Made by a program: the position numbers and the translations under genes | The notes under the pieces: model-generated | Told to the model about the DNA's origin: nothing | Database searches by the model: none | The model's input: the letters and a program-made list of their open reading frames with translations, nothing else | DNA from: Candidatus Tritonobacter lacicola | GTDB taxonomy: Bacteria > Auribacterota > Tritonobacteria > Tritonobacterales > Tritonobacteraceae | Length of the DNA: 51,620 nt | Direction: 5' to 3' | Assembly: GCA_030765135.1 (NCBI GenBank) | Contig: JAVCDC010000065.1 | Span: forward strand, 1-51,620 | Shown: positions 1-51,620 of the stretch, piece after piece | Numbering within the stretch: position 1 is the first letter of the stretch | Layout: the number at the start of each line of letters is the position of its first letter

Positions 1-24
1 CTCCTCTGTGGTATGGTGCTTCAT
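1..24 (-). CDS. Start of an unidentified gene (partial)
   Basis: Only the first eight codons (MKHHTTEE) are inside the window. I call it a gene because an excellent Shine-Dalgarno sequence, AAGGAGG (minus strand, 39-33), sits 8 nt before the ATG at 24-22. It follows the lipoprotein gene at 117-773 in the same direction, about 90 nt downstream, so the two may share a transcript. The product cannot be judged from eight residues. The start region is inside a perfect inverted repeat, described separately. Confidence 0.55.
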
Positions 25-91
25 GAGCGTATCCTCCTTACCTCTCTCGAGAGGTTTGATTGTTTCTAGGGTCCTATGAGGATACGCTCAT
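23..91 (-). promoter_or_regulatory. Inverted repeat that would hide a ribosome binding site and start codon
   Basis: Bases 23-36 (ATGAGCGTATCCTC) and 78-91 (GAGGATACGCTCAT) are perfect 14-nt reverse complements with 41 nt between them. In the minus-strand transcript the downstream arm contains the GAGG of the Shine-Dalgarno and the first two bases of the AUG of the partial gene at 1-24. Pairing would therefore block its translation. The loop contains a further small palindrome, CTCTCGAGAG. No T-run follows, so it does not look like an intrinsic terminator. A translational switch is inference; the repeat itself is seen directly. Confidence 0.5.
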
Positions 92-116
92 TTTCTTTCT
101 CATCCACAACTTTTGG

Positions 117-773
117 TTATACCTCGTATCGTGTCAGCGTGATACGAGAACGACCTTTGACCTGCAACAGAGATCCCATGGCATTGAATGGCATCTGCGC
201 AGGAACATCAACCGAATCACCGACTTTGAGCGCCTTGGTGGGAAGCGGGAAAAGCATCTTGAGGAGCATGTCCTGGGAGCTATTCCCAAAAGATCCAGAT
301 CCATCCTCTTTCATCCCTTGGACAACGAATGGCGGCATCGTCTGTTCCATGGTCTTGGGCTCGTCTTCTCCCACATCCATTTTCATGCTCGTTTTCATGT
401 CCTTCAACACGAGTTCTGCGGTGTTGTCTCCCTGACTCTTGACAAGCAGAACGCCCTTGGCAAACATCTCTTGCCCGGTATCACGAGAACCGCCTCCGAA
501 GGCAGCACCCATGTCCATCTTGCTGCGGACCTCTTGTTCGTAGGCGTAGGTATGTACGACGTTGGCCTTGGAGAAATCCCATCGAAACACGGGAGCCGCC
601 GCAGGTGGTGTCGTTTCTTTGTATTTCTCCTTGGTGACTTGTTTGGCAAACTGGGATGCGACGCCTTTAGCATCTGGTTCTGCGGCGCACGAGGCAGTGC
701 ACAAGCTCAAAACAAACAATATGCCCAGACTAGCTTTGCCGTATCTCTTGTCGCATCTGGATAGCTTCATCAT
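117..773 (-). CDS. Putative lipoprotein of unknown function
   Basis: The 218-residue protein has a positively charged start (MMKLSRCDKR), a hydrophobic stretch and the lipobox-like LCTASC, so it is probably exported and lipid-anchored. I chose the ATG at 773 because AAGGAG lies 7 nt upstream; a longer frame to 824 has no such site. The mature part is soluble-looking with many Met and Lys residues and phrases such as ELVLKDMKTSMKMDV and KVGDSVDVPAQMP. Such text recalls DUF6263-like lipoproteins that appraise a total-versus-spontaneous ratio domain, but I do not recognise the family with certainty. It is the last complete gene before the partial gene at 1-24, and lies about 500 nt downstream of uvrB across a repeat-rich gap. 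Confidence 0.7.
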   Translation of the reverse strand: MMKLSRCDKRYGKASLGILFVLSLCTASCAAEPDAKGVASQFAKQVTKEKYKETTPPAAAPVFRWDFSKANVVHTYAYEQEVRSKMDMGAAFGGGSRDTGQEMFAKGVLLVKSQGDNTAELVLKDMKTSMKMDVGEDEPKTMEQTMPPFVVQGMKEDGSGSFGNSSQDMLLKMLFPLPTKALKVGDSVDVPAQMPFNAMGSLLQVKGRSRITLTRYEV

Positions 774-801
774 CGTGTATCTCCTTCTTTTTCTGCCCCA
801 T

Positions 802-1221
802 CCACGAATTACACGAATTTTCACGAATATAAACCATGGATTATACCTGCTTAACCCGGATTATTCACAAACTAAAAATATTTGACAGGATAACCCCGAT
901 AAATCGGGGCAGACACGATAAAATGGATAAGATATTTTCTATCCTGTTAATCCCGTTAATCCTGTCTAATACGCTTTAAGGTAAGCCGTTATGGTGTTTT
1001 GTACTGATGTTTATGAATATTTCGAATTAACTGATTACTAATTTACCTTGCTTATTCCCCTTTTTCAAAATCCGCATAATCCGCCCAATCCGCGGTTCAT
1101 TATTCGTATATCGTATTGCCTAATACGTATCGCGTTTTACCACGCTATCCCAGTTTCTAGTTTCCCGCGTCAAGTTTCTTATGCTGCCGTTTCCCATTCG
1201 TGTAATTCGTGTAATTCGTGG
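802..1221. repeat. Gap bounded by 26-bp inverted repeats (MITE-like)
   Basis: The gap 774-1274 has no convincing gene. Its core is bounded by two near-identical inverted sequences: 802-828 (CCACGAATTACACGAATTTT and following) and 1196-1221, whose reverse complement starts CCACGAATTACACGAATTAC. Inside are more short-period runs: CACGAAT, AATCC and TTAATCC steps of about 9 nt, and a small hairpin, CCCCGATAAATCGGGG, near 894-909. It looks like a non-autonomous intergenic element or nested insertions. No transposase or target-site duplication was identified. Confidence 0.5.
941..1024 (+). repeat. Dispersed intergenic repeat, copy 1
   Basis: About 84 nt starting TATCCTGTTAATCCCG and containing CTTTAAGGTAAGCCGT recur in the same orientation at 15809-15890. 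The copies share most bases, with scattered substitutions and small indels. Both sit between the 3' end of one minus-strand gene and the start of the next. Confidence 0.65.
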
Positions 1222-1274
1222 ATGAATTTTGTTTGTTTTATTTGATTGGTTTTTCGGGTTTCGGATTTCGGGTT

Positions 1275-3254
1275 TTATTTCTTCCTTTTTCTTCCTTTTC
1301 CCGTCAGGCGGTATATCTGGTCCCGGATCTCGGCGGCCCGCTCGAAGTCCCACCTGTCCGCCGCCTCCTTCATCTCCTTCTCAAGCTGGTTTATCGCCTC
1401 GGTCACCTCGTACTCGGCCCTCCACTCCTTGACCAGGCCGCGTACGAGTTTCCGCGCAGCGCGCTCCCGGGAGAGGCTCTCCTGCACCGCGCGGACTATT
1501 GACCGGGGGGTTATTCCATGCTCCCTGTTATAAGCGCTCTGCTTCGCCCGGCGCTCGTTGGTGATCGCGATTGTTTTTCTTATCGAGTCCGTGAGCTGGT
1601 CGGCGTAGAGAACGACCTCGCCGTTCACGTTCCGCGCGGCCCTGCCGGCTGTCTGGATGAGGGACGTGTGGCTCCTCAGGAAACCCTCCTTGTCGGCATC
1701 GAGGATGGCGACGAGCGAGACCTCGGGGAGGTCCAGCCCTTCCCTCAGGAGGTTTATACCGACAAGGACGTCGAACTCGGCGGCCCTCAGCCCCCTGAGA
1801 AGCTCCACGCGCTCGATCGCGTCTATCTCGGAATGGATGTATTTGACCTTTATTCCTATCTCCGCCAGGTAGTCGGTGAGATTCTCCGACATCCTCTTGG
1901 TGAGGGTGGTCACCAGGACACGCTCACCCTGCTTCACCCTCCCCCTGATCCGCTCGATGAGGTCGTCGACCTGGCCATCCAGGGGGCAAACCGTCACCCC
2001 GGGGTCGATCAGCCCCGTCGGCCTGATAACCTGCTCGGCTGGGTCCGGGTCCTTCGACAGCTCGTAGGGCCCCGGCGTGGCAGAGATGAATACCACCTGG
2101 CTGATGAGCGAGTCGAACTCCTCGAAGTTGAGCGGGCGGTTGTCGAGCGCGGAGGGCAGCCTGAAGCCGTGCTCGACCAGCGTCAGCTTGCGGGAGCGGT
2201 CGCCTTTGTACATTCCTCTCAGCTGCGGTAGTGTCGCATGTGACTCATCGATGAAGAAAAGGGAGTCCGGCGGGAAGAAGTCTATGAGGCAGCATGGACG
2301 CTGGCCCGGCAGGCGGCCGCTGAGGTGACGGGAATAGTTCTCTATGCCCTGGCAGTAGCCGAGCTCCTTCAGCATCTCCAGGTCGTAGCGCGTCCTCGAC
2401 TCGATCCGCTGCGCTTCCAGGAGCTTGCCCTCCGCCTTCAATTCGGCAAGCCTCTCCGCAAGCTCACCTTCGATGGCCGAAAAAGCCCTCTCCAGCTTGC
2501 TGTAGGGAATAACGAAGTGCTTGGCGGGGTAGATGGTAACGGTCTCAAGCCCCTCGATCGCCCTCCCCGTGGTCTGGTTGAAGCGCTCTATCTTCTCAAC
2601 GCGATCGCAGTCGAAGGATATTCGAACGGGGTCCGTCCCCGCCGCTGTGAAGACGTCGAGCACCTCGCCCCGGACCCTGAACCTGCCCCTGGAGAAATCG
2701 ATGTCGTTTCTCTCGTACTGGAGGTCGACGAGGCGCCGCAGGAGCTTCTCTCTCTCGATCTTCTCGCCTGTCTTAACCATAACGACGAGATCCAGGACGT
2801 CCTCGGGGGAGCCGACGCCGTAAATGCAGGAGACGCTCGCCACGACTATCACGTCCCTCCTCCGGAGGAGTGACGTCGTTGCCGACAGCCTCAGCCTCTC
2901 TAGCTCCCTGTTTATTGAGGCGTCCTTTTCTATGTAGGTGTCCGTCTGCGGTATGTAGGCCTCGGGCTGGTAGTAGTCGTAATAGCTGACGAAGTACTCC
3001 ACCGCGTTATCCGGGAAGAACTGCTTGAGCTCGCTGTAGAGCTGCGCGGCAAGCGTCTTGTTGTGCGATACGACGAGGGTCGGACGCTGCACCCTCTCGA
3101 TGGCGTTCGCTATCGTGAACGTCTTGCCCGAGCCGGTGACGCCGAGGAGGGTCTGGTAGCGCTGCCCATCCTCGAGCCTCCTCACGAGCTTCTCTATCGC
3201 CCCGGGCTGGTCGCCCTCCGGCTTAAAGTCCGAATGGAGAACAAATTTAGACAT
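1275..3254 (-). CDS. uvrB: UvrABC system protein B
   Basis: UvrB is the helicase-like damage-verification subunit of nucleotide excision repair; it is loaded by UvrA and then recruits UvrC. The 659-residue product has the normal length. Visible features in order: Walker A GVTGSGKT near residue 40, the beta-hairpin region [16 protein letters not shown] near 90-105 that grips damaged DNA, DESH as the Walker B/DEAD-type motif near 340, helicase motifs in the second RecA domain ([16 protein letters not shown], and QTAGRAARN near 545), and a C-terminal UVR motif ([21 protein letters not shown]) that binds UvrC. ATG at 3254 is preceded by GAGG 7 nt upstream. It stands alone between repeat-rich gaps, with no uvrA or uvrC nearby. 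Confidence 0.98.
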
Positions 3255-3281
3255 AAGACAGCCTCAAAAGATTCAATTTAA

Positions 3282-3390
3282 ACCACGGATTAAACGGATT
3301 ATACGGATTTAAAGCAGGGCTGTAAAAAGCGGATTCAATCTCAATAGACTGTGTTGTTAATCCGTTTAATCCGCCTAATCCGTGGTTATT
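3282..3390. repeat. Imperfect inverted repeat of AATCCG steps
   Basis: Upstream of uvrB, 3282-3310 (AACCACGGATTAAACGGATT and on) and 3356-3388 (which reads ...CCTAATCCGTGGTT) are imperfect reverse complements built from CGGATT units at 9-10 nt spacing. It is the same style as the 802-1221 element. The uvrB promoter must lie in or near it. No gene is seen between 3255 and 3458. Confidence 0.5.
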
Positions 3391-3458
3391 TTTTCTCTGT
3401 GTTGTCTGTGGTTTAATGTTTTTTGAACATTGAAAATTGGATATTGGTTATTGGTCAT

Positions 3459-4232
3459 TCATAGTTTATCTTTGAAAAAGCTGATTGTTTTCGCCAGGAG
3501 CTCCTCCTGCCACTTCACGGACGAGAAGTGATGGTCGGCGCCGTCGATCAGGAACATGTCAAAGTCTCTTCCCCCTTCTCCGAGGCTTTTGCTTAAAGCC
3601 TCCGTGTTCTCCGGCAGAACGACCTCGTCTCCCGTCCCGTGGATGAGGAGGATGGACCCCTCGAAGCCGGCAATTTCCCCCACGGGAGAATACCGCTCGA
3701 ACTCGCGCAGGAAGTCCCCGCTGACCAGCTTACCCCTGTATTCAAATATATCTACATCATCGATATTTACGCTCGAATCTTCAGGAATTACTCGAATCAG
3801 CGCGGCCGCCAGGTCCGCCGGGGCGCACCAGATGACGAGCGCCTTAATCAGGGGGGATTTCGGGGCCGCGATGGAAGCAAGGGAGCCGCCGAGGCTATAG
3901 CCGAGAAGCCCTATCCTATCCGTGTCGATATCCTCGCGGGCGGAGAGAAACTCCAGTGCCGCCGAAAGGTCCGCGAGGTGGTCCGAGAGGTCCATCTCCT
4001 CAAGGTAGCCGTCGCTCTCGCCGCACCCCCTTAAATCGAACCGCAGCGAGGCGATCCCCTCCCCCTCGAGCCTGCGGGAGAGCCTGAGGAAGAGGCGCTG
4101 CGCCTCCACCTTGGTGCCGCCGAGGCCGTGGCACATGAGGACGGCGGGTAAGGGCTTCCCTCCCCCGTCGGGCACGTGGACCATGCCGTAGAGCTTCTGA
4201 CCCTTGTTGTGAAATGTTACCGGGAGCTGCAT
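3459..4232 (-). CDS. Alpha/beta hydrolase
   Basis: A 257-residue cytoplasmic hydrolase of the serine aminopeptidase/BAAT-like alpha/beta fold. The oxyanion-hole region is CHGLGGTK, the nucleophile elbow is GYSLGG (Ser near residue 113), the likely acid is in HGTGDEVVLPENT, and the catalytic His is in DGADHHFSS near the C-terminus. The substrate is unknown; related proteins are esterases, acyl hydrolases or peptidases. Its ATG lies 16 nt inside the end of valS with no clear ribosome binding site, so it is probably translated by coupling to valS. That linkage does not say what it acts on. Confidence 0.88.
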   Translation of the reverse strand: MQLPVTFHNKGQKLYGMVHVPDGGGKPLPAVLMCHGLGGTKVEAQRLFLRLSRRLEGEGIASLRFDLRGCGESDGYLEEMDLSDHLADLSAALEFLSAREDIDTDRIGLLGYSLGGSLASIAAPKSPLIKALVIWCAPADLAAALIRVIPEDSSVNIDDVDIFEYRGKLVSGDFLREFERYSPVGEIAGFEGSILLIHGTGDEVVLPENTEALSKSLGEGGRDFDMFLIDGADHHFSSVKWQEELLAKTISFFKDKL

Positions 4233-6889
4233 AAAAGATCAAGGAGGTGCTGGAGTTGATCCCTGTCCTCTTGGAGCCGGTTTAATTTTTTCCTCTCTCT
4301 TTCAACAACCTGCGCGGGGGCCTTCTCAACAAAGCTGCTGTTGGATAGTTTAGCTTTGGTGGCCTGAATCTGGACCTCAAGCTTTTCAAGCTTATCACCG
4401 AGTCGCTTCTTCTCTTTCTCTGTATCAGGCCTTTTGGTCCAATCCATGAAGACGGTGGAACCCAATACAGTGAGGCTGGAAGCCCAGCCCCTCCTTCGAG
4501 GGTTCCCAGCAATAAACTCAAGCTCTGACGCGCCGATCAGCCTCTTTATATCTTCTTTTTCTCCCTCAAGAAACTCGCGAATCCCTACACCAGTGAATAT
4601 CTTAAAAGGAACAAGCGCTTTTAACGGAACGTTATACTCCTTCTTTAAGTTACGACCGCAACGGACGACATCGTATTTTTCCATGACGTTTTCTAATAAC
4701 ATTGGACGAGCCACCAGATCATCCTTAACCCTCGGCCACTGTGAGAGCGCCAGGAGCTCGTCGTCGAGATAGGAGTACGGCCGGAGTAGCTGCCATATCT
4801 CCTCGGTTATGAAGGGCATGATCGGGTGAAGAAGCTTCATGGAGACGGAGAGGACATTGGCGAGTATGGCCCTAACCCTTGCCGCGCCGGCCTCATCCCC
4901 GCCCCTGAGAACAGGCTTGGAATACTCCACGTACTTGTCGCAGAAGTCGTGCCAGAAGAAGGCGTACATGTGCTGGGCGGCGTCGTTGAGGCGGTACGCC
5001 GACAGTGCCGAGGTGACCTCGTGGACGGCTGTCTGGAGCCTGCTAAGGATGAAGCGGTCATCCGACGAGAGCTCCTCCGGCTTCCATCCGCCGATCTTTA
5101 CGGGCTCGCCCTTCGAGAGCTCCGCCAGGAGGAACCGGGCCGCGTTCCACATCTTGTTGCAGAAGTTCCTGCCCAGCTCGAACTTATCCAGCGATATATA
5201 CACGTCCTGCCCCTGCGCCGTAGTCATGGTCAGCGTGAACCTGAGGGCGTCGGCGCCGTACTCCGAGACGACAAGCAGGGGGTCGATCGTGTTGCCGAGC
5301 GATTTGGACATCTTCTTGCCCGTGTCGTCCCGCACGGTACCGTGGAGGAAGACGTCGCTGAAGGGTATAGCGTCCTTGAATTCAAGGCCGGCCATTATCA
5401 TCCGGGCGACCCAGAAAAACAGGATCTCCGGGGCCGTTACCAGGCAGGACGTCGGATAGTAGAAATCGAGGTCGGGATTGTCTTCCGGCCACCCCAAGGT
5501 CGCGAACGGCCAGAGCCACGACGAGAACCATGTGTCGAGAACGTCCTCGTCCTGGTGGAGATCGCTCCCCCCGCAGGAGGGACACCTCTCAGGCCTCTCG
5601 GCCGAGACTATAGGCTTCTCCTCCCCGCAGCTCCCGCAGTACCAGACGGGTATCCGGTGCCCCCACCAGATCTGCCTGGAGATGCACCAGTCCCTGATGT
5701 TGCGCATCCAGTCGAGGTAGACCTTCTTCCACCGCTCCGGGTAGAAGCGCACCTCGCCGCTCTCCACGACCTCTATCGCGCGCTTTGCCAGGGGCTTCAT
5801 CCTGACGAACCACTGCAGCGAGAGGCGCGGCTCGACGAGGGTGTGGCACCTGTAGCAGTGGCCGGCGGAATGCGTGTGCGGCACCACCTTTTCCAGAAGC
5901 CCCCTCTCCTTCAGGTCGACGAGGAGGGTCTCCCGGCACTCCAGCCGGTCCATCCCCCGGTACTGGACGGGCACGTTCTCATTCATAGTCCCGTCGCCGT
6001 TCATGACGTTCACCGGCTCGAGATCGTGGCGGAGCCCCATCTCGAAGTCGTTCGGGTCGTGGGCGGGCGTCACCTTGACGATGCCCGTGCCGAACTCGGG
6101 GTCCACGAAATCGTCCTCTATGACCGCGAGCCGCCTCTCCACTATCGGCAGGATGAGCTCCTTGCCGACGAGACCCCTGTGGCGGGGATCGTCCGGGTTG
6201 ACGGCTACGGCGACGTCGCCCAGCATCGTCTCGGGGCGGGTCGTCGCCACGGTGATATGGCCCGCTTCGCCCGCCACGGGGTAGCGGATATAGTAGAGCG
6301 CGCCCTGCAGCTCGTCGTGCTCGGCCTCCTCGTCGGAGAGGGCCGTCTGGCACCGGGGACACCAGTTGATGATGTAGTTACCCCTGTATATCAGCCCCTT
6401 ATCGTAGAGGCGCGTGAAGACCTCGATGACCGCGCGGCTGTAGCCGTCATCCATCGTGAAGCGGATCCTGTCCCAGTCGCACGAGCAGCCAAGCGCCTTG
6501 AGCTGCTCGATTATGCGGCCGCCGTACTCCTCCCTCCACCCCCATACCTCCTCCAGGAATTTCTCGCGCCCGAGGTCCTGCCGGGTGCGCCCATCAACGG
6601 CCAGCTTCTTCTCGACCACGTTCTGCGTGGCGATTCCCGCGTGGTCGGTCCCCGGCATCCAGAGCGCGTTCCTGCCCTCGAGCCGCTTCCACCGGATCAG
6701 GATGTCCTGGATCACGTTGTTCAGGGCGTGGCCCAGGTGAAGGATTGCGGTCACGTTCGGCGGCGGGATGGAAATTGAATAAGGTGATCCTCCTCTCTCC
6801 CCCTCGGCGCGGAAAGCGCCCTTCTCGAGCCAGAGGCCGTAGATTCTCTCCTCGACGTCCTTCGGGCTGTACTGTTTCGCAAGTTCCAT
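4217..6889 (-). CDS. valS: Valyl-tRNA synthetase
   Basis: Class I aminoacyl-tRNA synthetase charging tRNA-Val, with editing of threonine. The 890 residues match the family. Seen in order: HIGH-type signature in PPNVTAILHLGHALNN near 42-57; the CP1 editing insertion with TTRPETMLGD near 215-225; Cys-rich zinc ribbons (CPRCQ, CYRCH, CGSCG...CPSCGG); the KMSKS loop KKMSKSLGN near 527; an anticodon-binding helical domain; and a C-terminal Lys/Glu-rich coiled coil (about 820-885) typical of bacterial ValRS. No strong Shine-Dalgarno precedes the ATG at 6889, and the APP1-like gene ends 33 nt upstream, so it may ride on that transcript. No T-box was recognised. Confidence 0.98.
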   Translation of the reverse strand: MELAKQYSPKDVEERIYGLWLEKGAFRAEGERGGSPYSISIPPPNVTAILHLGHALNNVIQDILIRWKRLEGRNALWMPGTDHAGIATQNVVEKKLAVDGRTRQDLGREKFLEEVWGWREEYGGRIIEQLKALGCSCDWDRIRFTMDDGYSRAVIEVFTRLYDKGLIYRGNYIINWCPRCQTALSDEEAEHDELQGALYYIRYPVAGEAGHITVATTRPETMLGDVAVAVNPDDPRHRGLVGKELILPIVERRLAVIEDDFVDPEFGTGIVKVTPAHDPNDFEMGLRHDLEPVNVMNGDGTMNENVPVQYRGMDRLECRETLLVDLKERGLLEKVVPHTHSAGHCYRCHTLVEPRLSLQWFVRMKPLAKRAIEVVESGEVRFYPERWKKVYLDWMRNIRDWCISRQIWWGHRIPVWYCGSCGEEKPIVSAERPERCPSCGGSDLHQDEDVLDTWFSSWLWPFATLGWPEDNPDLDFYYPTSCLVTAPEILFFWVARMIMAGLEFKDAIPFSDVFLHGTVRDDTGKKMSKSLGNTIDPLLVVSEYGADALRFTLTMTTAQGQDVYISLDKFELGRNFCNKMWNAARFLLAELSKGEPVKIGGWKPEELSSDDRFILSRLQTAVHEVTSALSAYRLNDAAQHMYAFFWHDFCDKYVEYSKPVLRGGDEAGAARVRAILANVLSVSMKLLHPIMPFITEEIWQLLRPYSYLDDELLALSQWPRVKDDLVARPMLLENVMEKYDVVRCGRNLKKEYNVPLKALVPFKIFTGVGIREFLEGEKEDIKRLIGASELEFIAGNPRRRGWASSLTVLGSTVFMDWTKRPDTEKEKKRLGDKLEKLEVQIQATKAKLSNSSFVEKAPAQVVERERKKLNRLQEDRDQLQHLLDLLCSSR

Positions 6890-6922
6890 AGTAAAGAATG
6901 ATATCGGCTGAAGGAACGGGGG

Positions 6923-8077
6923 TCAATCCCGCCGTATAATCCCCCTTTTCACAAGGTCAGCCCTCACCTCGTCAGGAGAGGTGAAAAACAGACTGCCGGG
7001 ATACTCCGTGTGCCCTGCCCTCCCCTCTTCGACCTCGCGTATATAGATGGCCTCGATGCGATCGGGATGCGAGGAGAGAAGCCGGGAATATATTTTCGGA
7101 TCCTCCTGGCCGTTGTCGGCAAAGAGCAGGAATTTCCTGCCGGGGAAGGCAGCGAAAATATTCTCTATTGCGCTTTCCTTGTACTGAACGATGCGCGCCG
7201 CTACGCCGCTCGTCACATCTTTCGACAGGTCCAGCTTCATGAGATCAAGTGCGCCGGAAGGAAAGTGGTTAAGGGGGAGAAACTTCACGATGCGCGCCGC
7301 TACGCCGCTCATCACATCTTTCGACAGGTCCAGCTTCATGAGATCGAGTGAGCCGGAAGGAAAGTGGTTGAGGGAGAGAAACTTCACGATGCGCGTTGAA
7401 AAGGCATAGGGGGAAGCAGAGACGTAGTGAAAAGGCCTCGGGCCTTTATTCCCGCTCCTCGCTATATCCGCGTACAGCGCGGCCATGCCGGGCACCGGCT
7501 TATCCGTCTCTGCGTCCCCGAAAAGCACCGCTTTAACCACCTTGCCATGATCGTGGACCCCGGTTATTTTGACCGTATCGTCTATGTCCGAGATGACACC
7601 CAGCTCCGCGTCGGGGCTTGGAACATATACCGTCCCCCGAAAAAGTCTGCCGTCCCTGGCAATTAACTCGACTCCGGTTGTTCCCTTCCACCTGCCTTCC
7701 GGGGGAGCCGTGAGAGAGGCGCTGAAGTATCCCCGGCCATCGGTCCTTGCCGCTTTTCCGGCGACGCCCGCCCGAATCGTGACGGGCTTTTCTTTTGCCC
7801 CGTCGGGGAAAAAGCCGGCCAGGGAAGAGATGGGCCGCTTGATCCTGGGGAAGGGAGCCTCCTTCATGAATTCGCCATAGCCCTTCCCTATGGTGTACAT
7901 CCTTCCCTTTATGTGGAGAACGCCGGAGTTTCCATATCCCGGGAGAACGACCATCCCGTACCTCTCGTCATCGATAATATCCTCGACCTCTCCGGTCTCT
8001 ACGCCGGCAAGGGCAGAGAGAGCGAACGCCATTATGAGGAGGCACGCAGGATACGCGACAACATAGAGTTTATTCAT
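6923..8077 (-). CDS. Secreted APP1/DUF2183-type phosphatase-like protein
   Basis: A 384-residue protein with a signal peptide (MNKLYVVAYPACLLIMAFAL, cut near ALAG). The C-terminal half is the DUF2183/App1 catalytic domain of the HAD superfamily: the nucleophile motif is DIDDTVK, preceded by GVIS, followed by HYVSASPYAFS and, near the end, FADNGQEDPKIY, the late acidic motif. Relatives include yeast phosphatidate phosphatase App1; the bacterial substrate is unknown. I start at the ATG at 8077 rather than a TTG at 8110, because the signal peptide begins there. Unusually, a 33-residue segment after YVSASPYAFS is present twice (see the repeat entry), inserting extra sequence between two conserved HAD motifs. 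It may therefore be impaired. It lies upstream of valS. Confidence 0.82.
   Translation of the reverse strand: MNKLYVVAYPACLLIMAFALSALAGVETGEVEDIIDDERYGMVVLPGYGNSGVLHIKGRMYTIGKGYGEFMKEAPFPRIKRPISSLAGFFPDGAKEKPVTIRAGVAGKAARTDGRGYFSASLTAPPEGRWKGTTGVELIARDGRLFRGTVYVPSPDAELGVISDIDDTVKITGVHDHGKVVKAVLFGDAETDKPVPGMAALYADIARSGNKGPRPFHYVSASPYAFSTRIVKFLSLNHFPSGSLDLMKLDLSKDVMSGVAARIVKFLPLNHFPSGALDLMKLDLSKDVTSGVAARIVQYKESAIENIFAAFPGRKFLLFADNGQEDPKIYSRLLSSHPDRIEAIYIREVEEGRAGHTEYPGSLFFTSPDEVRADLVKRGIIRRD
7190..7387 (-). repeat. 99-bp in-frame tandem duplication
   Basis: Bases 7190-7288 and 7289-7387 are copies of one 99-bp unit, followed by the start of a third (GATGCGCG at 7388). I count five substitutions between the copies. 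Each encodes 33 residues beginning ARIVKFL and containing NHFPSG and LDLMKLDLSKDV. The frame is kept. The few differences argue against a simple assembly duplication. Confidence 0.9.
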
Positions 8078-8396
8078 TTTCCAAGTAAAAAATCCGCCAA
8101 AGGCGGACAAGTCCGGAATTTACCCGCCCGTGGCGGGCTCGAAACAAATCCGGACAGCTCAAGCTCAAATACACCAAAGGATATAGGCAATTTGGAAATT
8201 CGTATTTTAAATTTGTCTCGCCTGCCTGTCGGCAGGCAGGGATTTCGGATTTCGAGTTTAGAGTCATCTCCAAAATAGTTGATAATGAAATGGCACGACT
8301 ACTACCTTATTGTCAAGCAACCGGATAAATACAAGATGGCCGCCCTTCTATTAAGTAACGATCAATTCGCTCATTATCGATGCACTAAACAGTACT

Positions 8397-8427
8397 CCCT
8401 CTCCCCCCAAAAATTGGGGGGAGAGGG
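8397..8427. repeat. CCCTCTCCCC-type hairpin in the 8078-8554 gap
   Basis: The 477-nt gap holds no convincing gene. It contains a 12-bp perfect stem, CCCTCTCCCCCC/GGGGGGAGAGGG, around AAAAATT at 8397-8427, and three smaller hairpins further left: TCCGCC-AAA-GGCGGA near 8093, CCCGCC-CGT-GGCGGG near 8125 and CCTGCC-TGTC-GGCAGG near 8221. The big hairpin belongs to the family also seen at 18744-18770, 18897-18922 and 23584-23610. No T-run follows, so a terminator role for the upstream cimA operon is uncertain. Confidence 0.6.
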
Positions 8428-8554
8428 TATTGCTTATAAGAGGTATTCCAGTGTTCAGCTTCAACTGAATTGGAGAAGCCCCCGAATTTATAAGGGCCGA
8501 CACCATGGCCCGCACTGTCCCTCAGCCACCTGCCCGGCCCCGGCGACGGTATGG

Positions 8555-10138
8555 CTACTTCCCGCGCCCCTTCTTCTCCTCTTCCCGGAGGAGCTTGTAC
8601 TCGACGCTGTCCACGAGGGCGTGCCAGCTCGCCTCTATTATGTTCTCCGAGACGCCCACGGTCCCCCAGATGTGCTCGTCGTCCCTCGACTCGAGAAGGA
8701 CCCTCACCTTGGCAGCGGTCCCCGCCTGGGGGTCTAGCACCCGGACCTTGAAGTCGGCCAGGCGCACCGCGGCTATGGCGGGGTAGAACGGCTGGAGGGC
8801 CCTGCGAAGCGCCTGGTCGAGGGCATGTATCGGGCCGTCCCCCTCGGCGACGGTGTGCGCTTTCTTACCGTCCACCGTGACCTTGACGGTGGCCTCCGAG
8901 ATGAGCCTGTTGTCCTCCCTCTTTTCAACGATGACCCTGAAGCCCTCGAGTTCGAAGAACCGCTTGTGAAGCTTCATGCTCTTCTTCATAAGCAGCTCGA
9001 ACGAGGCCTCGGCGGCCTCGAACTCGTAGCCCTCGTGCTCGAGTTCCTTCAGCGTCTTGAGTATCTCCCTCGTCTCGGGGGTGTCCTTGTCGAGATCGAG
9101 GTCGAGCTGCGCGGCCTTGTAGAGTATGTTGCTCCTACCGGAGAGCTCGCTGATAAGTATCCTCCGCCTGTTCCCCACCAGCGACGGCTCTATGTGCTCG
9201 TAACCGCGGGGGTTCTTCTCCACGGCGTTGACGTGGACCCCGCCCTTGTGGGCGAACGCGCTGACGCCTACGTAGGGCGCCTTTGCGTAATGCCTCATGT
9301 TCGCCAGCTCGTCCACGAAGCGCGAGACCTCCGTCAGCTCCCCGAGCCGCGCGTCGGAGATGCAGTCTATTCCCATCTTTATCTTCAGGTTGGGGATGAT
9401 GGTGCAGAGGTTCGCGTTTCCGCTCCTCTCCCCGTAGCCGTTGATCGTGCCCTGGACATGTGTCGCGCCGAAGGCAACGGCAATGAGCGTGTTGGCGACC
9501 GCCACGCCGGAATCGTTGTGGGCGTGAATGCCGAGGGGGCCGTCCACGGCTTCCCTCACATCCTTCATGATCTCGCCGAGCTCCAGCGGGAGCGTCCCGC
9601 CGTTCGTGTCGCAGAGAACCAGGCACTCCGCGCCCGCCTCCAGGGCCGCCCTGAGGGTCTCCATAGCGTACTCCCTGTCCTCCTTGAACCCGTCGAAGAA
9701 GTGCTCGGCGTCGTATATGACTTTCCTGGACTGGGATTTCATGTAGGCGACGCTCTCGGAGATCATCTTCAGGTTCTCTTCCATGGTGGTCCTGAGGATG
9801 TCCCTGACGTGCAGTATCCAGCTCTTTCCGAAGATCGTCACCACCTCCGTGCCGGCCTCGAGCATCTTCCGGAGATTCTCGTCGTCCTCGACGCGGCAGC
9901 CGGCCCTGCGCGTGCTCCCGAAGGCCGTTATCTTAACGCCGGAAAGCTTGAGCTCCTTGACGTTCCTGAAGAACTCCATGTCCTTCGGGTTCGATCCCGG
10001 CCAGCCGCCCTCTATGTAACTGAACCCGAGCTTGTCGAGCCGCTGAGCTATCCTGAGCTTGTCGGCGCTGGAGAAGGAGACACCCTCCGCCTGGGCCCCG
10101 TCCCGCAGCGTCGTGTCGTATATCTTTATCTCAGTCAT
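8555..10138 (-). CDS. cimA: (R)-citramalate synthase
   Basis: A 527-residue member of the HMGL-like/alpha-isopropylmalate synthase family, of the CimA type. It condenses pyruvate with acetyl-CoA to citramalate, giving threonine-independent 2-oxobutyrate for isoleucine. The TIM barrel starts with the signature [10 protein letters not shown], contains [13 protein letters not shown] (metal-binding His) near residues 208-220 and [12 protein letters not shown] near 235; the C-terminal part after about 400 is the LeuA-type allosteric domain ([18 protein letters not shown]), where isoleucine feedback would act. The ATG at 10138 is 5 bases before the TGA of lysC, an overlap that implies translational coupling. 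An isopropylmalate synthase is the main alternative, but N-terminal AQAEGVSFS and the length favour CimA. Confidence 0.9.
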
Positions 10139-11369
10139 TTGCTTCCCGCTTGTCCTCAACTTCGACGAACGTGGCATGCAGCGACCTGGCCGCCCTGTCC
10201 GCGTCCTCCTTCTTGACGACGCACGAGATCTTTATCTCGCTCGTCGATATCATCTCTATGTTGACCTTCTCCCGGGCCAGGGTCCCGAACATGTCGGCCG
10301 CTATTCCCGAGTGGCTCTTCATGCCCGTGCCGACGACGGAGACCTGCGCTATATCGTCATCGATTGTCACGCTTCGGGCGCCGATCTCGTCCAGTATCGA
10401 TTCCGTGGTGGCTCTCGCCTTCTTCAGGTCGGCCTTCATCACCGTGAACGAGACATCGGTGTACCCCTCCTCGCTGACGTTCTGAAGTATCATGTGCAGG
10501 TTGATGTTATTCCCCGCGAGCGCCTTGAATATGGTCGCTGCTATTCCCGGCCTGTCCGGCACGTGGAGGATGGTTACCTTGGCCTGCTCCTTGTCCACGG
10601 TAACACCCCGGATTACCACCTTCTCCATCATCGATTTGGCCTCCTTGACTATAAAGGTTCCCTCGTCCTGCTTGAAGCTCGACCGGACATGGATCCTGAC
10701 GCCGTACTTGCTCGCGAACTCGATCGAACGGGACTGCATTACCCTTGCCCCGAGGCTGGCCATCTCCAGCATCTCCTCGTACTCGATCTCGTCGATCTTC
10801 CTCGCGTTCGTCACTATCCTCGGGTCCGCGGTGTAAACCCCGTCCACGTCCGTGTATATCTCGCATGCATCGGCCTTCAGAACGGCGGCAAGGGCGACCG
10901 CGGTCGTATCCGAGCCGCCGCGGCCCAGCGTCGTCACGTTCTCGTACACGTCGATTCCCTGGAAACCGGCAACTATCACTATCTTTCCCTTTTTCAGCTC
11001 CTCTACAATCTTGCCTGGCTTGATCTTCACTATCTTGGCCTTCGTGTGGGAGCTGTCCGTCTCGAAACCGGCCTGCGCCCCCGTCATGCTGATAGCCTCG
11101 TGCCCCATGTCGTTGATGGCCATGGCCATGACGGCGACCGATATCTGCTCCCCGGTCGATATGAGCTGGTCGACCTCCCTCTCCGGCGGGTTGGAGCTTA
11201 CCCGGTTGGCAAGCTCGATCAAGCTGTCGGTTGTGTCGCCCATCGCCGAGACCACTACGACAACACGGTTGCCTTCTTCTTTCGTGGCGATAATCCTGCG
11301 GGCAACGCTCTTTATCTTTTCCGGCGTCGCCACGGAGCTTCCACCGTATTTCTGCACGATAAGACTCAC
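10131..11369 (-). CDS. lysC: Aspartate kinase
   Basis: Phosphorylates aspartate, the first step to lysine, threonine, methionine and isoleucine. The 412-residue protein is monofunctional: the N-terminal kinase motif is [10 protein letters not shown], followed by [12 protein letters not shown] and GRGGSDTTA (near 155), then two C-terminal ACT domains (about 265-405) for allosteric control by end products. I use the GTG at 11369 because the next residues SLIVQKYGG match the family start; the frame upstream encodes an Arg-rich stretch unlike any aspartokinase. GTGA overlaps the stop of the ApgM-family gene by 4 nt. It is the third gene of the hom operon. Confidence 0.95.
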
Positions 11370-12571
11370 CGCGCACCCCCGAAGAGAACGTCGACCAGCC
11401 CGCTCGCCGCCACGGTCTGCCCGCCGCCCTTCCCGATGCTCTCCTCGTCGAACCGGCATACGGCATCGGCCCGTATCCCGTTACCCGCTATTGCGTAGGG
11501 CACGGGATCGTCGGCATGTGTACGCAGCTCGACCGGCGTCGGGTGGTCCGGCATGACGAGAATCCTGTGTTTGCCCATCCTTCTCATTCCATCGGCAATC
11601 CTGCCGACCACCTTCTCGTCGAAGTTCTCTATGGCCCTTATCTTCTCTCCCAGGTCGCCGTTGTGGCCCGCCTCATCAGGCGCCTCCACGTGAACGAAGA
11701 CGAAGTCGGCCCCCTCCAGGGCCCTTAACGCGTACTCGGCCTTTGCGGCGTAATCGGTGTCGTAATACCCCGTCGCCCCCGGAACGTCTATCACCTTCAG
11801 GCCGATGCAAAGCGCCAGGCCCTTTATGAGGTCAACCGCCGAAATTACCGCACCATCGACCCCGTGCCTCTCCTTGAACAGGGGCATCGACGGTTTCTTC
11901 CCCTGCCCCCAGAGCCACAACATGTCGACCGGGTTCTCGCCGAGGTCGACCCTTATGGTATTGATCTCGTGGTCGGCAAGCATGAACTGCGAGCCCGTCA
12001 TGATCTCCCTCAGGAACTTGGCGCCCTTTCCCCTGGGGAAGTTTTCCATGATCGGCTTTCCGGTAATATCATGGGGTGGGACACACCTGAGGTGACCGTG
12101 CCCCCCCGAGAGCTTCCCCTCCGGCACAATCATGAGGTGCCTGTAGCTCACGCCGGGGTAGAACCGCACTCCCCTCCTGCTGAACTTCCCGCCGAGAAGC
12201 TCGATCAGGACGGCCGCCTCGTTCGATGAGATATGGCCCGCCGAGTAATCGACCATTACGCCGTCTGACACGGTGACGAGGTTCGCGCGGAAAGCGACAT
12301 CGTCCGGGCCGAGCTCTATTCCCATGCTCTCCGCCTCGAGCGGGCCTCGGCCGGTATAGAACTCTTTCGGGTCGTACCCGAATATCGACATGTTGGCCAC
12401 GTCGCTGGACGCATCCATGTTCCTGGGCACGGTGCGGGCCAGTCCCGTCATCCCCTCTTTCGCTATTCTGTCCATCTCCGGCGTCCTGGACGCCTGGAGA
12501 GGCGTACGGCCGTCGAGATCATCGAGCCGGTAATCGCTCATGCCGTCGCCGACAAGTATCGCGTATTTCAT
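11366..12571 (-). CDS. ApgM-family protein, probable homoserine kinase
   Basis: A 401-residue member of the archaeal-type cofactor-independent phosphoglycerate mutase family (alkaline phosphatase superfamily). Metal-site motifs: LVGDGMSD at the N-terminus, MDASSDVANMSIFGYDP (the Ser region) near 55-70, HVEAPDEAGHNGD near 320 and MPDHPTPVELRTHADDPVP near 365. By itself this suggests phosphoglycerate mutase. It sits, however, between hom and lysC with 4-nt overlaps on both sides, and I see no ordinary GHMP thrB here. A branch of this family (TIGR02535, as I recall) is proposed to be an alternative homoserine kinase on just such context, so that is my preferred reading. The ATG at 12571 has AGGAGG about 5 nt upstream, inside hom. 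Confidence 0.82.
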   Translation of the reverse strand: MKYAILVGDGMSDYRLDDLDGRTPLQASRTPEMDRIAKEGMTGLARTVPRNMDASSDVANMSIFGYDPKEFYTGRGPLEAESMGIELGPDDVAFRANLVTVSDGVMVDYSAGHISSNEAAVLIELLGGKFSRRGVRFYPGVSYRHLMIVPEGKLSGGHGHLRCVPPHDITGKPIMENFPRGKGAKFLREIMTGSQFMLADHEINTIRVDLGENPVDMLWLWGQGKKPSMPLFKERHGVDGAVISAVDLIKGLALCIGLKVIDVPGATGYYDTDYAAKAEYALRALEGADFVFVHVEAPDEAGHNGDLGEKIRAIENFDEKVVGRIADGMRRMGKHRILVMPDHPTPVELRTHADDPVPYAIAGNGIRADAVCRFDEESIGKGGGQTVAASGLVDVLFGGAR

Positions 12572-13872
12572 CGGTCCTCCTCGTCCTCGACCCTTACGAC
12601 CATTGTCCCGGCCCTGACACTGCCCAGGCCGTCTATCTCCGCGAGGGCCCGGCGTACGTTTCTCTCGCGAGCCATGTGGGTCATCATGACCACGGGAACA
12701 ACACCGCCCTTCCTCCGCTCCTTCTGCAGGATGGATGCCAGGCTGATGCCCTCCTCCCCCAGGATGGTGGTGATCTGGGCGATGACGCCGGGCCTGTCTA
12801 TGCAGGAGAACCTGAAGTAATAACGGGTCTGCACATCCTCCATGGGGATGATCCTGTTCGAGTCTTCCACGGACACGGCTATCGGCTGCGGCGACCGGGA
12901 GCCTATGAGGGCCCTCCCCGTGTCGACGAGGTCGCTCACGACCGCGCTGGCAGTCGGGTCCTGCCCCGCCCCCGCCCCGCATATCATGATATCGCCGGTG
13001 TAGTCCCCGTGGACGTACACGGCATTGTAAACACCCGAGACGGCGGAGAGCGGGTGTTTCCGGGGGATCAGCGTGGGGTGAACCCTCACCTCCAGGCCGG
13101 CTTCCCCGTACTTCGCGATGGCCAGAAGTTTGATCACGTAATCGAGCTCTCCCGCGTAAAGGATGTCCTTGGCCGTTATCTCCTCGATTCCCTCCACGTA
13201 AACGGATTTGAGATCGACCCACTTTCCCGTCGCCAGGGACGCGAGAATAACGAGCTTGTGGCTTGAATCTACCCCCTCGATGTCGAGCGAGGGATCGGCC
13301 TCGGCAAAGCCCCTCTTCTTCGCCTCGTTGAGGGCAGACCGGAAAGTGCTCCCCTCCATTGTCATCCTGGACATTATGAAGTTGCACGTCCCGTTCACGA
13401 TGCCCAGGATCGACGATAACCTGTTCGCGACGAGCCCCTCCCTGATCACCTTGATGATGGGTACGCCGCCGCCGACGGACGCCTCGAAAAGTATCTTGCC
13501 CCTGCTCTTCGAGGAGAGCGCGAAAAGCTCTCGGCCCTTTTCGGCTAGCAGCGCCTTGTTGGCCGTGACGACGCACTTGCCCATCTCCAGGGCCCTGGCT
13601 ATCAGGGAGTGCGCCTCATCGACACCCCCGATAAGCTCCACCACGATGTCCACGGCCGGGTCGTCGGTCACGCCGGAAGCTTTACCCTCGATAAGGGCCC
13701 CATCGAGCCCCGCCCGGCGCACCTTGCCGGGGTCCAGGTCGCACGCCTTGACAATTTCGAGGGGAACTCCCAGCCGCTGTTCGATCAGGGACGCGTTTTC
13801 GCCGAGCAGCTTGACGACTCCGCTCCCGACGGTTCCCAGGCCTATTATCCCAATACCTATTCTCTTCTTCAT
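12568..13872 (-). CDS. hom: Homoserine dehydrogenase
   Basis: Reduces aspartate semialdehyde to homoserine using NAD(P)H. The 434-residue protein has the N-terminal Rossmann motif GIIGLGTVGSGVV, VVTANKALLAEKG near 103-115, the catalytic-domain stretch FEASVGGGVPIIKVIREGL and GIVNGTCNFIMSRM near 165-180, and a C-terminal ACT domain (about 355-430: RFSCIDRPGVIAQITTILGE) for threonine feedback. The ATG at 13872 has AGGA 7 nt upstream; a longer frame from 13908 is possible but adds a non-family tail. It is first in the hom - ApgM-type - lysC - cimA operon; its ATGA overlap with the next gene implies coupling. No threonine attenuator or T-box was recognised upstream. Confidence 0.96.
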   Translation of the reverse strand: MKKRIGIGIIGLGTVGSGVVKLLGENASLIEQRLGVPLEIVKACDLDPGKVRRAGLDGALIEGKASGVTDDPAVDIVVELIGGVDEAHSLIARALEMGKCVVTANKALLAEKGRELFALSSKSRGKILFEASVGGGVPIIKVIREGLVANRLSSILGIVNGTCNFIMSRMTMEGSTFRSALNEAKKRGFAEADPSLDIEGVDSSHKLVILASLATGKWVDLKSVYVEGIEEITAKDILYAGELDYVIKLLAIAKYGEAGLEVRVHPTLIPRKHPLSAVSGVYNAVYVHGDYTGDIMICGAGAGQDPTASAVVSDLVDTGRALIGSRSPQPIAVSVEDSNRIIPMEDVQTRYYFRFSCIDRPGVIAQITTILGEEGISLASILQKERRKGGVVPVVMMTHMARERNVRRALAEIDGLGSVRAGTMVVRVEDEEDR

Positions 13873-14098
13873 TCCCTCATCCTGACAGCCCTGTTGCCGG
13901 CTGTTCATTGATCACCCATTGTATTAGCAAGGCCAACCGTTGTGAACCAAAATATGGATAGATGGCCGGATGTGGCGGGGGGCGCGGAGCGCGCAGGCCC
14001 CGCTCATCGGGAATTTTGAAACGCCGGGCGCATACTGCAGCACGCGCTGCAGGGCAGCCCCGCTTACCGATTATTTCGCGAGCGCCGCCGGACGGCCA

Positions 14099-15577
14099 TC
14101 ATTCCCCGGATACCTTGCGGCGGCTCAGCAGCCAGTAGAGGCCGCCGCTGATGAACAAACCCACGAACCACGAGTACGTGTAGATCGTCACGAAGACGTG
14201 CGGAACGGATTTGAGCGCGCCCGCCGCCTGGAGGAAGCCCGGGACGTTGGGAAGCACGCCCGCGGCCAGCGCGATGATCGCCACCGGGTTCCACCCCTTC
14301 ACGTACGTGTATGCTCCCTCTTTTCTGAAGAGGTCCTCAACCTTCAGCTTCGTCCGCCTGATCAGGAAGTAGTCGACGATGAGAATGCCTGCGATGGGGC
14401 CCAGGAGAGCGGAGTAGCCGATGAGCCATGTGAAGATGTAGCCGTGGGTGGAGGAGAGGAGCTTCCACGGGAAGATCGCGACGCCCAGGCCCGCCGTGAT
14501 ATATCCCCCCATCTTGAAGGAGATCTTCCCGGGCGCGATATTCGAGAACCCGTTGGCCGGGGCCACCACGTTCGCGGCGAGGTTGGTCGTGAGCGTGGCC
14601 ACCACGAGCGCGAACAGTGCGATGATCACCGTCACGCCGCCCATCCGGCCGAGCAGGACCACAGGGTCCCATATCGCCTCGCCGAAGATCACCACCGTCG
14701 CTGAGGTAACCGCGACGCCGATGAACGAGAATAGAACCATCGTGGGCGGCAGGCCCAGGACCTGCCCCAGGAGCTGGTCTTTCTGGGTCGGGCAGAAGCG
14801 CGTGAAGTCGGGGATGTTCAGCGACAGGGTGGCCCAGAATCCCACCATTGCCGTCAAGCCGGGCAGAAACACCGACCAGAACTGCCCCTCCCTGGCTCCG
14901 CCCGCCCCGAACTGCGAGGGCGCGGACAGCATCTGCCCGAAGCCGCCCGCACGGACATATGCCCACGCAAGCAGAGCGAGGCCCATTACTATGAGGAAGG
15001 GCGCGGCGTAGCTCTCCAGCCAGCGGATCGACTCGGTGCCCCTGGCGATGAACCAGACGTGCATTCCCCAGAATGCGAGGAAGGAGGCAAGCTGCCAGAA
15101 GCCTATGCCGAGGACGGGCAGGGGCTCCCCCGCGAACCAGTTTCCCGACACGCCGTTGAGGATCGTGTAGATCGCCGAGCCGCCGACCCATGTCTGGATG
15201 CCGAACCACCCGCAGGCAACCAGGCCTCGGAGAATAGCGGGCACGTTGGCGCCCCTCGTCCCGAACGACGAGCGCAGGAGCACCGGGAAGGGGATGCCGT
15301 ACTTCGTCCCCGCGTGCCCGACAAGGGCCATCGGCATGAGCACTATGACGTTACCGAGGAGAACGCAAAGGATGGCCTGCCGCCAGGACATCCCCTCCGA
15401 GATGAGGCCGGCGGCGAGCATGTATGTCGGCACGCACACGGCCATCCCGACCCAGAGCGCGGCGATGCTGTTCCACCTCCAGGTGCGCTGCCGCGGGGCC
15501 GTCGGGGCGAGGTCCGCGTTCCAGAGGCCGGGGTCGGCGCCGGCGATACGCACGGCGGGGGCACGGCTTACCTCCAT
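14099..15577 (-). CDS. NCS1-family nucleobase/allantoin-type permease
   Basis: A 492-residue inner-membrane protein with about 12 hydrophobic segments. The N-terminal signature NADLAPTAPRQRTWRWNSIAALWVG and the segment PVLLRSSFGTRGAN are characteristic of the nucleobase:cation symporter-1 family (Mhp1, PucI, cytosine/uracil and allantoin permeases). WFGIQTWVGGSAIY and SLNIPDFTRFCP are further family hallmarks; Trp-rich positions there line the substrate site in Mhp1. The exact substrate (allantoin, uracil, hydantoin, cytosine or thiamine precursor) cannot be told from sequence alone, and no catabolic genes sit beside it. ATG at 15577 follows GGAG with 5-nt spacing. The 226-nt gap to hom (13873-14098) contains only a small hairpin, CTGCAGC/GCTGCAG, near 14035. 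Confidence 0.9.
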   Translation of the reverse strand: MEVSRAPAVRIAGADPGLWNADLAPTAPRQRTWRWNSIAALWVGMAVCVPTYMLAAGLISEGMSWRQAILCVLLGNVIVLMPMALVGHAGTKYGIPFPVLLRSSFGTRGANVPAILRGLVACGWFGIQTWVGGSAIYTILNGVSGNWFAGEPLPVLGIGFWQLASFLAFWGMHVWFIARGTESIRWLESYAAPFLIVMGLALLAWAYVRAGGFGQMLSAPSQFGAGGAREGQFWSVFLPGLTAMVGFWATLSLNIPDFTRFCPTQKDQLLGQVLGLPPTMVLFSFIGVAVTSATVVIFGEAIWDPVVLLGRMGGVTVIIALFALVVATLTTNLAANVVAPANGFSNIAPGKISFKMGGYITAGLGVAIFPWKLLSSTHGYIFTWLIGYSALLGPIAGILIVDYFLIRRTKLKVEDLFRKEGAYTYVKGWNPVAIIALAAGVLPNVPGFLQAAGALKSVPHVFVTIYTYSWFVGLFISGGLYWLLSRRKVSGE

Positions 15578-15940
15578 AACGGCTCCATATGCCTGAACGC
15601 CGCTTTCTCTAGCGCCATATCCTGGTATCCCGCGCAGTCATGAGCTTTGCCCGTCCGGGATTCATACTTCTCATCGGGCAGGTCCCGGTGCACCGCCCTC
15701 CGGCGTCAGGCTCTCACAGGGTACCTTCCCGGCAGCCTTCAGTCAAGCTACCCTTGAAAACGGCCCCGCAAACCGAAGGTTTTAGAATCTGGAATTGGAT
15801 ATTTTTCTATCCTGTTAATCCCGTCAATCCTGTCGAATACTCTTTAAGGTAAGCCGTGGCAGCGTTTTTACTGATATTCATAAATACTTCGGCCCAATTC
15901 ATAAAACTCATTGAACTCATTTAACTCATAAAACTCATAT
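15578..15940. repeat. Gap with dispersed repeat copy 2 and ACTCAT steps
   Basis: No gene is seen in these 363 nt. Positions 15809-15890 are the second copy of the 84-nt repeat at 941-1024, same orientation. Immediately left of the next gene's stop, 15898-15938 is a degenerate run of ACTCAT at 9-10 nt spacing. The promoter of the permease presumably lies near 15600-15750, but I cannot mark a convincing one. Confidence 0.6.
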
Positions 15941-18229
15941 CTAATGCATCCTGATCGCAGTCATGCCGACTGTGTCATTGCCGGACGGGATTATCCAGAG
16001 GTCCCGCGCAAGCGCTGACGGGTTCCGCGCATCCGCGTCCCAGTACGTCCAGTCACCCGCCGCCGGAGCGTTGTAGCAGTAGAGGTTGTCGTCACCACCG
16101 TCACTTTTCATGACCGCGAGGCCTCCTGCTTCCGCGGCAGCAACGGCGACCGCGTCGTTACCGGATGGTATCACCCAGAGGTCTCTCGCCAGCGGTGTCT
16201 GGTTCCGCGCGAGGCAGTCCCAGTACGTCCGGTCGCCTGCGGCCAGGTTGTTATACGCGTAGAGGTTCACGTCACCCGCTCCCTCCTCCTTCAAAACAGC
16301 CAGCCCCTTCACGCCGCCTCCGATGTCGAGGCCGGCCATGCATGCTGCGTCGTTGCCGGCCGGCATGACCCAGAGGTCACGGGCAAGGGGCGAGGGGTTC
16401 CGGGAAAAGGCGTCCCAGTACAGCCAGTCGCCCGCTTCGGGGGCGTTGTAGTAGTACAGGTTCAAGTCCCCGCCGCCGTCATTCTTCAGGATGGCCAGGT
16501 CCAGCCGCCCGTCGGCGTTTATATCCTCGACGGCCGCGATACCTATCGCGTCGTTGCCGGCGGGGATGACCCACAGGTCCCGCGCAAGCGCCGACGGGTT
16601 TCGCGCAGAGCAGTCCCAGTACATCCAGTCGCCGCCCACCAGGCTGTCGTAGAGGTAGAGGTTTACGTCACCCGCTCCCTCCTCCTTCAGCACGAGGAGG
16701 CTCTCCGGGAACGTCCCCCCTATCGCCGTCATGCCGATGGCGTCGTTGCCCGCGGGGATCACCCACAGGTCCCGCGCGTACGCCGAGGGGTTCCTCGCCA
16801 GCGCGTCCCAGTACAGCCGGTCTCCACTGACCAGGCTGTTATAGTAGTAGAGGTTGATGTCGCCCTCCGCGCTGCTCTTAAGCACCGCCAGCTTAGGCCC
16901 GCCCGTGGGTGTAATCGTAGGCGTCAGCGTTATAGTCGGTGTCCGCGTGACCGTTTGTGTGGGTGTGGCGGTCGGCGTACAGGTAGACGTCGGCGTGATA
17001 GTGGGCGGTATTGTCGGCGTGTTCGTTGCCGTCACGGTGGGAGTATTCGTCGGCGGTGAGGTCGGCGTCGACGTGGGCGTACCAGTTGCCGTTGGAGTCT
17101 GTGTGCTGGTTGCAGTAAAAGTCGAAGTGGCGGTTGCTGTCGGCGTGAGTGTTATCGTCGGTGTCAGCATGACCGTGGGCGTGGAAGTCGGCACCGTTGT
17201 CTGTGACGGCGTTGCCGTCACGGTCGGCGTGTGCGTCGAGGCCATTGTATGGGTCGGAGTCGGCGACGCGGCAGTCGAGCCGGCCCATCCGGCCAGCCTC
17301 GCCCACATCCACCACACCGCCCGACCCTTCAGCACACAGTTTATCCGCGCCTTGTTGCCGGGACCGTCACAATGAGCGCATTCGGCACAGCCGTCATAAC
17401 CGGTGACGCCGTTTCCCGTAGTTAACTGTTCGAGCTCAGAACCGGCATTGGCATCGATCCACTCCTCTCCCCAGTTTCCGCCGGTATAGTCCAGGTCGTC
17501 ATACATCGCCAGATCCCAGAAGTAAAACCCATCCGGATCGTATGCTTCGATGTCCGCAAAATCGAACAGTATACGATTATTAGTGTTACAGTGCTGCCTG
17601 ATCAACTGGTTGTTGTAATGAACGTGACCATCGCCGTTCGCCTGGGGGTCGTCGTGGAGATTCTCGCCCTGGCCCTCGGCGTGGCCGGTCATGAACACGA
17701 ACTTCACGGGATGTTCCGCGGCCCGTGGCTTGGTGCCGCCCTCGCCGTACTCCGATACAAGTATCTCCATGTTGTCCACGTAGCGCTGGGCGTTGTGCAT
17801 GTTGATGCTGCACCAGGACCACATGATGACGTTAACGTGTAAGTTCGCGGGGTTATCCAGAAGATTTCTCGTTGCCGTCACCCAGGGTGTAACGCCGTTG
17901 CCGTCGATGTAGTCCCCCTGGCTCAGGTCGTCGATGCCGGGTATGCCGTTGTCATCCAGATCGAGGCCGGACGAGCCGTTATCAGACCACTCGTACTTCG
18001 TCCCGAATGAGGGGAAAGTATCGAGGGCGTTCATGCCCGTGATCAGCTGGCTCCCGTGAGATGTGTGCTGATAGGCGACGTGAAGATCGCTTTTCGCCTG
18101 GCTGATCCATGAGTCGGGGATCTGCGATAGTTCCGTGCAAGTGTGGTCGATTATTATCGGCTGGGCAAAAACGGCTGGAGTGACTAAAAACAGACCGCCG
18201 GCAATAAGAACTGTCGATTTCAACTTCAT
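15941..18229 (-). CDS. Secreted multidomain protein with five-repeat C-terminal module
   Basis: A 762-residue exported protein with a clear signal peptide (MKLKSTVLIAGGLFLVTPAV, then FAQ). Residues about 22-317 form a globular domain starting IIIDHTCTELSQIPDSWI, with the motif HVAYQHTSHGSQLITGMNAL; similar openings occur in secreted proteins of other bacteria, but I know no function for it. Late in this domain are Cys-rich CAECAHC and NKARINCVLKGRAVWWMWARLAGW. Residues about 318-446 are a Thr/Pro linker of TPT units, likely extended. Residues 447-762 are five repeats of about 60-67 residues (see next entry), shared with the two giant proteins at 37.4-48.6 kb. The ATG has only a weak ribosome binding site; the small lipoprotein at 18330-18578 lies just upstream. 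Confidence 0.85.
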   Translation of the reverse strand: MKLKSTVLIAGGLFLVTPAVFAQPIIIDHTCTELSQIPDSWISQAKSDLHVAYQHTSHGSQLITGMNALDTFPSFGTKYEWSDNGSSGLDLDDNGIPGIDDLSQGDYIDGNGVTPWVTATRNLLDNPANLHVNVIMWSWCSINMHNAQRYVDNMEILVSEYGEGGTKPRAAEHPVKFVFMTGHAEGQGENLHDDPQANGDGHVHYNNQLIRQHCNTNNRILFDFADIEAYDPDGFYFWDLAMYDDLDYTGGNWGEEWIDANAGSELEQLTTGNGVTGYDGCAECAHCDGPGNKARINCVLKGRAVWWMWARLAGWAGSTAASPTPTHTMASTHTPTVTATPSQTTVPTSTPTVMLTPTITLTPTATATSTFTATSTQTPTATGTPTSTPTSPPTNTPTVTATNTPTIPPTITPTSTCTPTATPTQTVTRTPTITLTPTITPTGGPKLAVLKSSAEGDINLYYYNSLVSGDRLYWDALARNPSAYARDLWVIPAGNDAIGMTAIGGTFPESLLVLKEEGAGDVNLYLYDSLVGGDWMYWDCSARNPSALARDLWVIPAGNDAIGIAAVEDINADGRLDLAILKNDGGGDLNLYYYNAPEAGDWLYWDAFSRNPSPLARDLWVMPAGNDAACMAGLDIGGGVKGLAVLKEEGAGDVNLYAYNNLAAGDRTYWDCLARNQTPLARDLWVIPSGNDAVAVAAAEAGGLAVMKSDGGDDNLYCYNAPAAGDWTYWDADARNPSALARDLWIIPSGNDTVGMTAIRMH
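15944..16891 (-). repeat. Five-repeat C-terminal module, copy A (316 aa)
   Basis: Five repeats of 64, 67, 65, 61 and 59 residues. Consensus: L-A-[VI]-[LM]-K-x-x-G-x-G-D-[VL]-N-L-Y-x-Y-N, then GDWxYWD, then ARNPSxLARDLWxIPxGNDAxGM. Repeat 2 ends EDINADGRLD, a DxNxDG calcium-loop-like motif as in FG-GAP/VCBS repeats. The same order of linkers recurs in copies B and C. Repeat 5 ends the protein. Probably a small beta-propeller; that is inference. Confidence 0.92.
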
Positions 18230-18329
18230 GTGGTTTCATCAGGTTTGATGTTGATTGTAAGAAGAGAGATTACTTGCCGCTCATCCCGGAGCAGCGTGGA
18301 GTTGATCGTGAGAGGGACGTATACCGGGT

Positions 18330-18578
18330 TCACTCCCCGAGGGCGTCATCCATGTCCTTCTGCCGTTGGGCGGTCGCGGCGTTCGCCCCGTCCACCCTCG
18401 ACTTCGCCCTCATTCCCGCGTCAACAGCAGTCCGGCCGGTAAAGCCCTCGACCACCTGGTCCGTGAACGGCTTCGAGGACGGCCCGGCCTTCTCCTTGTC
18501 GGCTGTCTCCTGGTCGGCGGCCCCGCCGCAGCCGGCAAGCATCACCGCAGCCATAATCGCCATTAACCTTATTTCCAT
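18330..18578 (-). CDS. Small lipoprotein
   Basis: An 82-residue protein with a signal peptide and lipobox (MAAVMLAGCGGA; Cys at about 17). The mature part is short, polar and Lys/Asp-rich (ADKEKAGPSSKPF, KSRVDGANAATAQRQKD), with no recognised domain. AGGAG sits 8 nt upstream of the ATG. It is 100 nt upstream of the secreted protein at 15941-18229, in the same direction, so the two may be co-transcribed. Function unknown. Confidence 0.7.
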   Translation of the reverse strand: MEIRLMAIMAAVMLAGCGGAADQETADKEKAGPSSKPFTDQVVEGFTGRTAVDAGMRAKSRVDGANAATAQRQKDMDDALGE

Positions 18579-18743
18579 ACCCTAGTCTCCTATCGCGAGC
18601 ATTATACCATCTTCAGTCGAAAATTTCAAGGGGGGGGCAAAGCCTTTGGACTTTCTCCGTTTTATAAGGCTCGATATGCGCAATCACCTGGCCTTGAGGC
18701 TGTAGGAGATTTGAACAAATGCAAAACGTCGTTTTACCAAATA

Positions 18744-18922
18744 CCCTCTCCCCTTTGTAAGGGGAGAGGGCTAGGGTGAGGGGTTAAAGACGGTTACCAG
18801 TTAATAGTTTCTAGTTTCTGGTCTATTATCTTCTATTATTGTCTCTCAGGAATCTGCAAGAAACCAGAAACTGCCTGGAACACCCCCTCATCCTGACCTT
18901 CTCCCCCTTAAGGGGGAGAAGG
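18744..18922. repeat. Nested inverted-repeat element
   Basis: The gap 18579-19036 holds no gene. It contains two CCCTCTCCCC-type hairpins facing each other: 18744-18770 followed by CTAGGGTGAGGGG, and CCCCTCATCCTGA leading into a 26-nt perfect palindrome at 18897-18922. Between them AGTTTCTGGT and ACCAGAAACT are also inverted. The whole stretch could fold into one long cruciform or RNA hairpin, as expected for a BIME or MITE-like element. Confidence 0.65.
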
Positions 18923-19036
18923 AAATTCTTATTGTTCGAATTCCCCTCTGATGGCAAACATGTTTTTCAATTAGAAAGACATTTTTAAAAAAAACGGCGA
19001 ATCTCCTGGACGCCACAACTTTATCCCGGTATTAAG

Positions 19037-19801
19037 CTACCAGCAGTAAAACGGATCTGACCAGTACGGCCTGTAGCTCCTGTTCCAGAAGGCGGCCGCC
19101 GCGGCCTCCCTCATGGCCCTCGCGGTCTCTTCCTGCGCCTCGACCTCCCTCTTCTTGAGATACACATCCATCTGGTATCTCATCATCATCCTGGTCTCGG
19201 TGTCAGCCCTGCGGTACCGGTCCCAGTACTCCTCCCAGAACTCCTGCTCCTGCACCTGCCGGACCGGTATGTCGAGTATCCTGGCTTTTCTCTTCAGCCT
19301 CTCCTTCTCCTCTTTCCTGGCCGCCTTCACCGTCCGCCTCTCCTCCTCCATCTCCTCCTTCTCGGCCTTCTTCCGTGCTTTTTCAGCCTCCTTCTCCGCC
19401 TTTTTCTTTGCCTTCTCCCCCTCCTCGAACGACTTGATCAACTCCTTCAGCCTCTTGGCCTCGTCCTTGTCCATATCTTTAAGGTTCTTATATTCATCCT
19501 TGGCGGAGCTAATGTCCCCCAGGTTCAAATATGCCGCACCAAGCCAGAAGCGAGCAGGAGGGAAATTGGGATTGAGACGGATGGCATCCTTGTAATTCTC
19601 GACCGCCTCCCGGTAGCAACCGCGCTCGTAACAAGCCCCGCCGAGATTGTAGTAAGCCCCGGGATCTCCGTCTCTGACGCGGACGGCCTCCCTGCAGGCA
19701 TCAATGTCGAACTCCCTTTCCTGCGCACGGAGCGGGGAAGCGGCCACGGCAAAGAAGATCAATGTTGCCAGGAGCAAATTAATCAGGCGTTGAACTTTCA
19801 T
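19037..19801 (-). CDS. Exported TPR and coiled-coil protein
   Basis: A 254-residue protein with a signal peptide (MKVQRLINLLLATLIFFAVA, cut near LRAQ). Residues about 30-115 hold two to three tetratricopeptide repeats (GAYYNLGGACYERGCYREAVENYKDAIRLNPN and PPARFWLGAAYLNLGD...). About 120-185 is a dense Lys/Glu coiled coil, and the C-terminal part is Arg/Tyr/Trp-rich (FWEEYWDRYRRADTETRMMM; NRSYRPYWSDPFYCW). TPRs imply protein-protein scaffolding, probably in the periplasm. Its ATG overlaps the TGA of the FHA-GGDEF gene by 4 nt, so the two are translationally coupled and may act together. No partner is identifiable. Confidence 0.85.
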   Translation of the reverse strand: MKVQRLINLLLATLIFFAVAASPLRAQEREFDIDACREAVRVRDGDPGAYYNLGGACYERGCYREAVENYKDAIRLNPNFPPARFWLGAAYLNLGDISSAKDEYKNLKDMDKDEAKRLKELIKSFEEGEKAKKKAEKEAEKARKKAEKEEMEEERRTVKAARKEEKERLKRKARILDIPVRQVQEQEFWEEYWDRYRRADTETRMMMRYQMDVYLKKREVEAQEETARAMREAAAAAFWNRSYRPYWSDPFYCW

Positions 19802-20715
19802 GCTGTCCCTGAGCCGGTTTTTTCGCGCGTAAGGGCGCTTTCGACGCGGTTGCGGCCTTTACTCTTGGCAAGGTAAAGGTATCTGTCAGCAGCCTGGAAC
19901 ATCTCCTTATGATCGCGGAAGTTTACGTTGTTCAACGTGGCAATGCCAATGGAGATGCGCACGGGCAGGAGCTTGCCCCCGAAAGTAAACTCCGTCTTCT
20001 CCACCAATCGCCTGAGGCGCGTGGCGTTGACCAACGCTTCCTCCCCGTCAACGCCCTTCAGGATGATTACGAACTCCTCTCCGCCGTAACGGCAGAAGAT
20101 ATCCTCTCTCCGGATAACACCGAATATCGTCTTTGCCAGGCCGCGCAGAACGTGGTCGCCCGCCTCGTGGCCGTGAGCGTCGTTGATCCGCTTGAAATAG
20201 TCGACATCGATCAGTACCAGGGAAATAGGGCAGCGTTGGCGCTGCGCGTAGCTGAACTCGCCCCGGAAGTGGTCGTCGAAAAATCTCCGGTTGTAGATCC
20301 CGGTCAGGCCGTCCCTGGTCGCGCTCTCGTAAAGCTCCTTCTGGAACTGCTCTTCAATATTATCCTGGTAGCTGAACTTAAGCGTGATGGAGCCGATATG
20401 TAACTTATCGCCTTCCCGAAGAACGTGGGCATCTATGCGCCGGGTGTTACAGTAAGTGCCGTTTGTCGATTGCAGGTCCTCTATCCTGTACTTGCCGGAG
20501 GCGACACGAAGGAGCCGGGCATGCGTCCGGCTGACTCCATTATCCTCCAGGATTATATCGCACTTACCGGCGCGGCCGATAAGCACCTCCGGGCCCGTCA
20601 GGGGGAACATCTGCCCGGCCTGGCCGCCGGAGATAACAATAAGGGTCGCCTTTCGCTCCTGCGCCCCCCCCTGCCGCCCGGCGCGCTTCCTGTGCACTAT
20701 GGTCCTGTCATCCAT
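19798..20715 (-). CDS. FHA-domain diguanylate cyclase
   Basis: A 305-residue cytoplasmic protein. Residues about 22-115 form an FHA phosphothreonine-binding domain (VLIGRAGKCDIILEDNGVSRTHARLL; DLQSTNGTYCN). Residues about 130-295 form a GGDEF domain, with the opening DGLTGIYNRRFFDD, LIDVDYFKRINDAHGHEAGD and the active-site loop RYGGEEF. An RxxD inhibitory-site motif (RRED) lies five residues before the GGEEF, so product inhibition by c-di-GMP is likely. The enzyme would make c-di-GMP from GTP, with the FHA domain sensing a phosphorylated partner. It is coupled to the exported TPR protein by a 4-nt overlap. The ribosome binding site is poor (AAGG too near the ATG). Confidence 0.93.
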   Translation of the reverse strand: MDDRTIVHRKRAGRQGGAQERKATLIVISGGQAGQMFPLTGPEVLIGRAGKCDIILEDNGVSRTHARLLRVASGKYRIEDLQSTNGTYCNTRRIDAHVLREGDKLHIGSITLKFSYQDNIEEQFQKELYESATRDGLTGIYNRRFFDDHFRGEFSYAQRQRCPISLVLIDVDYFKRINDAHGHEAGDHVLRGLAKTIFGVIRREDIFCRYGGEEFVIILKGVDGEEALVNATRLRRLVEKTEFTFGGKLLPVRISIGIATLNNVNFRDHKEMFQAADRYLYLAKSKGRNRVESALTREKTGSGTA

Positions 20716-20751
20716 ACCTTATCACGAAAAAAAGTGTTACCTGGTTCCTTT

Positions 20752-20920
20752 TTCTCCGTTACACGTTACACGTCACACGTTTCACGCCTTTGCATCTTGC
20801 TTCTTTTTTCTTTTTCTCCGTTACACGTCACACGTTTCACGCCTTTGCATCTCGCATCTTTTTTCTTTTTCTCCGTTACACGTTACACGTCACACGTTTC
20901 ACGCCTTTGCATCTCGCTTC
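20752..20920. repeat. Degenerate tandem array 1 (three units)
   Basis: Three units of about 55-65 nt, each made of CTCCGTTACACG, one to three further TTACACG/TCACACG steps, TTTCACGCCTTTGCATC and a CTTCTTTTTTC tract. It fills the gap between the FHA-GGDEF start and the stop of the metallo-beta-lactamase gene. Units differ by number of 7-nt TTACACG steps rather than by unique spacers, so it is not CRISPR. The same unit makes up array 2 at 22234-22640. Confidence 0.85.
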
Positions 20921-20924
20921 TTGC

Positions 20925-22208
20925 TTAGCGAACAATTATTTTATCTTCGTTCTTTTCAAACGTCTTCGGACCGATTCCCTTGACGTTCATGATGTCATTG
21001 GTCTGCTTAAATCTCCCTGCATTCTCGCGATAATCAATAATTGCCTGTGCTTTCTTTGGTCCGATCCCGTTTAACGTCTCGAGCTCTCTCTTGGTGGCCT
21101 TGTTAATGTCAATTTTCAAGTCGCCACCTACGACGACCTGTCCCGTCTCATTGCTCGAGGCCAACTTGTAATCAAAAGGAAGGTTCGGAGGGCGGGGGCT
21201 GACCAGCGTTTTTTTCATATCCCGGACGCTGAGATTAATTCCGTCGCTTTCTATTACAAAAGAACCGAGTTGGTCTGTCCTGAAGACGGTGGCCCCGAAT
21301 GCTTTCATCCTATCCAGAACGATCTTCTTGGGATGGCCGTAACTGTTATTAAGGCCACAGCTTATGCCGGCCAGCCGCGGCCTGACCTGCTTGACGAAAT
21401 CATGCGAACAGGAATGGCGACTCCCATGGTGGCCGCACTTGAGAAAATCACTCTGGATGTCATATTGCCTTTCCAGTATCTCATTCTCTGCTTCTAAGGC
21501 GGCGTCACCGGTGAGCAGGAATGAGTTCTTTCCGTATTCCACTCTCACTACGATGGAACAGTTATTATTGTCCTCGGGCAGCTTACCGCCCGGGTGGAGT
21601 ACCTTCATCTTCACATTCCCGATGGCGAACTCCTGGCCGGCTCGGCAAAGCTTATAAGGTACTTTCTTTTCCTTAATGGATTGTAAAAGATCCTTGTATA
21701 TATGAGTGGTATGACTCTTCCCCGGGTCCATGTATTTGCCAATATCATATTTTCTGACGACAGTTGGAAGGCCGCCTATATGGTCCTCGTCAGGGTGCGT
21801 CGCGATAAGAAGGTCTATCCTCTTGACCTTTTCCTTCTCAAGATACTTCAGAAAGGCTTCTGTTGACTTCTTAGGGCCGCCGTCGATGAGTATGTTCGTT
21901 CCATCAGGACACTTTATCAGTGTACTATCACCCTGGCCTATGTCGATGAAATGGATCTCAAGTTTCAATCCCAGGCCACCGATCTGCTTGAGATCAATAT
22001 TCCTGAGTTCTTCGGGACTTACCCATTTTCCGCGATGCTTAACGTAGCCTTTTTCCTTATACCTCTGCTCCTCGATAATCTGCTGAATACGGGGCGAGAT
22101 CCCCCGTTCCTGGGAATGGAGGGATGAGTTTGCCAGGAGAGATGAGGCGAGGATAATAAATGTCAGCGCAATGGCATTCCGATTAAATCTTAGTATAAAT
22201 CTTCGCAT
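20925..22208 (-). CDS. Secreted metallo-beta-lactamase-fold protein with ComEA-like HhH tail
   Basis: A 427-residue protein with a signal peptide (MRRFILRFNRNAIALTFIIL, then ASSLLANSS). Residues about 85-330 form a ComEC/Rec2-type metallo-beta-lactamase fold: IDIGQGDSTLIKCP, the metal motif ATHPDEDHIGG, LLTGDAA, and KCGHHGSRHSCS. Residues about 360-427 form a ComEA-type double helix-hairpin-helix DNA-binding region (DINKATKRELETLNGIGPKKAQAIIDYRE; IMNVKGIGPKTFEKNED). In competence systems ComEA binds DNA and ComEC moves it across the membrane; here the nuclease-like soluble domain and the DNA-binding tail are one exported protein without a channel. An extracellular nuclease or DNA-uptake accessory is inferred. 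No promoter or partner gene is obvious; the gene is boxed in by two repeat arrays. Confidence 0.88.
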   Translation of the reverse strand: MRRFILRFNRNAIALTFIILASSLLANSSLHSQERGISPRIQQIIEEQRYKEKGYVKHRGKWVSPEELRNIDLKQIGGLGLKLEIHFIDIGQGDSTLIKCPDGTNILIDGGPKKSTEAFLKYLEKEKVKRIDLLIATHPDEDHIGGLPTVVRKYDIGKYMDPGKSHTTHIYKDLLQSIKEKKVPYKLCRAGQEFAIGNVKMKVLHPGGKLPEDNNNCSIVVRVEYGKNSFLLTGDAALEAENEILERQYDIQSDFLKCGHHGSRHSCSHDFVKQVRPRLAGISCGLNNSYGHPKKIVLDRMKAFGATVFRTDQLGSFVIESDGINLSVRDMKKTLVSPRPPNLPFDYKLASSNETGQVVVGGDLKIDINKATKRELETLNGIGPKKAQAIIDYRENAGRFKQTNDIMNVKGIGPKTFEKNEDKIIVR

Positions 22209-22233
22209 AGCTATATTTTCCCCGTTTAACGTT

Positions 22234-22640
22234 GCACGTTACACGCCTTTGCGTCTCATTATTCCCATATTTTCATTCTTCTTGCATCTTCTTGTTTTTT
22301 TCCACGTTACACGTCACACGTTACACGCCTTTGTATCTTGCATCTTGTTTCTTTTTCTCCGTTACACGTTACACGTCACACGTTTCACGCCTTTGCATCT
22401 TGTTTCTTTTTCTCCGTTACACGTTACACGTTTCACGCCTTTGCATCTTGCATCTTTTTTCTTTTTCTCCGTTACACGTTACACGTCACACGTTACACGC
22501 CTTTGTATCTTGTTTCTTGTTTCTTTTTCTCCGTTACACGTTACACGTTACACGTTTCACGCCTTTGCATCTTGCTTCTTTTTTCTTTTTCTCCGTCACA
22601 CGTTTCACGCCTTTGCATCTCGCTTCTTGCTTCTTCTCGT
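22234..22640. repeat. Degenerate tandem array 2 (about seven units)
   Basis: Seven occurrences of CACGCCTTTG define units of about 50-65 nt with internal TTACACG/TCACACG steps and T/C-rich tails (TTTCTTTTTCTCCG). The array starts just upstream of the metallo-beta-lactamase gene and runs to the stop of the ParB-like gene at 22642. The unit is the same as in array 1, so copies flank one gene on both sides. Confidence 0.85.
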
Positions 22641-22641
22641 T

Positions 22642-23439
22642 TCACGTCATTTTAGACAACGCCTTCTTTATCCGATCCACCAGCTCTTCTATCTCATCCC
22701 GGCTGCCGAACTTGAGGAGGACCGTCTCCAGCTTCTTCCCCTGGAGAATATCGACCGTGACGCGCCAATCGTCGCCGAATTCCGACACGATGGCCCGCTC
22801 CACATCGTTCAGCTCCTTCTCCTGATCGGTAAGCTCCTCCTCCGGCCGGGCCAGGTCGACTTCCAGCGCGGTCTGTTTGACCGTCAGGCCGTCTTTGATC
22901 GCCATATCGGCTATCTCCAGCTGCTTCTTCTGATCATCCAGCTTCATCAGGACCTGGGCGTGGCCGAACATGATCTTCCCCTCGTGCAGATATTTCTTTA
23001 TCTTCGGGTGGACTTTCCTGAGCAGTCGCCGGTAATGGCTGACGTATGACTGGCTGCGGTTCAGGCGCCTGGCCACTTCCTCCTCCCGCATGCCGTAACT
23101 TGTCACGAGCTCTTCCAGGCCCAGGGCCCGCTCCCAGGGTGAGAGATCGACCCGGTCCATATTCTCGGCCATTCCCGTCACGAGATCGTTGATGTCACCC
23201 TTCACGTTGAGAACAACGCAGGGGATCTCCTTCCACCCCAACTCGTCCAGTGCCGCGAGGCGCCGCTCCCCGGCGATCAGCTGGTAAGCTTTCCTTCTCT
23301 TCGCCACCGCCAGGGGACATATCAGGCCGTTCACCTCGATCGAGTGGGCCAGGTCCTCTATATCCTCCTCACCGCTCGCAAACCTCAGGCGGTATCCCTC
23401 TACCTTGATCTTGTCCCGCGAAATAAGCTGAAATTGCAT
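22642..23439 (-). CDS. ParB/Spo0J-family protein
   Basis: A 265-residue ParB-like protein. Residues about 1-100 are the ParB nuclease/CTPase fold: SIEVNGLICPLAVAKRRKAYQLIAGERRLAALDELGWKEIPCVV, with GERR and the ENMDR box (AENMDRVDLSPWERA). Residues about 100-170 form the helix-turn-helix (EEVARRLNRSQSYVSHYRRLL). The C-terminal stretch LETVLLKFGSRDEIEELVDR is shared with the small ORF at 27295-27507. No parA is adjacent, so it may be a chromosomal-type regulator or part of a mobile/defence segment rather than a partition pair. AAGGAG precedes the ATG by 8 nt. A perfect 20-bp palindrome 29 nt upstream suggests autoregulation. Confidence 0.88.
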   Translation of the reverse strand: MQFQLISRDKIKVEGYRLRFASGEEDIEDLAHSIEVNGLICPLAVAKRRKAYQLIAGERRLAALDELGWKEIPCVVLNVKGDINDLVTGMAENMDRVDLSPWERALGLEELVTSYGMREEEVARRLNRSQSYVSHYRRLLRKVHPKIKKYLHEGKIMFGHAQVLMKLDDQKKQLEIADMAIKDGLTVKQTALEVDLARPEEELTDQEKELNDVERAIVSEFGDDWRVTVDILQGKKLETVLLKFGSRDEIEELVDRIKKALSKMT

Positions 23440-23467
23440 CGCATTTCTCCTTATTTGTCAAATTTGG

Positions 23468-23487
23468 ATTATGATTCGAATCATAAT
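23468..23487. promoter_or_regulatory. Perfect 20-bp palindrome upstream of the ParB-like gene
   Basis: ATTATGATTCGAATCATAAT is perfectly self-complementary and lies 29 nt upstream of the ATG at 23439. Within it CATAAT could serve as a -10 hexamer on the minus strand. A dimeric helix-turn-helix protein, perhaps the ParB-like product itself, is a natural candidate to bind here. Confidence 0.65.
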
Positions 23488-23940
23488 TGTATTCGAGCGG
23501 GCCTCCATAGATGGTCCCACGCTTCCATTTGCAGGGGAGCATATTAGAGCTATAGAGCGCATGGATACAACCCCTCACCCCATCCCTCTCCCCTTTCCAG
23601 GGGGAGAGGGAGCATAAGTGGAGATAAGCCTCCCCATCGATTCAATTGGCAACCAGCTTATATACCACCAAATACATTAATTGTAAGACCGATCATTCCC
23701 GGGAAAGCCCCCAGTATACCATTGGGGACACTCTTAGCAACTTCTTATGAGCCAGAGAGTTACCTGGAAACTATCCTCAAGGAGCAGATTCTCAGGCCTT
23801 CGTTTTGCGCTTCTTCACACTCCCCTCACATTTGGCCTCCGTCAGTACTGCCAGTCAATTCTGCCCGATCTCCGACCGGATCTTCGACCCCCCCCTACAA
23901 AGGAGTAGAGGGGAATTGTGTGGTAGCGTATAGAGTCCCC
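23488..23940. repeat. Gap with CCCTCACCCC/CCCTCTCCCC element
   Basis: No gene is evident. Positions 23571-23610 carry another member of the hairpin family: CCCCTCACCCCAT followed by CCCTCTCCCC-TTTCCAG-GGGGAGAGGG. A weaker, imperfect CCCCCTAC/GTAGAGGGG pair occurs near 23890-23915. The ParB promoter region is at the left edge. Confidence 0.5.
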
Positions 23941-24411
23941 TTAAGTTTGATAATCATCGTCCGGGATATCACCGAAATGTTCTTTCAGCACTTTTATCAC
24001 CCGGGTGATTATGATGTGCAGCTTTTCCGGATCGGGATCCAGCTCCACTAACCCCGTATCAAGCAGGTTGGTTATTGAAATGGAGTCGTCTTCGAAATAC
24101 GGCCGGAGAACCTCGTCTGCCCTGAGCACCTTTTCCATCTCCTCCCGCTCGTCAGATTTCCTGATGGCTTCTGCCTGGAACTCATCACCCTTCCCGAGAA
24201 GCACCGCCATCAACCGTCTCTTTATGGACGCCTGGATCTCCTCCTTGAGAGTGAAATCGATCCAGATGGGGTCCATTCCCGGTTTGTCGAGAATGTGAAT
24301 GTAGCCTTTATCGAAGTACGGCATGAGGAGGGTGTCAGACCTCAGCATCCGCTCCAGCTTCACCAGGAATTCATCCCGTGGCAATTTTGCACCTTTGTCT
24401 CTGGATTCCAT
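23941..24411 (-). CDS. Hypothetical protein with internal duplication
   Basis: A 156-residue acidic protein, no signal peptide or membrane segment. It appears to be two related halves: residues about 15-40 (LERMLRSDTLLMPYFDKGYI) and about 92-115 (MEKVLRADEVLRPYFEDDSI) align well, each preceding an Ile/Asp-rich strand and a helical part. I do not recognise the family. The ATG overlaps the end of the truncated HsdR-like gene by 52 nt and follows a G7 run, so its own start may have been created or moved by the rearrangement there. It lies at the edge of the defence island; a role in that system is only guesswork. Confidence 0.55.
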   Translation of the reverse strand: MESRDKGAKLPRDEFLVKLERMLRSDTLLMPYFDKGYIHILDKPGMDPIWIDFTLKEEIQASIKRRLMAVLLGKGDEFQAEAIRKSDEREEMEKVLRADEVLRPYFEDDSISITNLLDTGLVELDPDPEKLHIIITRVIKVLKEHFGDIPDDDYQT

Positions 24412-24791
24412 AGCCCCCCCATGAGATAGAGCCGGTTCTCTTTGTAGAGTACATTCGCGAAGCTCTCGCTTGACCTTGGCTTCGAGCCATAGAGTTTAAA
24501 CTCCTGCCCGCGCACCTTTAGGCCATGCCGGATGATCATCCAGAGCGGGGTGATGTTGAGCTCATCACGAAGGGCACGGAAGATCTCGTCCCGCGCGTCG
24601 GTTCCGTAGTCCTCTTCCACAGTCTTAAGCTTGTCGCCCTGCGTGGCCTTGAGAAAAGCCATCAGGTGATCTTCGGCGAAGTAGTAGTCCGAGTCCGTGA
24701 CCTCCGTCCGCTCCAGCACGGCATACCCGTGCTCGCGGATCAGGAACTCCGCCACATGCTTCTGAAACTTCTTTTCCGGGCCTTCAAACAT
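24360..24791 (-). pseudogene. Truncated type I restriction HsdR N-terminal fragment
   Basis: A 143-codon frame whose first about 125 residues look like the N-terminal part of a type I restriction R subunit: MFEGPEKKFQKHVAEFLI, MAFLKATQGDKL (the F-x-x-T-Q signature), then WMIIRHGLKVRGQEFKLYG and VLYKENRLYLM. In the family this is followed by a RQ-x-x-YS stretch, the nuclease and the SNF2 motor; here it turns into an unrelated 18-residue tail (GGLWNPETKVQNCHGMNSW region) and stops. The change coincides with a G7 run near 24413-24419 on the minus strand. HsdR proteins have about 1000 residues, so this is a remnant. No hsdM or hsdS is in the window. Confidence 0.6.
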
Positions 24792-24814
24792 CGTTTCTTT
24801 CTCTGTCTTAATGT

Positions 24815-25583
24815 CTCCCTTACCGATCAGAGAAAAACGCTTACCGATTACTTACCGATTGCCGCCTCTATACACATACCGCACGCTTAGCCTTTTCCCA
24901 ATTCGCTCAGCAAGACCAAATTCCACCGACGGGTTTGACGGGTTTATGACGGGTTATCTCTTCTAACCTTGGATGACGGGTTTGTCGGGTTTATGACGGG
25001 TTTCATGTCCCCATTCCGGTGACAGGATGTGCATGTCATTGCTATTGCTTCGTCCACATTGTCGAGAGACTGGTATGCTCCGCTTGGTGCCCAGTGCCTG
25101 GTACTGATGGTATCACATGACTCATAAATGTCCTGTTTCTTCTTCTCAAAGGAGCATCAGATGTGCGTCAAAGATGTCCTGTTTGCGTACGACGGAAGAA
25201 AAGTCATAACTCACTTCTCCCCAAACGCTTTCAGATCAGAACCCGGCCCGGAATCGCCACCGTTGTCCTGTTTATGTTCTGTTTTCTACTGACAATTCGT
25301 TTCGCTAACTCCGGTTCTATTCCCCGGCCAGGTGATGGATTCCGGCGTTTTGGTGATAGAAAAGTGATAGATTAGACATGGGATTCCCCGAGTTTATAGC
25401 AGGTGCTTCGCCCCGCGCCTGTCTGTTCAAGAAGCCCCACAATGAATTCATTTAGTCTGTTTTAATCCCCCTCTTACCGATTAGCGAAAACCGTTTACCG
25501 ATTACTTACCGATTACCTCCTCTATAAATATACCGTACGCTTCTTCCTTTCCCGATTCTCTCAGCAAGACCAAATTCCACCAA
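24815..25583. repeat. About 115-bp direct repeat bounding a gene-free stretch
   Basis: About 24815-24928 and 25465-25583 are similar in the same orientation, both with three TTACCGAT steps followed by the last codons of an AlbA-type ATP-binding gene. Between them (24929-25464) I find no convincing gene; the left part has repeated TGACGGGTTTATGACGGG units near 24928-25005. Duplication of a gene end with loss of the rest, or recombination between two related genes, would explain it. Confidence 0.6.
24852..24927 (-). pseudogene. 3' remnant of a second AlbA-type ATP-binding gene
   Basis: The minus strand encodes VEFGLAERIGKRLSVRYV plus YRGGNR and stop, matching the last 24 residues of the gene at 25506-26708 (VEFGLAERIGKGRSVRYI plus YRGGNR) with three to four changes. 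Upstream homology ends abruptly and in-frame stops follow. It is the tail of a paralogue otherwise lost. Confidence 0.75.
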
Positions 25584-26708
25584 CGTGCTTAGATCTTTTG
25601 TCGCTGTGACTTTTGAAATACTGAAACGATCCTGACATTCCCGATTTGTTATCGACTCTCCGGTCGCAAGCCATTTGACAATCTCGCGTTGCCGCCCTGT
25701 GAGTCGCTCCTCGATGGATGCAGAGACATGCATATCCGAAGGCATTTTGATCCGGTCCACATTGTTATCCGGGCCTCTCAGTACCACCGTGAAATATCCG
25801 TCCCTAAACGAATATTCGGGGGCATCCAACCCATGGTCTAACATGGCTGACTGCATACGGCGAATACCTGTACCACGCTGTTCCATTAAATGAAGATGAC
25901 CGAGGTACTGCGCAAGCATTGGGTTTCGGGAACAAGGTTCGTAGTTCCCTTTGACAAGCTTACTGATGGTCAATGGACGCAAAAGTCTGCCCGGACTTAG
26001 AATCTCCACCCGATCAAAGAATAGCTTAACATAGATTGGCCGAGCTGCGTCTTCATAGTCACGATGAGCGATCGCATTAACAATTGCTTCCCGGATTACT
26101 TCCCGCGGATACTCGTCCAGTTTTACTCGATGAATACCCGCGACTCGAATGGGGTGACGGGTATTACTCATAACAAACTCGACAACCTGATCGACCATGC
26201 GGGGCGCGGGACAGGAGAAGGTATTTTGATCTTTGGGATTTGGATCGGGCTCCCGGCCATCATACGCATCAACCAGAATACGGCATTGAGGGAAGACTTC
26301 GGATGGATTTTTTCCCAGAAATAACAAACCGGAGGCCATAGCCTTGTAGACCGCCCCCTTTTCTCCTTTCCGGATAAGCCCCTTTTCTCGCAAAATATTT
26401 AGTAAGACGGATTTTGCCGGTTTTTCATCCCGCAGCAGGTTGAAGTTCTGTAAAACCGCCTTGGGAGCGCGAGAGCCCTTCAAGGTCAACCGGCCCTTCG
26501 CCTCGGCTGTCTCGACAAAATCTACCACCTGTGCCTTGTCAATGTCCCGAAACGTTGCCCCGTCGCAGACACTGTCATCAAAGGGCATGGTGTGGAGCAG
26601 ACCCCGCTTTTCAAGGGAATCGACAAGACTTGCATAGACCTCGCGGATTAATTCTGGCGTATCCGTAAAGCGACGCCGCGTAAGCTGGCGCTCTGCCCAA
26701 GCCCACAA
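25506..26708 (-). CDS. 5'-truncated ATP-binding transcriptional regulator (AlbA_2/AAA_4 type)
   Basis: A 400-codon frame. From about residue 38 it resembles the RecG-like/Schlafen-AlbA ATP-binding family: MPFDDSVCDGATFRDIDKA, then GLLFLGKNPSEVFPQCR, the conserved YPREVIREAIVNAIAHRDY (GHKL-type helix with N and HRDY), GRLLRPLTI, RNPMLAQYLGHLHLMEQRGTGIRRM, and a C-terminal winged helix (TGRQREIVKWLATGESITNRE). The DNA-binding AlbA domain with its E-F-K motif, normally the first about 100 residues, is missing; in its place is LWAWAERQLTRRRFTDTP, and the only usable start is a TTG at 26708. It looks like a gene that has lost its 5' end and been joined to foreign sequence. A paralogous 3' tail sits at 24852-24927. 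Confidence 0.7.
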   Translation of the reverse strand: MWAWAERQLTRRRFTDTPELIREVYASLVDSLEKRGLLHTMPFDDSVCDGATFRDIDKAQVVDFVETAEAKGRLTLKGSRAPKAVLQNFNLLRDEKPAKSVLLNILREKGLIRKGEKGAVYKAMASGLLFLGKNPSEVFPQCRILVDAYDGREPDPNPKDQNTFSCPAPRMVDQVVEFVMSNTRHPIRVAGIHRVKLDEYPREVIREAIVNAIAHRDYEDAARPIYVKLFFDRVEILSPGRLLRPLTISKLVKGNYEPCSRNPMLAQYLGHLHLMEQRGTGIRRMQSAMLDHGLDAPEYSFRDGYFTVVLRGPDNNVDRIKMPSDMHVSASIEERLTGRQREIVKWLATGESITNRECQDRFSISKVTATKDLSTLVEFGLAERIGKGRSVRYIYRGGNR

Positions 26709-26710
26709 CC

Positions 26711-26896
26711 AAGAAAGTTGCCATAGCCCTGAAAAAGGAGATCGAACCGTTGAAAGTTCTGGGAATTCTGCGCCGCGATATCCCCGCCACCTTTTTCCAG
26801 CCCACCCGCACCCAGCTCACTCATCAGGCGTTCAGTCCGCGCGAAGTGATTCTCTCCTCATGGTTGATTTCGAAGGGAGAGACATCGGAGCAATGA
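26711..26896 (+). other. Open coding-like fragment without a start
   Basis: On the plus strand an open stretch reads KKVAIALKKEIEPLKVLGIL, then RRDIPATFFQPTRT and on to a TGA at 26894. The composition looks protein-like, but there is no start codon with a ribosome binding site and it abuts the broken end of the regulator on the other strand. I do not recognise it. Probably a gene remnant brought in by the same rearrangement. Confidence 0.25.
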
Positions 26897-26956
26897 AGCC
26901 TCTGGGAAAAATCCGTATTTCTGACCCAAATCAAACATCGTTGAGGTATCGAAGTT

Positions 26957-27298
26957 ATGTGCCATTCTGGGCTTGATATGCTTCATTTAGACTCTACCCG
27001 TGTTTCTTGGCCGCTGTTTGTGCAACATGTTTATTCTCAGGAGGTTACTCATTTAGACGCAAAATTGCGAAAAGATGCTGCATTTGCTCAAGCTCTTGGA
27101 CAGCATATGGTTACTTATTCAATTTGTCTCTCGGCACAGTTTGATATCCATATGCGCCTGAAATCTTATTTAAAAGCAAAGCCTCTTAACGGGTGGCTAT
27201 CTTCGCAACCAATTGGTAATCAACGACATCCTTATTTAGGCGCAAACTGGCAAAACCCAGTCTTTGGCCGCATATCCACCGAGGTCCGAGCTTTATGA
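26957..27298 (+). CDS. AT-rich hypothetical ORF
   Basis: A 113-residue frame with codon use unlike its neighbours: many T- or A-ending codons, whereas the surroundings favour G and C. Residues of note: DSTRVSWPLFVQHVYSQE, LRKDAAFAQALGQHMVTYS and QPIGNQRHPYLGANWQ. No domain recognised, no signal peptide. There is no clear Shine-Dalgarno. It overlaps the start of the next ORF by 4 nt (ATGA). The low GC suggests recent transfer, perhaps from a phage or plasmid. Confidence 0.45.
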   Translation: MCHSGLDMLHLDSTRVSWPLFVQHVYSQEVTHLDAKLRKDAAFAQALGQHMVTYSICLSAQFDIHMRLKSYLKAKPLNGWLSSQPIGNQRHPYLGANWQNPVFGRISTEVRAL

Positions 27299-27507
27299 AC
27301 AAGAAACAGGTATCCGATCTCATCCAGAAGACCTTCCCCGAAGCCTTCGACAAGGGCCGGTTCGGTAACTTTGCCATCAACGTCTTGAATCGGCTGGACG
27401 AATCAAAAGCCCAGCAGGGGAAGAAGGAGGAGACGGTCTCAATCCGCTTCGGTAGCCGGAAAGAACTCCTCAAACTCGCCCAGAGACTCTTGAAAGCGCT
27501 GGGGTAG
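27295..27507 (+). CDS. Small chimeric ORF with a ParB-like tail
   Basis: A 70-residue product, MNKKQVSDLIQKTFPEAFDK and on. The first 40 residues (FGNFAINVLNRLDESKA) recall the N-terminal segment of Eco57I-type methyltransferase/helicase proteins, a low-confidence impression. The last 28 residues (KKEETVSIRFGSRKELLKLA) clearly resemble the C-terminus of the ParB-like protein at 22642 (KKLETVLLKFGSRDEIEELV), ending in the same RxxKAL. It thus seems to be two gene ends joined. GAGG is 10 nt before the ATG. It is 234 nt upstream of the helicase gene, and that gap carries only a small TCCGCC/GGCGGA palindrome near 27569-27595. Confidence 0.5.
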   Translation: MNKKQVSDLIQKTFPEAFDKGRFGNFAINVLNRLDESKAQQGKKEETVSIRFGSRKELLKLAQRLLKALG

Positions 27508-27741
27508 GCTAAGGGAGGGAGGAATGACTAAGTAATGACAAATCCTGCACCTGTCCACCGTCTTGTCCGCCGAAGCACGAAGTGCGAAGGCGGAAGCTCA
27601 TAGAGCGAAGGCGGCAATTCTGCAACCCGTATCCTGTATCCCATATCCCGCATCATCCCAATTCCCTTCTTCCAAATCATTTCTCCTTTTCTCTTTAGCC
27701 TGATTTGATACACTATCTATCCAAGTACAGTAAGGTGATTA

Positions 27742-30700
27742 ATGACCAATGGACCGGTAAAAACATCAGGTATCTGGGACAACCACCGTCGGGGGTCGAT
27801 AGGCGACTTTCTCAAAGAGAAGATCCGGTCGGGATCCGATCTCTCTTTTGTCTCCGCCTATTTCACCATCTACGCCTACGACGCCCTGAAGGAGCAGTTC
27901 GACCGGATCAATCACCTCCGCTTCTTGTTTGGAGAGCCACAGTTCATCCAATCACTCGACCCCGATAAGACGGAGAAGAAGGCTTTTAGAATAGAGAACG
28001 ACGCTCTCACTCTCGACAATAAGCTGGAACAAAAACGTGTGGCCAGGGAATGCGCCGAGTGGCTGGATACCAAAGCTGAAATCAGGTCCATCATCAAGCC
28101 GGGCTTTCTCCACGGCAAGATGTACCATATGAACAATAATGGCGTCCAGGAAGCCATTATCGGGAGTTCTAACTTCACGGTACGCGGTCTGGGCCTGGGC
28201 GCTTCCGGAAATAACATCGAGCTCAACCTTGAGGTCAACGACAACCGGGATCGAAGGGACCTGAAGAACTGGTTTGATGAGGTCTGGAACGATGGCTCCC
28301 TGGTGGAAGATGTCAAAGCCGATGTACTCAGGTATCTCGCCCAGCTCTATCAGAATAATTCCCCCGAATTCATCTACTTCAAAACACTCTTCCATATCTT
28401 CGAAGACTACCTTTCGGAAGCGGAGCGCGGCGGACTGCTTAACGAAAAGACCGGTTTCTTCGAGACTGAAGTCTGGGAGATGCTATATGACTTTCAGAAA
28501 GACGGCGTAAAAGGAGCGATCAACAAAATCCTCACCCATAACGGTTGTGTCATTGCCGACAGCGTCGGACTCGGCAAGACCTTTGAGGCGCTGGCTGTCA
28601 TCAAGTACTTTGAATTATTGAATGGAAGGGTTCTTGTGCTCTGCCCGAAGAAACTGCGCGACAACTGGATTGTCTATCGCGAGAACGATGAACGCAATCC
28701 CCTAAAAAACGATCGTTTCGCCTACACGGTCCTCTCCCATACGGATCTCAGCCGCTATAGCGGAACATCCGGCGATGTAAACCTATCAACCCATAGTTGG
28801 GGAAACTATGATCTGATCGTGATCGATGAGTCGCACAACTTTCGCAATAATGCCGGCGGAAAGCAAAACGATGATGGAACCCGCCGTCGGAGCCGGTATG
28901 AGAGGTTGATGGAGGATATCATCCAGTCCGGGGTACAGACCAAAGTGCTCTTGCTCTCCGCTACACCGGTCAATACGAACCTCAAGGACTTGAGGAATCA
29001 GATATATCTCATCACCCAGGACGAAGACCGGGCCTTCTCTGAATCGCTCAAGATATTCAGCATATCCCAGACCATGAAGAACGCCCAGACCCACTTCACT
29101 AAATGGGCGGATCCCAAGAAGAATCGTGACCGGAAAGTAGGACAGCTCCTGGAAGCTCTGGATTCCGGGTTCTTCACGCTGCTTGACGAACTCACGATCG
29201 CCCGATCTCGAAGGCATATTGAGAACTACTATGATATTGACAAGATCGGCCGATTCCCCGAGAGGCTGAAACCTATCTCCCTTGCGCCCGATATCGACAC
29301 GAAAGGATTCTTCCCGACCTATGATGAACTAAATACGGAGATCTTGAAGTACAAGCTCTCTCTTTATAATCCCTCTGAGTATGTCCTTGATGCACACATG
29401 GCCGAATATGTAAAGCTGGGCGGACAGATGCAGCTATTTAACGATCAGAAGACACGCGAACATTACCTGATCGGCATGATGCGCGTGAACTTCCTCAAGC
29501 GTCTTGAGAGTTCCATTGAATCATTCGAGATCACGATGGAGAGAACCATTAGGAAGATCGATGACCTGATCGATAAGATCAAGCACTTTGACCGGAATCG
29601 CGAAAAGTATATGAGCCCGGAATTTTATTTACTTGAAATGGCTGAAGATGAGGATCTAGAGGACCTGGAGGAGCGGCTTCGGGTTGGGAAGAAACTATCT
29701 TTTAAACTAGAACATCTCGACATCAAGCGCTGGCTGAAAGACCTCCGCTCCGATAGGAAACAATTGGTTGATCTTCACGAAGCCGCCGCGGCTGTTACAG
29801 TGGAACGAGACCAGAAATTGCAGGAACTGAAGAAACTTATTCAAGACAAGTTAAATTCACCCCTAAATCCGGACAACAGTAAGGTCCTAATCTTCACGGC
29901 TTTTTCCGATACGGCAAACTATCTGTATGAAGCTCTTAAGGAGTGGGCCCTGGATGAACTCAACCTCCATATCGCTCTCGTAACCGGCAGCGGTAAGAAC
30001 AAGACCACATACAAGGTTGCGGAATTCAGAGGGCAGACCGACTTCAACGCGATTCTCACCAACTTTTCTCCCCGTTCCAAGATGCGGGAAAAGATGAGCA
30101 GTATGCCGCAAGAGGAAGAGATCGATATCCTGATCGCATCGGACTGTATCTCTGAAGGCCAGAATCTCCAGGACTGCGACTATCTGATCAACTATGATAT
30201 CCACTGGAACCCGGTGCGCATAATTCAGCGTTTTGGCCGGATCGATCGGATCGGATCCATCAATACCAGCATCCAACTGGTAAATTTCTGGCCGACACCG
30301 GATCTTAACAAGTATATCAACTTGAAAGACCGGGTAGAGGCCCGCATGGCCCTGGTCGACCTGGCGGCCACCGGCGAGGATGACCTGCTCAATACCGAAC
30401 AGATTAAGGATCTTCTGAAAGACGAACTCACCTACCGGGAGAAGCAACTGCTCCGCCTGAAAGACGAGGTAATTGATCTGGAAGAGATGGACGAAAGTAT
30501 TTCACTCAGCGAATTTACGCTGGATGATTTCCGGATCGAATTGATGAACTACCTGGAGACCAACAAAGAACTGCTTAAGAATGCGCCTTTCGGACTTTAT
30601 GCCCTGGTCCCGCCGTTGAAAGAACTGCGGACCGCAGATCTCTTCAACTCTTCCATGCAGGAGATCGTCAAGCCGGGAGTTATTTTTTGCCTTCGTCACA

Positions 30701-31095
30701 ACTCTCCCCGGCAGGATGAGAAGCAGAAGAGCGTGAATCCGCTCAATCCCTATTACCTTCTCTATCTCCGTGATGACGGAGAAGTGCGGTTCACTTTTGT
30801 CCATGCCAAGCAGATCCTGACTATGTATCAGGCGCTCTGCCGGGGACAGACCGAACCATTCAAAACGCTCTGTGAACTCTTTGACCGCGAGACGAACAAT
30901 GGCGCGGAGATGTCTGCCTACAGCACCCTTCTCAGGAAAGCCGTGGAGTCCGTCGCCCGCACCTTCCAAAGACGCACCGCCGCCGGTCTCCAGTCCGGTC
31001 GTGATTTTGTCATTCCGGACCGGGACCAACAGGCCACCGGCCGATCGGATTTCGAGTTAATCACCTGGCTGATAATCAAGGACGGAAGAGCGTAG
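27742..31095 (+). CDS. PLD-SNF2 helicase of a defence operon
   Basis: A 1117-residue fusion. Residues about 15-190 form a phospholipase-D-like nuclease domain: FLHGKMYHM near 122 and AIIGSSNFTVRGLG near 137 (H-x-K and GSSNF motifs; the usual Asp of HKD is not evident). A SNF2/superfamily 2 motor follows: Walker A ADSVGLGKTFEAL near 271, VIDESHNF near 360, LLLSATPVNT near 385, and in the second RecA lobe LIASDCISEGQNLQDCDYLI and QRFGRIDRIGS near 829. Such PLD-helicases are found beside adenine methyltransferases in DISARM-like, Hma-like and type III-like systems. It is the first gene of a plus-strand set with a DUF4143 ATPase and a large methyltransferase, so a restriction or DNA-remodelling role is inferred. 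AAGGTG precedes the ATG by 5 nt. Confidence 0.9.
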   Translation: MTNGPVKTSGIWDNHRRGSIGDFLKEKIRSGSDLSFVSAYFTIYAYDALKEQFDRINHLRFLFGEPQFIQSLDPDKTEKKAFRIENDALTLDNKLEQKRVARECAEWLDTKAEIRSIIKPGFLHGKMYHMNNNGVQEAIIGSSNFTVRGLGLGASGNNIELNLEVNDNRDRRDLKNWFDEVWNDGSLVEDVKADVLRYLAQLYQNNSPEFIYFKTLFHIFEDYLSEAERGGLLNEKTGFFETEVWEMLYDFQKDGVKGAINKILTHNGCVIADSVGLGKTFEALAVIKYFELLNGRVLVLCPKKLRDNWIVYRENDERNPLKNDRFAYTVLSHTDLSRYSGTSGDVNLSTHSWGNYDLIVIDESHNFRNNAGGKQNDDGTRRRSRYERLMEDIIQSGVQTKVLLLSATPVNTNLKDLRNQIYLITQDEDRAFSESLKIFSISQTMKNAQTHFTKWADPKKNRDRKVGQLLEALDSGFFTLLDELTIARSRRHIENYYDIDKIGRFPERLKPISLAPDIDTKGFFPTYDELNTEILKYKLSLYNPSEYVLDAHMAEYVKLGGQMQLFNDQKTREHYLIGMMRVNFLKRLESSIESFEITMERTIRKIDDLIDKIKHFDRNREKYMSPEFYLLEMAEDEDLEDLEERLRVGKKLSFKLEHLDIKRWLKDLRSDRKQLVDLHEAAAAVTVERDQKLQELKKLIQDKLNSPLNPDNSKVLIFTAFSDTANYLYEALKEWALDELNLHIALVTGSGKNKTTYKVAEFRGQTDFNAILTNFSPRSKMREKMSSMPQEEEIDILIASDCISEGQNLQDCDYLINYDIHWNPVRIIQRFGRIDRIGSINTSIQLVNFWPTPDLNKYINLKDRVEARMALVDLAATGEDDLLNTEQIKDLLKDELTYREKQLLRLKDEVIDLEEMDESISLSEFTLDDFRIELMNYLETNKELLKNAPFGLYALVPPLKELRTADLFNSSMQEIVKPGVIFCLRHNSPRQDEKQKSVNPLNPYYLLYLRDDGEVRFTFVHAKQILTMYQALCRGQTEPFKTLCELFDRETNNGAEMSAYSTLLRKAVESVARTFQRRTAAGLQSGRDFVIPDRDQQATGRSDFELITWLIIKDGRA

Positions 31096-31151
31096 TATGG
31101 CAGATTGAGAATTGTATTGCCAATTTGCGGAGCGGATGATACCTTGTCATC

Positions 31152-32312
31152 ATGATTCCACGCGCTATATCAAGAACAGTCAGAGAACTGGCAAAAGGTT
31201 ACCCCGCTGTGGCCATTACAGGGCCCCGGCAGTCGGGAAAGACCACGCTGGCTCGGATGCTGTTTCCCAATAAACCGTATGTTTCCCTGGAAGATCCGGA
31301 TATCCGTGGACTGGCCCAGGAAGACCCCCGGGCATTTTTGGAAAAATATGATTCCGGCGCAATTCTGGACGAGGTACAGCGTTGCCCGGACATTCTCTCA
31401 TATCTGCAGGTTATTCTTGATAAGCGTTCCCGAATGGGACGCTTTATTCTTACTGGATCTCAGCAATTCGGCCTTCATTCCGGCATAACTCAATCTTTAG
31501 CCGGACGCGTTGCCATGGTTCAGCTATTGCCGTTTACTTATGACGAAGTTTACAAGAAACCACCCTCACTGGATACTATGTTGTACACCGGCCTGTATCC
31601 CCCGATTTATGATCGAAAGTTGAATCCCTCCACCTGGCAGGCCAATTATATACAGACTTATATTGAGCGGGATGTGCGACAGATGATCAACGTCCGCGAC
31701 CTGAGTACGTTTCAGCGTTTTCTACGGTTATGCGCGGGGCGAACCGGGCAGCTCTTGAATCTCTCCCGATTAGCCTCGGATGTGGGCATTACCCACAATA
31801 CGGCAAAATCCTGGATATCTATCCTGGAAGCAAGCTATCTGGTTTTTCTCCTGCGCCCCCATCATCGTAATTTCAACAAACGTATTATTAAATCGCCTAA
31901 ACTTTATTTCTATGACACAGGCTTGGCGGCCTGGTTACTGGGAATTCGGGAAGCCGGACAGCTTGAAACCCACCCTCTGCGCGGCAGCTTATTTGAATGC
32001 TGGGTAATCAGCGAATTATTCAAGGGGCAATTTAATCAAGGGAAGCCAGCCGATCTTTTTTTCTGGCGGGATCGGGAGGGAAACGAAGTCGATCTTCTGA
32101 TGGAAAGGGGGAATTCCCTTATTCCGATAGAAATCAAGTCCGGGCAAACCATCAACAGAGATTTTTTCCGGGGGCTTGACTATTGGCGGAGTTACCAGGA
32201 GAACGATGAAATACGATCGTGGCTGATATATGGAGGGAAGGAAGAACATAGCCGTCGGAATACAACAATCATCAGTTGGACCGGATTGAGGAAATTAATG
32301 AAAGAATGCTAA
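31152..32312 (+). CDS. AAA ATPase with DUF4143
   Basis: A 386-residue ATPase: Walker A GPRQSGKTT near 24-32, Walker B AILDEVQRCPD near 70-80, sensor FILTGSQQFGL near 97-107, an extended IERDVRQMI stretch and the C-terminal DUF4143 region (KLYFYDTGLAAWLLGI; LFECWVISELFK; FFWRDREGNEVDLLME; PIEIKSG), which has a PD-(D/E)xK-like nuclease appearance (EVDLL...IEIKSG). These proteins are common near toxin-antitoxin and defence genes; their activity is poorly known. It lies 56 nt after the helicase and its TAA overlaps the methyltransferase ATG (TAATG), so it is part of the same operon. No clear Shine-Dalgarno is seen. It could be an independent passenger, but the coupling argues for membership. Confidence 0.88.
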   Translation: MIPRAISRTVRELAKGYPAVAITGPRQSGKTTLARMLFPNKPYVSLEDPDIRGLAQEDPRAFLEKYDSGAILDEVQRCPDILSYLQVILDKRSRMGRFILTGSQQFGLHSGITQSLAGRVAMVQLLPFTYDEVYKKPPSLDTMLYTGLYPPIYDRKLNPSTWQANYIQTYIERDVRQMINVRDLSTFQRFLRLCAGRTGQLLNLSRLASDVGITHNTAKSWISILEASYLVFLLRPHHRNFNKRIIKSPKLYFYDTGLAAWLLGIREAGQLETHPLRGSLFECWVISELFKGQFNQGKPADLFFWRDREGNEVDLLMERGNSLIPIEIKSGQTINRDFFRGLDYWRSYQENDEIRSWLIYGGKEEHSRRNTTIISWTGLRKLMKEC

Positions 32313-35300
32313 TGAATATTCAACCGCTGAAAGCTCAAATCAAAGAGGCTCTTCAGACCTTCCGGTCCGGCAGCGCCAGAGAGAACGCGCTCAAACTTTT
32401 GAATGTTCTCGGCTACCGCAGCGATCGGACACTCGATCTTGACGGCAGCCCGGAGGCCTTCCTGCAACAGTTTGACCGCGACTCCGATCGTCCCTTTCGC
32501 AAGGATAAAGCTCTCTTCGATCGCTGGAAGTCCATTGATTTCCTCTTCCAGCTTACGGATACGGAAGTTCGCAATGCCGGGATGCAGGGTGACCTCCCTT
32601 TTGACTCTTCAACCGGATATGACGGCAAGACCTACTCTTCCTATCTCTTCTTCGTGCTGGAACTGAAAAAGGACCACTACACCCGAACCCACCTCTCCCA
32701 GATCACCCGTGAAATTAACCGGCTTTTCACGATGCCGGTAATGGTCTTCTTCAAACAGGAGGGGACACTCACTCTGGCGGTAATCAACCGCCGGATCAGC
32801 AAACGAGATCCGGATAAAGACGTCCTGAAAAAGGTCACCCTGATAAAAGATATTCGCATCGAAGACCCGCACCGCGCGCATATTGAAATCCTCTATGATC
32901 TCTCCTTTCCCGCCATCTGCGCCAAGGCTCAGCCGTCCAACTTCATCGAACTCCATGCGGCCTGGCAAAAAGCGTTGGATGCCAGTGAACTCAACAAACT
33001 CTTCTACAAGGAATTGGCGCTCTGGTACTACTGGGCGGCAACGAGGGTAAGATTTCCCGTCCCACCTTATGTAGAGGATGAAGAGGCGTATCAGAAAGAG
33101 AGCCTTATCCGTTTGGTTACCCGCCTCATCTTCATCTGGTTCATGCGGGAGAAGGAACTTGTCCCGGCCGATATTCTCCAATCAGGGAAATTGACCTCGA
33201 TTCTGAAAGATTTTGATCCTCAGAGCGAAAATGACAGCTCATTCTACAAAGCCATCCTCCAGAATCTCTTCTTCTCCACACTGGATACCACCATGAAGGA
33301 GCGAGACTTTCGCCGGCAGAGGTCCTTCCAGGGAAAAAACAAGGATTACATGGAGCATAAGGTATTTCGCCATGAGAAGCTGTTTCGGGAAGGAGTACAA
33401 CTGAAAGACCTTTTCGGAGAAATACCCTTTCTTAACGGTGGGCTTTTCGAATGTCTTGACCACTTCGATGAGGAGGAGAAAGTCATTCGAGTTGATGGAT
33501 TCTCCGATATTGCCAAGCACCAACCTGTTGTTCCGAACCACGTCTTCTTCCTGCCGGAGACCGATGCGAAAGAACTTGGTGTGGATCTGAACCAGGTCTT
33601 CGATACCAGGAACAAGCGTTATAAGGTCAGAGGGTTGATCGACCTGCTTGAAAACTACAAATTCACAGTGGTTGAAAACACTCCCATTGAAGAAGAGATT
33701 GCTCTTGATCCCGAACTCCTCGGTCTGGCCTTTGAGAACCTCCTCGCCAGTTATAATCCCGAAACCGGCACGACCGCCCGGAAACAGACCGGCTCATTCT
33801 ATACTCCCAGAGTGGTTGTCGATTTCATGGTCGATGAGTCCTTGATCGCATATCTGAAAGCTAAACTGCTGGGACCGGATACTTCAAGTTCGAAAGCGGG
33901 GGGCGGGAAAGGAAAAAGCAGCAAGATCGAAAAACGATTGCGGAATTTACTGAGTTACCGTGAGACGCTTGTAGAGTTGACGGATAAAGAGACCGACCAA
34001 CTTATCGAGGCCATCGATCACTGTAAGATCGTCGATCCGGCCTGCGGCTCCGGCGCGTTCCCGATGGGGATCCTGCACAAGCTTGTCCATATTCTCCAGA
34101 GTATCGATCCCGGCAACGAACGGTGGAAGACCAAACTGCTGGACCGAACACCCGTAGAGATCCAGGAAGATGTGACGCGGATGCTGGAGGGAACCAGTCT
34201 CGACTATGTGCGCAAGCTGGGCTTGATCCAGAACTGCATCTACGGCGTGGACATTCAGCCCATCGCCATCGAGATCGCCAAGCTCCGATTTTTCATATCA
34301 TTGCTCGTTGATTACCGGAAAGACCCCAAGAAACCAAACCTGGGTATTCAGCCGTTGCCTAACCTCGACTACAAACTGATGCAGGGCGACAGCTTGATTG
34401 AGGATTTTTATGGCATCTCTCTCTCCCCGGAGACCGTTGAAAAGGAAGAGCAGAAACTCCTCATTGACGATCGCCTTGAAGTGAAGGGGCTGATCGATAC
34501 CTTGTGGAGAAAACAGTCTGAATATCTTAACGCATGGCGCCTGAAGGATAAAGAACGCCTCAAGAAAGAGGTCGAGGGAACAATAATCAAGATTTTTCAT
34601 CATGAAATCGAGATAAAAAAGAAACCCTATTTTGAAGCGCTGAAGGTGCTGAAAGATCAATCAGACCAGGTTAAGAATCTGGAACAAAAGCAAAAGTACT
34701 ATGCCGCGGGCAAGGCGAAAATCGACAAGAAATTTGATTTCGATTTTGTTGCCGTTGAGCGGGAACTCCGGGAATATACGCGTGGATATCGGCGGCGTCC
34801 GTTCTTTCCCTGGCATCTATACTTTGCCGAGGTATTCCAGGACAACGGGGGGTTTGATATTGCCCTTGGAAATCCGCCCTATGTACGTCAGGAAAAGATT
34901 CGAACTCTCAAACCAGCCCTTCAGAAACAGTATGAGTGTTTCACGGGCACGGCCGATCTTTACACCTATTTTTATGAGCGATCCATTACTCTTCTCTGTG
35001 ATGGTGGAATACTTACTTTCATCAGTTCAAACAAATTCTTCCGTTCCGGGTACGGCCAGAAGTTGCGCGCTTATCTTGGTAAGAACGCCTCTCTTCAGCA
35101 GGTGATAGATTTCGGCGACGCCCCGGTCTTCACCGCCATCGCTTACCCAACCATTATCGTGCTCGGCAAAAATACGCCTCAGATAAATAAATTTTTCGCC
35201 ATGACCTGGAAACCGGGCCCACCGATTAATGACTTCGTGTCGATCTACGAGAAACAACGCTTTGCCATGGACCAGGAGAGCCTCACACCCGCCGGGTGGC

Positions 35301-36880
35301 GGCTGGAATCTCCGGAAGTGCTCCAACTGCTTGAAAAACTTCGTAATGCCGGAACTCCTCTGGGTGAATACGTTAATGGAAGGTTCTATCGTGGAATCTT
35401 GACCGGCTTAAACGAAGCCTTTGTCGTGGACCGTGCCACCCGCGACCGCCTGATTGCAGAAGACCCCAAATCGGAAGAAATCCTGAAGCCTTTTCTCCGG
35501 GGGCGGGATGTAAAACGCTGGAGAGTGGAACCGAAGGATCTGTGGTTAATTTTTACACGCCGCGGAATTGATATCAAAAGATATCCGGCCATCAAAAAGC
35601 ATCTGGAGAAATACCGCAAAAAATTGAAACCCAGACCTAACAATTGGCCGTCTGACAAGCAATGGTCGGGACGCAAACCGGGCTCATATAAGTGGTATGA
35701 GATACAGGATAATATTGCTTATTATAAGGAGTTTGAAGAACAGCAAATCGTTTGGGGCAATCTCGCAACTCACCCAAAATTTTCATTTGCCAATGCAGGG
35801 TATTACCTTAGTGCGCCGGCGGTTTTAATGGTTACAGATAACCCCTATGTTCTTGGCATTCTTAATTCGAAACTTACACACTATGTTGTTTCTCAATCTG
35901 CGGCCACAAGGCAAGGTGGATATGTTGAATTCAAGCCCATGTATATTTCGAATCTGAGTATCCCGGATCCTTCGCAAGATATTAAAGCTAAGATTTTTAA
36001 TTTGGTTATTAATGCCGAAAAGGCTACTGGCAATCAACTTGTTGAAATTGAAAATAGAATCGATAAAGAAGTGTATAGGTTATTTAATCTAACAGAAGAA
36101 GAAATCACCCTCATCGAATCGTCTATTGGACCCTCTAGAACGAAAGCGGAAATAAAATCGGATCTTCGTTCGATATTGCTGCCGGCTCTGAAGGAGATGT
36201 CACCATATTTCAACCTGGAGACAGTATCTGTCCGGTTAAAGGGAGTTGGAATAGAGGCTCCATCTACAACTGTAACAACCTATCTCTCTGAATTCATATC
36301 AGAGGGCTTATTATATGACGCCGGGAGGGGATGGTATTCCCGCATCGCGAAACCATTCGCTCTCGATACTGCTCCTGTAAAAAAGATCATCACCAAAATA
36401 AAAAAAGCCTTCCCTCTCCTTGATTTCTCCTGCTGGTCAACAGAACAGATCAATCCGTATATGCATCATCTTTTAGGCAAGTCCGTAACATTCGTTTATA
36501 CGGACCGTGATCTTATGCCGGCTGTTTATGAGGAACTTCAGGGTTGGCAAGGATATAAAGTCTATCTGGATCCCTCATCGGATGAAGCGAAGAAAAATTT
36601 TCGGGTTGAGGAGAAGACGATCGTCATCCGTCCGGAGAGCAAAGACTCCCCGGGAGGGGAAGGCCATACGGCATCCATTGAGAAATTGCTCACGGATTTG
36701 TCTATTGAGGTCGAGAAACTGCCGCTTATGAGCCTCGGTGAATTCCAGGATATGGCCTGGCGCGCCGTAACCTCTGCCCGAATCTCCATGGGAACTTTAC
36801 TCCGCTATGCTCGTAGGAGGTACCGGGAACCATCAAATATGTTTGGCGAAAACTGGTGCAGGCAGAGGGTCAAACCCTAA
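32312..36880 (+). CDS. Type IIG/PglX-like adenine methyltransferase fused to an AbiEi-like domain
   Basis: A 1522-residue protein. The N-terminal about 500 residues include an R-type region (YLFFVLELKKDHYTRTHL, a possible nuclease strand). Then SFYTPRVVVDFM, methyltransferase motif I DPACGSGAFPMGIL near 575 and motif IV LGNPPYV near 852 mark an N6-adenine methyltransferase of the Eco57I/PglX class, followed by a target-recognition-like region to about 1265. The last about 240 residues are different: a winged-helix-like start (APSTTVTTYLSEFISEGLL, GRGWYSR), CWSTEQINPYMHHLLG, and SIEKLLTDLSIEVEKLPLM with LRYARRR. That is the pattern of DUF6577/AbiEi-type antitoxin proteins as I know them. The TAATG junction makes the ATG at 32312 more likely than the TTG at 32276. 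It probably marks, and may cut, DNA for the helicase system. Confidence 0.88.
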   Translation: MNIQPLKAQIKEALQTFRSGSARENALKLLNVLGYRSDRTLDLDGSPEAFLQQFDRDSDRPFRKDKALFDRWKSIDFLFQLTDTEVRNAGMQGDLPFDSSTGYDGKTYSSYLFFVLELKKDHYTRTHLSQITREINRLFTMPVMVFFKQEGTLTLAVINRRISKRDPDKDVLKKVTLIKDIRIEDPHRAHIEILYDLSFPAICAKAQPSNFIELHAAWQKALDASELNKLFYKELALWYYWAATRVRFPVPPYVEDEEAYQKESLIRLVTRLIFIWFMREKELVPADILQSGKLTSILKDFDPQSENDSSFYKAILQNLFFSTLDTTMKERDFRRQRSFQGKNKDYMEHKVFRHEKLFREGVQLKDLFGEIPFLNGGLFECLDHFDEEEKVIRVDGFSDIAKHQPVVPNHVFFLPETDAKELGVDLNQVFDTRNKRYKVRGLIDLLENYKFTVVENTPIEEEIALDPELLGLAFENLLASYNPETGTTARKQTGSFYTPRVVVDFMVDESLIAYLKAKLLGPDTSSSKAGGGKGKSSKIEKRLRNLLSYRETLVELTDKETDQLIEAIDHCKIVDPACGSGAFPMGILHKLVHILQSIDPGNERWKTKLLDRTPVEIQEDVTRMLEGTSLDYVRKLGLIQNCIYGVDIQPIAIEIAKLRFFISLLVDYRKDPKKPNLGIQPLPNLDYKLMQGDSLIEDFYGISLSPETVEKEEQKLLIDDRLEVKGLIDTLWRKQSEYLNAWRLKDKERLKKEVEGTIIKIFHHEIEIKKKPYFEALKVLKDQSDQVKNLEQKQKYYAAGKAKIDKKFDFDFVAVERELREYTRGYRRRPFFPWHLYFAEVFQDNGGFDIALGNPPYVRQEKIRTLKPALQKQYECFTGTADLYTYFYERSITLLCDGGILTFISSNKFFRSGYGQKLRAYLGKNASLQQVIDFGDAPVFTAIAYPTIIVLGKNTPQINKFFAMTWKPGPPINDFVSIYEKQRFAMDQESLTPAGWRLESPEVLQLLEKLRNAGTPLGEYVNGRFYRGILTGLNEAFVVDRATRDRLIAEDPKSEEILKPFLRGRDVKRWRVEPKDLWLIFTRRGIDIKRYPAIKKHLEKYRKKLKPRPNNWPSDKQWSGRKPGSYKWYEIQDNIAYYKEFEEQQIVWGNLATHPKFSFANAGYYLSAPAVLMVTDNPYVLGILNSKLTHYVVSQSAATRQGGYVEFKPMYISNLSIPDPSQDIKAKIFNLVINAEKATGNQLVEIENRIDKEVYRLFNLTEEEITLIESSIGPSRTKAEIKSDLRSILLPALKEMSPYFNLETVSVRLKGVGIEAPSTTVTTYLSEFISEGLLYDAGRGWYSRIAKPFALDTAPVKKIITKIKKAFPLLDFSCWSTEQINPYMHHLLGKSVTFVYTDRDLMPAVYEELQGWQGYKVYLDPSSDEAKKNFRVEEKTIVIRPESKDSPGGEGHTASIEKLLTDLSIEVEKLPLMSLGEFQDMAWRAVTSARISMGTLLRYARRRYREPSNMFGENWCRQRVKP

Positions 36881-36944
36881 ATAATAAGTTGAAGGGGACA
36901 CCCCGCAGTTGCTGTTCGAAATCTTAGAGGGAGACTCTCAGCAA

Positions 36945-37076
36945 TTACTTTGAACCTGAGGACCGCTCCCCGGCCCTCTTCCCTCTTAATTTCAGGAGAA
37001 TCTTGAGGTCTTCTCTATCCCTCCCTCGCCCGGCTGCCTTCTTCATTGTTATCAGGTCGTCCAGGGAGGCGAAATA
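36945..37076 (-). pseudogene. C-terminal remnant of a nucleotidyltransferase (AbiEii-like)
   Basis: In frame directly after the stop of the small gene at 37077-37262, the minus strand encodes FASLDDLITMKKAAGRGRDR, EDLKILLKLRGKRA and a stop. The L-x-D-L-I-x-M-K-x-x-A-G-R-x-x-D-x-x-D pattern is the usual C-terminus of toxin-type nucleotidyltransferases. The catalytic GS-x-D part is absent, so the 5' and middle of the gene have been deleted. The rest of the gap 36881-36944 has nothing notable. Confidence 0.7.
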
Positions 37077-37262
37077 TTATGAGCGTTTAATGATTTCAAA
37101 AGGCTTTCTGTGTCCATTTCGAATCAGCATCTCCGCGATTTCTCTCGACCTCTGAAACATCATCCGGAAGCGTTCTTCCACACTCAACGAAAGCTGGTAA
37201 TCCAGCTCAAAGTCAAGCTCGAGCTCATCATCATCCGTGTCGCTCTTGAAAATCGGTGTCAT
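37077..37262 (-). CDS. Small protein typically paired with a nucleotidyltransferase
   Basis: 61 residues from the ATG at 37262, chosen because AGGAA lies 8 nt upstream; a longer frame to 37325 is possible. It has an acidic stretch (SDTDDDELELDFELD) followed by LSVEERFRMMFQRSREIAEM and NGHRKPFEIIKRS. Similar small proteins occur just upstream of nucleotidyltransferase-fold toxin genes; here only the tail of that partner is left. Probably an antitoxin-like or accessory component that has outlived its partner, an inference. Confidence 0.6.
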   Translation of the reverse strand: MTPIFKSDTDDDELELDFELDYQLSLSVEERFRMMFQRSREIAEMLIRNGHRKPFEIIKRS

Positions 37263-37348
37263 GTACTCTTTCCTACCAGATCGACAATCCGTGTATGAGG
37301 CTTTTTTACATTGTACCATAATCAAGAGCGCCCTGGCGCACCAATACT

Positions 37349-37379
37349 AATGCCCTAACCCATTACGGGTTAGGGCATT
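37349..37379. other. 13-bp perfect hairpin
   Basis: AATGCCCTAACCC (37349-37361) pairs perfectly with GGGTTAGGGCATT (37367-37379) around ATTAC. It lies between the start of the small gene at 37262 and the stop of the propeller protein at 37428. No T-run follows on either strand, so it could be a terminator without a U-tract or a repeat element. Confidence 0.5.
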
Positions 37380-37427
37380 GAAGATGGTCGGGGCGACTGG
37401 ATTAAGACATTAAATCGGAACTGCGCC

Positions 37428-40400
37428 TTATTCCGTACTGATCGCCGTCATACCAACCGCGTCATTCCCTATAGGAATGACCCACAAGTCGCGAGCAAGG
37501 GCAGACGGGTTCCTGGCATAGCAATCCCAGTATATCCAGTCGCCGGGAACAAGGGCGTTGTAGTAGTACAGGTTCACGTCCCCCGCACCCTCCTTCTTAA
37601 GGATCGCCAGGTCCTCCTTGCCGTCGTTGTCGGCGTCTATGGCGGTCAGCCCTATCGCGTCGTTGCCCGCCGGCATCAGCCACATGTCCCGCGCGAGAGC
37701 AGAGGGATTCCGTGCAAAACAGTCCCAGTATATCCAGTCGCCCTCCACCAGGTTGTTGTACACGTAAAGATTCACATCCCCAGCGCCCTCCTTCTTCAGG
37801 ATGGCAAGGCCCCTCCCTGCGCCAACGCCTATGTCCGTCAGGCCGATGGCATCGTTTCCGGCAGGCATCAGCCACATGTCCCTGGCCATGGCGGACGGGT
37901 TCCGACTGAAGCAGTCCCAGTAAAGCCAGTCGCCGGGAACAAGGGCATTGTAGTAGTACAGGTTCACGTCCCCCGCTCCCTCCTTCTTCAGGATAGCAAG
38001 ATCATCCAGCCCGTCGGCGTTCATGTCATCCACTCTAGCGATGCCTATCGCGTCGTTGCCCGTCGGCATTATCCACAGGTCGCGCGCCACGGAGGACGGG
38101 TTCCGCGCATCGCAATCCCAGTAGCTCCAGTCTCCACCTACGATGCTGTTGTATAGGTAGAGGTTCACGTCGCCGGCTCCTTCCTTCTTCATAACGTAGA
38201 GCCTGTCCGGGCTGCCACCCGTTGCTGTCATACCTATCGCGTCGTTACCTGTCGGTATGATCCACATGTCCCTGGCCATGGCGGACGGGTTCCGGCTTAA
38301 GCAGTCCCAGTACAACCAGTCGCCCGGCACCAGGCCGTTGTAATAGTAGAGGTTCACGTCGCCAGCGCCTTCCTTCTTCATGATCGCCAGCTTGTTCTCC
38401 AGATGGGTCGGCCGCCCTGAAAAGACATACAGCATGTTGTTATCTGAACCAACATAGATCCTACCGTCTGAGCCTATTGCTGGGGAAGATTCAACATCTC
38501 CTCCAGTCCCGTATGTCCAGGCGAGCGCGCCGTCGGAGCCGAGTGCGTACACGTTGTTGTCATAAGACCCAATATAAAGCCGCCCGTCGGAGCCGATGGC
38601 GGGGGAGGAGGACACCCGGTCCCCGGTCCCGTAGCTCCAGGCGATCGCGCCATCGGAGCCGAGTGCGTACACGTTGTTGTCACATGATCCCACGCAGAGC
38701 CTCCCGCCGGAGCCCACGGCGGGGGAGGAGGTCACCAAGTACCCGGTCCCGTAGCTCCACGTGAGCGCGCCATCGGAGCCGAGTGCGTACACGTTGTTAT
38801 CCCAGGACCCCACGTAGATTTTCTCCTCGGAGCCCACGGCGGGGGAGGAGGTTACCCAGTCCCCGGTCCCGTAGCTCCAGGCGATCGCGCCGTCGGAGTT
38901 GAGTGCGTACACGTTGTTATCCCAGGAGCCCACGTAGACCCTCCCGCTGGCGCCTATGGCGGGGGAGGAGGTTACCCAGCCCCCGGTCCCGTAGTTCCAC
39001 GCGCGCGTGCCGTCGGAGTTGAGTGCGTACACGTTGTCGTTCCAGGCCCCCGCATAGACCCTCCCGTCCGGTCCTATCGCGGGGGAGGATTGCACGCGGT
39101 ATCCAATGCTGCACGTCCACGCGAGCGTGCCATCGGAGTTGAGGGCGCACACATTGCCGTCATTATCCCCCACATAAATTCGCCCATCAGGCCCCACCGC
39201 AGCGGAAGAGTCCACCAAGGCGCCGGTCCCGTAATCCCACGCGAGCGTGCCATCGGAGTTGAGGGCGCATATAGCGCGGGGGGAGTAAACGTCGTTATCC
39301 GGCACGTAGATCATGCCCCCGTGGCCTATTGCTGGGGAAGAGGACACAGCGTCCCCGGTGATGTAGCTCCACGCAAGTGCCGCCGTCGAGGGTCCGGGGT
39401 ACGAGCTCAACCCCGTGCGCATCGGGTCGTGGCGGAACATTGGCCAGGGAGGCGGCGTTGGCGTGATGGTGGGCGTCCGTGTAATCGTAGGCGTCAAGGT
39501 GATTGTGGGGGTCCGGGTAACCGTAGGTGTGCTTGTAGGCGTGGCCGTCAGGAGCCCTGTTGGCGTCCGGGTCGGCGTTGACGTCCGCGTGGGTGTTGCC
39601 GTAGGCGTCCCTGTGGGGGTCCCCGTCGCCGTAGGCGGCGACTCCTGGAACGCGAAGAGCCTGTCGTACGACCCAACGAAGACTCCCCCCTCACCGCCTA
39701 TGGCGGGAGACGACCACACCCGCTCCCCTACCAGGTAGCTCCACTGGAGGCTGCCCGACGAATCGAGGGCGTATATATTCCCGTCGCCACTGTAGGAGCC
39801 CGCGTACACCCTCCCCGCGGCGTCCAGAGCTGGGGACGAGGGAACGCTGCCGGCGGTCAAGTAGCTCCACGCAAAAGAGCCCGCCGAGGTGAGCGCGTAG
39901 ATATTGTTATCGCCGGAGCCCACGTACACATTGCCGTTGGTGCCCACAGCCGGGGAGGAGTCCACCCAATCACCGGCGGCGTAGGTCCACACAAGAACCC
40001 CCGCCTGCGTGAGGGCGTAGAGGTTGTTGTCCTGTGACCCGACATAGAGACGTCCGCCGGGGCCCAGGGCGGGCGAGGAGCGCACGTTCCCCCCCGTCGC
40101 GTAGCTCCACAGGAGCGAGCCGGATGACGTGAGGGAATAGACGTTGCCGTCCGGGTCACCGATAAAGACGCCTCCTCCGGGCCCAAGGGCGGGGGCAGAG
40201 TACTTATCATACCAGAAGGTAACATAGCTCCACGAGAGGGCGCCGACCGAGGTGAGGGCGTAGAGAGCGCCGCCTGAGGAGCCCGCGTAGACCTCGCCCC
40301 CGTAGCCCACGGTGAGGGCGGTCCGCGAGATGCCCCCTCCCGTCGCGTAGCTCCAGGAGAGGGTCCCGTCCGATTCCAACGAGTAGATATTTTTGTCCCA

Positions 40401-40808
40401 GGAGCCGGCGAGGACCCTCCCATCAGGGCCGACAACCGGCGAAGCGTACACGCCCGCCCCCGTCGCGTAGCTCCAGAAAAGCGAGCCGTACGAGTTCAGG
40501 GCGTACACGTTGTTGTCGCCCGACGAGGCCCCCGCGTAGACCCGTCCCTCGTTATCCACCACGGGCGAGGACTCGACCCCTGCACCCGTTACGTAGCTCC
40601 ACAGGAAGACGCCCAGGGTGGGCCCCTCGTACAGGCTCCTTCCAGTGTGCGATAGGTCGTTTCTGAACATCGGCCATGGGGCATAGGGAGTGGGTGTAGC
40701 TGTGGGTTGGGCCCGGGCAGCCGCGGCAAAGAGCACTACGAGAACCACCGCTGTAGCGACAATGCTTGTACGTCCCATGAGAAATCCACGTCGCCTTCCC
40801 TCGCGCAT
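37428..40808 (-). CDS. Secreted double eight-bladed propeller protein with five-repeat module
   Basis: A 1126-residue exported protein. An Arg-rich start (MREGRRRGFLMGRTS) and a long hydrophobic core ending AARAQ form the signal peptide; GGAGG lies 9 nt before the ATG at 40808. After PTATPTPYA, residues about 40-386 are an eight-bladed PQQ/BamB-like propeller introduced by WPMFRNDLSHTGRS, with blades of 40 residues of the type SSPAVGxxGxVYVGSxDNNxYAL. Residues about 390-453 are a Thr/Pro linker, residues about 455-803 a second eight-bladed propeller introduced by WPMFRHDPMRTGLS, and residues 807-1126 the five-repeat module. Such propellers usually bind ligands or proteins; I see no enzyme domain. 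The N- and C-terminal blocks match those of the giant protein upstream, so the two probably arose by duplication. Confidence 0.88.
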   Translation of the reverse strand: MREGRRRGFLMGRTSIVATAVVLVVLFAAAARAQPTATPTPYAPWPMFRNDLSHTGRSLYEGPTLGVFLWSYVTGAGVESSPVVDNEGRVYAGASSGDNNVYALNSYGSLFWSYATGAGVYASPVVGPDGRVLAGSWDKNIYSLESDGTLSWSYATGGGISRTALTVGYGGEVYAGSSGGALYALTSVGALSWSYVTFWYDKYSAPALGPGGGVFIGDPDGNVYSLTSSGSLLWSYATGGNVRSSPALGPGGRLYVGSQDNNLYALTQAGVLVWTYAAGDWVDSSPAVGTNGNVYVGSGDNNIYALTSAGSFAWSYLTAGSVPSSPALDAAGRVYAGSYSGDGNIYALDSSGSLQWSYLVGERVWSSPAIGGEGGVFVGSYDRLFAFQESPPTATGTPTGTPTATPTRTSTPTRTPTGLLTATPTSTPTVTRTPTITLTPTITRTPTITPTPPPWPMFRHDPMRTGLSSYPGPSTAALAWSYITGDAVSSSPAIGHGGMIYVPDNDVYSPRAICALNSDGTLAWDYGTGALVDSSAAVGPDGRIYVGDNDGNVCALNSDGTLAWTCSIGYRVQSSPAIGPDGRVYAGAWNDNVYALNSDGTRAWNYGTGGWVTSSPAIGASGRVYVGSWDNNVYALNSDGAIAWSYGTGDWVTSSPAVGSEEKIYVGSWDNNVYALGSDGALTWSYGTGYLVTSSPAVGSGGRLCVGSCDNNVYALGSDGAIAWSYGTGDRVSSSPAIGSDGRLYIGSYDNNVYALGSDGALAWTYGTGGDVESSPAIGSDGRIYVGSDNNMLYVFSGRPTHLENKLAIMKKEGAGDVNLYYYNGLVPGDWLYWDCLSRNPSAMARDMWIIPTGNDAIGMTATGGSPDRLYVMKKEGAGDVNLYLYNSIVGGDWSYWDCDARNPSSVARDLWIMPTGNDAIGIARVDDMNADGLDDLAILKKEGAGDVNLYYYNALVPGDWLYWDCFSRNPSAMARDMWLMPAGNDAIGLTDIGVGAGRGLAILKKEGAGDVNLYVYNNLVEGDWIYWDCFARNPSALARDMWLMPAGNDAIGLTAIDADNDGKEDLAILKKEGAGDVNLYYYNALVPGDWIYWDCYARNPSALARDLWVIPIGNDAVGMTAISTE
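37431..38390 (-). repeat. Five-repeat C-terminal module, copy B (320 aa)
   Basis: Five repeats of 63, 67, 64, 66 and 60 residues, starting LAIMKKEGAGDVNLYYYN. Repeat 1 ends GGSPDR, repeat 2 DDMNADGLDD, repeat 3 DIGVGAGRG, repeat 4 DADNDGKED, and repeat 5 the C-terminus. These inter-repeat signatures are in the same order as in copies A and C. Confidence 0.93.
38400..40690 (-). repeat. Two PQQ-like propeller arrays of about 120 bp blades
   Basis: Sixteen blades of about 40 codons. Between roughly 38500 and 39260 the blade units are very similar even at the DNA level (GTCCCGTAGCTCCAGGCGA and GAGTGCGTACACGTTGTTGT recur each about 120 nt), and the same words occur in the third propeller of the next gene at 42040-42640. 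Confidence 0.9.
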
Positions 40809-40998
40809 AAATCGCACCCTCCACCCGCGGTCCGCTTTTACCATGAAATCTCGATTCCCCGGGCCGTCACGTCACGTAGCAGTCACCCCGGCGCAAAGCA
40901 CCACGGCCCGACAGAAAACATGGCCCCGCGCTCTTGGCCGCACCCGTTTAGGGGATTTCGCCCCGCTGCCGCTAGGTATCTGCCCTTACAGGGCCCCC

Positions 40999-43900
40999 TT
41001 ATCTTTTCCACCATACCCTGATTGCGGTTATCCCCACCGCGTCGTTCCCCGTGGGGATTATCCAGAGGTCCTGTGCAAGCGTCGACGGGTTGCGCGCCAG
41101 AGCATCCCAGTAGCCCCAGTCGCCGGTCAACAGCGCGTTGTAGTAGTACAGGTTCACGTCCCCTGCGCCTTCCTTCTTCAAGACCGAGAGGTCATCCACC
41201 CCGTCCCCGTCCATATCGATGGCCGTGATACCTATGGCATCGTTCCCTGACGGTATTATCCATAGATCTTTTGCCAGAGGGGACGGGTTCCTCGATACGG
41301 CGTCCCAGTACGACCAGTCTCCTTCTACAAGGTTCCTGTAGACGTATAGGTTCACGTCCCCCTCCCCTTCTTTCTTCAGGATCGCGAGGCCCCTCTCTCC
41401 GTCTCCCTTCCCTATGTCCGTCAGGCCCACCGCGTCGTTCCCCGTTGGGATCAACCACAGGTCGCGAGCCAGGGGTGTCGGGTTCCTCGATACGGCGTCC
41501 CAGTAGCCCCAGTCGCCGGTCAACAGCGCGTTGTAGTAGTACAGGTTCACGTCCCCTCTCCCCTCCTTCTTCAGGATGGCGAGGTCCTTCAGCCCGTCGG
41601 CGTTCATGTCCTCCACGCTGGCGATGCCTATCGCGTCGTTACCCGCCGGCATTATCCAGAGGTCGCGAGCCACGGCGGACGGGTTCCTCGCCAGGGCGTC
41701 CCAGTACGACCAGTCGCTGTCCTCAAGGCCTTCGTAGAGGTACAGGTTCACGTCGCCCGCCCCCTCCTTCTTCATCACGTAGAGCCTGTCCGGGCTGCCA
41801 CCCGGCACAGACGCCATCCCCACGGCGTCGTTCCCCGTCGGGATAATCCACAGGTCACGCGCCATAGGCGAGGGGTTTCTCGCCAGCGCGTTCCAGTAGG
41901 TCCGGTCACCCGCGACGAGGTCGTTGTAGAAGTAGAGGTTGACGTCGCCTCTCCCATCCTTTTTCAGGATGGCGAGCTTCCACGCTACCCCGTCGAGACA
42001 GTACAGCATGTGGTCCTCGGAACCGACGTAGATCCTCCCGTCAGAGCCTATGGCGGGAGAAGAGGACACGCTGCCTCCGGTCCCGTAGCTCCACGCGAGC
42101 GCGCCGTCGGAGTCGAGTGCGTACACGTTGTTGTCCCAAGACCCCACGTAGACCCTCCCCCCGGCGCCCACGGCGGGGGAGGAGTCGTACACAATGTCTC
42201 CCGTGCCGTACGTCCAGGAGAGCGCGCCGTCGGAGTTGAGTGCGTACACGTTGTTGTCCCCGGACCCGATGTAGAGCCTCCCGCCGGTGCCCACGGCGGG
42301 GGAAGAGGAGACCCAGGTTCCGGTCTCGTACGTCCAGGCGAGCGCGCCGTCGGCGGCGATGGCGCACACGTTGTTGTCCCACGACCCCACATAGATCCTC
42401 CCGTCGGAACCTATGGCGGGGGAAGAGGTCACACAGGAGCCGGTCCCGTAGCTCCAGGCGAGCGCGCCGTCGGAGTTGAGTGCGTACACGTTGTTGTCCC
42501 AGGAACCGACGTAGACCCTCTTATCAGACCCGATAGCGGGGGAGGAGGAGACAGAGACTCCGGTCATGTACGTCCACGCGAGCGTGCCGTCGGAGTCCAG
42601 AGCGTACACACCGGAGTCCCATGACCCTACATAGAGCCTCCCGTCGGAGCCCACGGCGGGGGAAGAGTCCACCCAGAATCCGGTAACGTAGCTCCACGCG
42701 AGCGTGCCGGCGGAGTCTATGGCGTACACGTTGTCGTCCCAGGACCCCATGTAGACCATCCCGTCGGCGCCTATGGCGGCGGAAGACCATACGAACGATC
42801 CAGAACCGCTTATGTAACTCCACGCCAGCGCGCCGTCGGAGTTCACGGCGCACATCGTGCTGGGGGAATAGGCGTCATTATCCGGCACGTAGACTCTCCC
42901 CCCGGTCCCTATTGCGGGAGAGGAGGAGACGCCGCCGCCCGTGACGTAGCTCCACGCCATCGCCACCGTCGAGGGGCCCCGGTACTCGCTCCGCCCCATA
43001 CGCATCTGGTTATTATGGAACATCGGCCAGGGGGCGTACGGTGTGGCCGTCTGTAAAGGCGTCGGAGTCTCTGTCTGCGTGACCGTGGCAGTCGCCGAAG
43101 GTGTTGGCGTCTGAGGCATCGTCGGTATTTCCGTGGGTGTGCGTGTCGGCGGCGGAGTCGTCACCGTTGGCGTGTGAGTGGGCGTATTGGTCGGCGTCTC
43201 CGTGGGCGTATCGGTTACAGTCGGCGTCGGAGTGGGCCCTGTCGGAGTGTGAGTGGGCGTGGCGGTGATAGAGGGCGTACTGGTAATTACCGGCGTGGAG
43301 ACCCCAATCGCGTACAGCATGTCGTCATTCGACCCCACGTAGAGCCTTCCGTCGGAGCCTATGGCGGGAGAGGAGGACACACTGCCTCCGGTCATATAGG
43401 TCCATAAGAGAGAGCCCGTGGAGTTGAGGGCGTAACCACCGTTGTCTTGAGAGCCCACGTACACATGCCCGCTGGAGTCTATGGCGGGGGAAGACTGAGT
43501 TACATAATTCCCTGTTACATAGCTCCATGAAAGTGAACCCGTGGAGTTGAGCGTGTAAATAGTACTGTCCCAGGACCCGACATGGACTCTCCCTACAGTA
43601 CCTATGGCGGGGGATGAATATATATTGCCTCCGGTCATATAGGTCCACGTGAGGGAGCCGTTGGAGTTGAAAGCGTAAACACCATGGTCTTGAGAGCCCA
43701 CGTATATTTGCCCCTCAGAGCTTATGGCGGGGGAAGAGGATACATAGCCCCCTGTCATGTAGGTCCACGAGAGTGAGCCCGTGGAGTTGAGGGCGTACAC
43801 GTTGTAGTCAAGCGACCCGACATAGACTTTGCCCCCGGGGCCCAGGGCTGGAGAGGAATCTATGCTGTCTCCGGTCGTGTAGAACCACCTGATAGTGCCG

Positions 43901-46900
43901 TCGGAATCGACGGCGTACACGTTGTGGTCAAAGGAACCCACATAGATCACACCGTCAGGGCCTATCGCCGGTGAGGAACGGCCGCCGGTACCAGTGTAGG
44001 ACCACGAGAGGATGCAGGACCACGAGAGGGAGCCCGTGGAGTTCAGGGCATAGAGATTGTTGTCGAATAATTCTATATAAATTTTCCCATCCGGGCCTAT
44101 CGCGGGGGAGGAATATACCGTGCCTCCCCCTGCCATGTAGGACCATGAGAGGGAGCCCGTGGAATTGAGGGCGTAGACCCCCCCGATTCCCCAGGAAGAA
44201 CCCAGATAGACCCTTCCATCGGGGCCAACGGCGGGGGAGGAAGTCACATTGTCACCGATCACATAAGTCCAGGCGAGTGTGGCTGTCGCAGGGCCGGCAT
44301 ACTGGCTTTGACCCGTGCGCTGTGCGTCGTGATGGAACATCGGCCAGAAGGCGTACAGCGTGGGAGTGGGGGTGGGCGTCGGGGTGATCGTCGGTGTTGG
44401 CGTGGGCGTCATGGTGGGGACGGAGGAGCTGTTCCGCGGGTTGCACGCGACCTCAGAGAAGTCGTTGGCGTTATCGTCAGTGTCGAGCCCGTCAGTGGTC
44501 CTCTTCCACGCCTTCCCGCTCCCCAGCGTTCCCAGGCGCGTCCCCTCGTAGCGTGAAGAGGTCTCCCAGCCGACCGTGTCCACGACCTCGGCGGAGGCGT
44601 TCAGGAGCTGCGCGAAGCTGTTCGCGCCGTTGTCGGTGATGCCGATGTTCGTATCCACGTCGGGGACGACGCTCCCCGTGGGGTTCGTGTCCGATATCAG
44701 GTAGAAGCCGTACCCGTAGATGACGTCGGAGGAGGTGAAGATGTAGTCCCCCGAGTATACGTTGAGTTCCCAGTTCTCCAGGTTTACAGGTGTGCTCGAG
44801 TTGTTGTAGAGCTCCACGTACTCGCCGAGGCCGCCGCTTCCCGTGCTGAAGGGGCCCACCTGGTTGACGACGACGCCCGGCGTGGGCGTGGGATCCTGGA
44901 AACAGTAGAGCCTACTATCCCACGACCCTACATAGAGACTCCCGTCAGAGCTTAAGGATGGGGAATAGACGTCCTCTCCCGTCAGGTACGTCCAGGAGAG
45001 TGAACCCGTGGAGGTGAGGGCGTAGAGCCTGGCGTTGGAGGACCCCACGTAGATACGCCCTGAAGAGTCCACGAGGGGAGAACTTGATGTCCAGGCGGTC
45101 ACATAGCTCCACGTGAGTGAGCCCGAAGAATTGAGCGCATAGGTTCCGGAGTCCTCGGAAGCCACATAGATGCGCCCGTCTGAGCCTACTGCGGGCGAAG
45201 AGGATACATCCCCGCCCGTTACATAGCTCCACTCGAGCGAGCCCGCGGAGGTCAGGGCGTATATCCTGTTATCCAGAGCGCCCACATAGACCCTCTCTCC
45301 GGGGTCCTCCAGGGTGGGGGAAGACCAGACGCCGCTGAATTGACCCGGCCCGGTGGCGTACGTCCACAAGAAGGAGCCCGTAGAAGTGAACGCGTACAGG
45401 TTGTTGTCCTGGGACCCCACGTAAACCCTCTCCCCATAGCCCAGGGCTGGGGAGGAAGCGACTGGATCGCCCGTCATATAGGTCCATGAGAGGGAGCCAT
45501 CGGAATTGAATGCGTAACACCTGTTATCACTCGACCCCATATATATGGTACCGTCAGACCCTATGGCGGGGGAGGAACCCACGTTGTCCCCCGTCAGGTA
45601 GGTCCACGAGAAGGAGCCGTCAGAATTCACGCAATAGAGATTATCGTCATTCGACCCAACGAAGACCTTGTCCCCGGCGCCGAGGGCGGGGGAAGAAGTG
45701 ACGTAATGCCCTGTGGCGTAACTCCATGCAAGCGATCCCGCAGGCGTAATGCCGTAGATGCGATTGTCCCTGGACCCCACGTAAACGCGCCCGTCGGACC
45801 CTGTGGCGGGGGATGATGTCACGCTGGACCCGGCCACATAGGTCCAGGCGAGCGTCGCCGTCGCGGGCCCTTCGTAAGGGCTCCTCCCCGTGTGCCTCAG
45901 GTCGTGCCTGAACATCGGCCAGGGCGTATCCGCGAGCTCACTTTTTTGTCCCAGCGCGGCCCCTTCCTGTGTCCATGGGTGGGGCGCCGAGAAGGTTCCC
46001 GGCGGTGCGCTTGCGGGTGTCTCGACCGGCGGGGGCGAGGACGTCTTTACGTCAATGGTGAGCTTGACAGCGGTGACGCCCCCAGTGAACAGATCGACGT
46101 CCTGCTCGAAGATACTCACTGTGCCAGTCTTCTCTCCGCCCCCCGGCACCTGCGAGATGAAACCCGCCCAGCCCTCGCCCATCTCTTGCTCTAATAAGTT
46201 TGAATTCCCCGACCCTGGCCAGAGGTCTTCTATCTTCGTGCACTTGTAGTTCCCCCCGGTATCATCAAAGTATGTTGCCAAATCGAGGCCAACAAGGAAT
46301 TTGGCCGGGCCCTTGCACCTGTTCCAGATTGTCACGACGACTGTCTTGCGGTCCTGCGAGACGAAGCTGAAGACCTTGTACTGGTTGGGCATTAAAAGCT
46401 TGATATTGGGAAGCAGTTCGGGTGTACCACACTCCCCGTAGCTAAAGACGAAGAGGCCGAGGTCGGCCTTGAAAGTCCCGTGGTAGAAAGCTTCAGGGGC
46501 ATCGTCGTACACCTTGTAGTAGTCGGAATAATCATCGAAGCTCCGTTTGTTCGGCGGTTCCCATTCCCATTTGGCCCAGAGCTTCCAGCCGAACACGAAG
46601 TTGAGCTGGGGCCACGGGTCCCTTTGTAGGACAATTCCCTGCGTGAGACCCTGGAAGACTCCGGGGAAGAGGTACCGTGCGACCTCTGGGTAATCTGCTC
46701 CTGAGGCAGGGGGGTAACCTGTCAGGTGGTGCTGCCCCCACACGTCGATGTAGGGGATGAGAAAATCAACTATCCCCTCTACCATGAGGATCTTCTTCGG
46801 GCCCCAGTCCGGGTCCCACCCGCCAGGGGGGCGCCACACCTCGTCGTTGAGCCTCTTGAGGTACCCTGCAAGGCCTGGCCCCAATGTTGTCGCGGGCGTG

Positions 46901-48591
46901 TTGGGGATGTTCGTACCCGGCACGAAGGTCCCGTCGCCGTGGCCGTGGCCGTTCTCGTAGCAGAAGAGCTGGGCGTGCCCGGCGAGGACGGTGTCGAGCC
47001 AGACGCCGTCGATGCCGTGGTATGGCGTGTATTTACTACCATCCTTATCCGGGTCGAAGAGTATCTTTTGGTCATTGATGACGGTGTCCCTGAGCTCATT
47101 GCTGCAGACGCACTGGGTATAGAATCTTCCGGGGACTCCGCAGAATTCATAGTTTTCCTCTTGTACCGTAAGTTCCCACTTCATCTTTCCCCAGATCCAA
47201 TACCAATTCTTGACGGACTGGCCCGGATGTTGCGACAGCCATTCACCCTTGGTGTCGGCTTCGTAGGGATTGATGAAGAAGATAATGTGGTCTTTTTTAT
47301 CATGGCAGCCATCTATTTCTGGGGGGGGAGTCGGCCCATGTCTCCCTCCCATCCCTCTGGCTAAAGCGTCTGCAGGTGAGAGATTATCTCCACTATGCCC
47401 CTCGTCGAGGTTGAAGTGAGGCCAATAATTCTTATAGTCTACACCACCGCTGTAAAGAGTAGCGCCCCACTCCGCCCGGCCTTCCCACCAAGTCTCGTCT
47501 AAAGCGATATTGTTCCCATCGACATCCCACAATTTCATCTTGTGGGTGTAGTACTCGGCATAATTATCGATATAGCCGTCCCAGGAGATGCTGTGTGCTA
47601 CCTTGATCCAGTTGGGATACTCCCTGGTCCACCCCGCCTCGTTCGCCATCCACCATTTATAGCGGTCGGCGCCCCAGTACCATCCGGTCCCCCTTTTGAG
47701 TCCAACCTCCATTTCGTACGATTTCCACGTCTTTCCCGGCTCGATGAAGGGATAGTGGGTCACGGCCATCTGCTGGCCAAAGCGGAAGGACTTCGTGATC
47801 GCCTCGCTGTCGCATGCGGCAAGGTAGAGACCCTGATAGGTATTCCCGTACCATATCCACTGCCACGCAGCGGGCATGGGATATTTCACCTCGTTATTGC
47901 CCTTGAAATCGAAATTCTTAATCCGCTGCAAGAACAGGTTATACCGTTTCCCGCGCTCCATTGGGCTGATGAAATAAGAGGTCCGAAAGAGAAATTCGTC
48001 GGACCAGATCTCCTTGATTCCCCTCAGTTGGGGGTAGGTGACAGAGACAACCGTCTCTCCCGTAGTGGTGGGGGTATTGTTGGTGACCTCTATCCACCAC
48101 CGGGTGAATTCGCTCCCGTCGAATATCCTCACGTATTGCTTGACGGTGCAATTGCCGCCTCCGACGGGAACGGCGTTCTGAACCATCTTCAGCGTGATGC
48201 CATCCATATTGGTACTTGTGTTCCACGTGTCGAGCGGGTAATTCCACCCTTGGACGGATGTGGTGTGATTGTCTATGTGCGACGTGTTCCATTTGACGGG
48301 CTCGTCGTGGTATCGGAGTGAATAGGAGCCCGGTTTATATTCAGGAGAATTATCATCAAGCCATCCAATGAAGTTCGTGCCCGTCTCGGCGTTTTTAAGA
48401 GCGATTACCCCCCCAGCCTCCGGCAACCCCAACTTGGAAAACTGTATCTCGACCTTGGAGTTGCGGAGGATGAGGTAGTCTGGTGAGGAATCATCGAAGA
48501 CGCAGTCGCCCGGGAAGGCGGGGGGAGGGGCGAGAAGAAGGAAGAGAGAGAGACATACACTGGAAAGTGCGCACCACAGGGACTTCTTCAT
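40999..48591 (-). CDS. Giant secreted protein: glycoside-hydrolase-like domain, three propellers, LTD, five-repeat module
   Basis: 2530 residues from the ATG at 48591, with AAGGAG 6 nt upstream. The signal peptide is MKKSLWCALSSVCLSLFLLL. Residues about 25-870 look like a DUF6259-type glycoside hydrolase: a beta-rich N-part, RYKWWMANEAGWTREYPNW, then TIM-barrel-like GIDGVWLDTVLAG (possible catalytic Asp), ENGHGHGDGTF and ILMVEGIVDFLIPYIDVW (possible acid Glu). About 887-1231 is an eight-bladed PQQ-like propeller (WPMFRHDLRHTGRS); about 1238-1387 a lamin-tail domain (GEYVELYNNSSTPVNLENWE); then Thr/Pro linkers and two more eight-bladed propellers (about 1413-1761 and 1853-2202); residues 2206-2530 are the five-repeat module. 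It may degrade a polysaccharide at or outside the cell surface. Substrate unknown. Confidence 0.85.
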   Translation of the reverse strand: MKKSLWCALSSVCLSLFLLLAPPPAFPGDCVFDDSSPDYLILRNSKVEIQFSKLGLPEAGGVIALKNAETGTNFIGWLDDNSPEYKPGSYSLRYHDEPVKWNTSHIDNHTTSVQGWNYPLDTWNTSTNMDGITLKMVQNAVPVGGGNCTVKQYVRIFDGSEFTRWWIEVTNNTPTTTGETVVSVTYPQLRGIKEIWSDEFLFRTSYFISPMERGKRYNLFLQRIKNFDFKGNNEVKYPMPAAWQWIWYGNTYQGLYLAACDSEAITKSFRFGQQMAVTHYPFIEPGKTWKSYEMEVGLKRGTGWYWGADRYKWWMANEAGWTREYPNWIKVAHSISWDGYIDNYAEYYTHKMKLWDVDGNNIALDETWWEGRAEWGATLYSGGVDYKNYWPHFNLDEGHSGDNLSPADALARGMGGRHGPTPPPEIDGCHDKKDHIIFFINPYEADTKGEWLSQHPGQSVKNWYWIWGKMKWELTVQEENYEFCGVPGRFYTQCVCSNELRDTVINDQKILFDPDKDGSKYTPYHGIDGVWLDTVLAGHAQLFCYENGHGHGDGTFVPGTNIPNTPATTLGPGLAGYLKRLNDEVWRPPGGWDPDWGPKKILMVEGIVDFLIPYIDVWGQHHLTGYPPASGADYPEVARYLFPGVFQGLTQGIVLQRDPWPQLNFVFGWKLWAKWEWEPPNKRSFDDYSDYYKVYDDAPEAFYHGTFKADLGLFVFSYGECGTPELLPNIKLLMPNQYKVFSFVSQDRKTVVVTIWNRCKGPAKFLVGLDLATYFDDTGGNYKCTKIEDLWPGSGNSNLLEQEMGEGWAGFISQVPGGGEKTGTVSIFEQDVDLFTGGVTAVKLTIDVKTSSPPPVETPASAPPGTFSAPHPWTQEGAALGQKSELADTPWPMFRHDLRHTGRSPYEGPATATLAWTYVAGSSVTSSPATGSDGRVYVGSRDNRIYGITPAGSLAWSYATGHYVTSSPALGAGDKVFVGSNDDNLYCVNSDGSFSWTYLTGDNVGSSPAIGSDGTIYMGSSDNRCYAFNSDGSLSWTYMTGDPVASSPALGYGERVYVGSQDNNLYAFTSTGSFLWTYATGPGQFSGVWSSPTLEDPGERVYVGALDNRIYALTSAGSLEWSYVTGGDVSSSPAVGSDGRIYVASEDSGTYALNSSGSLTWSYVTAWTSSSPLVDSSGRIYVGSSNARLYALTSTGSLSWTYLTGEDVYSPSLSSDGSLYVGSWDSRLYCFQDPTPTPGVVVNQVGPFSTGSGGLGEYVELYNNSSTPVNLENWELNVYSGDYIFTSSDVIYGYGFYLISDTNPTGSVVPDVDTNIGITDNGANSFAQLLNASAEVVDTVGWETSSRYEGTRLGTLGSGKAWKRTTDGLDTDDNANDFSEVACNPRNSSSVPTMTPTPTPTITPTPTPTPTLYAFWPMFHHDAQRTGQSQYAGPATATLAWTYVIGDNVTSSPAVGPDGRVYLGSSWGIGGVYALNSTGSLSWSYMAGGGTVYSSPAIGPDGKIYIELFDNNLYALNSTGSLSWSCILSWSYTGTGGRSSPAIGPDGVIYVGSFDHNVYAVDSDGTIRWFYTTGDSIDSSPALGPGGKVYVGSLDYNVYALNSTGSLSWTYMTGGYVSSSPAISSEGQIYVGSQDHGVYAFNSNGSLTWTYMTGGNIYSSPAIGTVGRVHVGSWDSTIYTLNSTGSLSWSYVTGNYVTQSSPAIDSSGHVYVGSQDNGGYALNSTGSLLWTYMTGGSVSSSPAIGSDGRLYVGSNDDMLYAIGVSTPVITSTPSITATPTHTPTGPTPTPTVTDTPTETPTNTPTHTPTVTTPPPTRTPTEIPTMPQTPTPSATATVTQTETPTPLQTATPYAPWPMFHNNQMRMGRSEYRGPSTVAMAWSYVTGGGVSSSPAIGTGGRVYVPDNDAYSPSTMCAVNSDGALAWSYISGSGSFVWSSAAIGADGMVYMGSWDDNVYAIDSAGTLAWSYVTGFWVDSSPAVGSDGRLYVGSWDSGVYALDSDGTLAWTYMTGVSVSSSPAIGSDKRVYVGSWDNNVYALNSDGALAWSYGTGSCVTSSPAIGSDGRIYVGSWDNNVCAIAADGALAWTYETGTWVSSSPAVGTGGRLYIGSGDNNVYALNSDGALSWTYGTGDIVYDSSPAVGAGGRVYVGSWDNNVYALDSDGALAWSYGTGGSVSSSPAIGSDGRIYVGSEDHMLYCLDGVAWKLAILKKDGRGDVNLYFYNDLVAGDRTYWNALARNPSPMARDLWIIPTGNDAVGMASVPGGSPDRLYVMKKEGAGDVNLYLYEGLEDSDWSYWDALARNPSAVARDLWIMPAGNDAIGIASVEDMNADGLKDLAILKKEGRGDVNLYYYNALLTGDWGYWDAVSRNPTPLARDLWLIPTGNDAVGLTDIGKGDGERGLAILKKEGEGDVNLYVYRNLVEGDWSYWDAVSRNPSPLAKDLWIIPSGNDAIGITAIDMDGDGVDDLSVLKKEGAGDVNLYYYNALLTGDWGYWDALARNPSTLAQDLWIIPTGNDAVGITAIRVWWKR
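41002..41976 (-). repeat. Five-repeat C-terminal module, copy C (325 aa)
   Basis: Five repeats of 64, 67, 65, 66 and 63 residues, starting LAILKKDGRGDVNLYFYN. Signatures between repeats: GGSPDR, EDMNADGLKD, DIGKGDGERG and DMDGDGVDD, then VWWKR at the C-terminus. Closest to copy B. Confidence 0.93.
41985..45930 (-). repeat. Three PQQ-like propeller arrays with linkers
   Basis: Three sets of eight blades (about 45930-44900, 44355-43310 and 43035-41985), each preceded by a WPMF(R/H)(H/N) entry strand. Between sets 1 and 2 lie the lamin-tail domain and a short Thr/Pro linker; between sets 2 and 3 a Thr/Pro linker of about 88 residues. Set 3 is closest to the second propeller of the neighbouring gene. 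Confidence 0.88.
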
Positions 48592-49053
48592 CGCCATCTC
48601 CTTACACATGAGAATAACCCTTCCAGATGTGTCTTGGCAGGGTGACATTACCTATCTATCCCCGGCACACTGCCGCATCAAAGATAAGCCAGCTACCGAT
48701 TCCCTCTACGAGAGATCTTCGGCTCCCCTGAGCCGCCTGCGTGCGGGCCGGCACACCGGTCTTCGTGTCCCGATTATGCTCCCCTCGGCACAAGTCGTCG
48801 GTGTCTGTGACGTGATTTTGGTGATGGTTCCGCTCATGGGCTCTTCGAATAACACAGCCTTTCGATTACGCTTTGAAGCGTGCGCTTCCAATCCACAAGA
48901 TATACGTCTATACGGATAGATAGATGTATAGCAAGGGATAACTATTTCAATTTGAACGCAGAAGGAAGTATCTGTCAACCCTATAATAAACCCTATATAA
49001 TACTTAGGTAAAATACGGGGTAAGAAGGGCTGAAAGGGGGGTGATTCTACTGC
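48592..49053 (-). promoter_or_regulatory. Leader of the giant gene with a possible sigma-70 promoter at 48950-48978
   Basis: No gene is evident in these 462 nt. On the minus strand TTGACA (48978-48973) is followed after 17 nt by TCAAAT (48955-48950, four of six to consensus). Transcription from there would give a leader of about 350 nt before the ATG at 48591. The surrounding DNA is AT-rich. A short frame at 48706-48978 lacks coding character. Confidence 0.35.
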
Positions 49054-50421
49054 TTACAGTGTCTGAAGGTAGGTGGAGAGGTTGATTCCTCTCTTGGTGA
49101 TATCCAGCTTTCTGCGTATGTTATCGCGGTGCTTTTCCACGGTTTTCTTGGAAATGTGCAGTATTCTGGCTATATCCTTGGTGCTCAAGCCTATCTTGAT
49201 CATGTCACAGACCTCGATCTCCCGTGGCGTCAGCCTCAAACGCGGCTCGGACAGCTTGCTGCCGAAGGATGTGGCCAGCTCCTCGAGGTTGCGCTTCAGG
49301 AGGCTCAGATACTCCTGCTTGAACTGACCTTTTTCATTTTCGATCTTGCGCAAAACAGGAATCACCAGGTTCTCGATATTGGCTACTATATCGTCCTTGA
49401 ACTTCTTCTTTTCAACTCCGAGCTGTTCCAGTATCTCCCTGAGGGCGACGTTCTTCTCCTCGAGGGCCTCCTTCTGCTCTTTGAGCCGCTCCTCTGAATC
49501 CCTCAGTTCCTTCTCGATTTTCTTGCGCCCGGCAATCTCAAGGAGAAGGTCCTCGTTGACGCGTTTGAGCTCCCCCGTGCGTTTTTCCACCACCTCCTCG
49601 AGCCGGGACCGGTACTGTTTCAACTCATCCTCCGCCCTCTTGCGCTCGGTGATGTCGGTATCCGTGCCCCTATATCCGAGAAGCTTTCCATTCTCGTCGA
49701 GGATGGGAACTCCGCTTGTTTCGAGCACGACCTCAGTGCCATTCTTGTGGACGTTCCGATTGATAAATTCGCGGAAGGATTTTTTGAGGGCAAACACTTC
49801 AAACGATGCCTTCTTTATGTCCTCTCTCTCCTCGGGATGGAGCAGGTCATAGAAGTGCTTTCTGCCCACAATTTCTTCAGGCGTATAGCCCAGGATCTTT
49901 TCCACGGCCGGGCTCGCATAGGTATAAAGCCCATCAGCATCCACTTCCCAGATCCACTCCCTGGCATTCGCCGCCACCTGCGTGAAACGCTTCTCCGACT
50001 CGCGCAGCGCCTCCAGCACTTTTTTACGTTCCGACATGTCCCGGAGCATGCCTATCATGCCGATGGCTTTCCCTTCCTCATTTACCAAGATCGTGTTGCG
50101 CATCAGGGTGGGAAATACCGTGCCGTCCCGGCGTGCATGCAGAACTTCGCCGCTGAACTCTCCCGTCTCTTTGATCTGACGGTTCGCTTTCTCAACTGCA
50201 GAAATCTGTTCCGGAGTGTGAAAGATGGAAAGGTGCTTCCCCACCAACTCATCCGGCGAATAGCCGTGTATGGCCGCGAAGGCTTTATTCACGAAGAGAA
50301 GGTTGCCGTCGAGGTCGCTGACAGCTATCCCCTCCGTGCTCTGCTCCATGACGAAGGCGAGAGTGCGACACATCTCCTGCTCTCGTTCGATGTCGACCAT
50401 GTCTCGAGAGGATGGCTCCAC
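49054..50421 (-). CDS. PAS-PAS-LuxR regulator
   Basis: 455 residues from a GTG at 50421, preceded by AAGGA at 5 nt. Residues about 18-135 form a PAS domain with PAC tail (ESTEGIAVSDLDGNLLFVN; GEVLHARRDGTVFP; GMLRDMSERKK); about 140-270 form a second PAS (EWIWEVDADGLYTYASPAVE; EIVGRKHFYDLLHPEERED; RGTDTDITERKRAED). About 270-345 is a long coiled coil, and residues about 395-455 a LuxR/GerE helix-turn-helix (LTPREIEVCDMIKIGLSTKD, then IARILHISKKTVEKHRDNIR). No histidine kinase or receiver domain, so ligand or redox sensing probably acts directly on DNA binding. Such one-component proteins are common in Desulfobacterota and candidate phyla. Targets are unknown; the giant secreted gene just downstream is a natural candidate. 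Confidence 0.92.
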   Translation of the reverse strand: MEPSSRDMVDIEREQEMCRTLAFVMEQSTEGIAVSDLDGNLLFVNKAFAAIHGYSPDELVGKHLSIFHTPEQISAVEKANRQIKETGEFSGEVLHARRDGTVFPTLMRNTILVNEEGKAIGMIGMLRDMSERKKVLEALRESEKRFTQVAANAREWIWEVDADGLYTYASPAVEKILGYTPEEIVGRKHFYDLLHPEEREDIKKASFEVFALKKSFREFINRNVHKNGTEVVLETSGVPILDENGKLLGYRGTDTDITERKRAEDELKQYRSRLEEVVEKRTGELKRVNEDLLLEIAGRKKIEKELRDSEERLKEQKEALEEKNVALREILEQLGVEKKKFKDDIVANIENLVIPVLRKIENEKGQFKQEYLSLLKRNLEELATSFGSKLSEPRLRLTPREIEVCDMIKIGLSTKDIARILHISKKTVEKHRDNIRRKLDITKRGINLSTYLQTL

Positions 50422-50894
50422 AGATATCCTTAGTAATCGTACAAGTACAGCAAGCCAGATTAATGTAAATAGTCGGCCTGCTTCTCAACAATCATACCGC
50501 TTATGCAGCAACCTGTAAAGCAGAAGGCTTCTGAAGTATGGAAACAGAAAGCAGCGAGGTGTAAAACAACATCACGCCCGGCATTATTTTGTTCGCGATA
50601 ATTCAAGTTTTAGTAAACAAACCTAGAGGCTACTTCCTATTCAACTTTGTCCTAGATTAAACAGATGGTGTTGTTTTACATTAGATATAGCTGTTATATG
50701 GCATAAAATTAAGGATATACCCCGGATTCTTACATCGACAGGTCCATTTTAATAGTGCATTATATACAAACAGGAGTTCTGTCTAATCTATAATGTTAGG
50801 CCAATGAATAGGAATTACGACAATCCATGCACAAAAACAACAGTGAACAAAAGCTGGAGACAAGTAAATCTGCAACTATGAGCGAATATAAGCT
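50422..50894. promoter_or_regulatory. Divergent AT-rich promoter region
   Basis: The 473-nt gap separates the PAS-LuxR gene (minus) from the radical SAM gene (plus) and must contain both promoters. TGTAAAACAACA (50560-50571) and its reverse complement TGTTGTTTTACA (50669-50680) form a 12-bp perfect inverted pair 97 nt apart. A short open frame at 50878-50910 (MSEYKLCDYI) overlaps the next start. Nothing else is certain. Confidence 0.4.
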
Positions 50895-51620
50895 ATGCGA
50901 CTATATCTGATCAATCCTTCCAACCCGCTTGTCAGCATCGTCGGAGCCAGGGGAAGCCGCTGGAACCGTTACCGGGTGTGGAAACCGCTCAGCCTTATGG
51001 TTCTTGCGGGCCTGACCCCGCCGGAGTGGGAAATCTCGATCGTTGACGAGAACTTGGGCGCGCCGGACTATCCGTCGATGCCTCTGCCGGACCTGGTGGG
51101 CATCACTGCTTTCACCTCGCAGGCGAATCGCGCCTATGAAGTGACCGCTCACTTCCGGCGTCTGGGCGTGCCCGTCGTCATGGGCGGTATTCATGCAACC
51201 ATGTGCATGGACGAAGTCATGGAGCGTGCGGACTCGGTTGTCACGGGGGAAGGCGAGGGCGTCTGGCCTCAGGTGCTGGAGGACGCTCGGAACGGCTGCC
51301 TGAAACGCCGGTATGACGGAGGACTCGCCGAGATAAGCGATATCCCAGCCGCTCGTCATGATATGTTGGCTACAGGATATGCCTTCGGAGCCATTCAGAC
51401 CACGCGCGGATGTCCCTTGAACTGTAGCTTCTGCAGTGTGACAGCGTTCAACGGGGCCCGCTACCGGATGCGACCCATCCCGGATATCGTGCGGGAACTC
51501 CAGTCGGTCCGTGAGAAACATGTTCTGGTGGTGGACGACAACCTCATCGGCACGCGCCCCGAACACATCGCCCGCGTCAAGGACCTGTTCCGCGCCATGG
51601 CACAGGCGAACCTGCGAAAG
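50895..51620 (+). CDS. B12-binding domain radical SAM protein (partial)
   Basis: The first 242 codons run off the window. Residues about 1-140 resemble a cobalamin-binding Rossmann domain: MRLYLINPSNP, SIVDENLG, LVGITAFTSQANRAYEVTAH, VVMGGIHATMCMDEV, VVTGEGEGVWP. Then IQTTRGCPLNCSFCSVT holds the CxxxCxxC cluster motif, which binds the 4Fe-4S cluster that cleaves S-adenosylmethionine, and VVDDNLIGTRPEH follows. The product belongs to the large B12-radical SAM family of methyltransferases and other enzymes; substrate not predictable. The ATG at 50895 has no strong Shine-Dalgarno; a 10-codon frame starting at 50878 ends inside it and could couple translation. Confidence 0.93.
   Translation, partial: MRLYLINPSNPLVSIVGARGSRWNRYRVWKPLSLMVLAGLTPPEWEISIVDENLGAPDYPSMPLPDLVGITAFTSQANRAYEVTAHFRRLGVPVVMGGIHATMCMDEVMERADSVVTGEGEGVWPQVLEDARNGCLKRRYDGGLAEISDIPAARHDMLATGYAFGAIQTTRGCPLNCSFCSVTAFNGARYRMRPIPDIVRELQSVREKHVLVVDDNLIGTRPEHIARVKDLFRAMAQANLRK

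Follow-up and report, generated by a model that had tools for sequence, protein, structure and literature searches.

Among the described proteins closest to the protein module considered here are two groups of beta-propellers. In the VCBS/FG-GAP propellers (PF13517, FG-GAP_3; PF01839, FG-GAP; integrin-alpha type), blade number often varies even between close relatives (PMC9218822), loop CD carries a conserved G and W, and the DxDxDG motif is not universal within the supercluster (PMC8023676). In the five-bladed lectin tachylectin-2, a short helix that forms part of the sugar pocket is anchored by the W of loop CD (PMC8023676).

Three proteins with a five-repeat C-terminal module

The initial annotation of the window (51,620 nucleotides of contig JAVCDC010000065.1 from Candidatus Tritonobacter lacicola) described three secreted proteins, otherwise different, that end in a common block of five repeats. 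The block is real, and five repeats are found in each protein. Copy A is encoded by a 762-aa gene on the minus strand whose limits, 15941..18229, stand as first given; a signal peptide is followed by an unmatched domain of ~300 aa, a Thr-Pro-rich linker and the module, which occupies aa 445-762 (15944..16897, minus). For copy B, the start first placed at 40808 is a later one, and the full open reading frame extends to 40844 (37428..40844, minus, 1138 aa), encoding a signal peptide, two PQQ-type propellers and the module at aa 817-1138 (37431..38396, minus). The gene of copy C is also longer than first thought, reaching 48648 rather than 48591 (40999..48648, minus, 2549 aa), and its product consists of a signal peptide, an unmatched domain of ~870 aa, PQQ propellers, a lamin-tail domain and the module at aa 2223-2549 (41002..41982, minus). 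In all three the module forms the C-terminal end. It measures 318-327 residues, at 59-67 residues per repeat, and pairwise identity between the three modules is 66-77%.

The hydrolase originally proposed for copy C has no library support, as the first 870 residues of this protein (45949-48561, minus) are identified by no library; their N-terminus resembles that of another locus, L032. The ~300-aa N-terminal domain of copy A (17270-18160, minus) is likewise unmatched in Pfam, NCBIfam and PDB sequences. For neither of these N-terminal regions did searches bring up a catalytic identity. Elsewhere in the window, on the plus strand at 27742-36877, genes for a helicase with a PLD-like domain, a DUF4143 AAA protein and an Eco57I/TaqI-like methylase stand in a row, an arrangement reminiscent of a restriction-modification or defence island.

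Kinship with VCBS/FG-GAP propellers and predicted fold

The modules of the window have no match above cut-off in Pfam, NCBIfam or PDB sequences, and their FG-GAP_3 scores fall below the cut-off. Across the genome, FG-GAP_3 (PF13517) matches 10 of 24 complete modules, with a best E-value of 2.3e-9, and one of them (L051) exceeds the gathering cut-off. Weak matches in other genomes of the phylum pointed to matrixin (PF00413) proteases of ~520 aa, whose C-terminal ~290 residues contain, by inspection, five DxDxDG-type loops. Aligned with hhalign, the module profile and this matrixin domain reach a probability of 99.4% (E 9.8e-22); a PQQ propeller and a plain FG-GAP protein from the same genome gave E-values of 0.14 or more, although as single sequences they are weaker controls. 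Searching with the matrixin-domain profile alone brings back the modules of this genome and, in seven genomes, a single matrixin each. The proposed kinship with FG-GAP/VCBS propellers is thereby borne out. The view that the module belongs to no named family survives in that no curated model spans it, and gives way in that FG-GAP_3 and the matrixin domain connect it to described proteins.

With VCBS/FG-GAP propellers the module shares a repeat of ~60-65 residues, the order of strands and its occurrence in secreted multi-domain proteins. Some of its blades may also have loop AB in a DxDxDG-type form, which in window copies B and C is seen behind repeats 2 and 4. It differs from them in its constant five repeats, in the loss of DxDxDG from most blades and in a long invariant CD loop, GDWxYWDxxARNPSxxARDLWxIPxGND; Pfam cut-offs miss most copies. 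The matrixin domain resembles it in having five DxDxDG-type loops, in C-terminal placement and in the profile alignment, yet occurs once per genome (in seven genomes) with a single partner, and its CD loops are short and not invariant. Similarity at the level of the repeat also extends to XAC2610-related proteins (NF047539; 6 of 24 copies, best E 4.6e-8), a domain of 89 positions as against a five-repeat module, for which the module scores shown lie below the curated cut-off of 35 bits. Module arrays were absent from the 43 other genomes of the phylum that were searched, and no relatives turned up in phages, in plasmids or in 84,980 species contigs, which were covered by two pattern-based scans and may not include the genome itself. 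In IMG/VR, one phage was the sole carrier outside this genome. The module is best read as a five-bladed, lineage-restricted and previously unnamed family of the VCBS/FG-GAP superfamily.

The fold was approached through two AF2 predictions from different queries, built on 3 and 4 sequences (pTM 0.57 and 0.62, pLDDT 51-52). Both models contain five pairs of B and C strands and a helix in some CD loops, the loop in which confidence is lowest. Foldseek matched both to beta-propellers, chiefly fucose lectins of the AAL/AOL/RSL type; the rings matched are 6- and 7-bladed, at TM 0.35-0.5. Models of such low confidence support a propeller, and speak for neither a blade count nor a ligand. In the blade nomenclature of PMC8023676 the module opens with strand B and finishes with strand A, an order that permits the final strand to complete blade 1 (velcro closure). 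In favour of a closed five-blade ring, the constancy of the repeat number over 25 modules weighs more than the models, given that blade number in VCBS propellers commonly differs from one close relative to another (PMC9218822). Of the five-bladed propeller originally suggested, the propeller fold is probable; a closed ring agrees with the order of the strands and the fixed count, and lies beyond what models at pLDDT 51-52 can prove.

Copies, partners and spread in the genome

The genome searched is a 3.21 Mb draft in 148 contigs, 94% complete. A first search gave 51 matches, and a repeat HMM built on the 15 repeats of the window was then iterated over fetched regions of the same genome. This yielded 24 complete modules and about 8 fragments, nearly all of the latter at contig ends; seven contigs (C12, C21, C23, C33, C69, C93 and C127) terminate within modules. 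Since the modules break the assembly in this way, their true number is probably 29 or more. All 24 complete modules have exactly five repeats, as does the phage copy (L078). In two of them, L033 and L038, the fifth repeat is shortened at its end. The module of L033 (contig C57) stops at 'WIIPF', without the final strand needed for ring closure, possibly through decay or as a variant.

Wherever the 5' end of the gene is intact (21 genes), a signal-peptide-like start is seen (hydrophobicity scan and inspection), as expected from the earlier description of these proteins as secreted. The partners are varied: PQQ-type and SBBP propellers, three papain-like C1 proteases, a C10 protease, an S41 peptidase, a GH38 mannosidase, an endonuclease/exonuclease/phosphatase domain, DUF11 and a lactonase-like propeller. 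One protein, L038, consists of a signal peptide and the module and nothing else. Between 20 and 21 of the 24 complete copies are C-terminal; 20 leave 0-6 residues behind the module, and in L042 it is followed by 12 residues ending in a Thr-Pro stretch. Three are placed otherwise, with L035 continuing into a linker and a PQQ propeller, L041 lying near the N-terminus ahead of an S41 peptidase, and L050 preceding a PKD domain. The phage copy is likewise not C-terminal. Hence the rule that all such proteins end in the module, true of the three in the window, does not extend to the genome, and placement is not always C-terminal.

This distribution bears on the idea that the module is a sorting or secretion signal which, as type IX C-terminal domains do, would deliver proteins to a machine for export or attachment at the outer membrane. 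Its frequent position at or within a few residues of the C-terminus of unrelated secreted partners is what such a signal would look like. The internal and N-terminal copies and the stand-alone L038 do not fit, 320 aa is long for a signal, and the module is also encoded by a phage, within a block of virion genes. The Por secretion tail (Por_Secre_tail, TIGR04183) has no match in the genome in a search that was positive in two control genomes. A search for SprA carries no information, as its control had no match anywhere. A type IX signal in the strict sense was rejected, because the genome has no Por secretion tail and the copies are not strictly C-terminal; a sorting terminus more generally, one of the uses first suggested for the module, is disfavoured on the same grounds and we consider it quite unlikely.

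How the module spread can be read from its repeats. In copies A-C the linkers follow an order, with GG.P after repeat 1, D(I/M)NADG after repeat 2 and DIG after repeat 3, and D.D.DG after repeat 4 in copies B and C only. These ordered signatures hold for the three window copies and dissolve genome-wide: the relaxed pattern D.[DN].[DEN] follows repeats 1-4 in 3, 6, 10 and 5 of the 24 modules, or 24 of 96 inter-repeat linkers. A positional signal is nevertheless present. For 82 of the 120 repeats the nearest relative in another protein occupies the same position, against a mean of 24 and a maximum of 55 in 2000 cyclic shifts, and 54 of 95 do so when a close clade is cut to one member. The signal exists within each of two subfamilies and drops to chance level (10/45) between them. 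In the window's own subfamily, blades within one protein resemble each other as much (0.639) as same-position blades across proteins do (0.626). Each subfamily therefore spread as a module, with blades homogenised or re-amplified before or between the expansions.

The DNA agrees with this. Among six close copies, identity of 80-88% begins a few bases from the start of the module or in the preceding Thr-Pro linker and ends no more than about 35 bases from the stop codon; the sequences upstream are unrelated, or similar only as generic repeats. From these boundaries it follows that the module moves as a cassette, and its spread as a whole unit, proposed from the window, is upheld by the boundaries together with the positional signal. 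The same two observations reject, within subfamilies, an independent amplification of blades in every gene; between the two subfamilies it may have taken place. Between modules, dN is 0.05-0.13 and dS 0.30-0.79; with dN well below dS, the modules are under purifying selection.

A putative ligand-binding module

As we read it, each repeat would provide a strand B ('LAILKKEG'), a strand C ('DVNLYYYN') and a long CD loop with a short helix ('PGDWTYWDALARNPSPLARDLWIIPSGND'), as well as the strand A ('AIGMTAI') of the following blade. The most conserved positions of the repeat sit in this loop: over 139 repeats, G23 is conserved in 90%, D24 in 97%, W25 in 76%, R33 and N34 in 97%, D41 in 97% and W43 in 99%. 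Five near-identical CD-loop sites (GDW.YWD..ARNPS..ARDLW) would form five equivalent putative pockets, with a glycan as their most likely ligand by analogy with tachylectin-2. Lectins of the tachylectin-2 type share with the module the five blades, the G and W of loop CD with a short helix, secretion, and occurrence alone or with catalytic domains (PMC8023676). They differ in having no DxDxDG at all, and searches of Pfam, NCBIfam and PDB sequences gave the module no match to tachylectin, nor to a lectin of solved structure.

The conserved CD-loop residues could also be structural rather than binding, and the module would then be a cap or spacer, a propeller without a ligand whose role is to fold its partners or keep them stable. 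Ca2+ can have a stabilising role in FG-GAP domains that bind it, and the variety of partners looks dispensable. The polar and aromatic residues of the CD loop are, however, conserved beyond much of the strands, and neither the stand-alone copy nor the phage copy comes with a common client. A cap or spacer seems very unlikely to us.

Protein-protein docking is a more serious alternative, though still an unlikely one. Here the modules would bind a shared scaffold protein or one another and so build an extracellular complex. Propellers often serve as recognition scaffolds (PMC8023676), and the same type of module is found on proteases, a glycosidase and PQQ propellers. Against this, no partner protein was found, and five equal sites with lectin-like fold matches better suit a small ligand that is bound repeatedly.

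The phage copy lies on a 24.7-kb IMG/VR contig (loci L078 and L130) with genes for a portal, a major head protein and a head-tail adaptor. A 1281-aa protein, encoded directly after the adaptor gene, holds the five-repeat module. The same contig also encodes PQQ-propeller proteins with Thr-Pro linkers and two glycosyltransferase-like genes. Taken together, a stand-alone secreted protein, secreted hydrolases and a probable use in the virion suggest that binding of a surface or glycan fits better than a sorting signal. Among the uses first proposed for the module, ligand binding would be the favoured one.

We give roughly even chances to the reading in which the module is an exported five-bladed VCBS/FG-GAP propeller whose CD-loop pockets bind a glycan and tether secreted proteins to a common ligand. 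Proteases, glycosidases and PQQ-propeller proteins would be held on this one ligand, which may be part of the surface or matrix of the cell itself. The module would have descended from the five-loop FG-GAP domain behind the matrixin protease, which is conserved in part of the phylum, and may have expanded in this lineage by duplication of the cassette, joined to new partners through Thr-Pro linkers. In an extended form of this glycan-binding reading, which appears rather unlikely, the secretome would share a lineage-specific lectin propeller with five sites as its tether to the organism's own surface glycan, and a phage infecting this host or a related one would have captured the propeller for a virion that binds that glycan.

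The analysis defines an unnamed family in which the number of blades is fixed at five and the loop motif is invariant; a single genome has amplified it, as a plug-on cassette, to about thirty copies. These findings suggest a course by which a single protease-linked FG-GAP domain may have become a terminus shared across the genome. The module would be a natural five-fold scaffold with near-identical sites, and the stand-alone protein allows its ligand to be tested directly.

What the first reader, a model, noticed from the sequence alone, without database searches (positions are those of the whole stretch)
20752..22640. The same tandem unit on both sides of one gene
Arrays of three and about seven units flank the metallo-beta-lactamase/HhH gene and reach within a few bases of stop codons. 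Unit number and the number of inner 7-nt steps vary, so the arrays look actively evolving. Recombination between them would delete the gene.
Basis: seen in the sequence. Interest (0 to 1): 0.5.

Follow-up and report, generated by a model that had tools for sequence, protein, structure and literature searches.

The report
Seven-base repeat arrays flanking a gene
Two arrays built from the same 55-62 base repeat, itself made of seven-base steps, lie on either side of one gene; they are a local cluster of a repeat found between genes across this bacterium's genome, probably spread by copying errors rather than kept for a known job.

Summary
Three units (20749-20924) and six units plus a worn piece (22209-22641), in one orientation, fill the gaps on both sides of the metallo-beta-lactamase/HhH gene; chance is excluded (9 matches, 0 in 100 shuffles). 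Unit lengths differ mostly by 7-base steps. Units are as alike across the two arrays as within them (0.879 and 0.851), with up to 53 identical bases shared.

A special link to this gene is not supported. The heptads are a genome-wide intergenic family: 159 matches against 2 for the control, and 64 of 64 arrays that I read fell between genes. Neighbourhoods have their own longer units: 9 of 10 matches of this one lie here, 11 of 11 of another on contig C108.

Best explanation: mostly neutral heptad minisatellites that grow by slippage and are copied between nearby gaps. Gene loss by recombination is possible but unobserved. The same heptad array occurs in 17 other genomes of about eight phylum-level groups, in some inside conserved genes. 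A new variant of a known kind.

The parts
20749..20924 (-). Array A: three units (20749-20810, 20811-20865, 20866-20924) between the FHA-GGDEF gene start and the MBL/HhH stop codon; the GTGTAAC reading is on the - strand
22296..22641 (-). Array B: six units (22296-22351, 22352-22406, 22407-22461, 22462-22523, 22524-22585, 22586-22641) reaching the ParB-like stop codon
22209..22295 (-). diverged copy of the dispersed element, just before the MBL/HhH start codon
   Evidence: hit of the composite query at 22272-22218, E 1.7e-05
20862..20914 (-). 53-base stretch identical to 22348-22400: the longest identical stretch the two arrays share
22348..22400 (-). 53-base stretch identical to 20862-20914
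20925..22208 (-). flanked gene: metallo-beta-lactamase domain plus C-terminal helix-hairpin-helix, 427 aa
   Evidence: Pfam PF00753 and PF12836
22642..23439 (-). upstream neighbour: ParB-like protein, 265 aa
   Evidence: Pfam PF17762 and PF02195
19798..20715 (-). downstream neighbour: FHA-GGDEF protein, 305 aa
   Evidence: Pfam PF00990 and PF00498

Best explanation
The two arrays are local amplifications of a dispersed intergenic repeat family that is built from 7-base steps and for which no protein or RNA product was found. Shown: in the parts of the genome read, the family lies between genes; part of it has a fixed phrase order (an ATGGAAATAATGAACCG-like leader, then ACGTGNR heptads, then GGAGAAAAAGAAACAAGATGC); units change mostly by 7 bases; two neighbourhoods tested have their own longer unit in several gaps. 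Inferred: heptads are gained and lost by slipped-strand mispairing or unequal exchange; a local unit is copied from one gap to a nearby gap by short-range conversion or template switching; purifying selection removes arrays from coding DNA. The arrays are most likely neutral or weakly selfish, with loss of the enclosed gene by recombination as a possible side effect.
For: Genome-wide: 43 matches to the 62-base unit, 34 of them outside the two arrays and mostly to its heptad part; 159 matches to ACGTGTAACGTGTAACG with up to 2 mismatches against 2 for the reversed control. Intergenic by my own simple gene calls: 53 of 53 arrays in 32 gaps and 11 of 11 in a further set. Six-mer recurrence at lag 7 is 56.1 per 10 kb between genes and 2.9 in genes; between genes lags 5, 6 and 8 give 3.5, 13.1 and 13.6. 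Phrase order: leader in 14 of 48 clusters and trailer in 15 of 48 (both in 7), against 0 and 0 on the opposite strand and side; a looser leader word is in 23 of 48 against 4. Local units: 9 of 10 matches of this unit in the two gaps here; 11 of 11 matches of another on contig C108, in four gaps. Units of A and B resemble each other as much as units within an array (between 0.879, within 0.851; closest pairs A1-B5 0.984 and A1-B2 0.982), and the terminal units next to each stop codon share a 39-base stretch.
Against: No strain-level comparison was possible, so copying and turnover are inferred from one assembly. The arrays tend to read away from the nearest gene edge (23 of 27 gaps outside the window, or 22 of 27 with a stricter gene list; 7 of 9 in a later set), which plain neutral slippage does not predict. 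The same heptad in several phyla is also not expected from slippage alone. In small samples of same-class genomes lag 7 is low, but lags 14 and 21 are raised in some, so a lineage-specific origin of the 7-base period is not firmly shown.
Confidence: 0.7

Rival explanations
1. The arrays are regulatory: binding sites or translation-stop buffers in the transcript between co-directional genes, as was proposed for the intergenic TAACTGA heptamers of Beggiatoaceae.
For: All three genes and both arrays read the same way; on the transcript strand the arrays hold stops in all three frames (5, 2, 4 in A; 5, 7, 8 in B) and none on the other strand. TAACTGA repeats likewise give stops in all frames in one sense (PMC4679880) and a translational role was suggested for them.
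Against: Over 22 co-directional gaps the array strand agrees with the genes in 12, opposes them in 9 and is mixed in 1, so there is no transcript-strand rule. RNA folding is ordinary (z -1.25 and -1.32). No promoter-like or terminator-like site was found in the arrays on the gene strand.
Confidence: 0.12
2. The arrays are a gene-loss switch: direct repeats kept so that recombination deletes the MBL/HhH gene in part of the population.
For: Direct arrays with 53 identical bases, 1,486 bp apart, bracketing the whole gene.
Against: Arrays bracket one gene at two other places too, on C108 (1.8 kb gene) and C107 (0.46 kb gene), so the bracket may simply follow from repeat density. The assembled contig shows the gene intact. 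No deletion was observed.
Confidence: 0.05
3. A mobile element or gene inserted into one array and split it in two.
For: The same unit occurs on both sides.
Against: Both arrays end on the same side with the same 39-base stretch, so they look like parallel copies, not two halves. The flanked gene has ordinary MBL and HhH domains. Array B has no match in the phage and plasmid collections at the sensitivity used.
Confidence: 0.05
4. A heptad-specific copying machine (reverse transcriptase or transposase) writes these repeats.
For: Same heptad in 17 genomes of several phyla; nine Y1-transposase-like genes in this genome.
Against: No reverse-transcriptase match (PF00078) in this genome, which is 94% complete; no match in the viral, phage and plasmid collections; nothing found here links the Y1 genes to the arrays.
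Confidence: 0.08

Closest known systems
GGGAATC / GGGGA(C/T)T heptameric repeats of Xanthomonas and Nostoc (PMC4692102; sections 13 and 16 and passages seen)
   Same: 7-base tandem units, many copies, intergenic bias, length variation; most lie close to one gene edge on the strand that reads away from it, whatever the gene's direction, as here
   Different: G-rich quadruplex-forming motif with a preferred four units; here the motif is GTGTAAC-like, not G-rich, and in the window is nested in 55-62 base units
TAACTGA direct repeats of marine Beggiatoaceae, Cyanobacteria and Bacteroidetes (PMC4679880; abstract and sections 7, 15, 24 seen)
   Same: intergenic heptamer direct repeats in some genomes but not close relatives, across distant phyla; stops in all frames in one sense, readable inside ORFs in the other
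   Different: mostly just before start codons in one orientation; different heptamer; no higher-order unit described in the parts seen
Cyanobacterial STRR heptamers
   Same: short tandemly repeated heptamers (recalled; only listed papers that use the term)
   Different: motifs recalled as different; not compared here
Tandem repeats of Borg elements (PMC9879509; passages seen)
   Same: fast-evolving direct repeats between and within genes
   Different: units perfect in the passages seen and found on archaeal extrachromosomal elements; here units are 77-98% alike in a bacterial genome

Membership tests
Intergenic heptamer tandem repeats (general kind) | 7-base head-to-tail unit | tested here: met
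Intergenic heptamer tandem repeats (general kind) | many copies, biased to intergenic DNA | tested here: met
   64 of 64 arrays read were intergenic by my own gene calls; 159 heptad matches against 2 control
Intergenic heptamer tandem repeats (general kind) | patchy among related genomes | tested here: met
   1 weak match in 58 relatives; 5 of 286 genomes in the phylum of G066, two of them known carriers beforehand
Intergenic heptamer tandem repeats (general kind) | copy number differs between strains | not testable with these tools
   relatives offered begin at 'same class'
TAACTGA / GGGAATC repeats | same heptamer sequence | tested here: not met
   unit heptads are GTGTAAC-like and GATGCAA-like, in no rotation or strand TAACTGA or GGGAATC (by inspection)
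Cyanobacterial STRR repeats | same heptamer sequence | not tested
   no STRR sequence was seen in any call
GGGAATC-type repeats | read away from the nearest gene edge regardless of gene direction | tested here: met
   23 of 27 gaps outside the window, 22 of 27 with a stricter gene list; 7 of 9 in a later set; the window's array B does not obey it
CRISPR array | constant repeats with unique spacers | tested here: not met
   the whole 55-62 base unit repeats; no unique spacer
Regulatory RNA or riboswitch | known family or unusually stable fold | tested here: not met
   0 Rfam matches in the window; z -1.25 and -1.32
Telomerase-like or retron-made repeats | reverse transcriptase in the genome | tested here: not met
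   0 PF00078 matches; genome 94% complete
Phase-variation locus | repeat number changes expression of a gene | not testable with these tools
   array B lies between the ParB-like stop and the MBL/HhH start, so it could in principle

The most novel reading that the evidence does not exclude
A sequence-specific process, shared or passed between bacterial phyla, writes GTGTAAC-type heptad arrays into genomes: between genes with a fixed polarity relative to the nearest gene edge, and in some lineages into conserved protein genes in frame. The window's paired arrays would be one local burst of it.
Probability: 0.1. Interest if true: 0.8.

Novelty: new variant of a known kind. Interest (0 to 1): 0.4.

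Why it matters
Over-represented heptad repeats in bacteria have been noted, with polymerase slippage suggested as the cause and no function found for the best-studied ones (PMC4692102). This genome adds three testable regularities: longer units private to a neighbourhood and repeated in nearby gaps, a polarity relative to the nearest gene edge that matches the one reported for Xanthomonas and Nostoc, and the same heptad in distant phyla. If these hold up, one general mechanism for heptad arrays becomes testable.

Tried and rejected
Transcript-strand rule: first seen as 22 arrays with the genes against 1. It disappeared when independent gaps were counted (12 same, 9 opposite, 1 mixed). Rejected.

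Purine loading: purine fraction read inward from gene edges shows no common rule (stop edges 0.54-0.56, start edges 0.45-0.50). Eight other phrases of the family show no clear polarity, on small counts.

RNA or terminator function: no Rfam match, ordinary folding, no terminator-like site on the gene strand in the arrays. One terminator-like match on the other strand overlaps the end of array A (20914-20931); such matches were no more frequent than in shuffles (3 against a mean of 4.7).

Reverse transcriptase as maker: none found. Spread by phage, virus or plasmid: no match to exact heptad patterns in the viral contigs or to array B in phage and plasmid records.

Synteny test of the gene: in G013 and G031, which hold the best MBL relatives (49% identity), the best ParB-like relatives lie on other contigs, so no orthologous gaps could be compared.

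Composite query against other phyla and relatives: 12 weak hits, best E 0.0059, all over the heptad part and in a few cases somewhat beyond it. The longer element itself is not shown to be shared.

In one search the coding value for G004 (about 1,196 at every lag shown) comes from 2,874 masked N in L222, not from repeats.

Literature: some searches ran; three papers were used. The search for peptide and DNA strings found one unrelated paper.

Full report
What is there. The window holds two tandem arrays on either side of a metallo-beta-lactamase/helix-hairpin-helix gene (20925-22208, - strand; PF00753 and PF12836). Array A (20749-20924) has three units; array B (22296-22641) has six, with a diverged piece at 22209-22295. 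Unit lengths are 62, 55, 59 (cut by the gene) in A and 56, 55, 55, 62, 62, 56 in B. Read on the gene strand, a unit is a poly-purine stretch, GATGC/GAAAC heptads, then CGTGNNA heptads. Each unit has 2-4 of the CGTNNCA heptads and 2-3 of the TTGNNTC heptads, so lengths change mostly by 7. A 26-base piece of the unit matches 9 times in the window with up to 3 mismatches, against none in 100 shuffles. A reaches the stop codon of the flanked gene; B reaches the stop codon of a ParB-like gene (22642-23439). Downstream of A is an FHA-GGDEF gene (19798-20715).

How the two arrays relate. Mean unit identity between arrays is 0.879 (18 pairs) and within arrays 0.851 (18 pairs); the closest pairs are across arrays (A1-B5 0.984, A1-B2 0.982). 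The longest identical stretch is 53 bases, at 20862 and 22348. The units that touch each stop codon share a 39-base stretch. This fits copying of an array from one gap to the other better than one array split by an insertion. Recombination across the 53 bases would delete 1,486 bp and the whole gene; this was not observed.

The genome. The window is contig C3 of a draft genome of 3.21 Mb in 148 contigs, 94% complete. The 62-base unit has 43 matches at E 0.001 or better, 9 of them in the two arrays; outside them only one, on C4, is a close full-length match (94%), and most of the rest cover the heptad part. The pattern ACGTGTAACGTGTAACG with up to 2 mismatches has 159 matches against 2 for the reversed control. 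I read 450,620 bases with a simple codon-based gene caller of my own: the window plus 20 stretches of seven contigs, all of which had a hit. In intergenic DNA the 6-mer recurrence per 10 kb is 56.1 at lag 7, 30.8 at 14, 32.5 at 21, 16.8 at 28 and 17.2 at 35; lags 9 and 18 are also raised (33.1, 17.1), and most other lags are 2-14. In genes lag 7 is 2.9 and lag 14 is 3.0, with only the 3-base codon period raised. Without the window, intergenic lag 7 is still 52.9. All 53 arrays of two or more ACGTGNR heptads found in these and 20 further stretches chosen at hits lie between genes, in 32 gaps; so do 11 of 11 in a later set.

Structure of the family. In 48 array clusters a leader of the type ATAATGAA occurs within 70 bases 5' in 14, and a trailer ACGGA(A/G)AAA in 15, both in 7; on the opposite strand and side the counts are 0 and 0. 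So the composite element describes a part of the clusters, not all. A composite query written from own-genome copies finds 27 hits in the fetched stretches, all intergenic, 8 of them in the window; the best is the copy it was largely written from. Two neighbourhoods were tested for a unit of their own. The window's CACGCCTTTGCATCTTG (up to 2 mismatches) has 10 matches, 9 of them in the two gaps here and 1 on C4. CACACGTTTGTTTTTTCACG (up to 3 mismatches) has 11 matches, all on C108, in four gaps; two of these bracket one 1.8 kb gene. On C107 two gaps around a 0.46 kb gene share a 26-base stretch. So a shared unit on both sides of one gene recurs elsewhere.

Polarity. The first set suggested that arrays follow the gene strand (22 to 1). 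Counted by independent gap this vanished (12 same, 9 opposite, 1 mixed). A different rule, noticed after the fact: arrays read away from the nearest gene edge in 24 of the 29 gaps with both edges known, 23 of 27 without the window, 22 of 27 with a stricter gene list. A later set chosen without regard to it gave 7 of 9 (two more gaps lacked an edge), which alone is not significant. One of the window's own gaps, array B, goes against it. The same rule is reported for GGGAATC repeats in Xanthomonas and Nostoc (PMC4692102 section 13).

Relatives and other phyla. Of 58 related genomes searched with the unit, 1 has a weak match. Samples of four same-class genomes show lag-7 values of 0-22 per 10 kb on only 4-16 kb of intergenic DNA each; lags 14 and 21 are raised in some of them (for example 37.1 and 51.9 in G001), so other 7-base repeats there are not excluded. 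A scan of one genome for each of 84,980 species for ACGTGTRACGTGTRACGTGTAACG gave 20 stretches in 17 genomes. By record title these are Bacteroidetes, Nitrospirae, Acidobacteriota, Patescibacteria groups, Desantisbacteria, Elusimicrobia, Gammaproteobacteria and Anaerolineales. By my own arithmetic with equal base frequencies about 0.01 matches are expected. Of 286 genomes of the phylum of G066, 5 have matches with up to 1 mismatch, two of them carriers known beforehand. The longer element of this genome was not found in the other phyla: 12 weak hits over the heptad part, best E 0.0059.

Arrays inside genes elsewhere. In 8 of the 20 stretches I judge the array to lie inside a real gene. In four more (L066, L069, L076, L081) some open frame also crosses it, which I took as spurious without a family search. 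In these genes the coding sense is the stop-free CGTTACA reading, as the heptad's other strand has stops in every frame. Seven of the eight were scanned and all match a Pfam family; in 5 of the 7 the array lies inside the matched domain: triosephosphate isomerase, peptidyl-tRNA hydrolase, 6-pyruvoyl tetrahydropterin synthase and two glycosyltransferases. In the best alignments to solved homologues, three of them tested, it stands opposite native sequence with 0, 3 and 4 extra residues. Assembly error was not excluded.

What it most likely is. A family of intergenic heptad minisatellites, growing by 7-base slippage and copied between nearby gaps. Function tests were negative or ordinary: no Rfam family in the window, folding z -1.25 and -1.32, no promoter or terminator match in the arrays on the gene strand, no reverse transcriptase, no match in the viral, phage and plasmid collections. 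Nine Y1-transposase-like genes exist, but nothing found ties them to the arrays.

Known kind. Heptameric tandem repeats are described as over-represented in many bacterial genomes, with slippage suggested and function open (PMC4692102). TAACTGA repeats of Beggiatoaceae are mostly intergenic, patchy across phyla, and readable in ORFs only in one sense (PMC4679880). The window's arrays share these traits with a different heptad and a nested longer unit, so I file them as a new variant of a known kind.

Noticed in passing
L067, L072, L073, L074, L077, L078, L079, L080: Pure GTGTAAC arrays inside what look like protein genes of other phyla, in frame, encoding VTRYTLHVTRYT-like peptides; three aligned cases stand opposite native sequence of similar length.
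   Followed up: partly
own genome, intergenic sample: A second dispersed intergenic word, TCGCAAATTTAT with GCTACGCTCGC-like words, in up to 14 gaps; looks like a different repeat family.
   Followed up: no
own genome, intergenic sample: Lags 9 and 18 are also raised between genes (33.1 and 17.1 per 10 kb), suggesting 9-base phrases beside the heptads.
   Followed up: no
L248 (C5), L249 and L250 (C36): Near-identical arrays with the same leader at three places (the third cut by the contig end), and the same trailer at L145 and L088, as if recently dispersed.
   Followed up: no
window 37428-40844 and 40999-48648: Two long ORFs with many 120-base and about 190-390-base tandem repeats.
   Followed up: no
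window 7188-7395: A 99-base direct repeat of 2.1 copies, 95% alike, within an ORF.
   Followed up: no
own genome: Nine Y1-transposase-like (PF01797) matches and six places matching the MBL/HhH protein at E 1e-30 or better, its own included.
   Followed up: no

Follow-up and report, generated by a model that had tools for sequence, protein, structure and literature searches.

An adenine methyltransferase fused to a predicted AbiEi-type antitoxin recurs ahead of AbiEii toxin genes and may form part of a guarded restriction-modification cassette

AbiE is a type IV toxin-antitoxin (TA) system: the antitoxin AbiEi is a repressor of its own operon and neutralises the toxin AbiEii, although the two do not bind each other (PMC3985639). 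Among toxins that guard a restriction enzyme, the classic example is PrrC, which the restriction-modification (R-M) system EcoprrI keeps silent until Stp, an anti-restriction peptide of phage T4, neutralises the restriction enzyme (PMC2610378). BREX, Hma and DISARM feature an adenine methyltransferase along with an SNF2-type helicase, and they are described without a fused AbiEi; PMC12839542 and PMC8565338 never mention AbiE. In the papers searched, with preprints and most subscription papers outside the scope, there is no description of a methyltransferase-AbiEi or HsdS-AbiEi fusion, nor of an R-M/TA hybrid whose antitoxin is fused covalently, and there is no paper on DUF6577, the family that concerns us here. 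Such a fusion is found in a 51,620-nt stretch of DNA (the window) from Candidatus Tritonobacter lacicola, where the relevant genes and sites are arranged as follows.

27742..31095, plus strand: HKD/PLD and SNF2 helicase (PLDc_2 7e-9, SNF2 4e-8, Helicase_C 7e-15)
31152..32312, plus strand: AAA_14/DUF4143 ATPase, between helicase and methyltransferase (PF13635 6e-54, PF13173 9e-28)
32306..36880, plus strand: fusion gene of methyltransferase and putative AbiEi (DUF6577), an uninterrupted frame with Pfam and PADLOC matches along its length
34034..34054, plus strand: AdoMet-binding motif DPACGSG, intact in the translation
34232..35131 (aa 653-952), plus strand: Eco57I-type N6-adenine methylase domain (PF07669 1e-39)
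34871-34882, plus strand: catalytic NPPY, intact in the translation
35486..35956 (aa 1071-1227), plus strand: TaqI_C-like target-recognition domain (PF12950 6e-12)
36128..36880, plus strand: full-length putative AbiEi-type antitoxin tail, with an N-terminal winged helix followed by a C-terminal antitoxin domain
36269-36829 (aa 1332-1518), plus strand: Pfam DUF6577 match in the tail (PF20217 4e-34)
36881..37076, plus strand: site of the AbiEii toxin gene in relatives, empty in the window (six-frame profile search)

An earlier note on this DNA had proposed that a methyltransferase frame continues into a DUF6577/AbiEi tail, and this is confirmed: the window gene is a true fusion of an R-M-type adenine methyltransferase and an AbiEi-type antitoxin. 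The open reading frame comprises 1534 codons when counted from the TTG at 32276 (the other start candidates are the ATGs at 32306 and 32312) and stops at 36880 on the plus strand. The PF20217 match scores 118 bits (cut-off 27.8) and covers model positions 1-191 of 204, and the tail run alone is called AbiEi by PADLOC (3e-34). The two parts are joined end to end without a spacer, with likeness to an unfused methyltransferase (L144) extending up to aa 1292 and likeness to a stand-alone DUF6577 protein (L013) beginning at aa 1285 of the fusion protein.

The front of the protein has the AdoMet motif, the NPPY and the recognition domain of a type IIG-like N6-adenine DNA methyltransferase. Its best matches are type IIG-like methyltransferases (PADLOC REase_MTase_IIG, 1e-103); the PglX half of the proposed "type IIG/PglX-like" label is a distant likeness at most, as the BREX-2 and BREX-1 models reach 77 of 400 and 56 of 500 bits, far below their cut-offs. 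The other systems that pair an adenine methyltransferase with an SNF2-type helicase are also distant matches and, like BREX, were rejected: DrmD of DISARM scores 158 of 610 bits, far below its cut-off, while the HmaA model of Hma (7e-28) covers only part of the helicase, and the window ATPase is of the AAA_14/DUF4143 type and not DUF499 (HmaC). Like the type IIG-like and helicase-coupled methyltransferases, the window system features Eco57I and TaqI_C domains and an HKD/SNF2 helicase in the operon. It differs from them in its C-terminal antitoxin, in the AAA_14/DUF4143 gene that lies between, and in having no recognised N-terminal nuclease, as no nuclease domain was found above the Pfam cut-off in the N-terminus of the fusion protein. 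No homologue of the AAA_14/DUF4143 gene was found at the same place in relatives. The HKD domain of the upstream helicase is likely the nuclease of the system, and the helicase is likely the restriction effector of the fusion operon. PADLOC identifies it as HKD+Snf2 (5e-132; helicase partner C3a139), and it carries the PLD motif HGK...GSSN, of which HxK...GSSN is kept in most relatives.

By sequence and predicted fold, the tail is an AbiEi-type antitoxin. It shares 62% identity with the stand-alone protein L013 and 45%, over 233 residues, with a stand-alone DUF6577 protein of 258 aa that is encoded, in a genome from the same phylum, immediately upstream of an AbiEii nucleotidyltransferase gene. 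Other stand-alone DUF6577-AbiEii pairs adjoin unrelated genes. The AlphaFold2 model of the tail (41 sequences, mean pLDDT 95.3) has as its best PDB match in Foldseek 6y8q, the AbiEi of Streptococcus agalactiae (E 1.5e-5, probability 1.00), in agreement with the winged-helix, AbiEi-like tail that had been suggested earlier. This is the only PDB match of the model below E 0.001, with Rv2827c (1zel) next, and because the global TM-scores are low (0.30/0.37) the match to AbiEi is one of domains and not of overall arrangement. PDB sequence matches of the tail profile to gp41 were dismissed as helix/coiled-coil noise. The window tail is undamaged: on a DUF6577 family profile made for this analysis it reaches 296 bits, and intact homologues reach about 165-325. 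Comparison of the tail with phages gave two distant matches, comparison with plasmids gave solely a 24%-identical stand-alone pair, and no relative was found among viral contigs.

When the tail was used as a query on 84,980 genomes, 59 related DUF6577 loci were obtained, most loci being contigs of metagenome-assembled genomes (MAGs). Methyltransferase and DUF6577 occupy one open frame in 27 distinct loci, the window counted, and the search for the same fusion in other genomes thus recovered 26 further examples. An AbiEii-type nucleotidyltransferase gene lies directly behind the fusion in all 26 of these, the window being the sole exception, and its open reading frame starts -38 to +113 nt from the stop codon of the fusion; 22 of the 26 are full-size and complete (about 355-400 aa). 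The methyltransferase with its antitoxin tail comprises 1,340-1,550 aa, and a separate antitoxin about 250 aa. The HKD/SNF2 helicase gene is usually found 5' of the fusion gene where contigs of relatives extend far enough. The recurrent cassette is helicase (HKD/SNF2), methyltransferase fused to AbiEi, and AbiEii nucleotidyltransferase toxin. Most fused loci belong to Verrucomicrobiota, and others come from Bacteroidetes, Proteobacteria and Nitrospirae MAGs; binning errors are possible in these assignments. An independent draw of 388 genomes from Verrucomicrobiota (the phylum of L035) held 18 DUF6577 copies, and eight of these lay in frames 1366-1573 aa long. In a Bacteroidota draw DUF6577 is common (44/396 genomes), stand-alone except in the seed genome, with a fused frame in one of 45 genomes, the seed itself; among 399 genomes drawn around L022, DUF6577 occurred in the seed only.

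The downstream protein of the relatives is AbiEii (Pfam PF08843 2e-20, PADLOC 9e-87). Its nucleotidyltransferase motifs (GG..R.S.D.D, D, K and K...D) are invariant across 34 toxin sequences from relatives and correspond to AbiEii motifs I-III and, by a rough comparison, to the motif IV region (PMC3985639). The toxin profile has no match in the PDB by sequence; the structural model (pLDDT 93.6) best matches Rv1045, the MenT4/TglT toxin. This is a likeness to MenAT/TglT-TakA, from which the present loci differ in that the antitoxin is a DUF6577 domain fused to a methyltransferase. The likeness to AbiE is broader, with a winged helix and a C-terminal antitoxin domain, fold matches to 6y8q and Rv2827c, and, in relatives, AbiEii with its catalytic motifs directly downstream. 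The difference from AbiE is that the antitoxin forms the end of a methyltransferase where AbiE has a free-standing protein of about 250 aa, and that the window is without the toxin. Among the unfused methyltransferases of the family that were examined, the toxin gene adjoins none, and six such loci with wider flanks revealed neither toxin nor DUF6577.

The methyltransferase tree shows fused proteins scattered among unfused ones, and a single fused clade is rejected (AU p 7.5e-12); the nearest relative of the window methyltransferase is the unfused L144 (51-53% identical). The tail tree has fused copies interleaved with stand-alone ones, with at least 11 changes forced by its well supported branches, and there the window tail has the stand-alone L013 as its nearest relative. 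Since the fused methyltransferases are not one clade and the two forms of the tail are interleaved, the join has been made or broken many times. Other architectures are found as well. The fusion partner in L129 is a DUF7149/DUF7814 IIG-like enzyme, and in L126 and L067 DUF6577 is fused to the type I specificity subunit HsdS, again directly 5' of AbiEii and adjoining an N6 methylase with an HSDR_N domain. In L162 a methyltransferase overlaps DUF6577 in a different frame and is followed by AbiEii, while in L053 an N6_N4 methylase lies 8 nt, and in L042 an HsdM 32 nt, 5' of an unfused DUF6577. The constant feature across loci is the tie of antitoxin, modification or specificity subunit, and toxin.

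Thus, the link between the fusion and a toxin partner that had been proposed for this DNA holds in the relatives but not in the window, where a profile search in all six frames with filters off found no gene or fragment of the cognate AbiEii toxin. No recognisable candidate for a cognate toxin acting in trans was found in the window genome either, a MAG that is 94% complete: it has four PF08843 genes outside the window, three without a match to the cognate toxin profile and a fourth that is short and partial with a weak match (13.7 bits). Because there is no AbiEii directly downstream, the window locus in its present form is not classed among complete AbiE systems. The nucleotidyltransferase remnant at 36945-37076, which the earlier note had brought up as being of the usual toxin partner type, lies on the minus strand and represents the C-terminus of a DUF6036-type nucleotidyltransferase gene with an internal deletion. 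It pairs with an 82-aa ORF at 37077-37325. In a genome of the same class this small ORF recurs at 70% identity, and behind it comes an intact DUF6036-type nucleotidyltransferase of 146 aa, of which the window copy retains the start and the last ~40 residues only. The remnant was accordingly rejected as the toxin partner of the tail, as it belongs to a separate DUF6036 gene pair. Judging from these sequences, the window copy is probably a toxin-less descendant of the cassette. With the toxin gene gone, the tail can only be DNA-binding or regulatory, protective against the same toxin arriving from elsewhere, or a recent leftover. Upstream of the window operon (27742) no clear operator was found, only weak inverted repeats: an imperfect inverted repeat of 13 nt lies at 27566-27594, and a 10-nt palindrome overlaps the helicase start. 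No close relatives were found for a selection test.

Several explanations of the fusion may be weighed against these observations. That two separate genes were joined through sequencing or assembly error is barely credible, even though the window comes from a single MAG and L162 has both genes in different frames. Twenty-six other loci, which come from many assemblies, have the same join at the same position, and for this reason the frame artefact considered in the earlier note is rejected. Furthermore, the expected start of a separate antitoxin gene is without an ATG in frame; the first in-frame ATG is at 36197, inside the conserved KEMSPYFN segment, and the sole earlier in-frame candidate is one TTG. 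A real fusion could nonetheless be no more than an addiction module lodged in R-M operons, in which the TA pair stabilises the island against loss, the fusion is a neutral result of tight packing, and the window is a decaying remnant. AbiE is known to stabilise plasmids (PMC3985639), the intergenic gaps are very small, and the occurrence of stand-alone pairs beside unrelated genes would also fit. We nevertheless regard this explanation as improbable, since the antitoxin has been joined repeatedly and specifically to the modification or specificity subunit in at least three architectures (helicase-coupled methyltransferase, the DUF7149/DUF7814 IIG-like enzyme of L129, and HsdS), and the window tail is without decay.

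It is also conceivable, if on balance unlikely, that the tail is mainly a winged-helix repressor which controls how strongly the R-M operon is expressed, as a C protein or BrxR does. The link would then couple expression of the operon to the amount of enzyme, and the toxin, where present, would be a passenger. AbiEi represses its own operon via its winged helix and C-terminal domain (PMC3985639), and an undamaged tail without a toxin in the window fits a role other than neutralisation. A regulator alone, however, has no need of the AbiEii gene that lies directly behind the fusion, with conserved catalytic motifs, in 26 of 26 other loci, and the want of a clear operator upstream of the window operon likewise counts against it.

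The explanation that we favour, with some reserve, is that the fusion belongs to the recurrent cassette of helicase, methyltransferase-AbiEi and AbiEii and works there as a guard of the R-M system. The subunit responsible for reading and marking self DNA would also bear the antitoxin of the toxin encoded directly behind it, and the fused tail would probably be a repressor of the operon as well, acting through its winged helix. The toxin would remain silent only while the modification subunit is produced and intact. If a phage were to inhibit, degrade or shut off the R-M machinery, or if the operon were lost, antitoxin activity would drop and the nucleotidyltransferase would halt growth. Since the toxin and antitoxin of type IV AbiE are unbound, release would occur via loss of antitoxin activity or of repression and not by breakage of a complex. 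In its proposed working only, such a cassette resembles PrrC/EcoprrI, where a translation-blocking toxin is silenced by an R-M system and freed when that system is compromised (PMC2610378). The toxins themselves are unrelated, an anticodon nuclease in the one case and a nucleotidyltransferase in the other, and that of the relatives is AbiEii (PF08843) and not a PrrC homologue. Silencing is by association in EcoprrI and would be by a covalently fused antitoxin here, where release is something that we infer. Two observations run counter to the guard reading, namely that the window itself is without a cognate toxin and that the unfused relatives of the methyltransferase have no toxin.

More broadly, these loci could represent a widespread and repeatedly evolved class of guarded R-M systems, in which the antitoxin resides within the modification or specificity subunit (helicase-coupled methyltransferase, IIG-like methyltransferase or HsdS) and an attack on the modification machinery would free an AbiEii toxin; for this wider claim we find the scales evenly poised. 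In several R-M types the enzyme by which self DNA is defined has an antitoxin covalently built into it, and the question of whether TA toxins guard R-M systems is directly testable with one cassette. The fusion also offers a handle on DUF6577. Taken together, these findings suggest that cells may tie a self-destruct switch to the machinery with which they mark their DNA against viruses.

In the window, the restriction-modification (R-M) operon that carries the methyltransferase::DUF6577 fusion contains an inserted ATPase gene, which was not found at the corresponding operon place in relatives, and is accompanied by the following genes:

25506-26708 (-), HATPase_c_4 and HTH protein, RecG-C-terminus-like, adjoining the R-M operon
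31152-32312 (+), the inserted AAA_14/DUF4143 ATPase
36945-37325 (-), two-gene pair with an internal deletion (82-aa ORF and DUF6036-type nucleotidyltransferase)
37428-40844 (-), very large beta-propeller (PQQ-like) repeat protein
40999-48648 (-), very large beta-propeller (PQQ-like) repeat protein with a lamin tail domain

Only the first ~14 and last ~40 residues of the nucleotidyltransferase are left, and the undeleted counterpart of the pair is found in the same-class genome G001 (L171:1095-1683). The linkers of the first beta-propeller protein are rich in TPT.

In other records, DUF6577 precedes the AbiEii toxin gene in several arrangements:

L053:5959-10062, unfused pair, 8 nt behind an N6_N4 methylase
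L042:6253-9821, unfused pair, 32 nt behind HsdM; toxin frame broken
L129:1490-6136, fused to a DUF7149/DUF7814 IIG-like enzyme
L162:1186-5758, separate frame overlapping such an enzyme
L126:6885-8987, fused to HsdS (Methylase_S)
L067:6597-8690, fused to HsdS (Methylase_S)

Two SIR2-like (SIR2_2) genes (L039:6664-7881 and L070:4718-6085) each adjoin the 5' side of a stand-alone DUF6577-AbiEii pair. At L025:1-4734, DUF6577 occurs twice in tandem: behind the fused copy come AbiEii and a Bro-N gene, and then the second DUF6577, which stands alone, with a short piece of AbiEii after it. A phage record originating from human faeces (L012, MT835501.1:1-6572) also encodes a distant DUF6577 protein with a nucleotidyltransferase downstream.

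The two HsdS fusions are a type I R-M version of the same principle as methyltransferase::DUF6577 before AbiEii.

Follow-up and report, generated by a model that had tools for sequence, protein, structure and literature searches.

A 2530-residue exported protein of Candidatus Tritonobacter lacicola with a glycoside-hydrolase-like domain, 24 propeller blades and a putative five-bladed C-terminal tag

The stretch of DNA analysed here (the window; 51,620 nucleotides) from Candidatus Tritonobacter lacicola encodes a protein of 2530 amino acids that is probably a very large secreted protein in which a sugar-cutting enzyme is carried on long propeller spacers. Its C-terminus consists of a five-repeat module that is predicted to fold into a five-bladed propeller and that recurs at the end of many other exported proteins of the same genome. 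We propose with moderate confidence that the protein is an exported enzyme that is retained at the cell surface or in a matrix: a divergent DUF6259-type hydrolase would sit on a spacer, and the C-terminal five-bladed propeller would act as a shared tag.

Architecture of the protein and its genomic setting

The frame at 40999-48648 on the minus strand is one gene. It encodes 2549 amino acids from the first ATG, or 2530 if translation starts at the ATG at 48591, in which case the product opens with MKKSLWCALSSVCLSLFLLL. The latter is the likely start, judged from the sequence, and would open a typical signal peptide; it is preceded by the purine-rich stretch GGAGATGGCG, and the alternative in-frame ATG lies at 48648. 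A chance origin of the frame is excluded by its 7.6 kb without a stop codon and by the paralogues found across the genome. The signal peptide and the hydrolase-like region come first. Propeller 1 is joined to propeller 2 by the lamin-tail domain and a Thr/Pro linker, and propeller 2 to propeller 3 by a long Thr/Pro linker; the five repeats and the stop codon follow:

48508..48591, minus strand: Sec-type signal peptide, MKKSLWCALSSVCLSLFLLLAPPPAFPG (from the sequence; hydrophobic 14-mer with a mean Kyte-Doolittle value of 2.44)
45979..48507, minus strand: glycoside-hydrolase-like region of ~840 amino acids (hhalign against DUF6259, supersandwich match, GH13 profile match, paralogue)
44896..45852, minus strand: propeller 1, eight PQQ/BamB-type blades (blade HMM; PF13570/PF13360)
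44563..44889, minus strand: lamin-tail domain PF00932 (E 4.8e-12, 46.6 bits against a cut-off of 34.3)
43306..44277, minus strand: propeller 2, eight blades (blade HMM)
41992..42957, minus strand: propeller 3, eight blades, with a Thr/Pro linker ahead (blade HMM)
41002..41991, minus strand: five-repeat module at the C-terminus; the predicted fold is a propeller of five blades, each with one helix (repeat HMM; AlphaFold2)

No lipobox was seen in the signal peptide. A blade HMM built in this work finds 24 blades in an 8+8+8 arrangement, and the Pfam matches are of the BamB/PQQ type (PF13570, E 3.3e-146; PF13360, E 4.5e-94). NCBIfam matches to AfsK and XAC2610 scored under their cut-offs and were set aside. 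A second HMM finds exactly five C-terminal repeats of 64-67 amino acids each. Thus, the layout proposed in a sequence-only reading of this DNA, i. e. 2530 residues with 24 blades, a lamin-tail domain and a five-repeat end, agrees with the blade HMM, PF00932 and the repeat HMM. Two further copies of the lamin-tail region, 60-70% identical to that in the window, are present elsewhere in the genome (G000:C144:28828-29352 and 32376-32915).

The window contains two more genes for proteins with the five-repeat module:

37428..40844, minus strand: neighbour of 1138 amino acids with a signal peptide, two eight-bladed propellers (16 blades) and the same five-repeat module (blade HMM, repeat HMM)
15941..18229, minus strand: third module gene, 762 amino acids, the N-terminal ~450 of which have no Pfam match (repeat HMM, Pfam)

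The neighbour is located 154 bp downstream of the large gene on the same strand, and it does repeat the propeller and module part of the large protein, as had been noted before (8+8 blades, then the same five repeats). The additional suggestion that it is a special binding partner or spare scaffold is not supported: it is one of about 30 module proteins of the genome, and such propellers are common in the class. About 400 bp upstream of the large gene, and again on the same strand, a gene for a PAS-PAS-LuxR regulator is found (49054-50421), possibly a local regulator. The region 25506-36880 is a probable defence island; it encodes an HKD and Snf2 helicase protein (PADLOC C3a139, E 5e-132), a PDC-S01-type ATPase, and a type IIG-like restriction-methylase with a C-terminus that matches AbiEi. 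A gene with a RecG-C-like HATPase_c_4 domain is located just upstream of this island.

The glycoside-hydrolase-like region

The N-terminal region appears to be composed of a supersandwich (about the first 300 amino acids), a presumed barrel and a C-terminal beta-sandwich, and we consider it a divergent relative of the PF19773 (DUF6259) family. No direct Pfam match was obtained for this region, for PF19773 not even at E 10, and the Pfam model has no matches in the host genome. Since the domain does not reach the Pfam gathering score, we call it a relative of DUF6259 rather than a member. When the domain and its paralogue (on contig C108, 48% identity) were aligned by hhalign with five independent DUF6259 proteins, homology was detected with a probability of 97.7 and an E value of 1.9e-12; the alignment extends over 380 columns and spans both carboxylates discussed below. 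Moreover, a homologue in another genome of the phylum, G038, in which the gene is split over two contigs, matches DUF6259 at 5.2e-16. The window protein differs from the DUF6259 proteins in that 24 PQQ blades and a tail of five blades are fused to the domain.

Two residues are candidates for the catalytic pair (numbering of the 2530-residue protein):

46993..46995, minus strand: candidate nucleophile Asp D533 (GAC) in the motif DGVWLD, kept in 7/7 sequences that cover the site
46777..46779, minus strand: candidate acid/base Glu E605 (GAG) in the motif LMVEG, kept in 6/6 sequences that cover the site

A profile of the domain and its relatives (8 rows) matches the GH13 structure 5brp at E 1.7e-5, with weaker matches to GH129 and GH36 enzymes; in this alignment, D533 falls on the D of GFRLD and E605 on the E of VGE, the established nucleophile and acid/base of GH13, respectively. 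The sequence-only reading had made the hydrolase-like domain depend on a TIM barrel and such a carboxylate pair. The pair is supported by the conservation of D533 and E605 in all covering relatives and by their alignment with GH13, and of the fold the flanking supersandwich is supported, while the barrel is presumed. AlphaFold2, run with the 8-row alignment, yielded a poor model (pLDDT 39.4, with residues 296-692 below 50), and its Foldseek list was used only with an aligned second look at the first ~300 residues. For this part, the Z scores are 15-17 against the supersandwich of GH36, GH129 and GH38 enzymes and of mutarotases. The supersandwich and the aligned catalytic D/E are thus what the domain has in common with the GH36/GH129/GH38 and GH13 enzymes, at an identity of only about 10%. 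Direct sequence searches of the PDB with the domain gave nothing useful, and a short-pattern-seeded scan of genome contigs (the query's own genome perhaps left out) found no relatives.

The barrel, a retaining mechanism and the class of substrate would follow from these homologies. The divergence of the domain, too great for a direct DUF6259 match, and the absence of papers on DUF6259 from our literature search are also consistent with a catalytically dead relative of the glycoside hydrolases that is used for binding. We regard such a loss of activity as unlikely, since the Asp/Glu pair is retained across relatives of about 20-48% identity.

The five-repeat module and its copies in the genome

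With an alignment of 23 module paralogues, AlphaFold2 predicts a closed five-fold ring (pLDDT 86.6, pTM 0.87) in which a regular pattern of strands and helix is repeated five times; the other four models scored 70-76, and the fine detail of the prediction has to be read with care. Every blade contains a helix and the motif GDWTYWDAxARNPSxxARDLWxIPxGN. These motifs are near-identical and rich in W, Y, D, R and N (R 98%, N 99%, W 99%), and a ring of such motifs suits repeated ligand sites. Loops of the form Dx(D/N)xDGxxD are present between blades 2 and 3 and between blades 4 and 5. Similar loops are known from the FG-GAP propellers of integrin-alpha and from bacterial FG-GAP repeats, and integrin-alpha propellers are among the nearest Foldseek matches. 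However, FG-GAP propellers have seven blades, whereas the module has five, with a helix and a motif of its own in each of them. The window protein scores 16.9 bits with the Pfam FG-GAP model PF13517 against a cut-off of 26.9; one module paralogue, L039, passes the Pfam FG-GAP cut-off. Direct searches with the module found no match to solved structures in the PDB.

The module is widespread in the host genome. We read 24 full copies, each with exactly five repeats (copies cut by contig ends aside), as is expected of a closed ring. The last repeat ends at most 13 residues before the stop codon in 21 of these 24, and a hydrophobic stretch that resembles a signal peptide opens all 20 module proteins whose start is intact. 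The copies L025, L032 and L036 are internal or followed by extra C-terminal sequence. From 36 matches in total, including pieces at contig ends, we estimate that about 30 genes carry the module. The cargo is diverse: papain-type C1, C10 and S41 peptidases, endonuclease/phosphatase-like and lectin-like domains, as well as SBBP, PQQ and lamin-tail domains; GH38 and another papain-type peptidase are found in copies truncated by contig ends, and L033 consists of a signal peptide and the module alone. Contigs C12, C21, C23, C33, C69, C93 and C127 break inside the module, and the true copy number is therefore uncertain. The blades are 0.59 identical within proteins, 0.58 at the same position of different proteins and 0.54 at different positions, with within-protein values of 0.70 and 0.77 in the two adjoining proteins of the window. 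These figures indicate duplication of the entire five-blade array, followed by some homogenization.

The module might instead be an ordinary carbohydrate-binding, lectin-like domain; it would then direct enzymes to substrates outside the cell, for example environmental polysaccharides, and would not mark proteins for the surface of the cell itself. This is a serious rival, which we judge to be possible though less probable than retention. Foldseek places the fucose-binding propeller lectins FleA/AFL and PLL near the top of its matches, part of the cargo is glycosidase-like (GH38, DUF6259-like), and tachylectin-2 is a five-bladed propeller lectin with five GlcNAc/GalNAc sites (PMC6272786). Tachylectin-2 shares the number of blades with the module; five equivalent sites in the module are possible, given its predicted fold. 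It is not among the top 50 fold matches of the module, an absence that does not exclude likeness. The likeness to AFL and PLL is one of fold; the fold matches are generic propellers at a TM score of ~0.4, and in an aligned second look Z scores of up to 13.6 are spread over unrelated propellers. Moreover, most cargo proteins do not act on glycans (they are peptidases, propellers or endonuclease/phosphatase-like), and the module is almost always at the extreme C-terminus; both argue against a lectin that targets external polysaccharides.

The C-terminal slot in two sister families

The strongest argument for the C-terminal position as a functional slot comes from a reciprocal exchange. The five-bladed module has no matches in six sister-family genomes of the same class, as compared to the 36 in the host genome. 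The proteins of these genomes share with the window protein the layout of signal peptide, eight-bladed propeller and Thr/Pro linker, and end in a different beta-rich module of ~120 amino acids that is very diverse in sequence (L076-L085, L086-L109). A profile built from six sister modules detects 5, 44, 42, 28, 32 and 27 copies in the six sister genomes, none in the host genome and none elsewhere among 44 genomes of the phylum. This module is C-terminal in 19 of 20 sampled loci, on otherwise diverse, mostly exported proteins. It seems to be the tag, more than the cargo, that differs between the two families. The host genome (94% complete, 1.6% contamination) is the only one that represents its family, and the lineage-wide use of the five-bladed module is read from this one genome.

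Outside the family, a short-pattern-seeded scan of genome contigs with the module and one of viral contigs gave no relatives (the query's own genome perhaps left out), and neither did a search of plasmids with the module. Distant relatives of the module occur in other families of the phylum, as single matrixin-like proteases of ~520-530 amino acids with FG-GAP-like tails. Five other genomes of the phylum each encode one such metalloprotease with FG-GAP-like C-terminal repeats (L051-L055), and it is plausible that proteins of this kind are the source of the module.

A module that spread purely by gene duplication and fusion would look equally shared. Both modules could then be sticky C-terminal domains that have no common function, much like the PQQ propellers, of which most genomes of the class encode dozens, with large lineage expansions. 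The assembly breaks and partial copies, which suggest repeat recombination, and the partial homogenization of blades within proteins fit this idea. We nevertheless consider it quite improbable: the strict number of five, the C-terminal place, the strong conservation of motifs in the blades and an exchange between the families that is all-or-none point to selection.

The retention of exported proteins by a shared tag thus remains our preferred reading. The signal peptide would direct the 2530-residue protein into the Sec pathway. Homology suggests that its N-terminal ~840 amino acids form a supersandwich and a presumed (beta/alpha)8 barrel with D533 as the nucleophile and E605 as the acid/base. 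The three rigid eight-bladed propellers, the lamin-tail domain and the Thr/Pro linkers may serve as a spacer, and the catalytic domain would stand clear of the surface on the propellers and linkers. The C-terminal five-bladed propeller would hold the large protein at one place together with about 30 further exported proteins, most likely through five equivalent sites that bind a glycan of the surface or a protein partner in the cell's own envelope. In the sister family, the same slot would be filled by the unrelated beta-rich module.

The use of one C-terminal module on many exported proteins of one lineage resembles the C-terminal domain of T9SS substrates and the PEP-CTERM/exosortase and GlyGly-CTERM/rhombosortase systems (PMC3237569). 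These signals are short or a domain of ~75 amino acids, whereas the module is a globular propeller of ~330. The T9SS Por_Secre_tail has no match in the genome, including the 2530-residue protein. A PEP-CTERM-like tail, with its motif, transmembrane helix and basic end, is likewise absent: the large protein ends 6 residues after its last repeat, and module proteins stop directly after the fifth blade. An exosortase is encoded in the same genome (G000:C39:15586-16344, PF09721, E 7e-48). It is tempting to speculate that an undescribed route of export or surface attachment recognizes the five-bladed propeller as its signal, and that in each of the two sister families the exported proteome was built around a different C-terminal tag, with the tag swapped whole and the types of cargo alike; we give this bolder idea little credence at present.

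If the module is indeed a retention tag, the proteins that this unstudied bacterial lineage exports and retains could be recognized by it in a simple way, and it would represent a new family of five-bladed propellers with binding sites that are directly testable. The two sister families, with different tags and similar cargo, would then amount to a natural experiment. The N-terminal domain, in turn, points to an uncharacterized glycoside-hydrolase-like family with named candidate catalytic residues.
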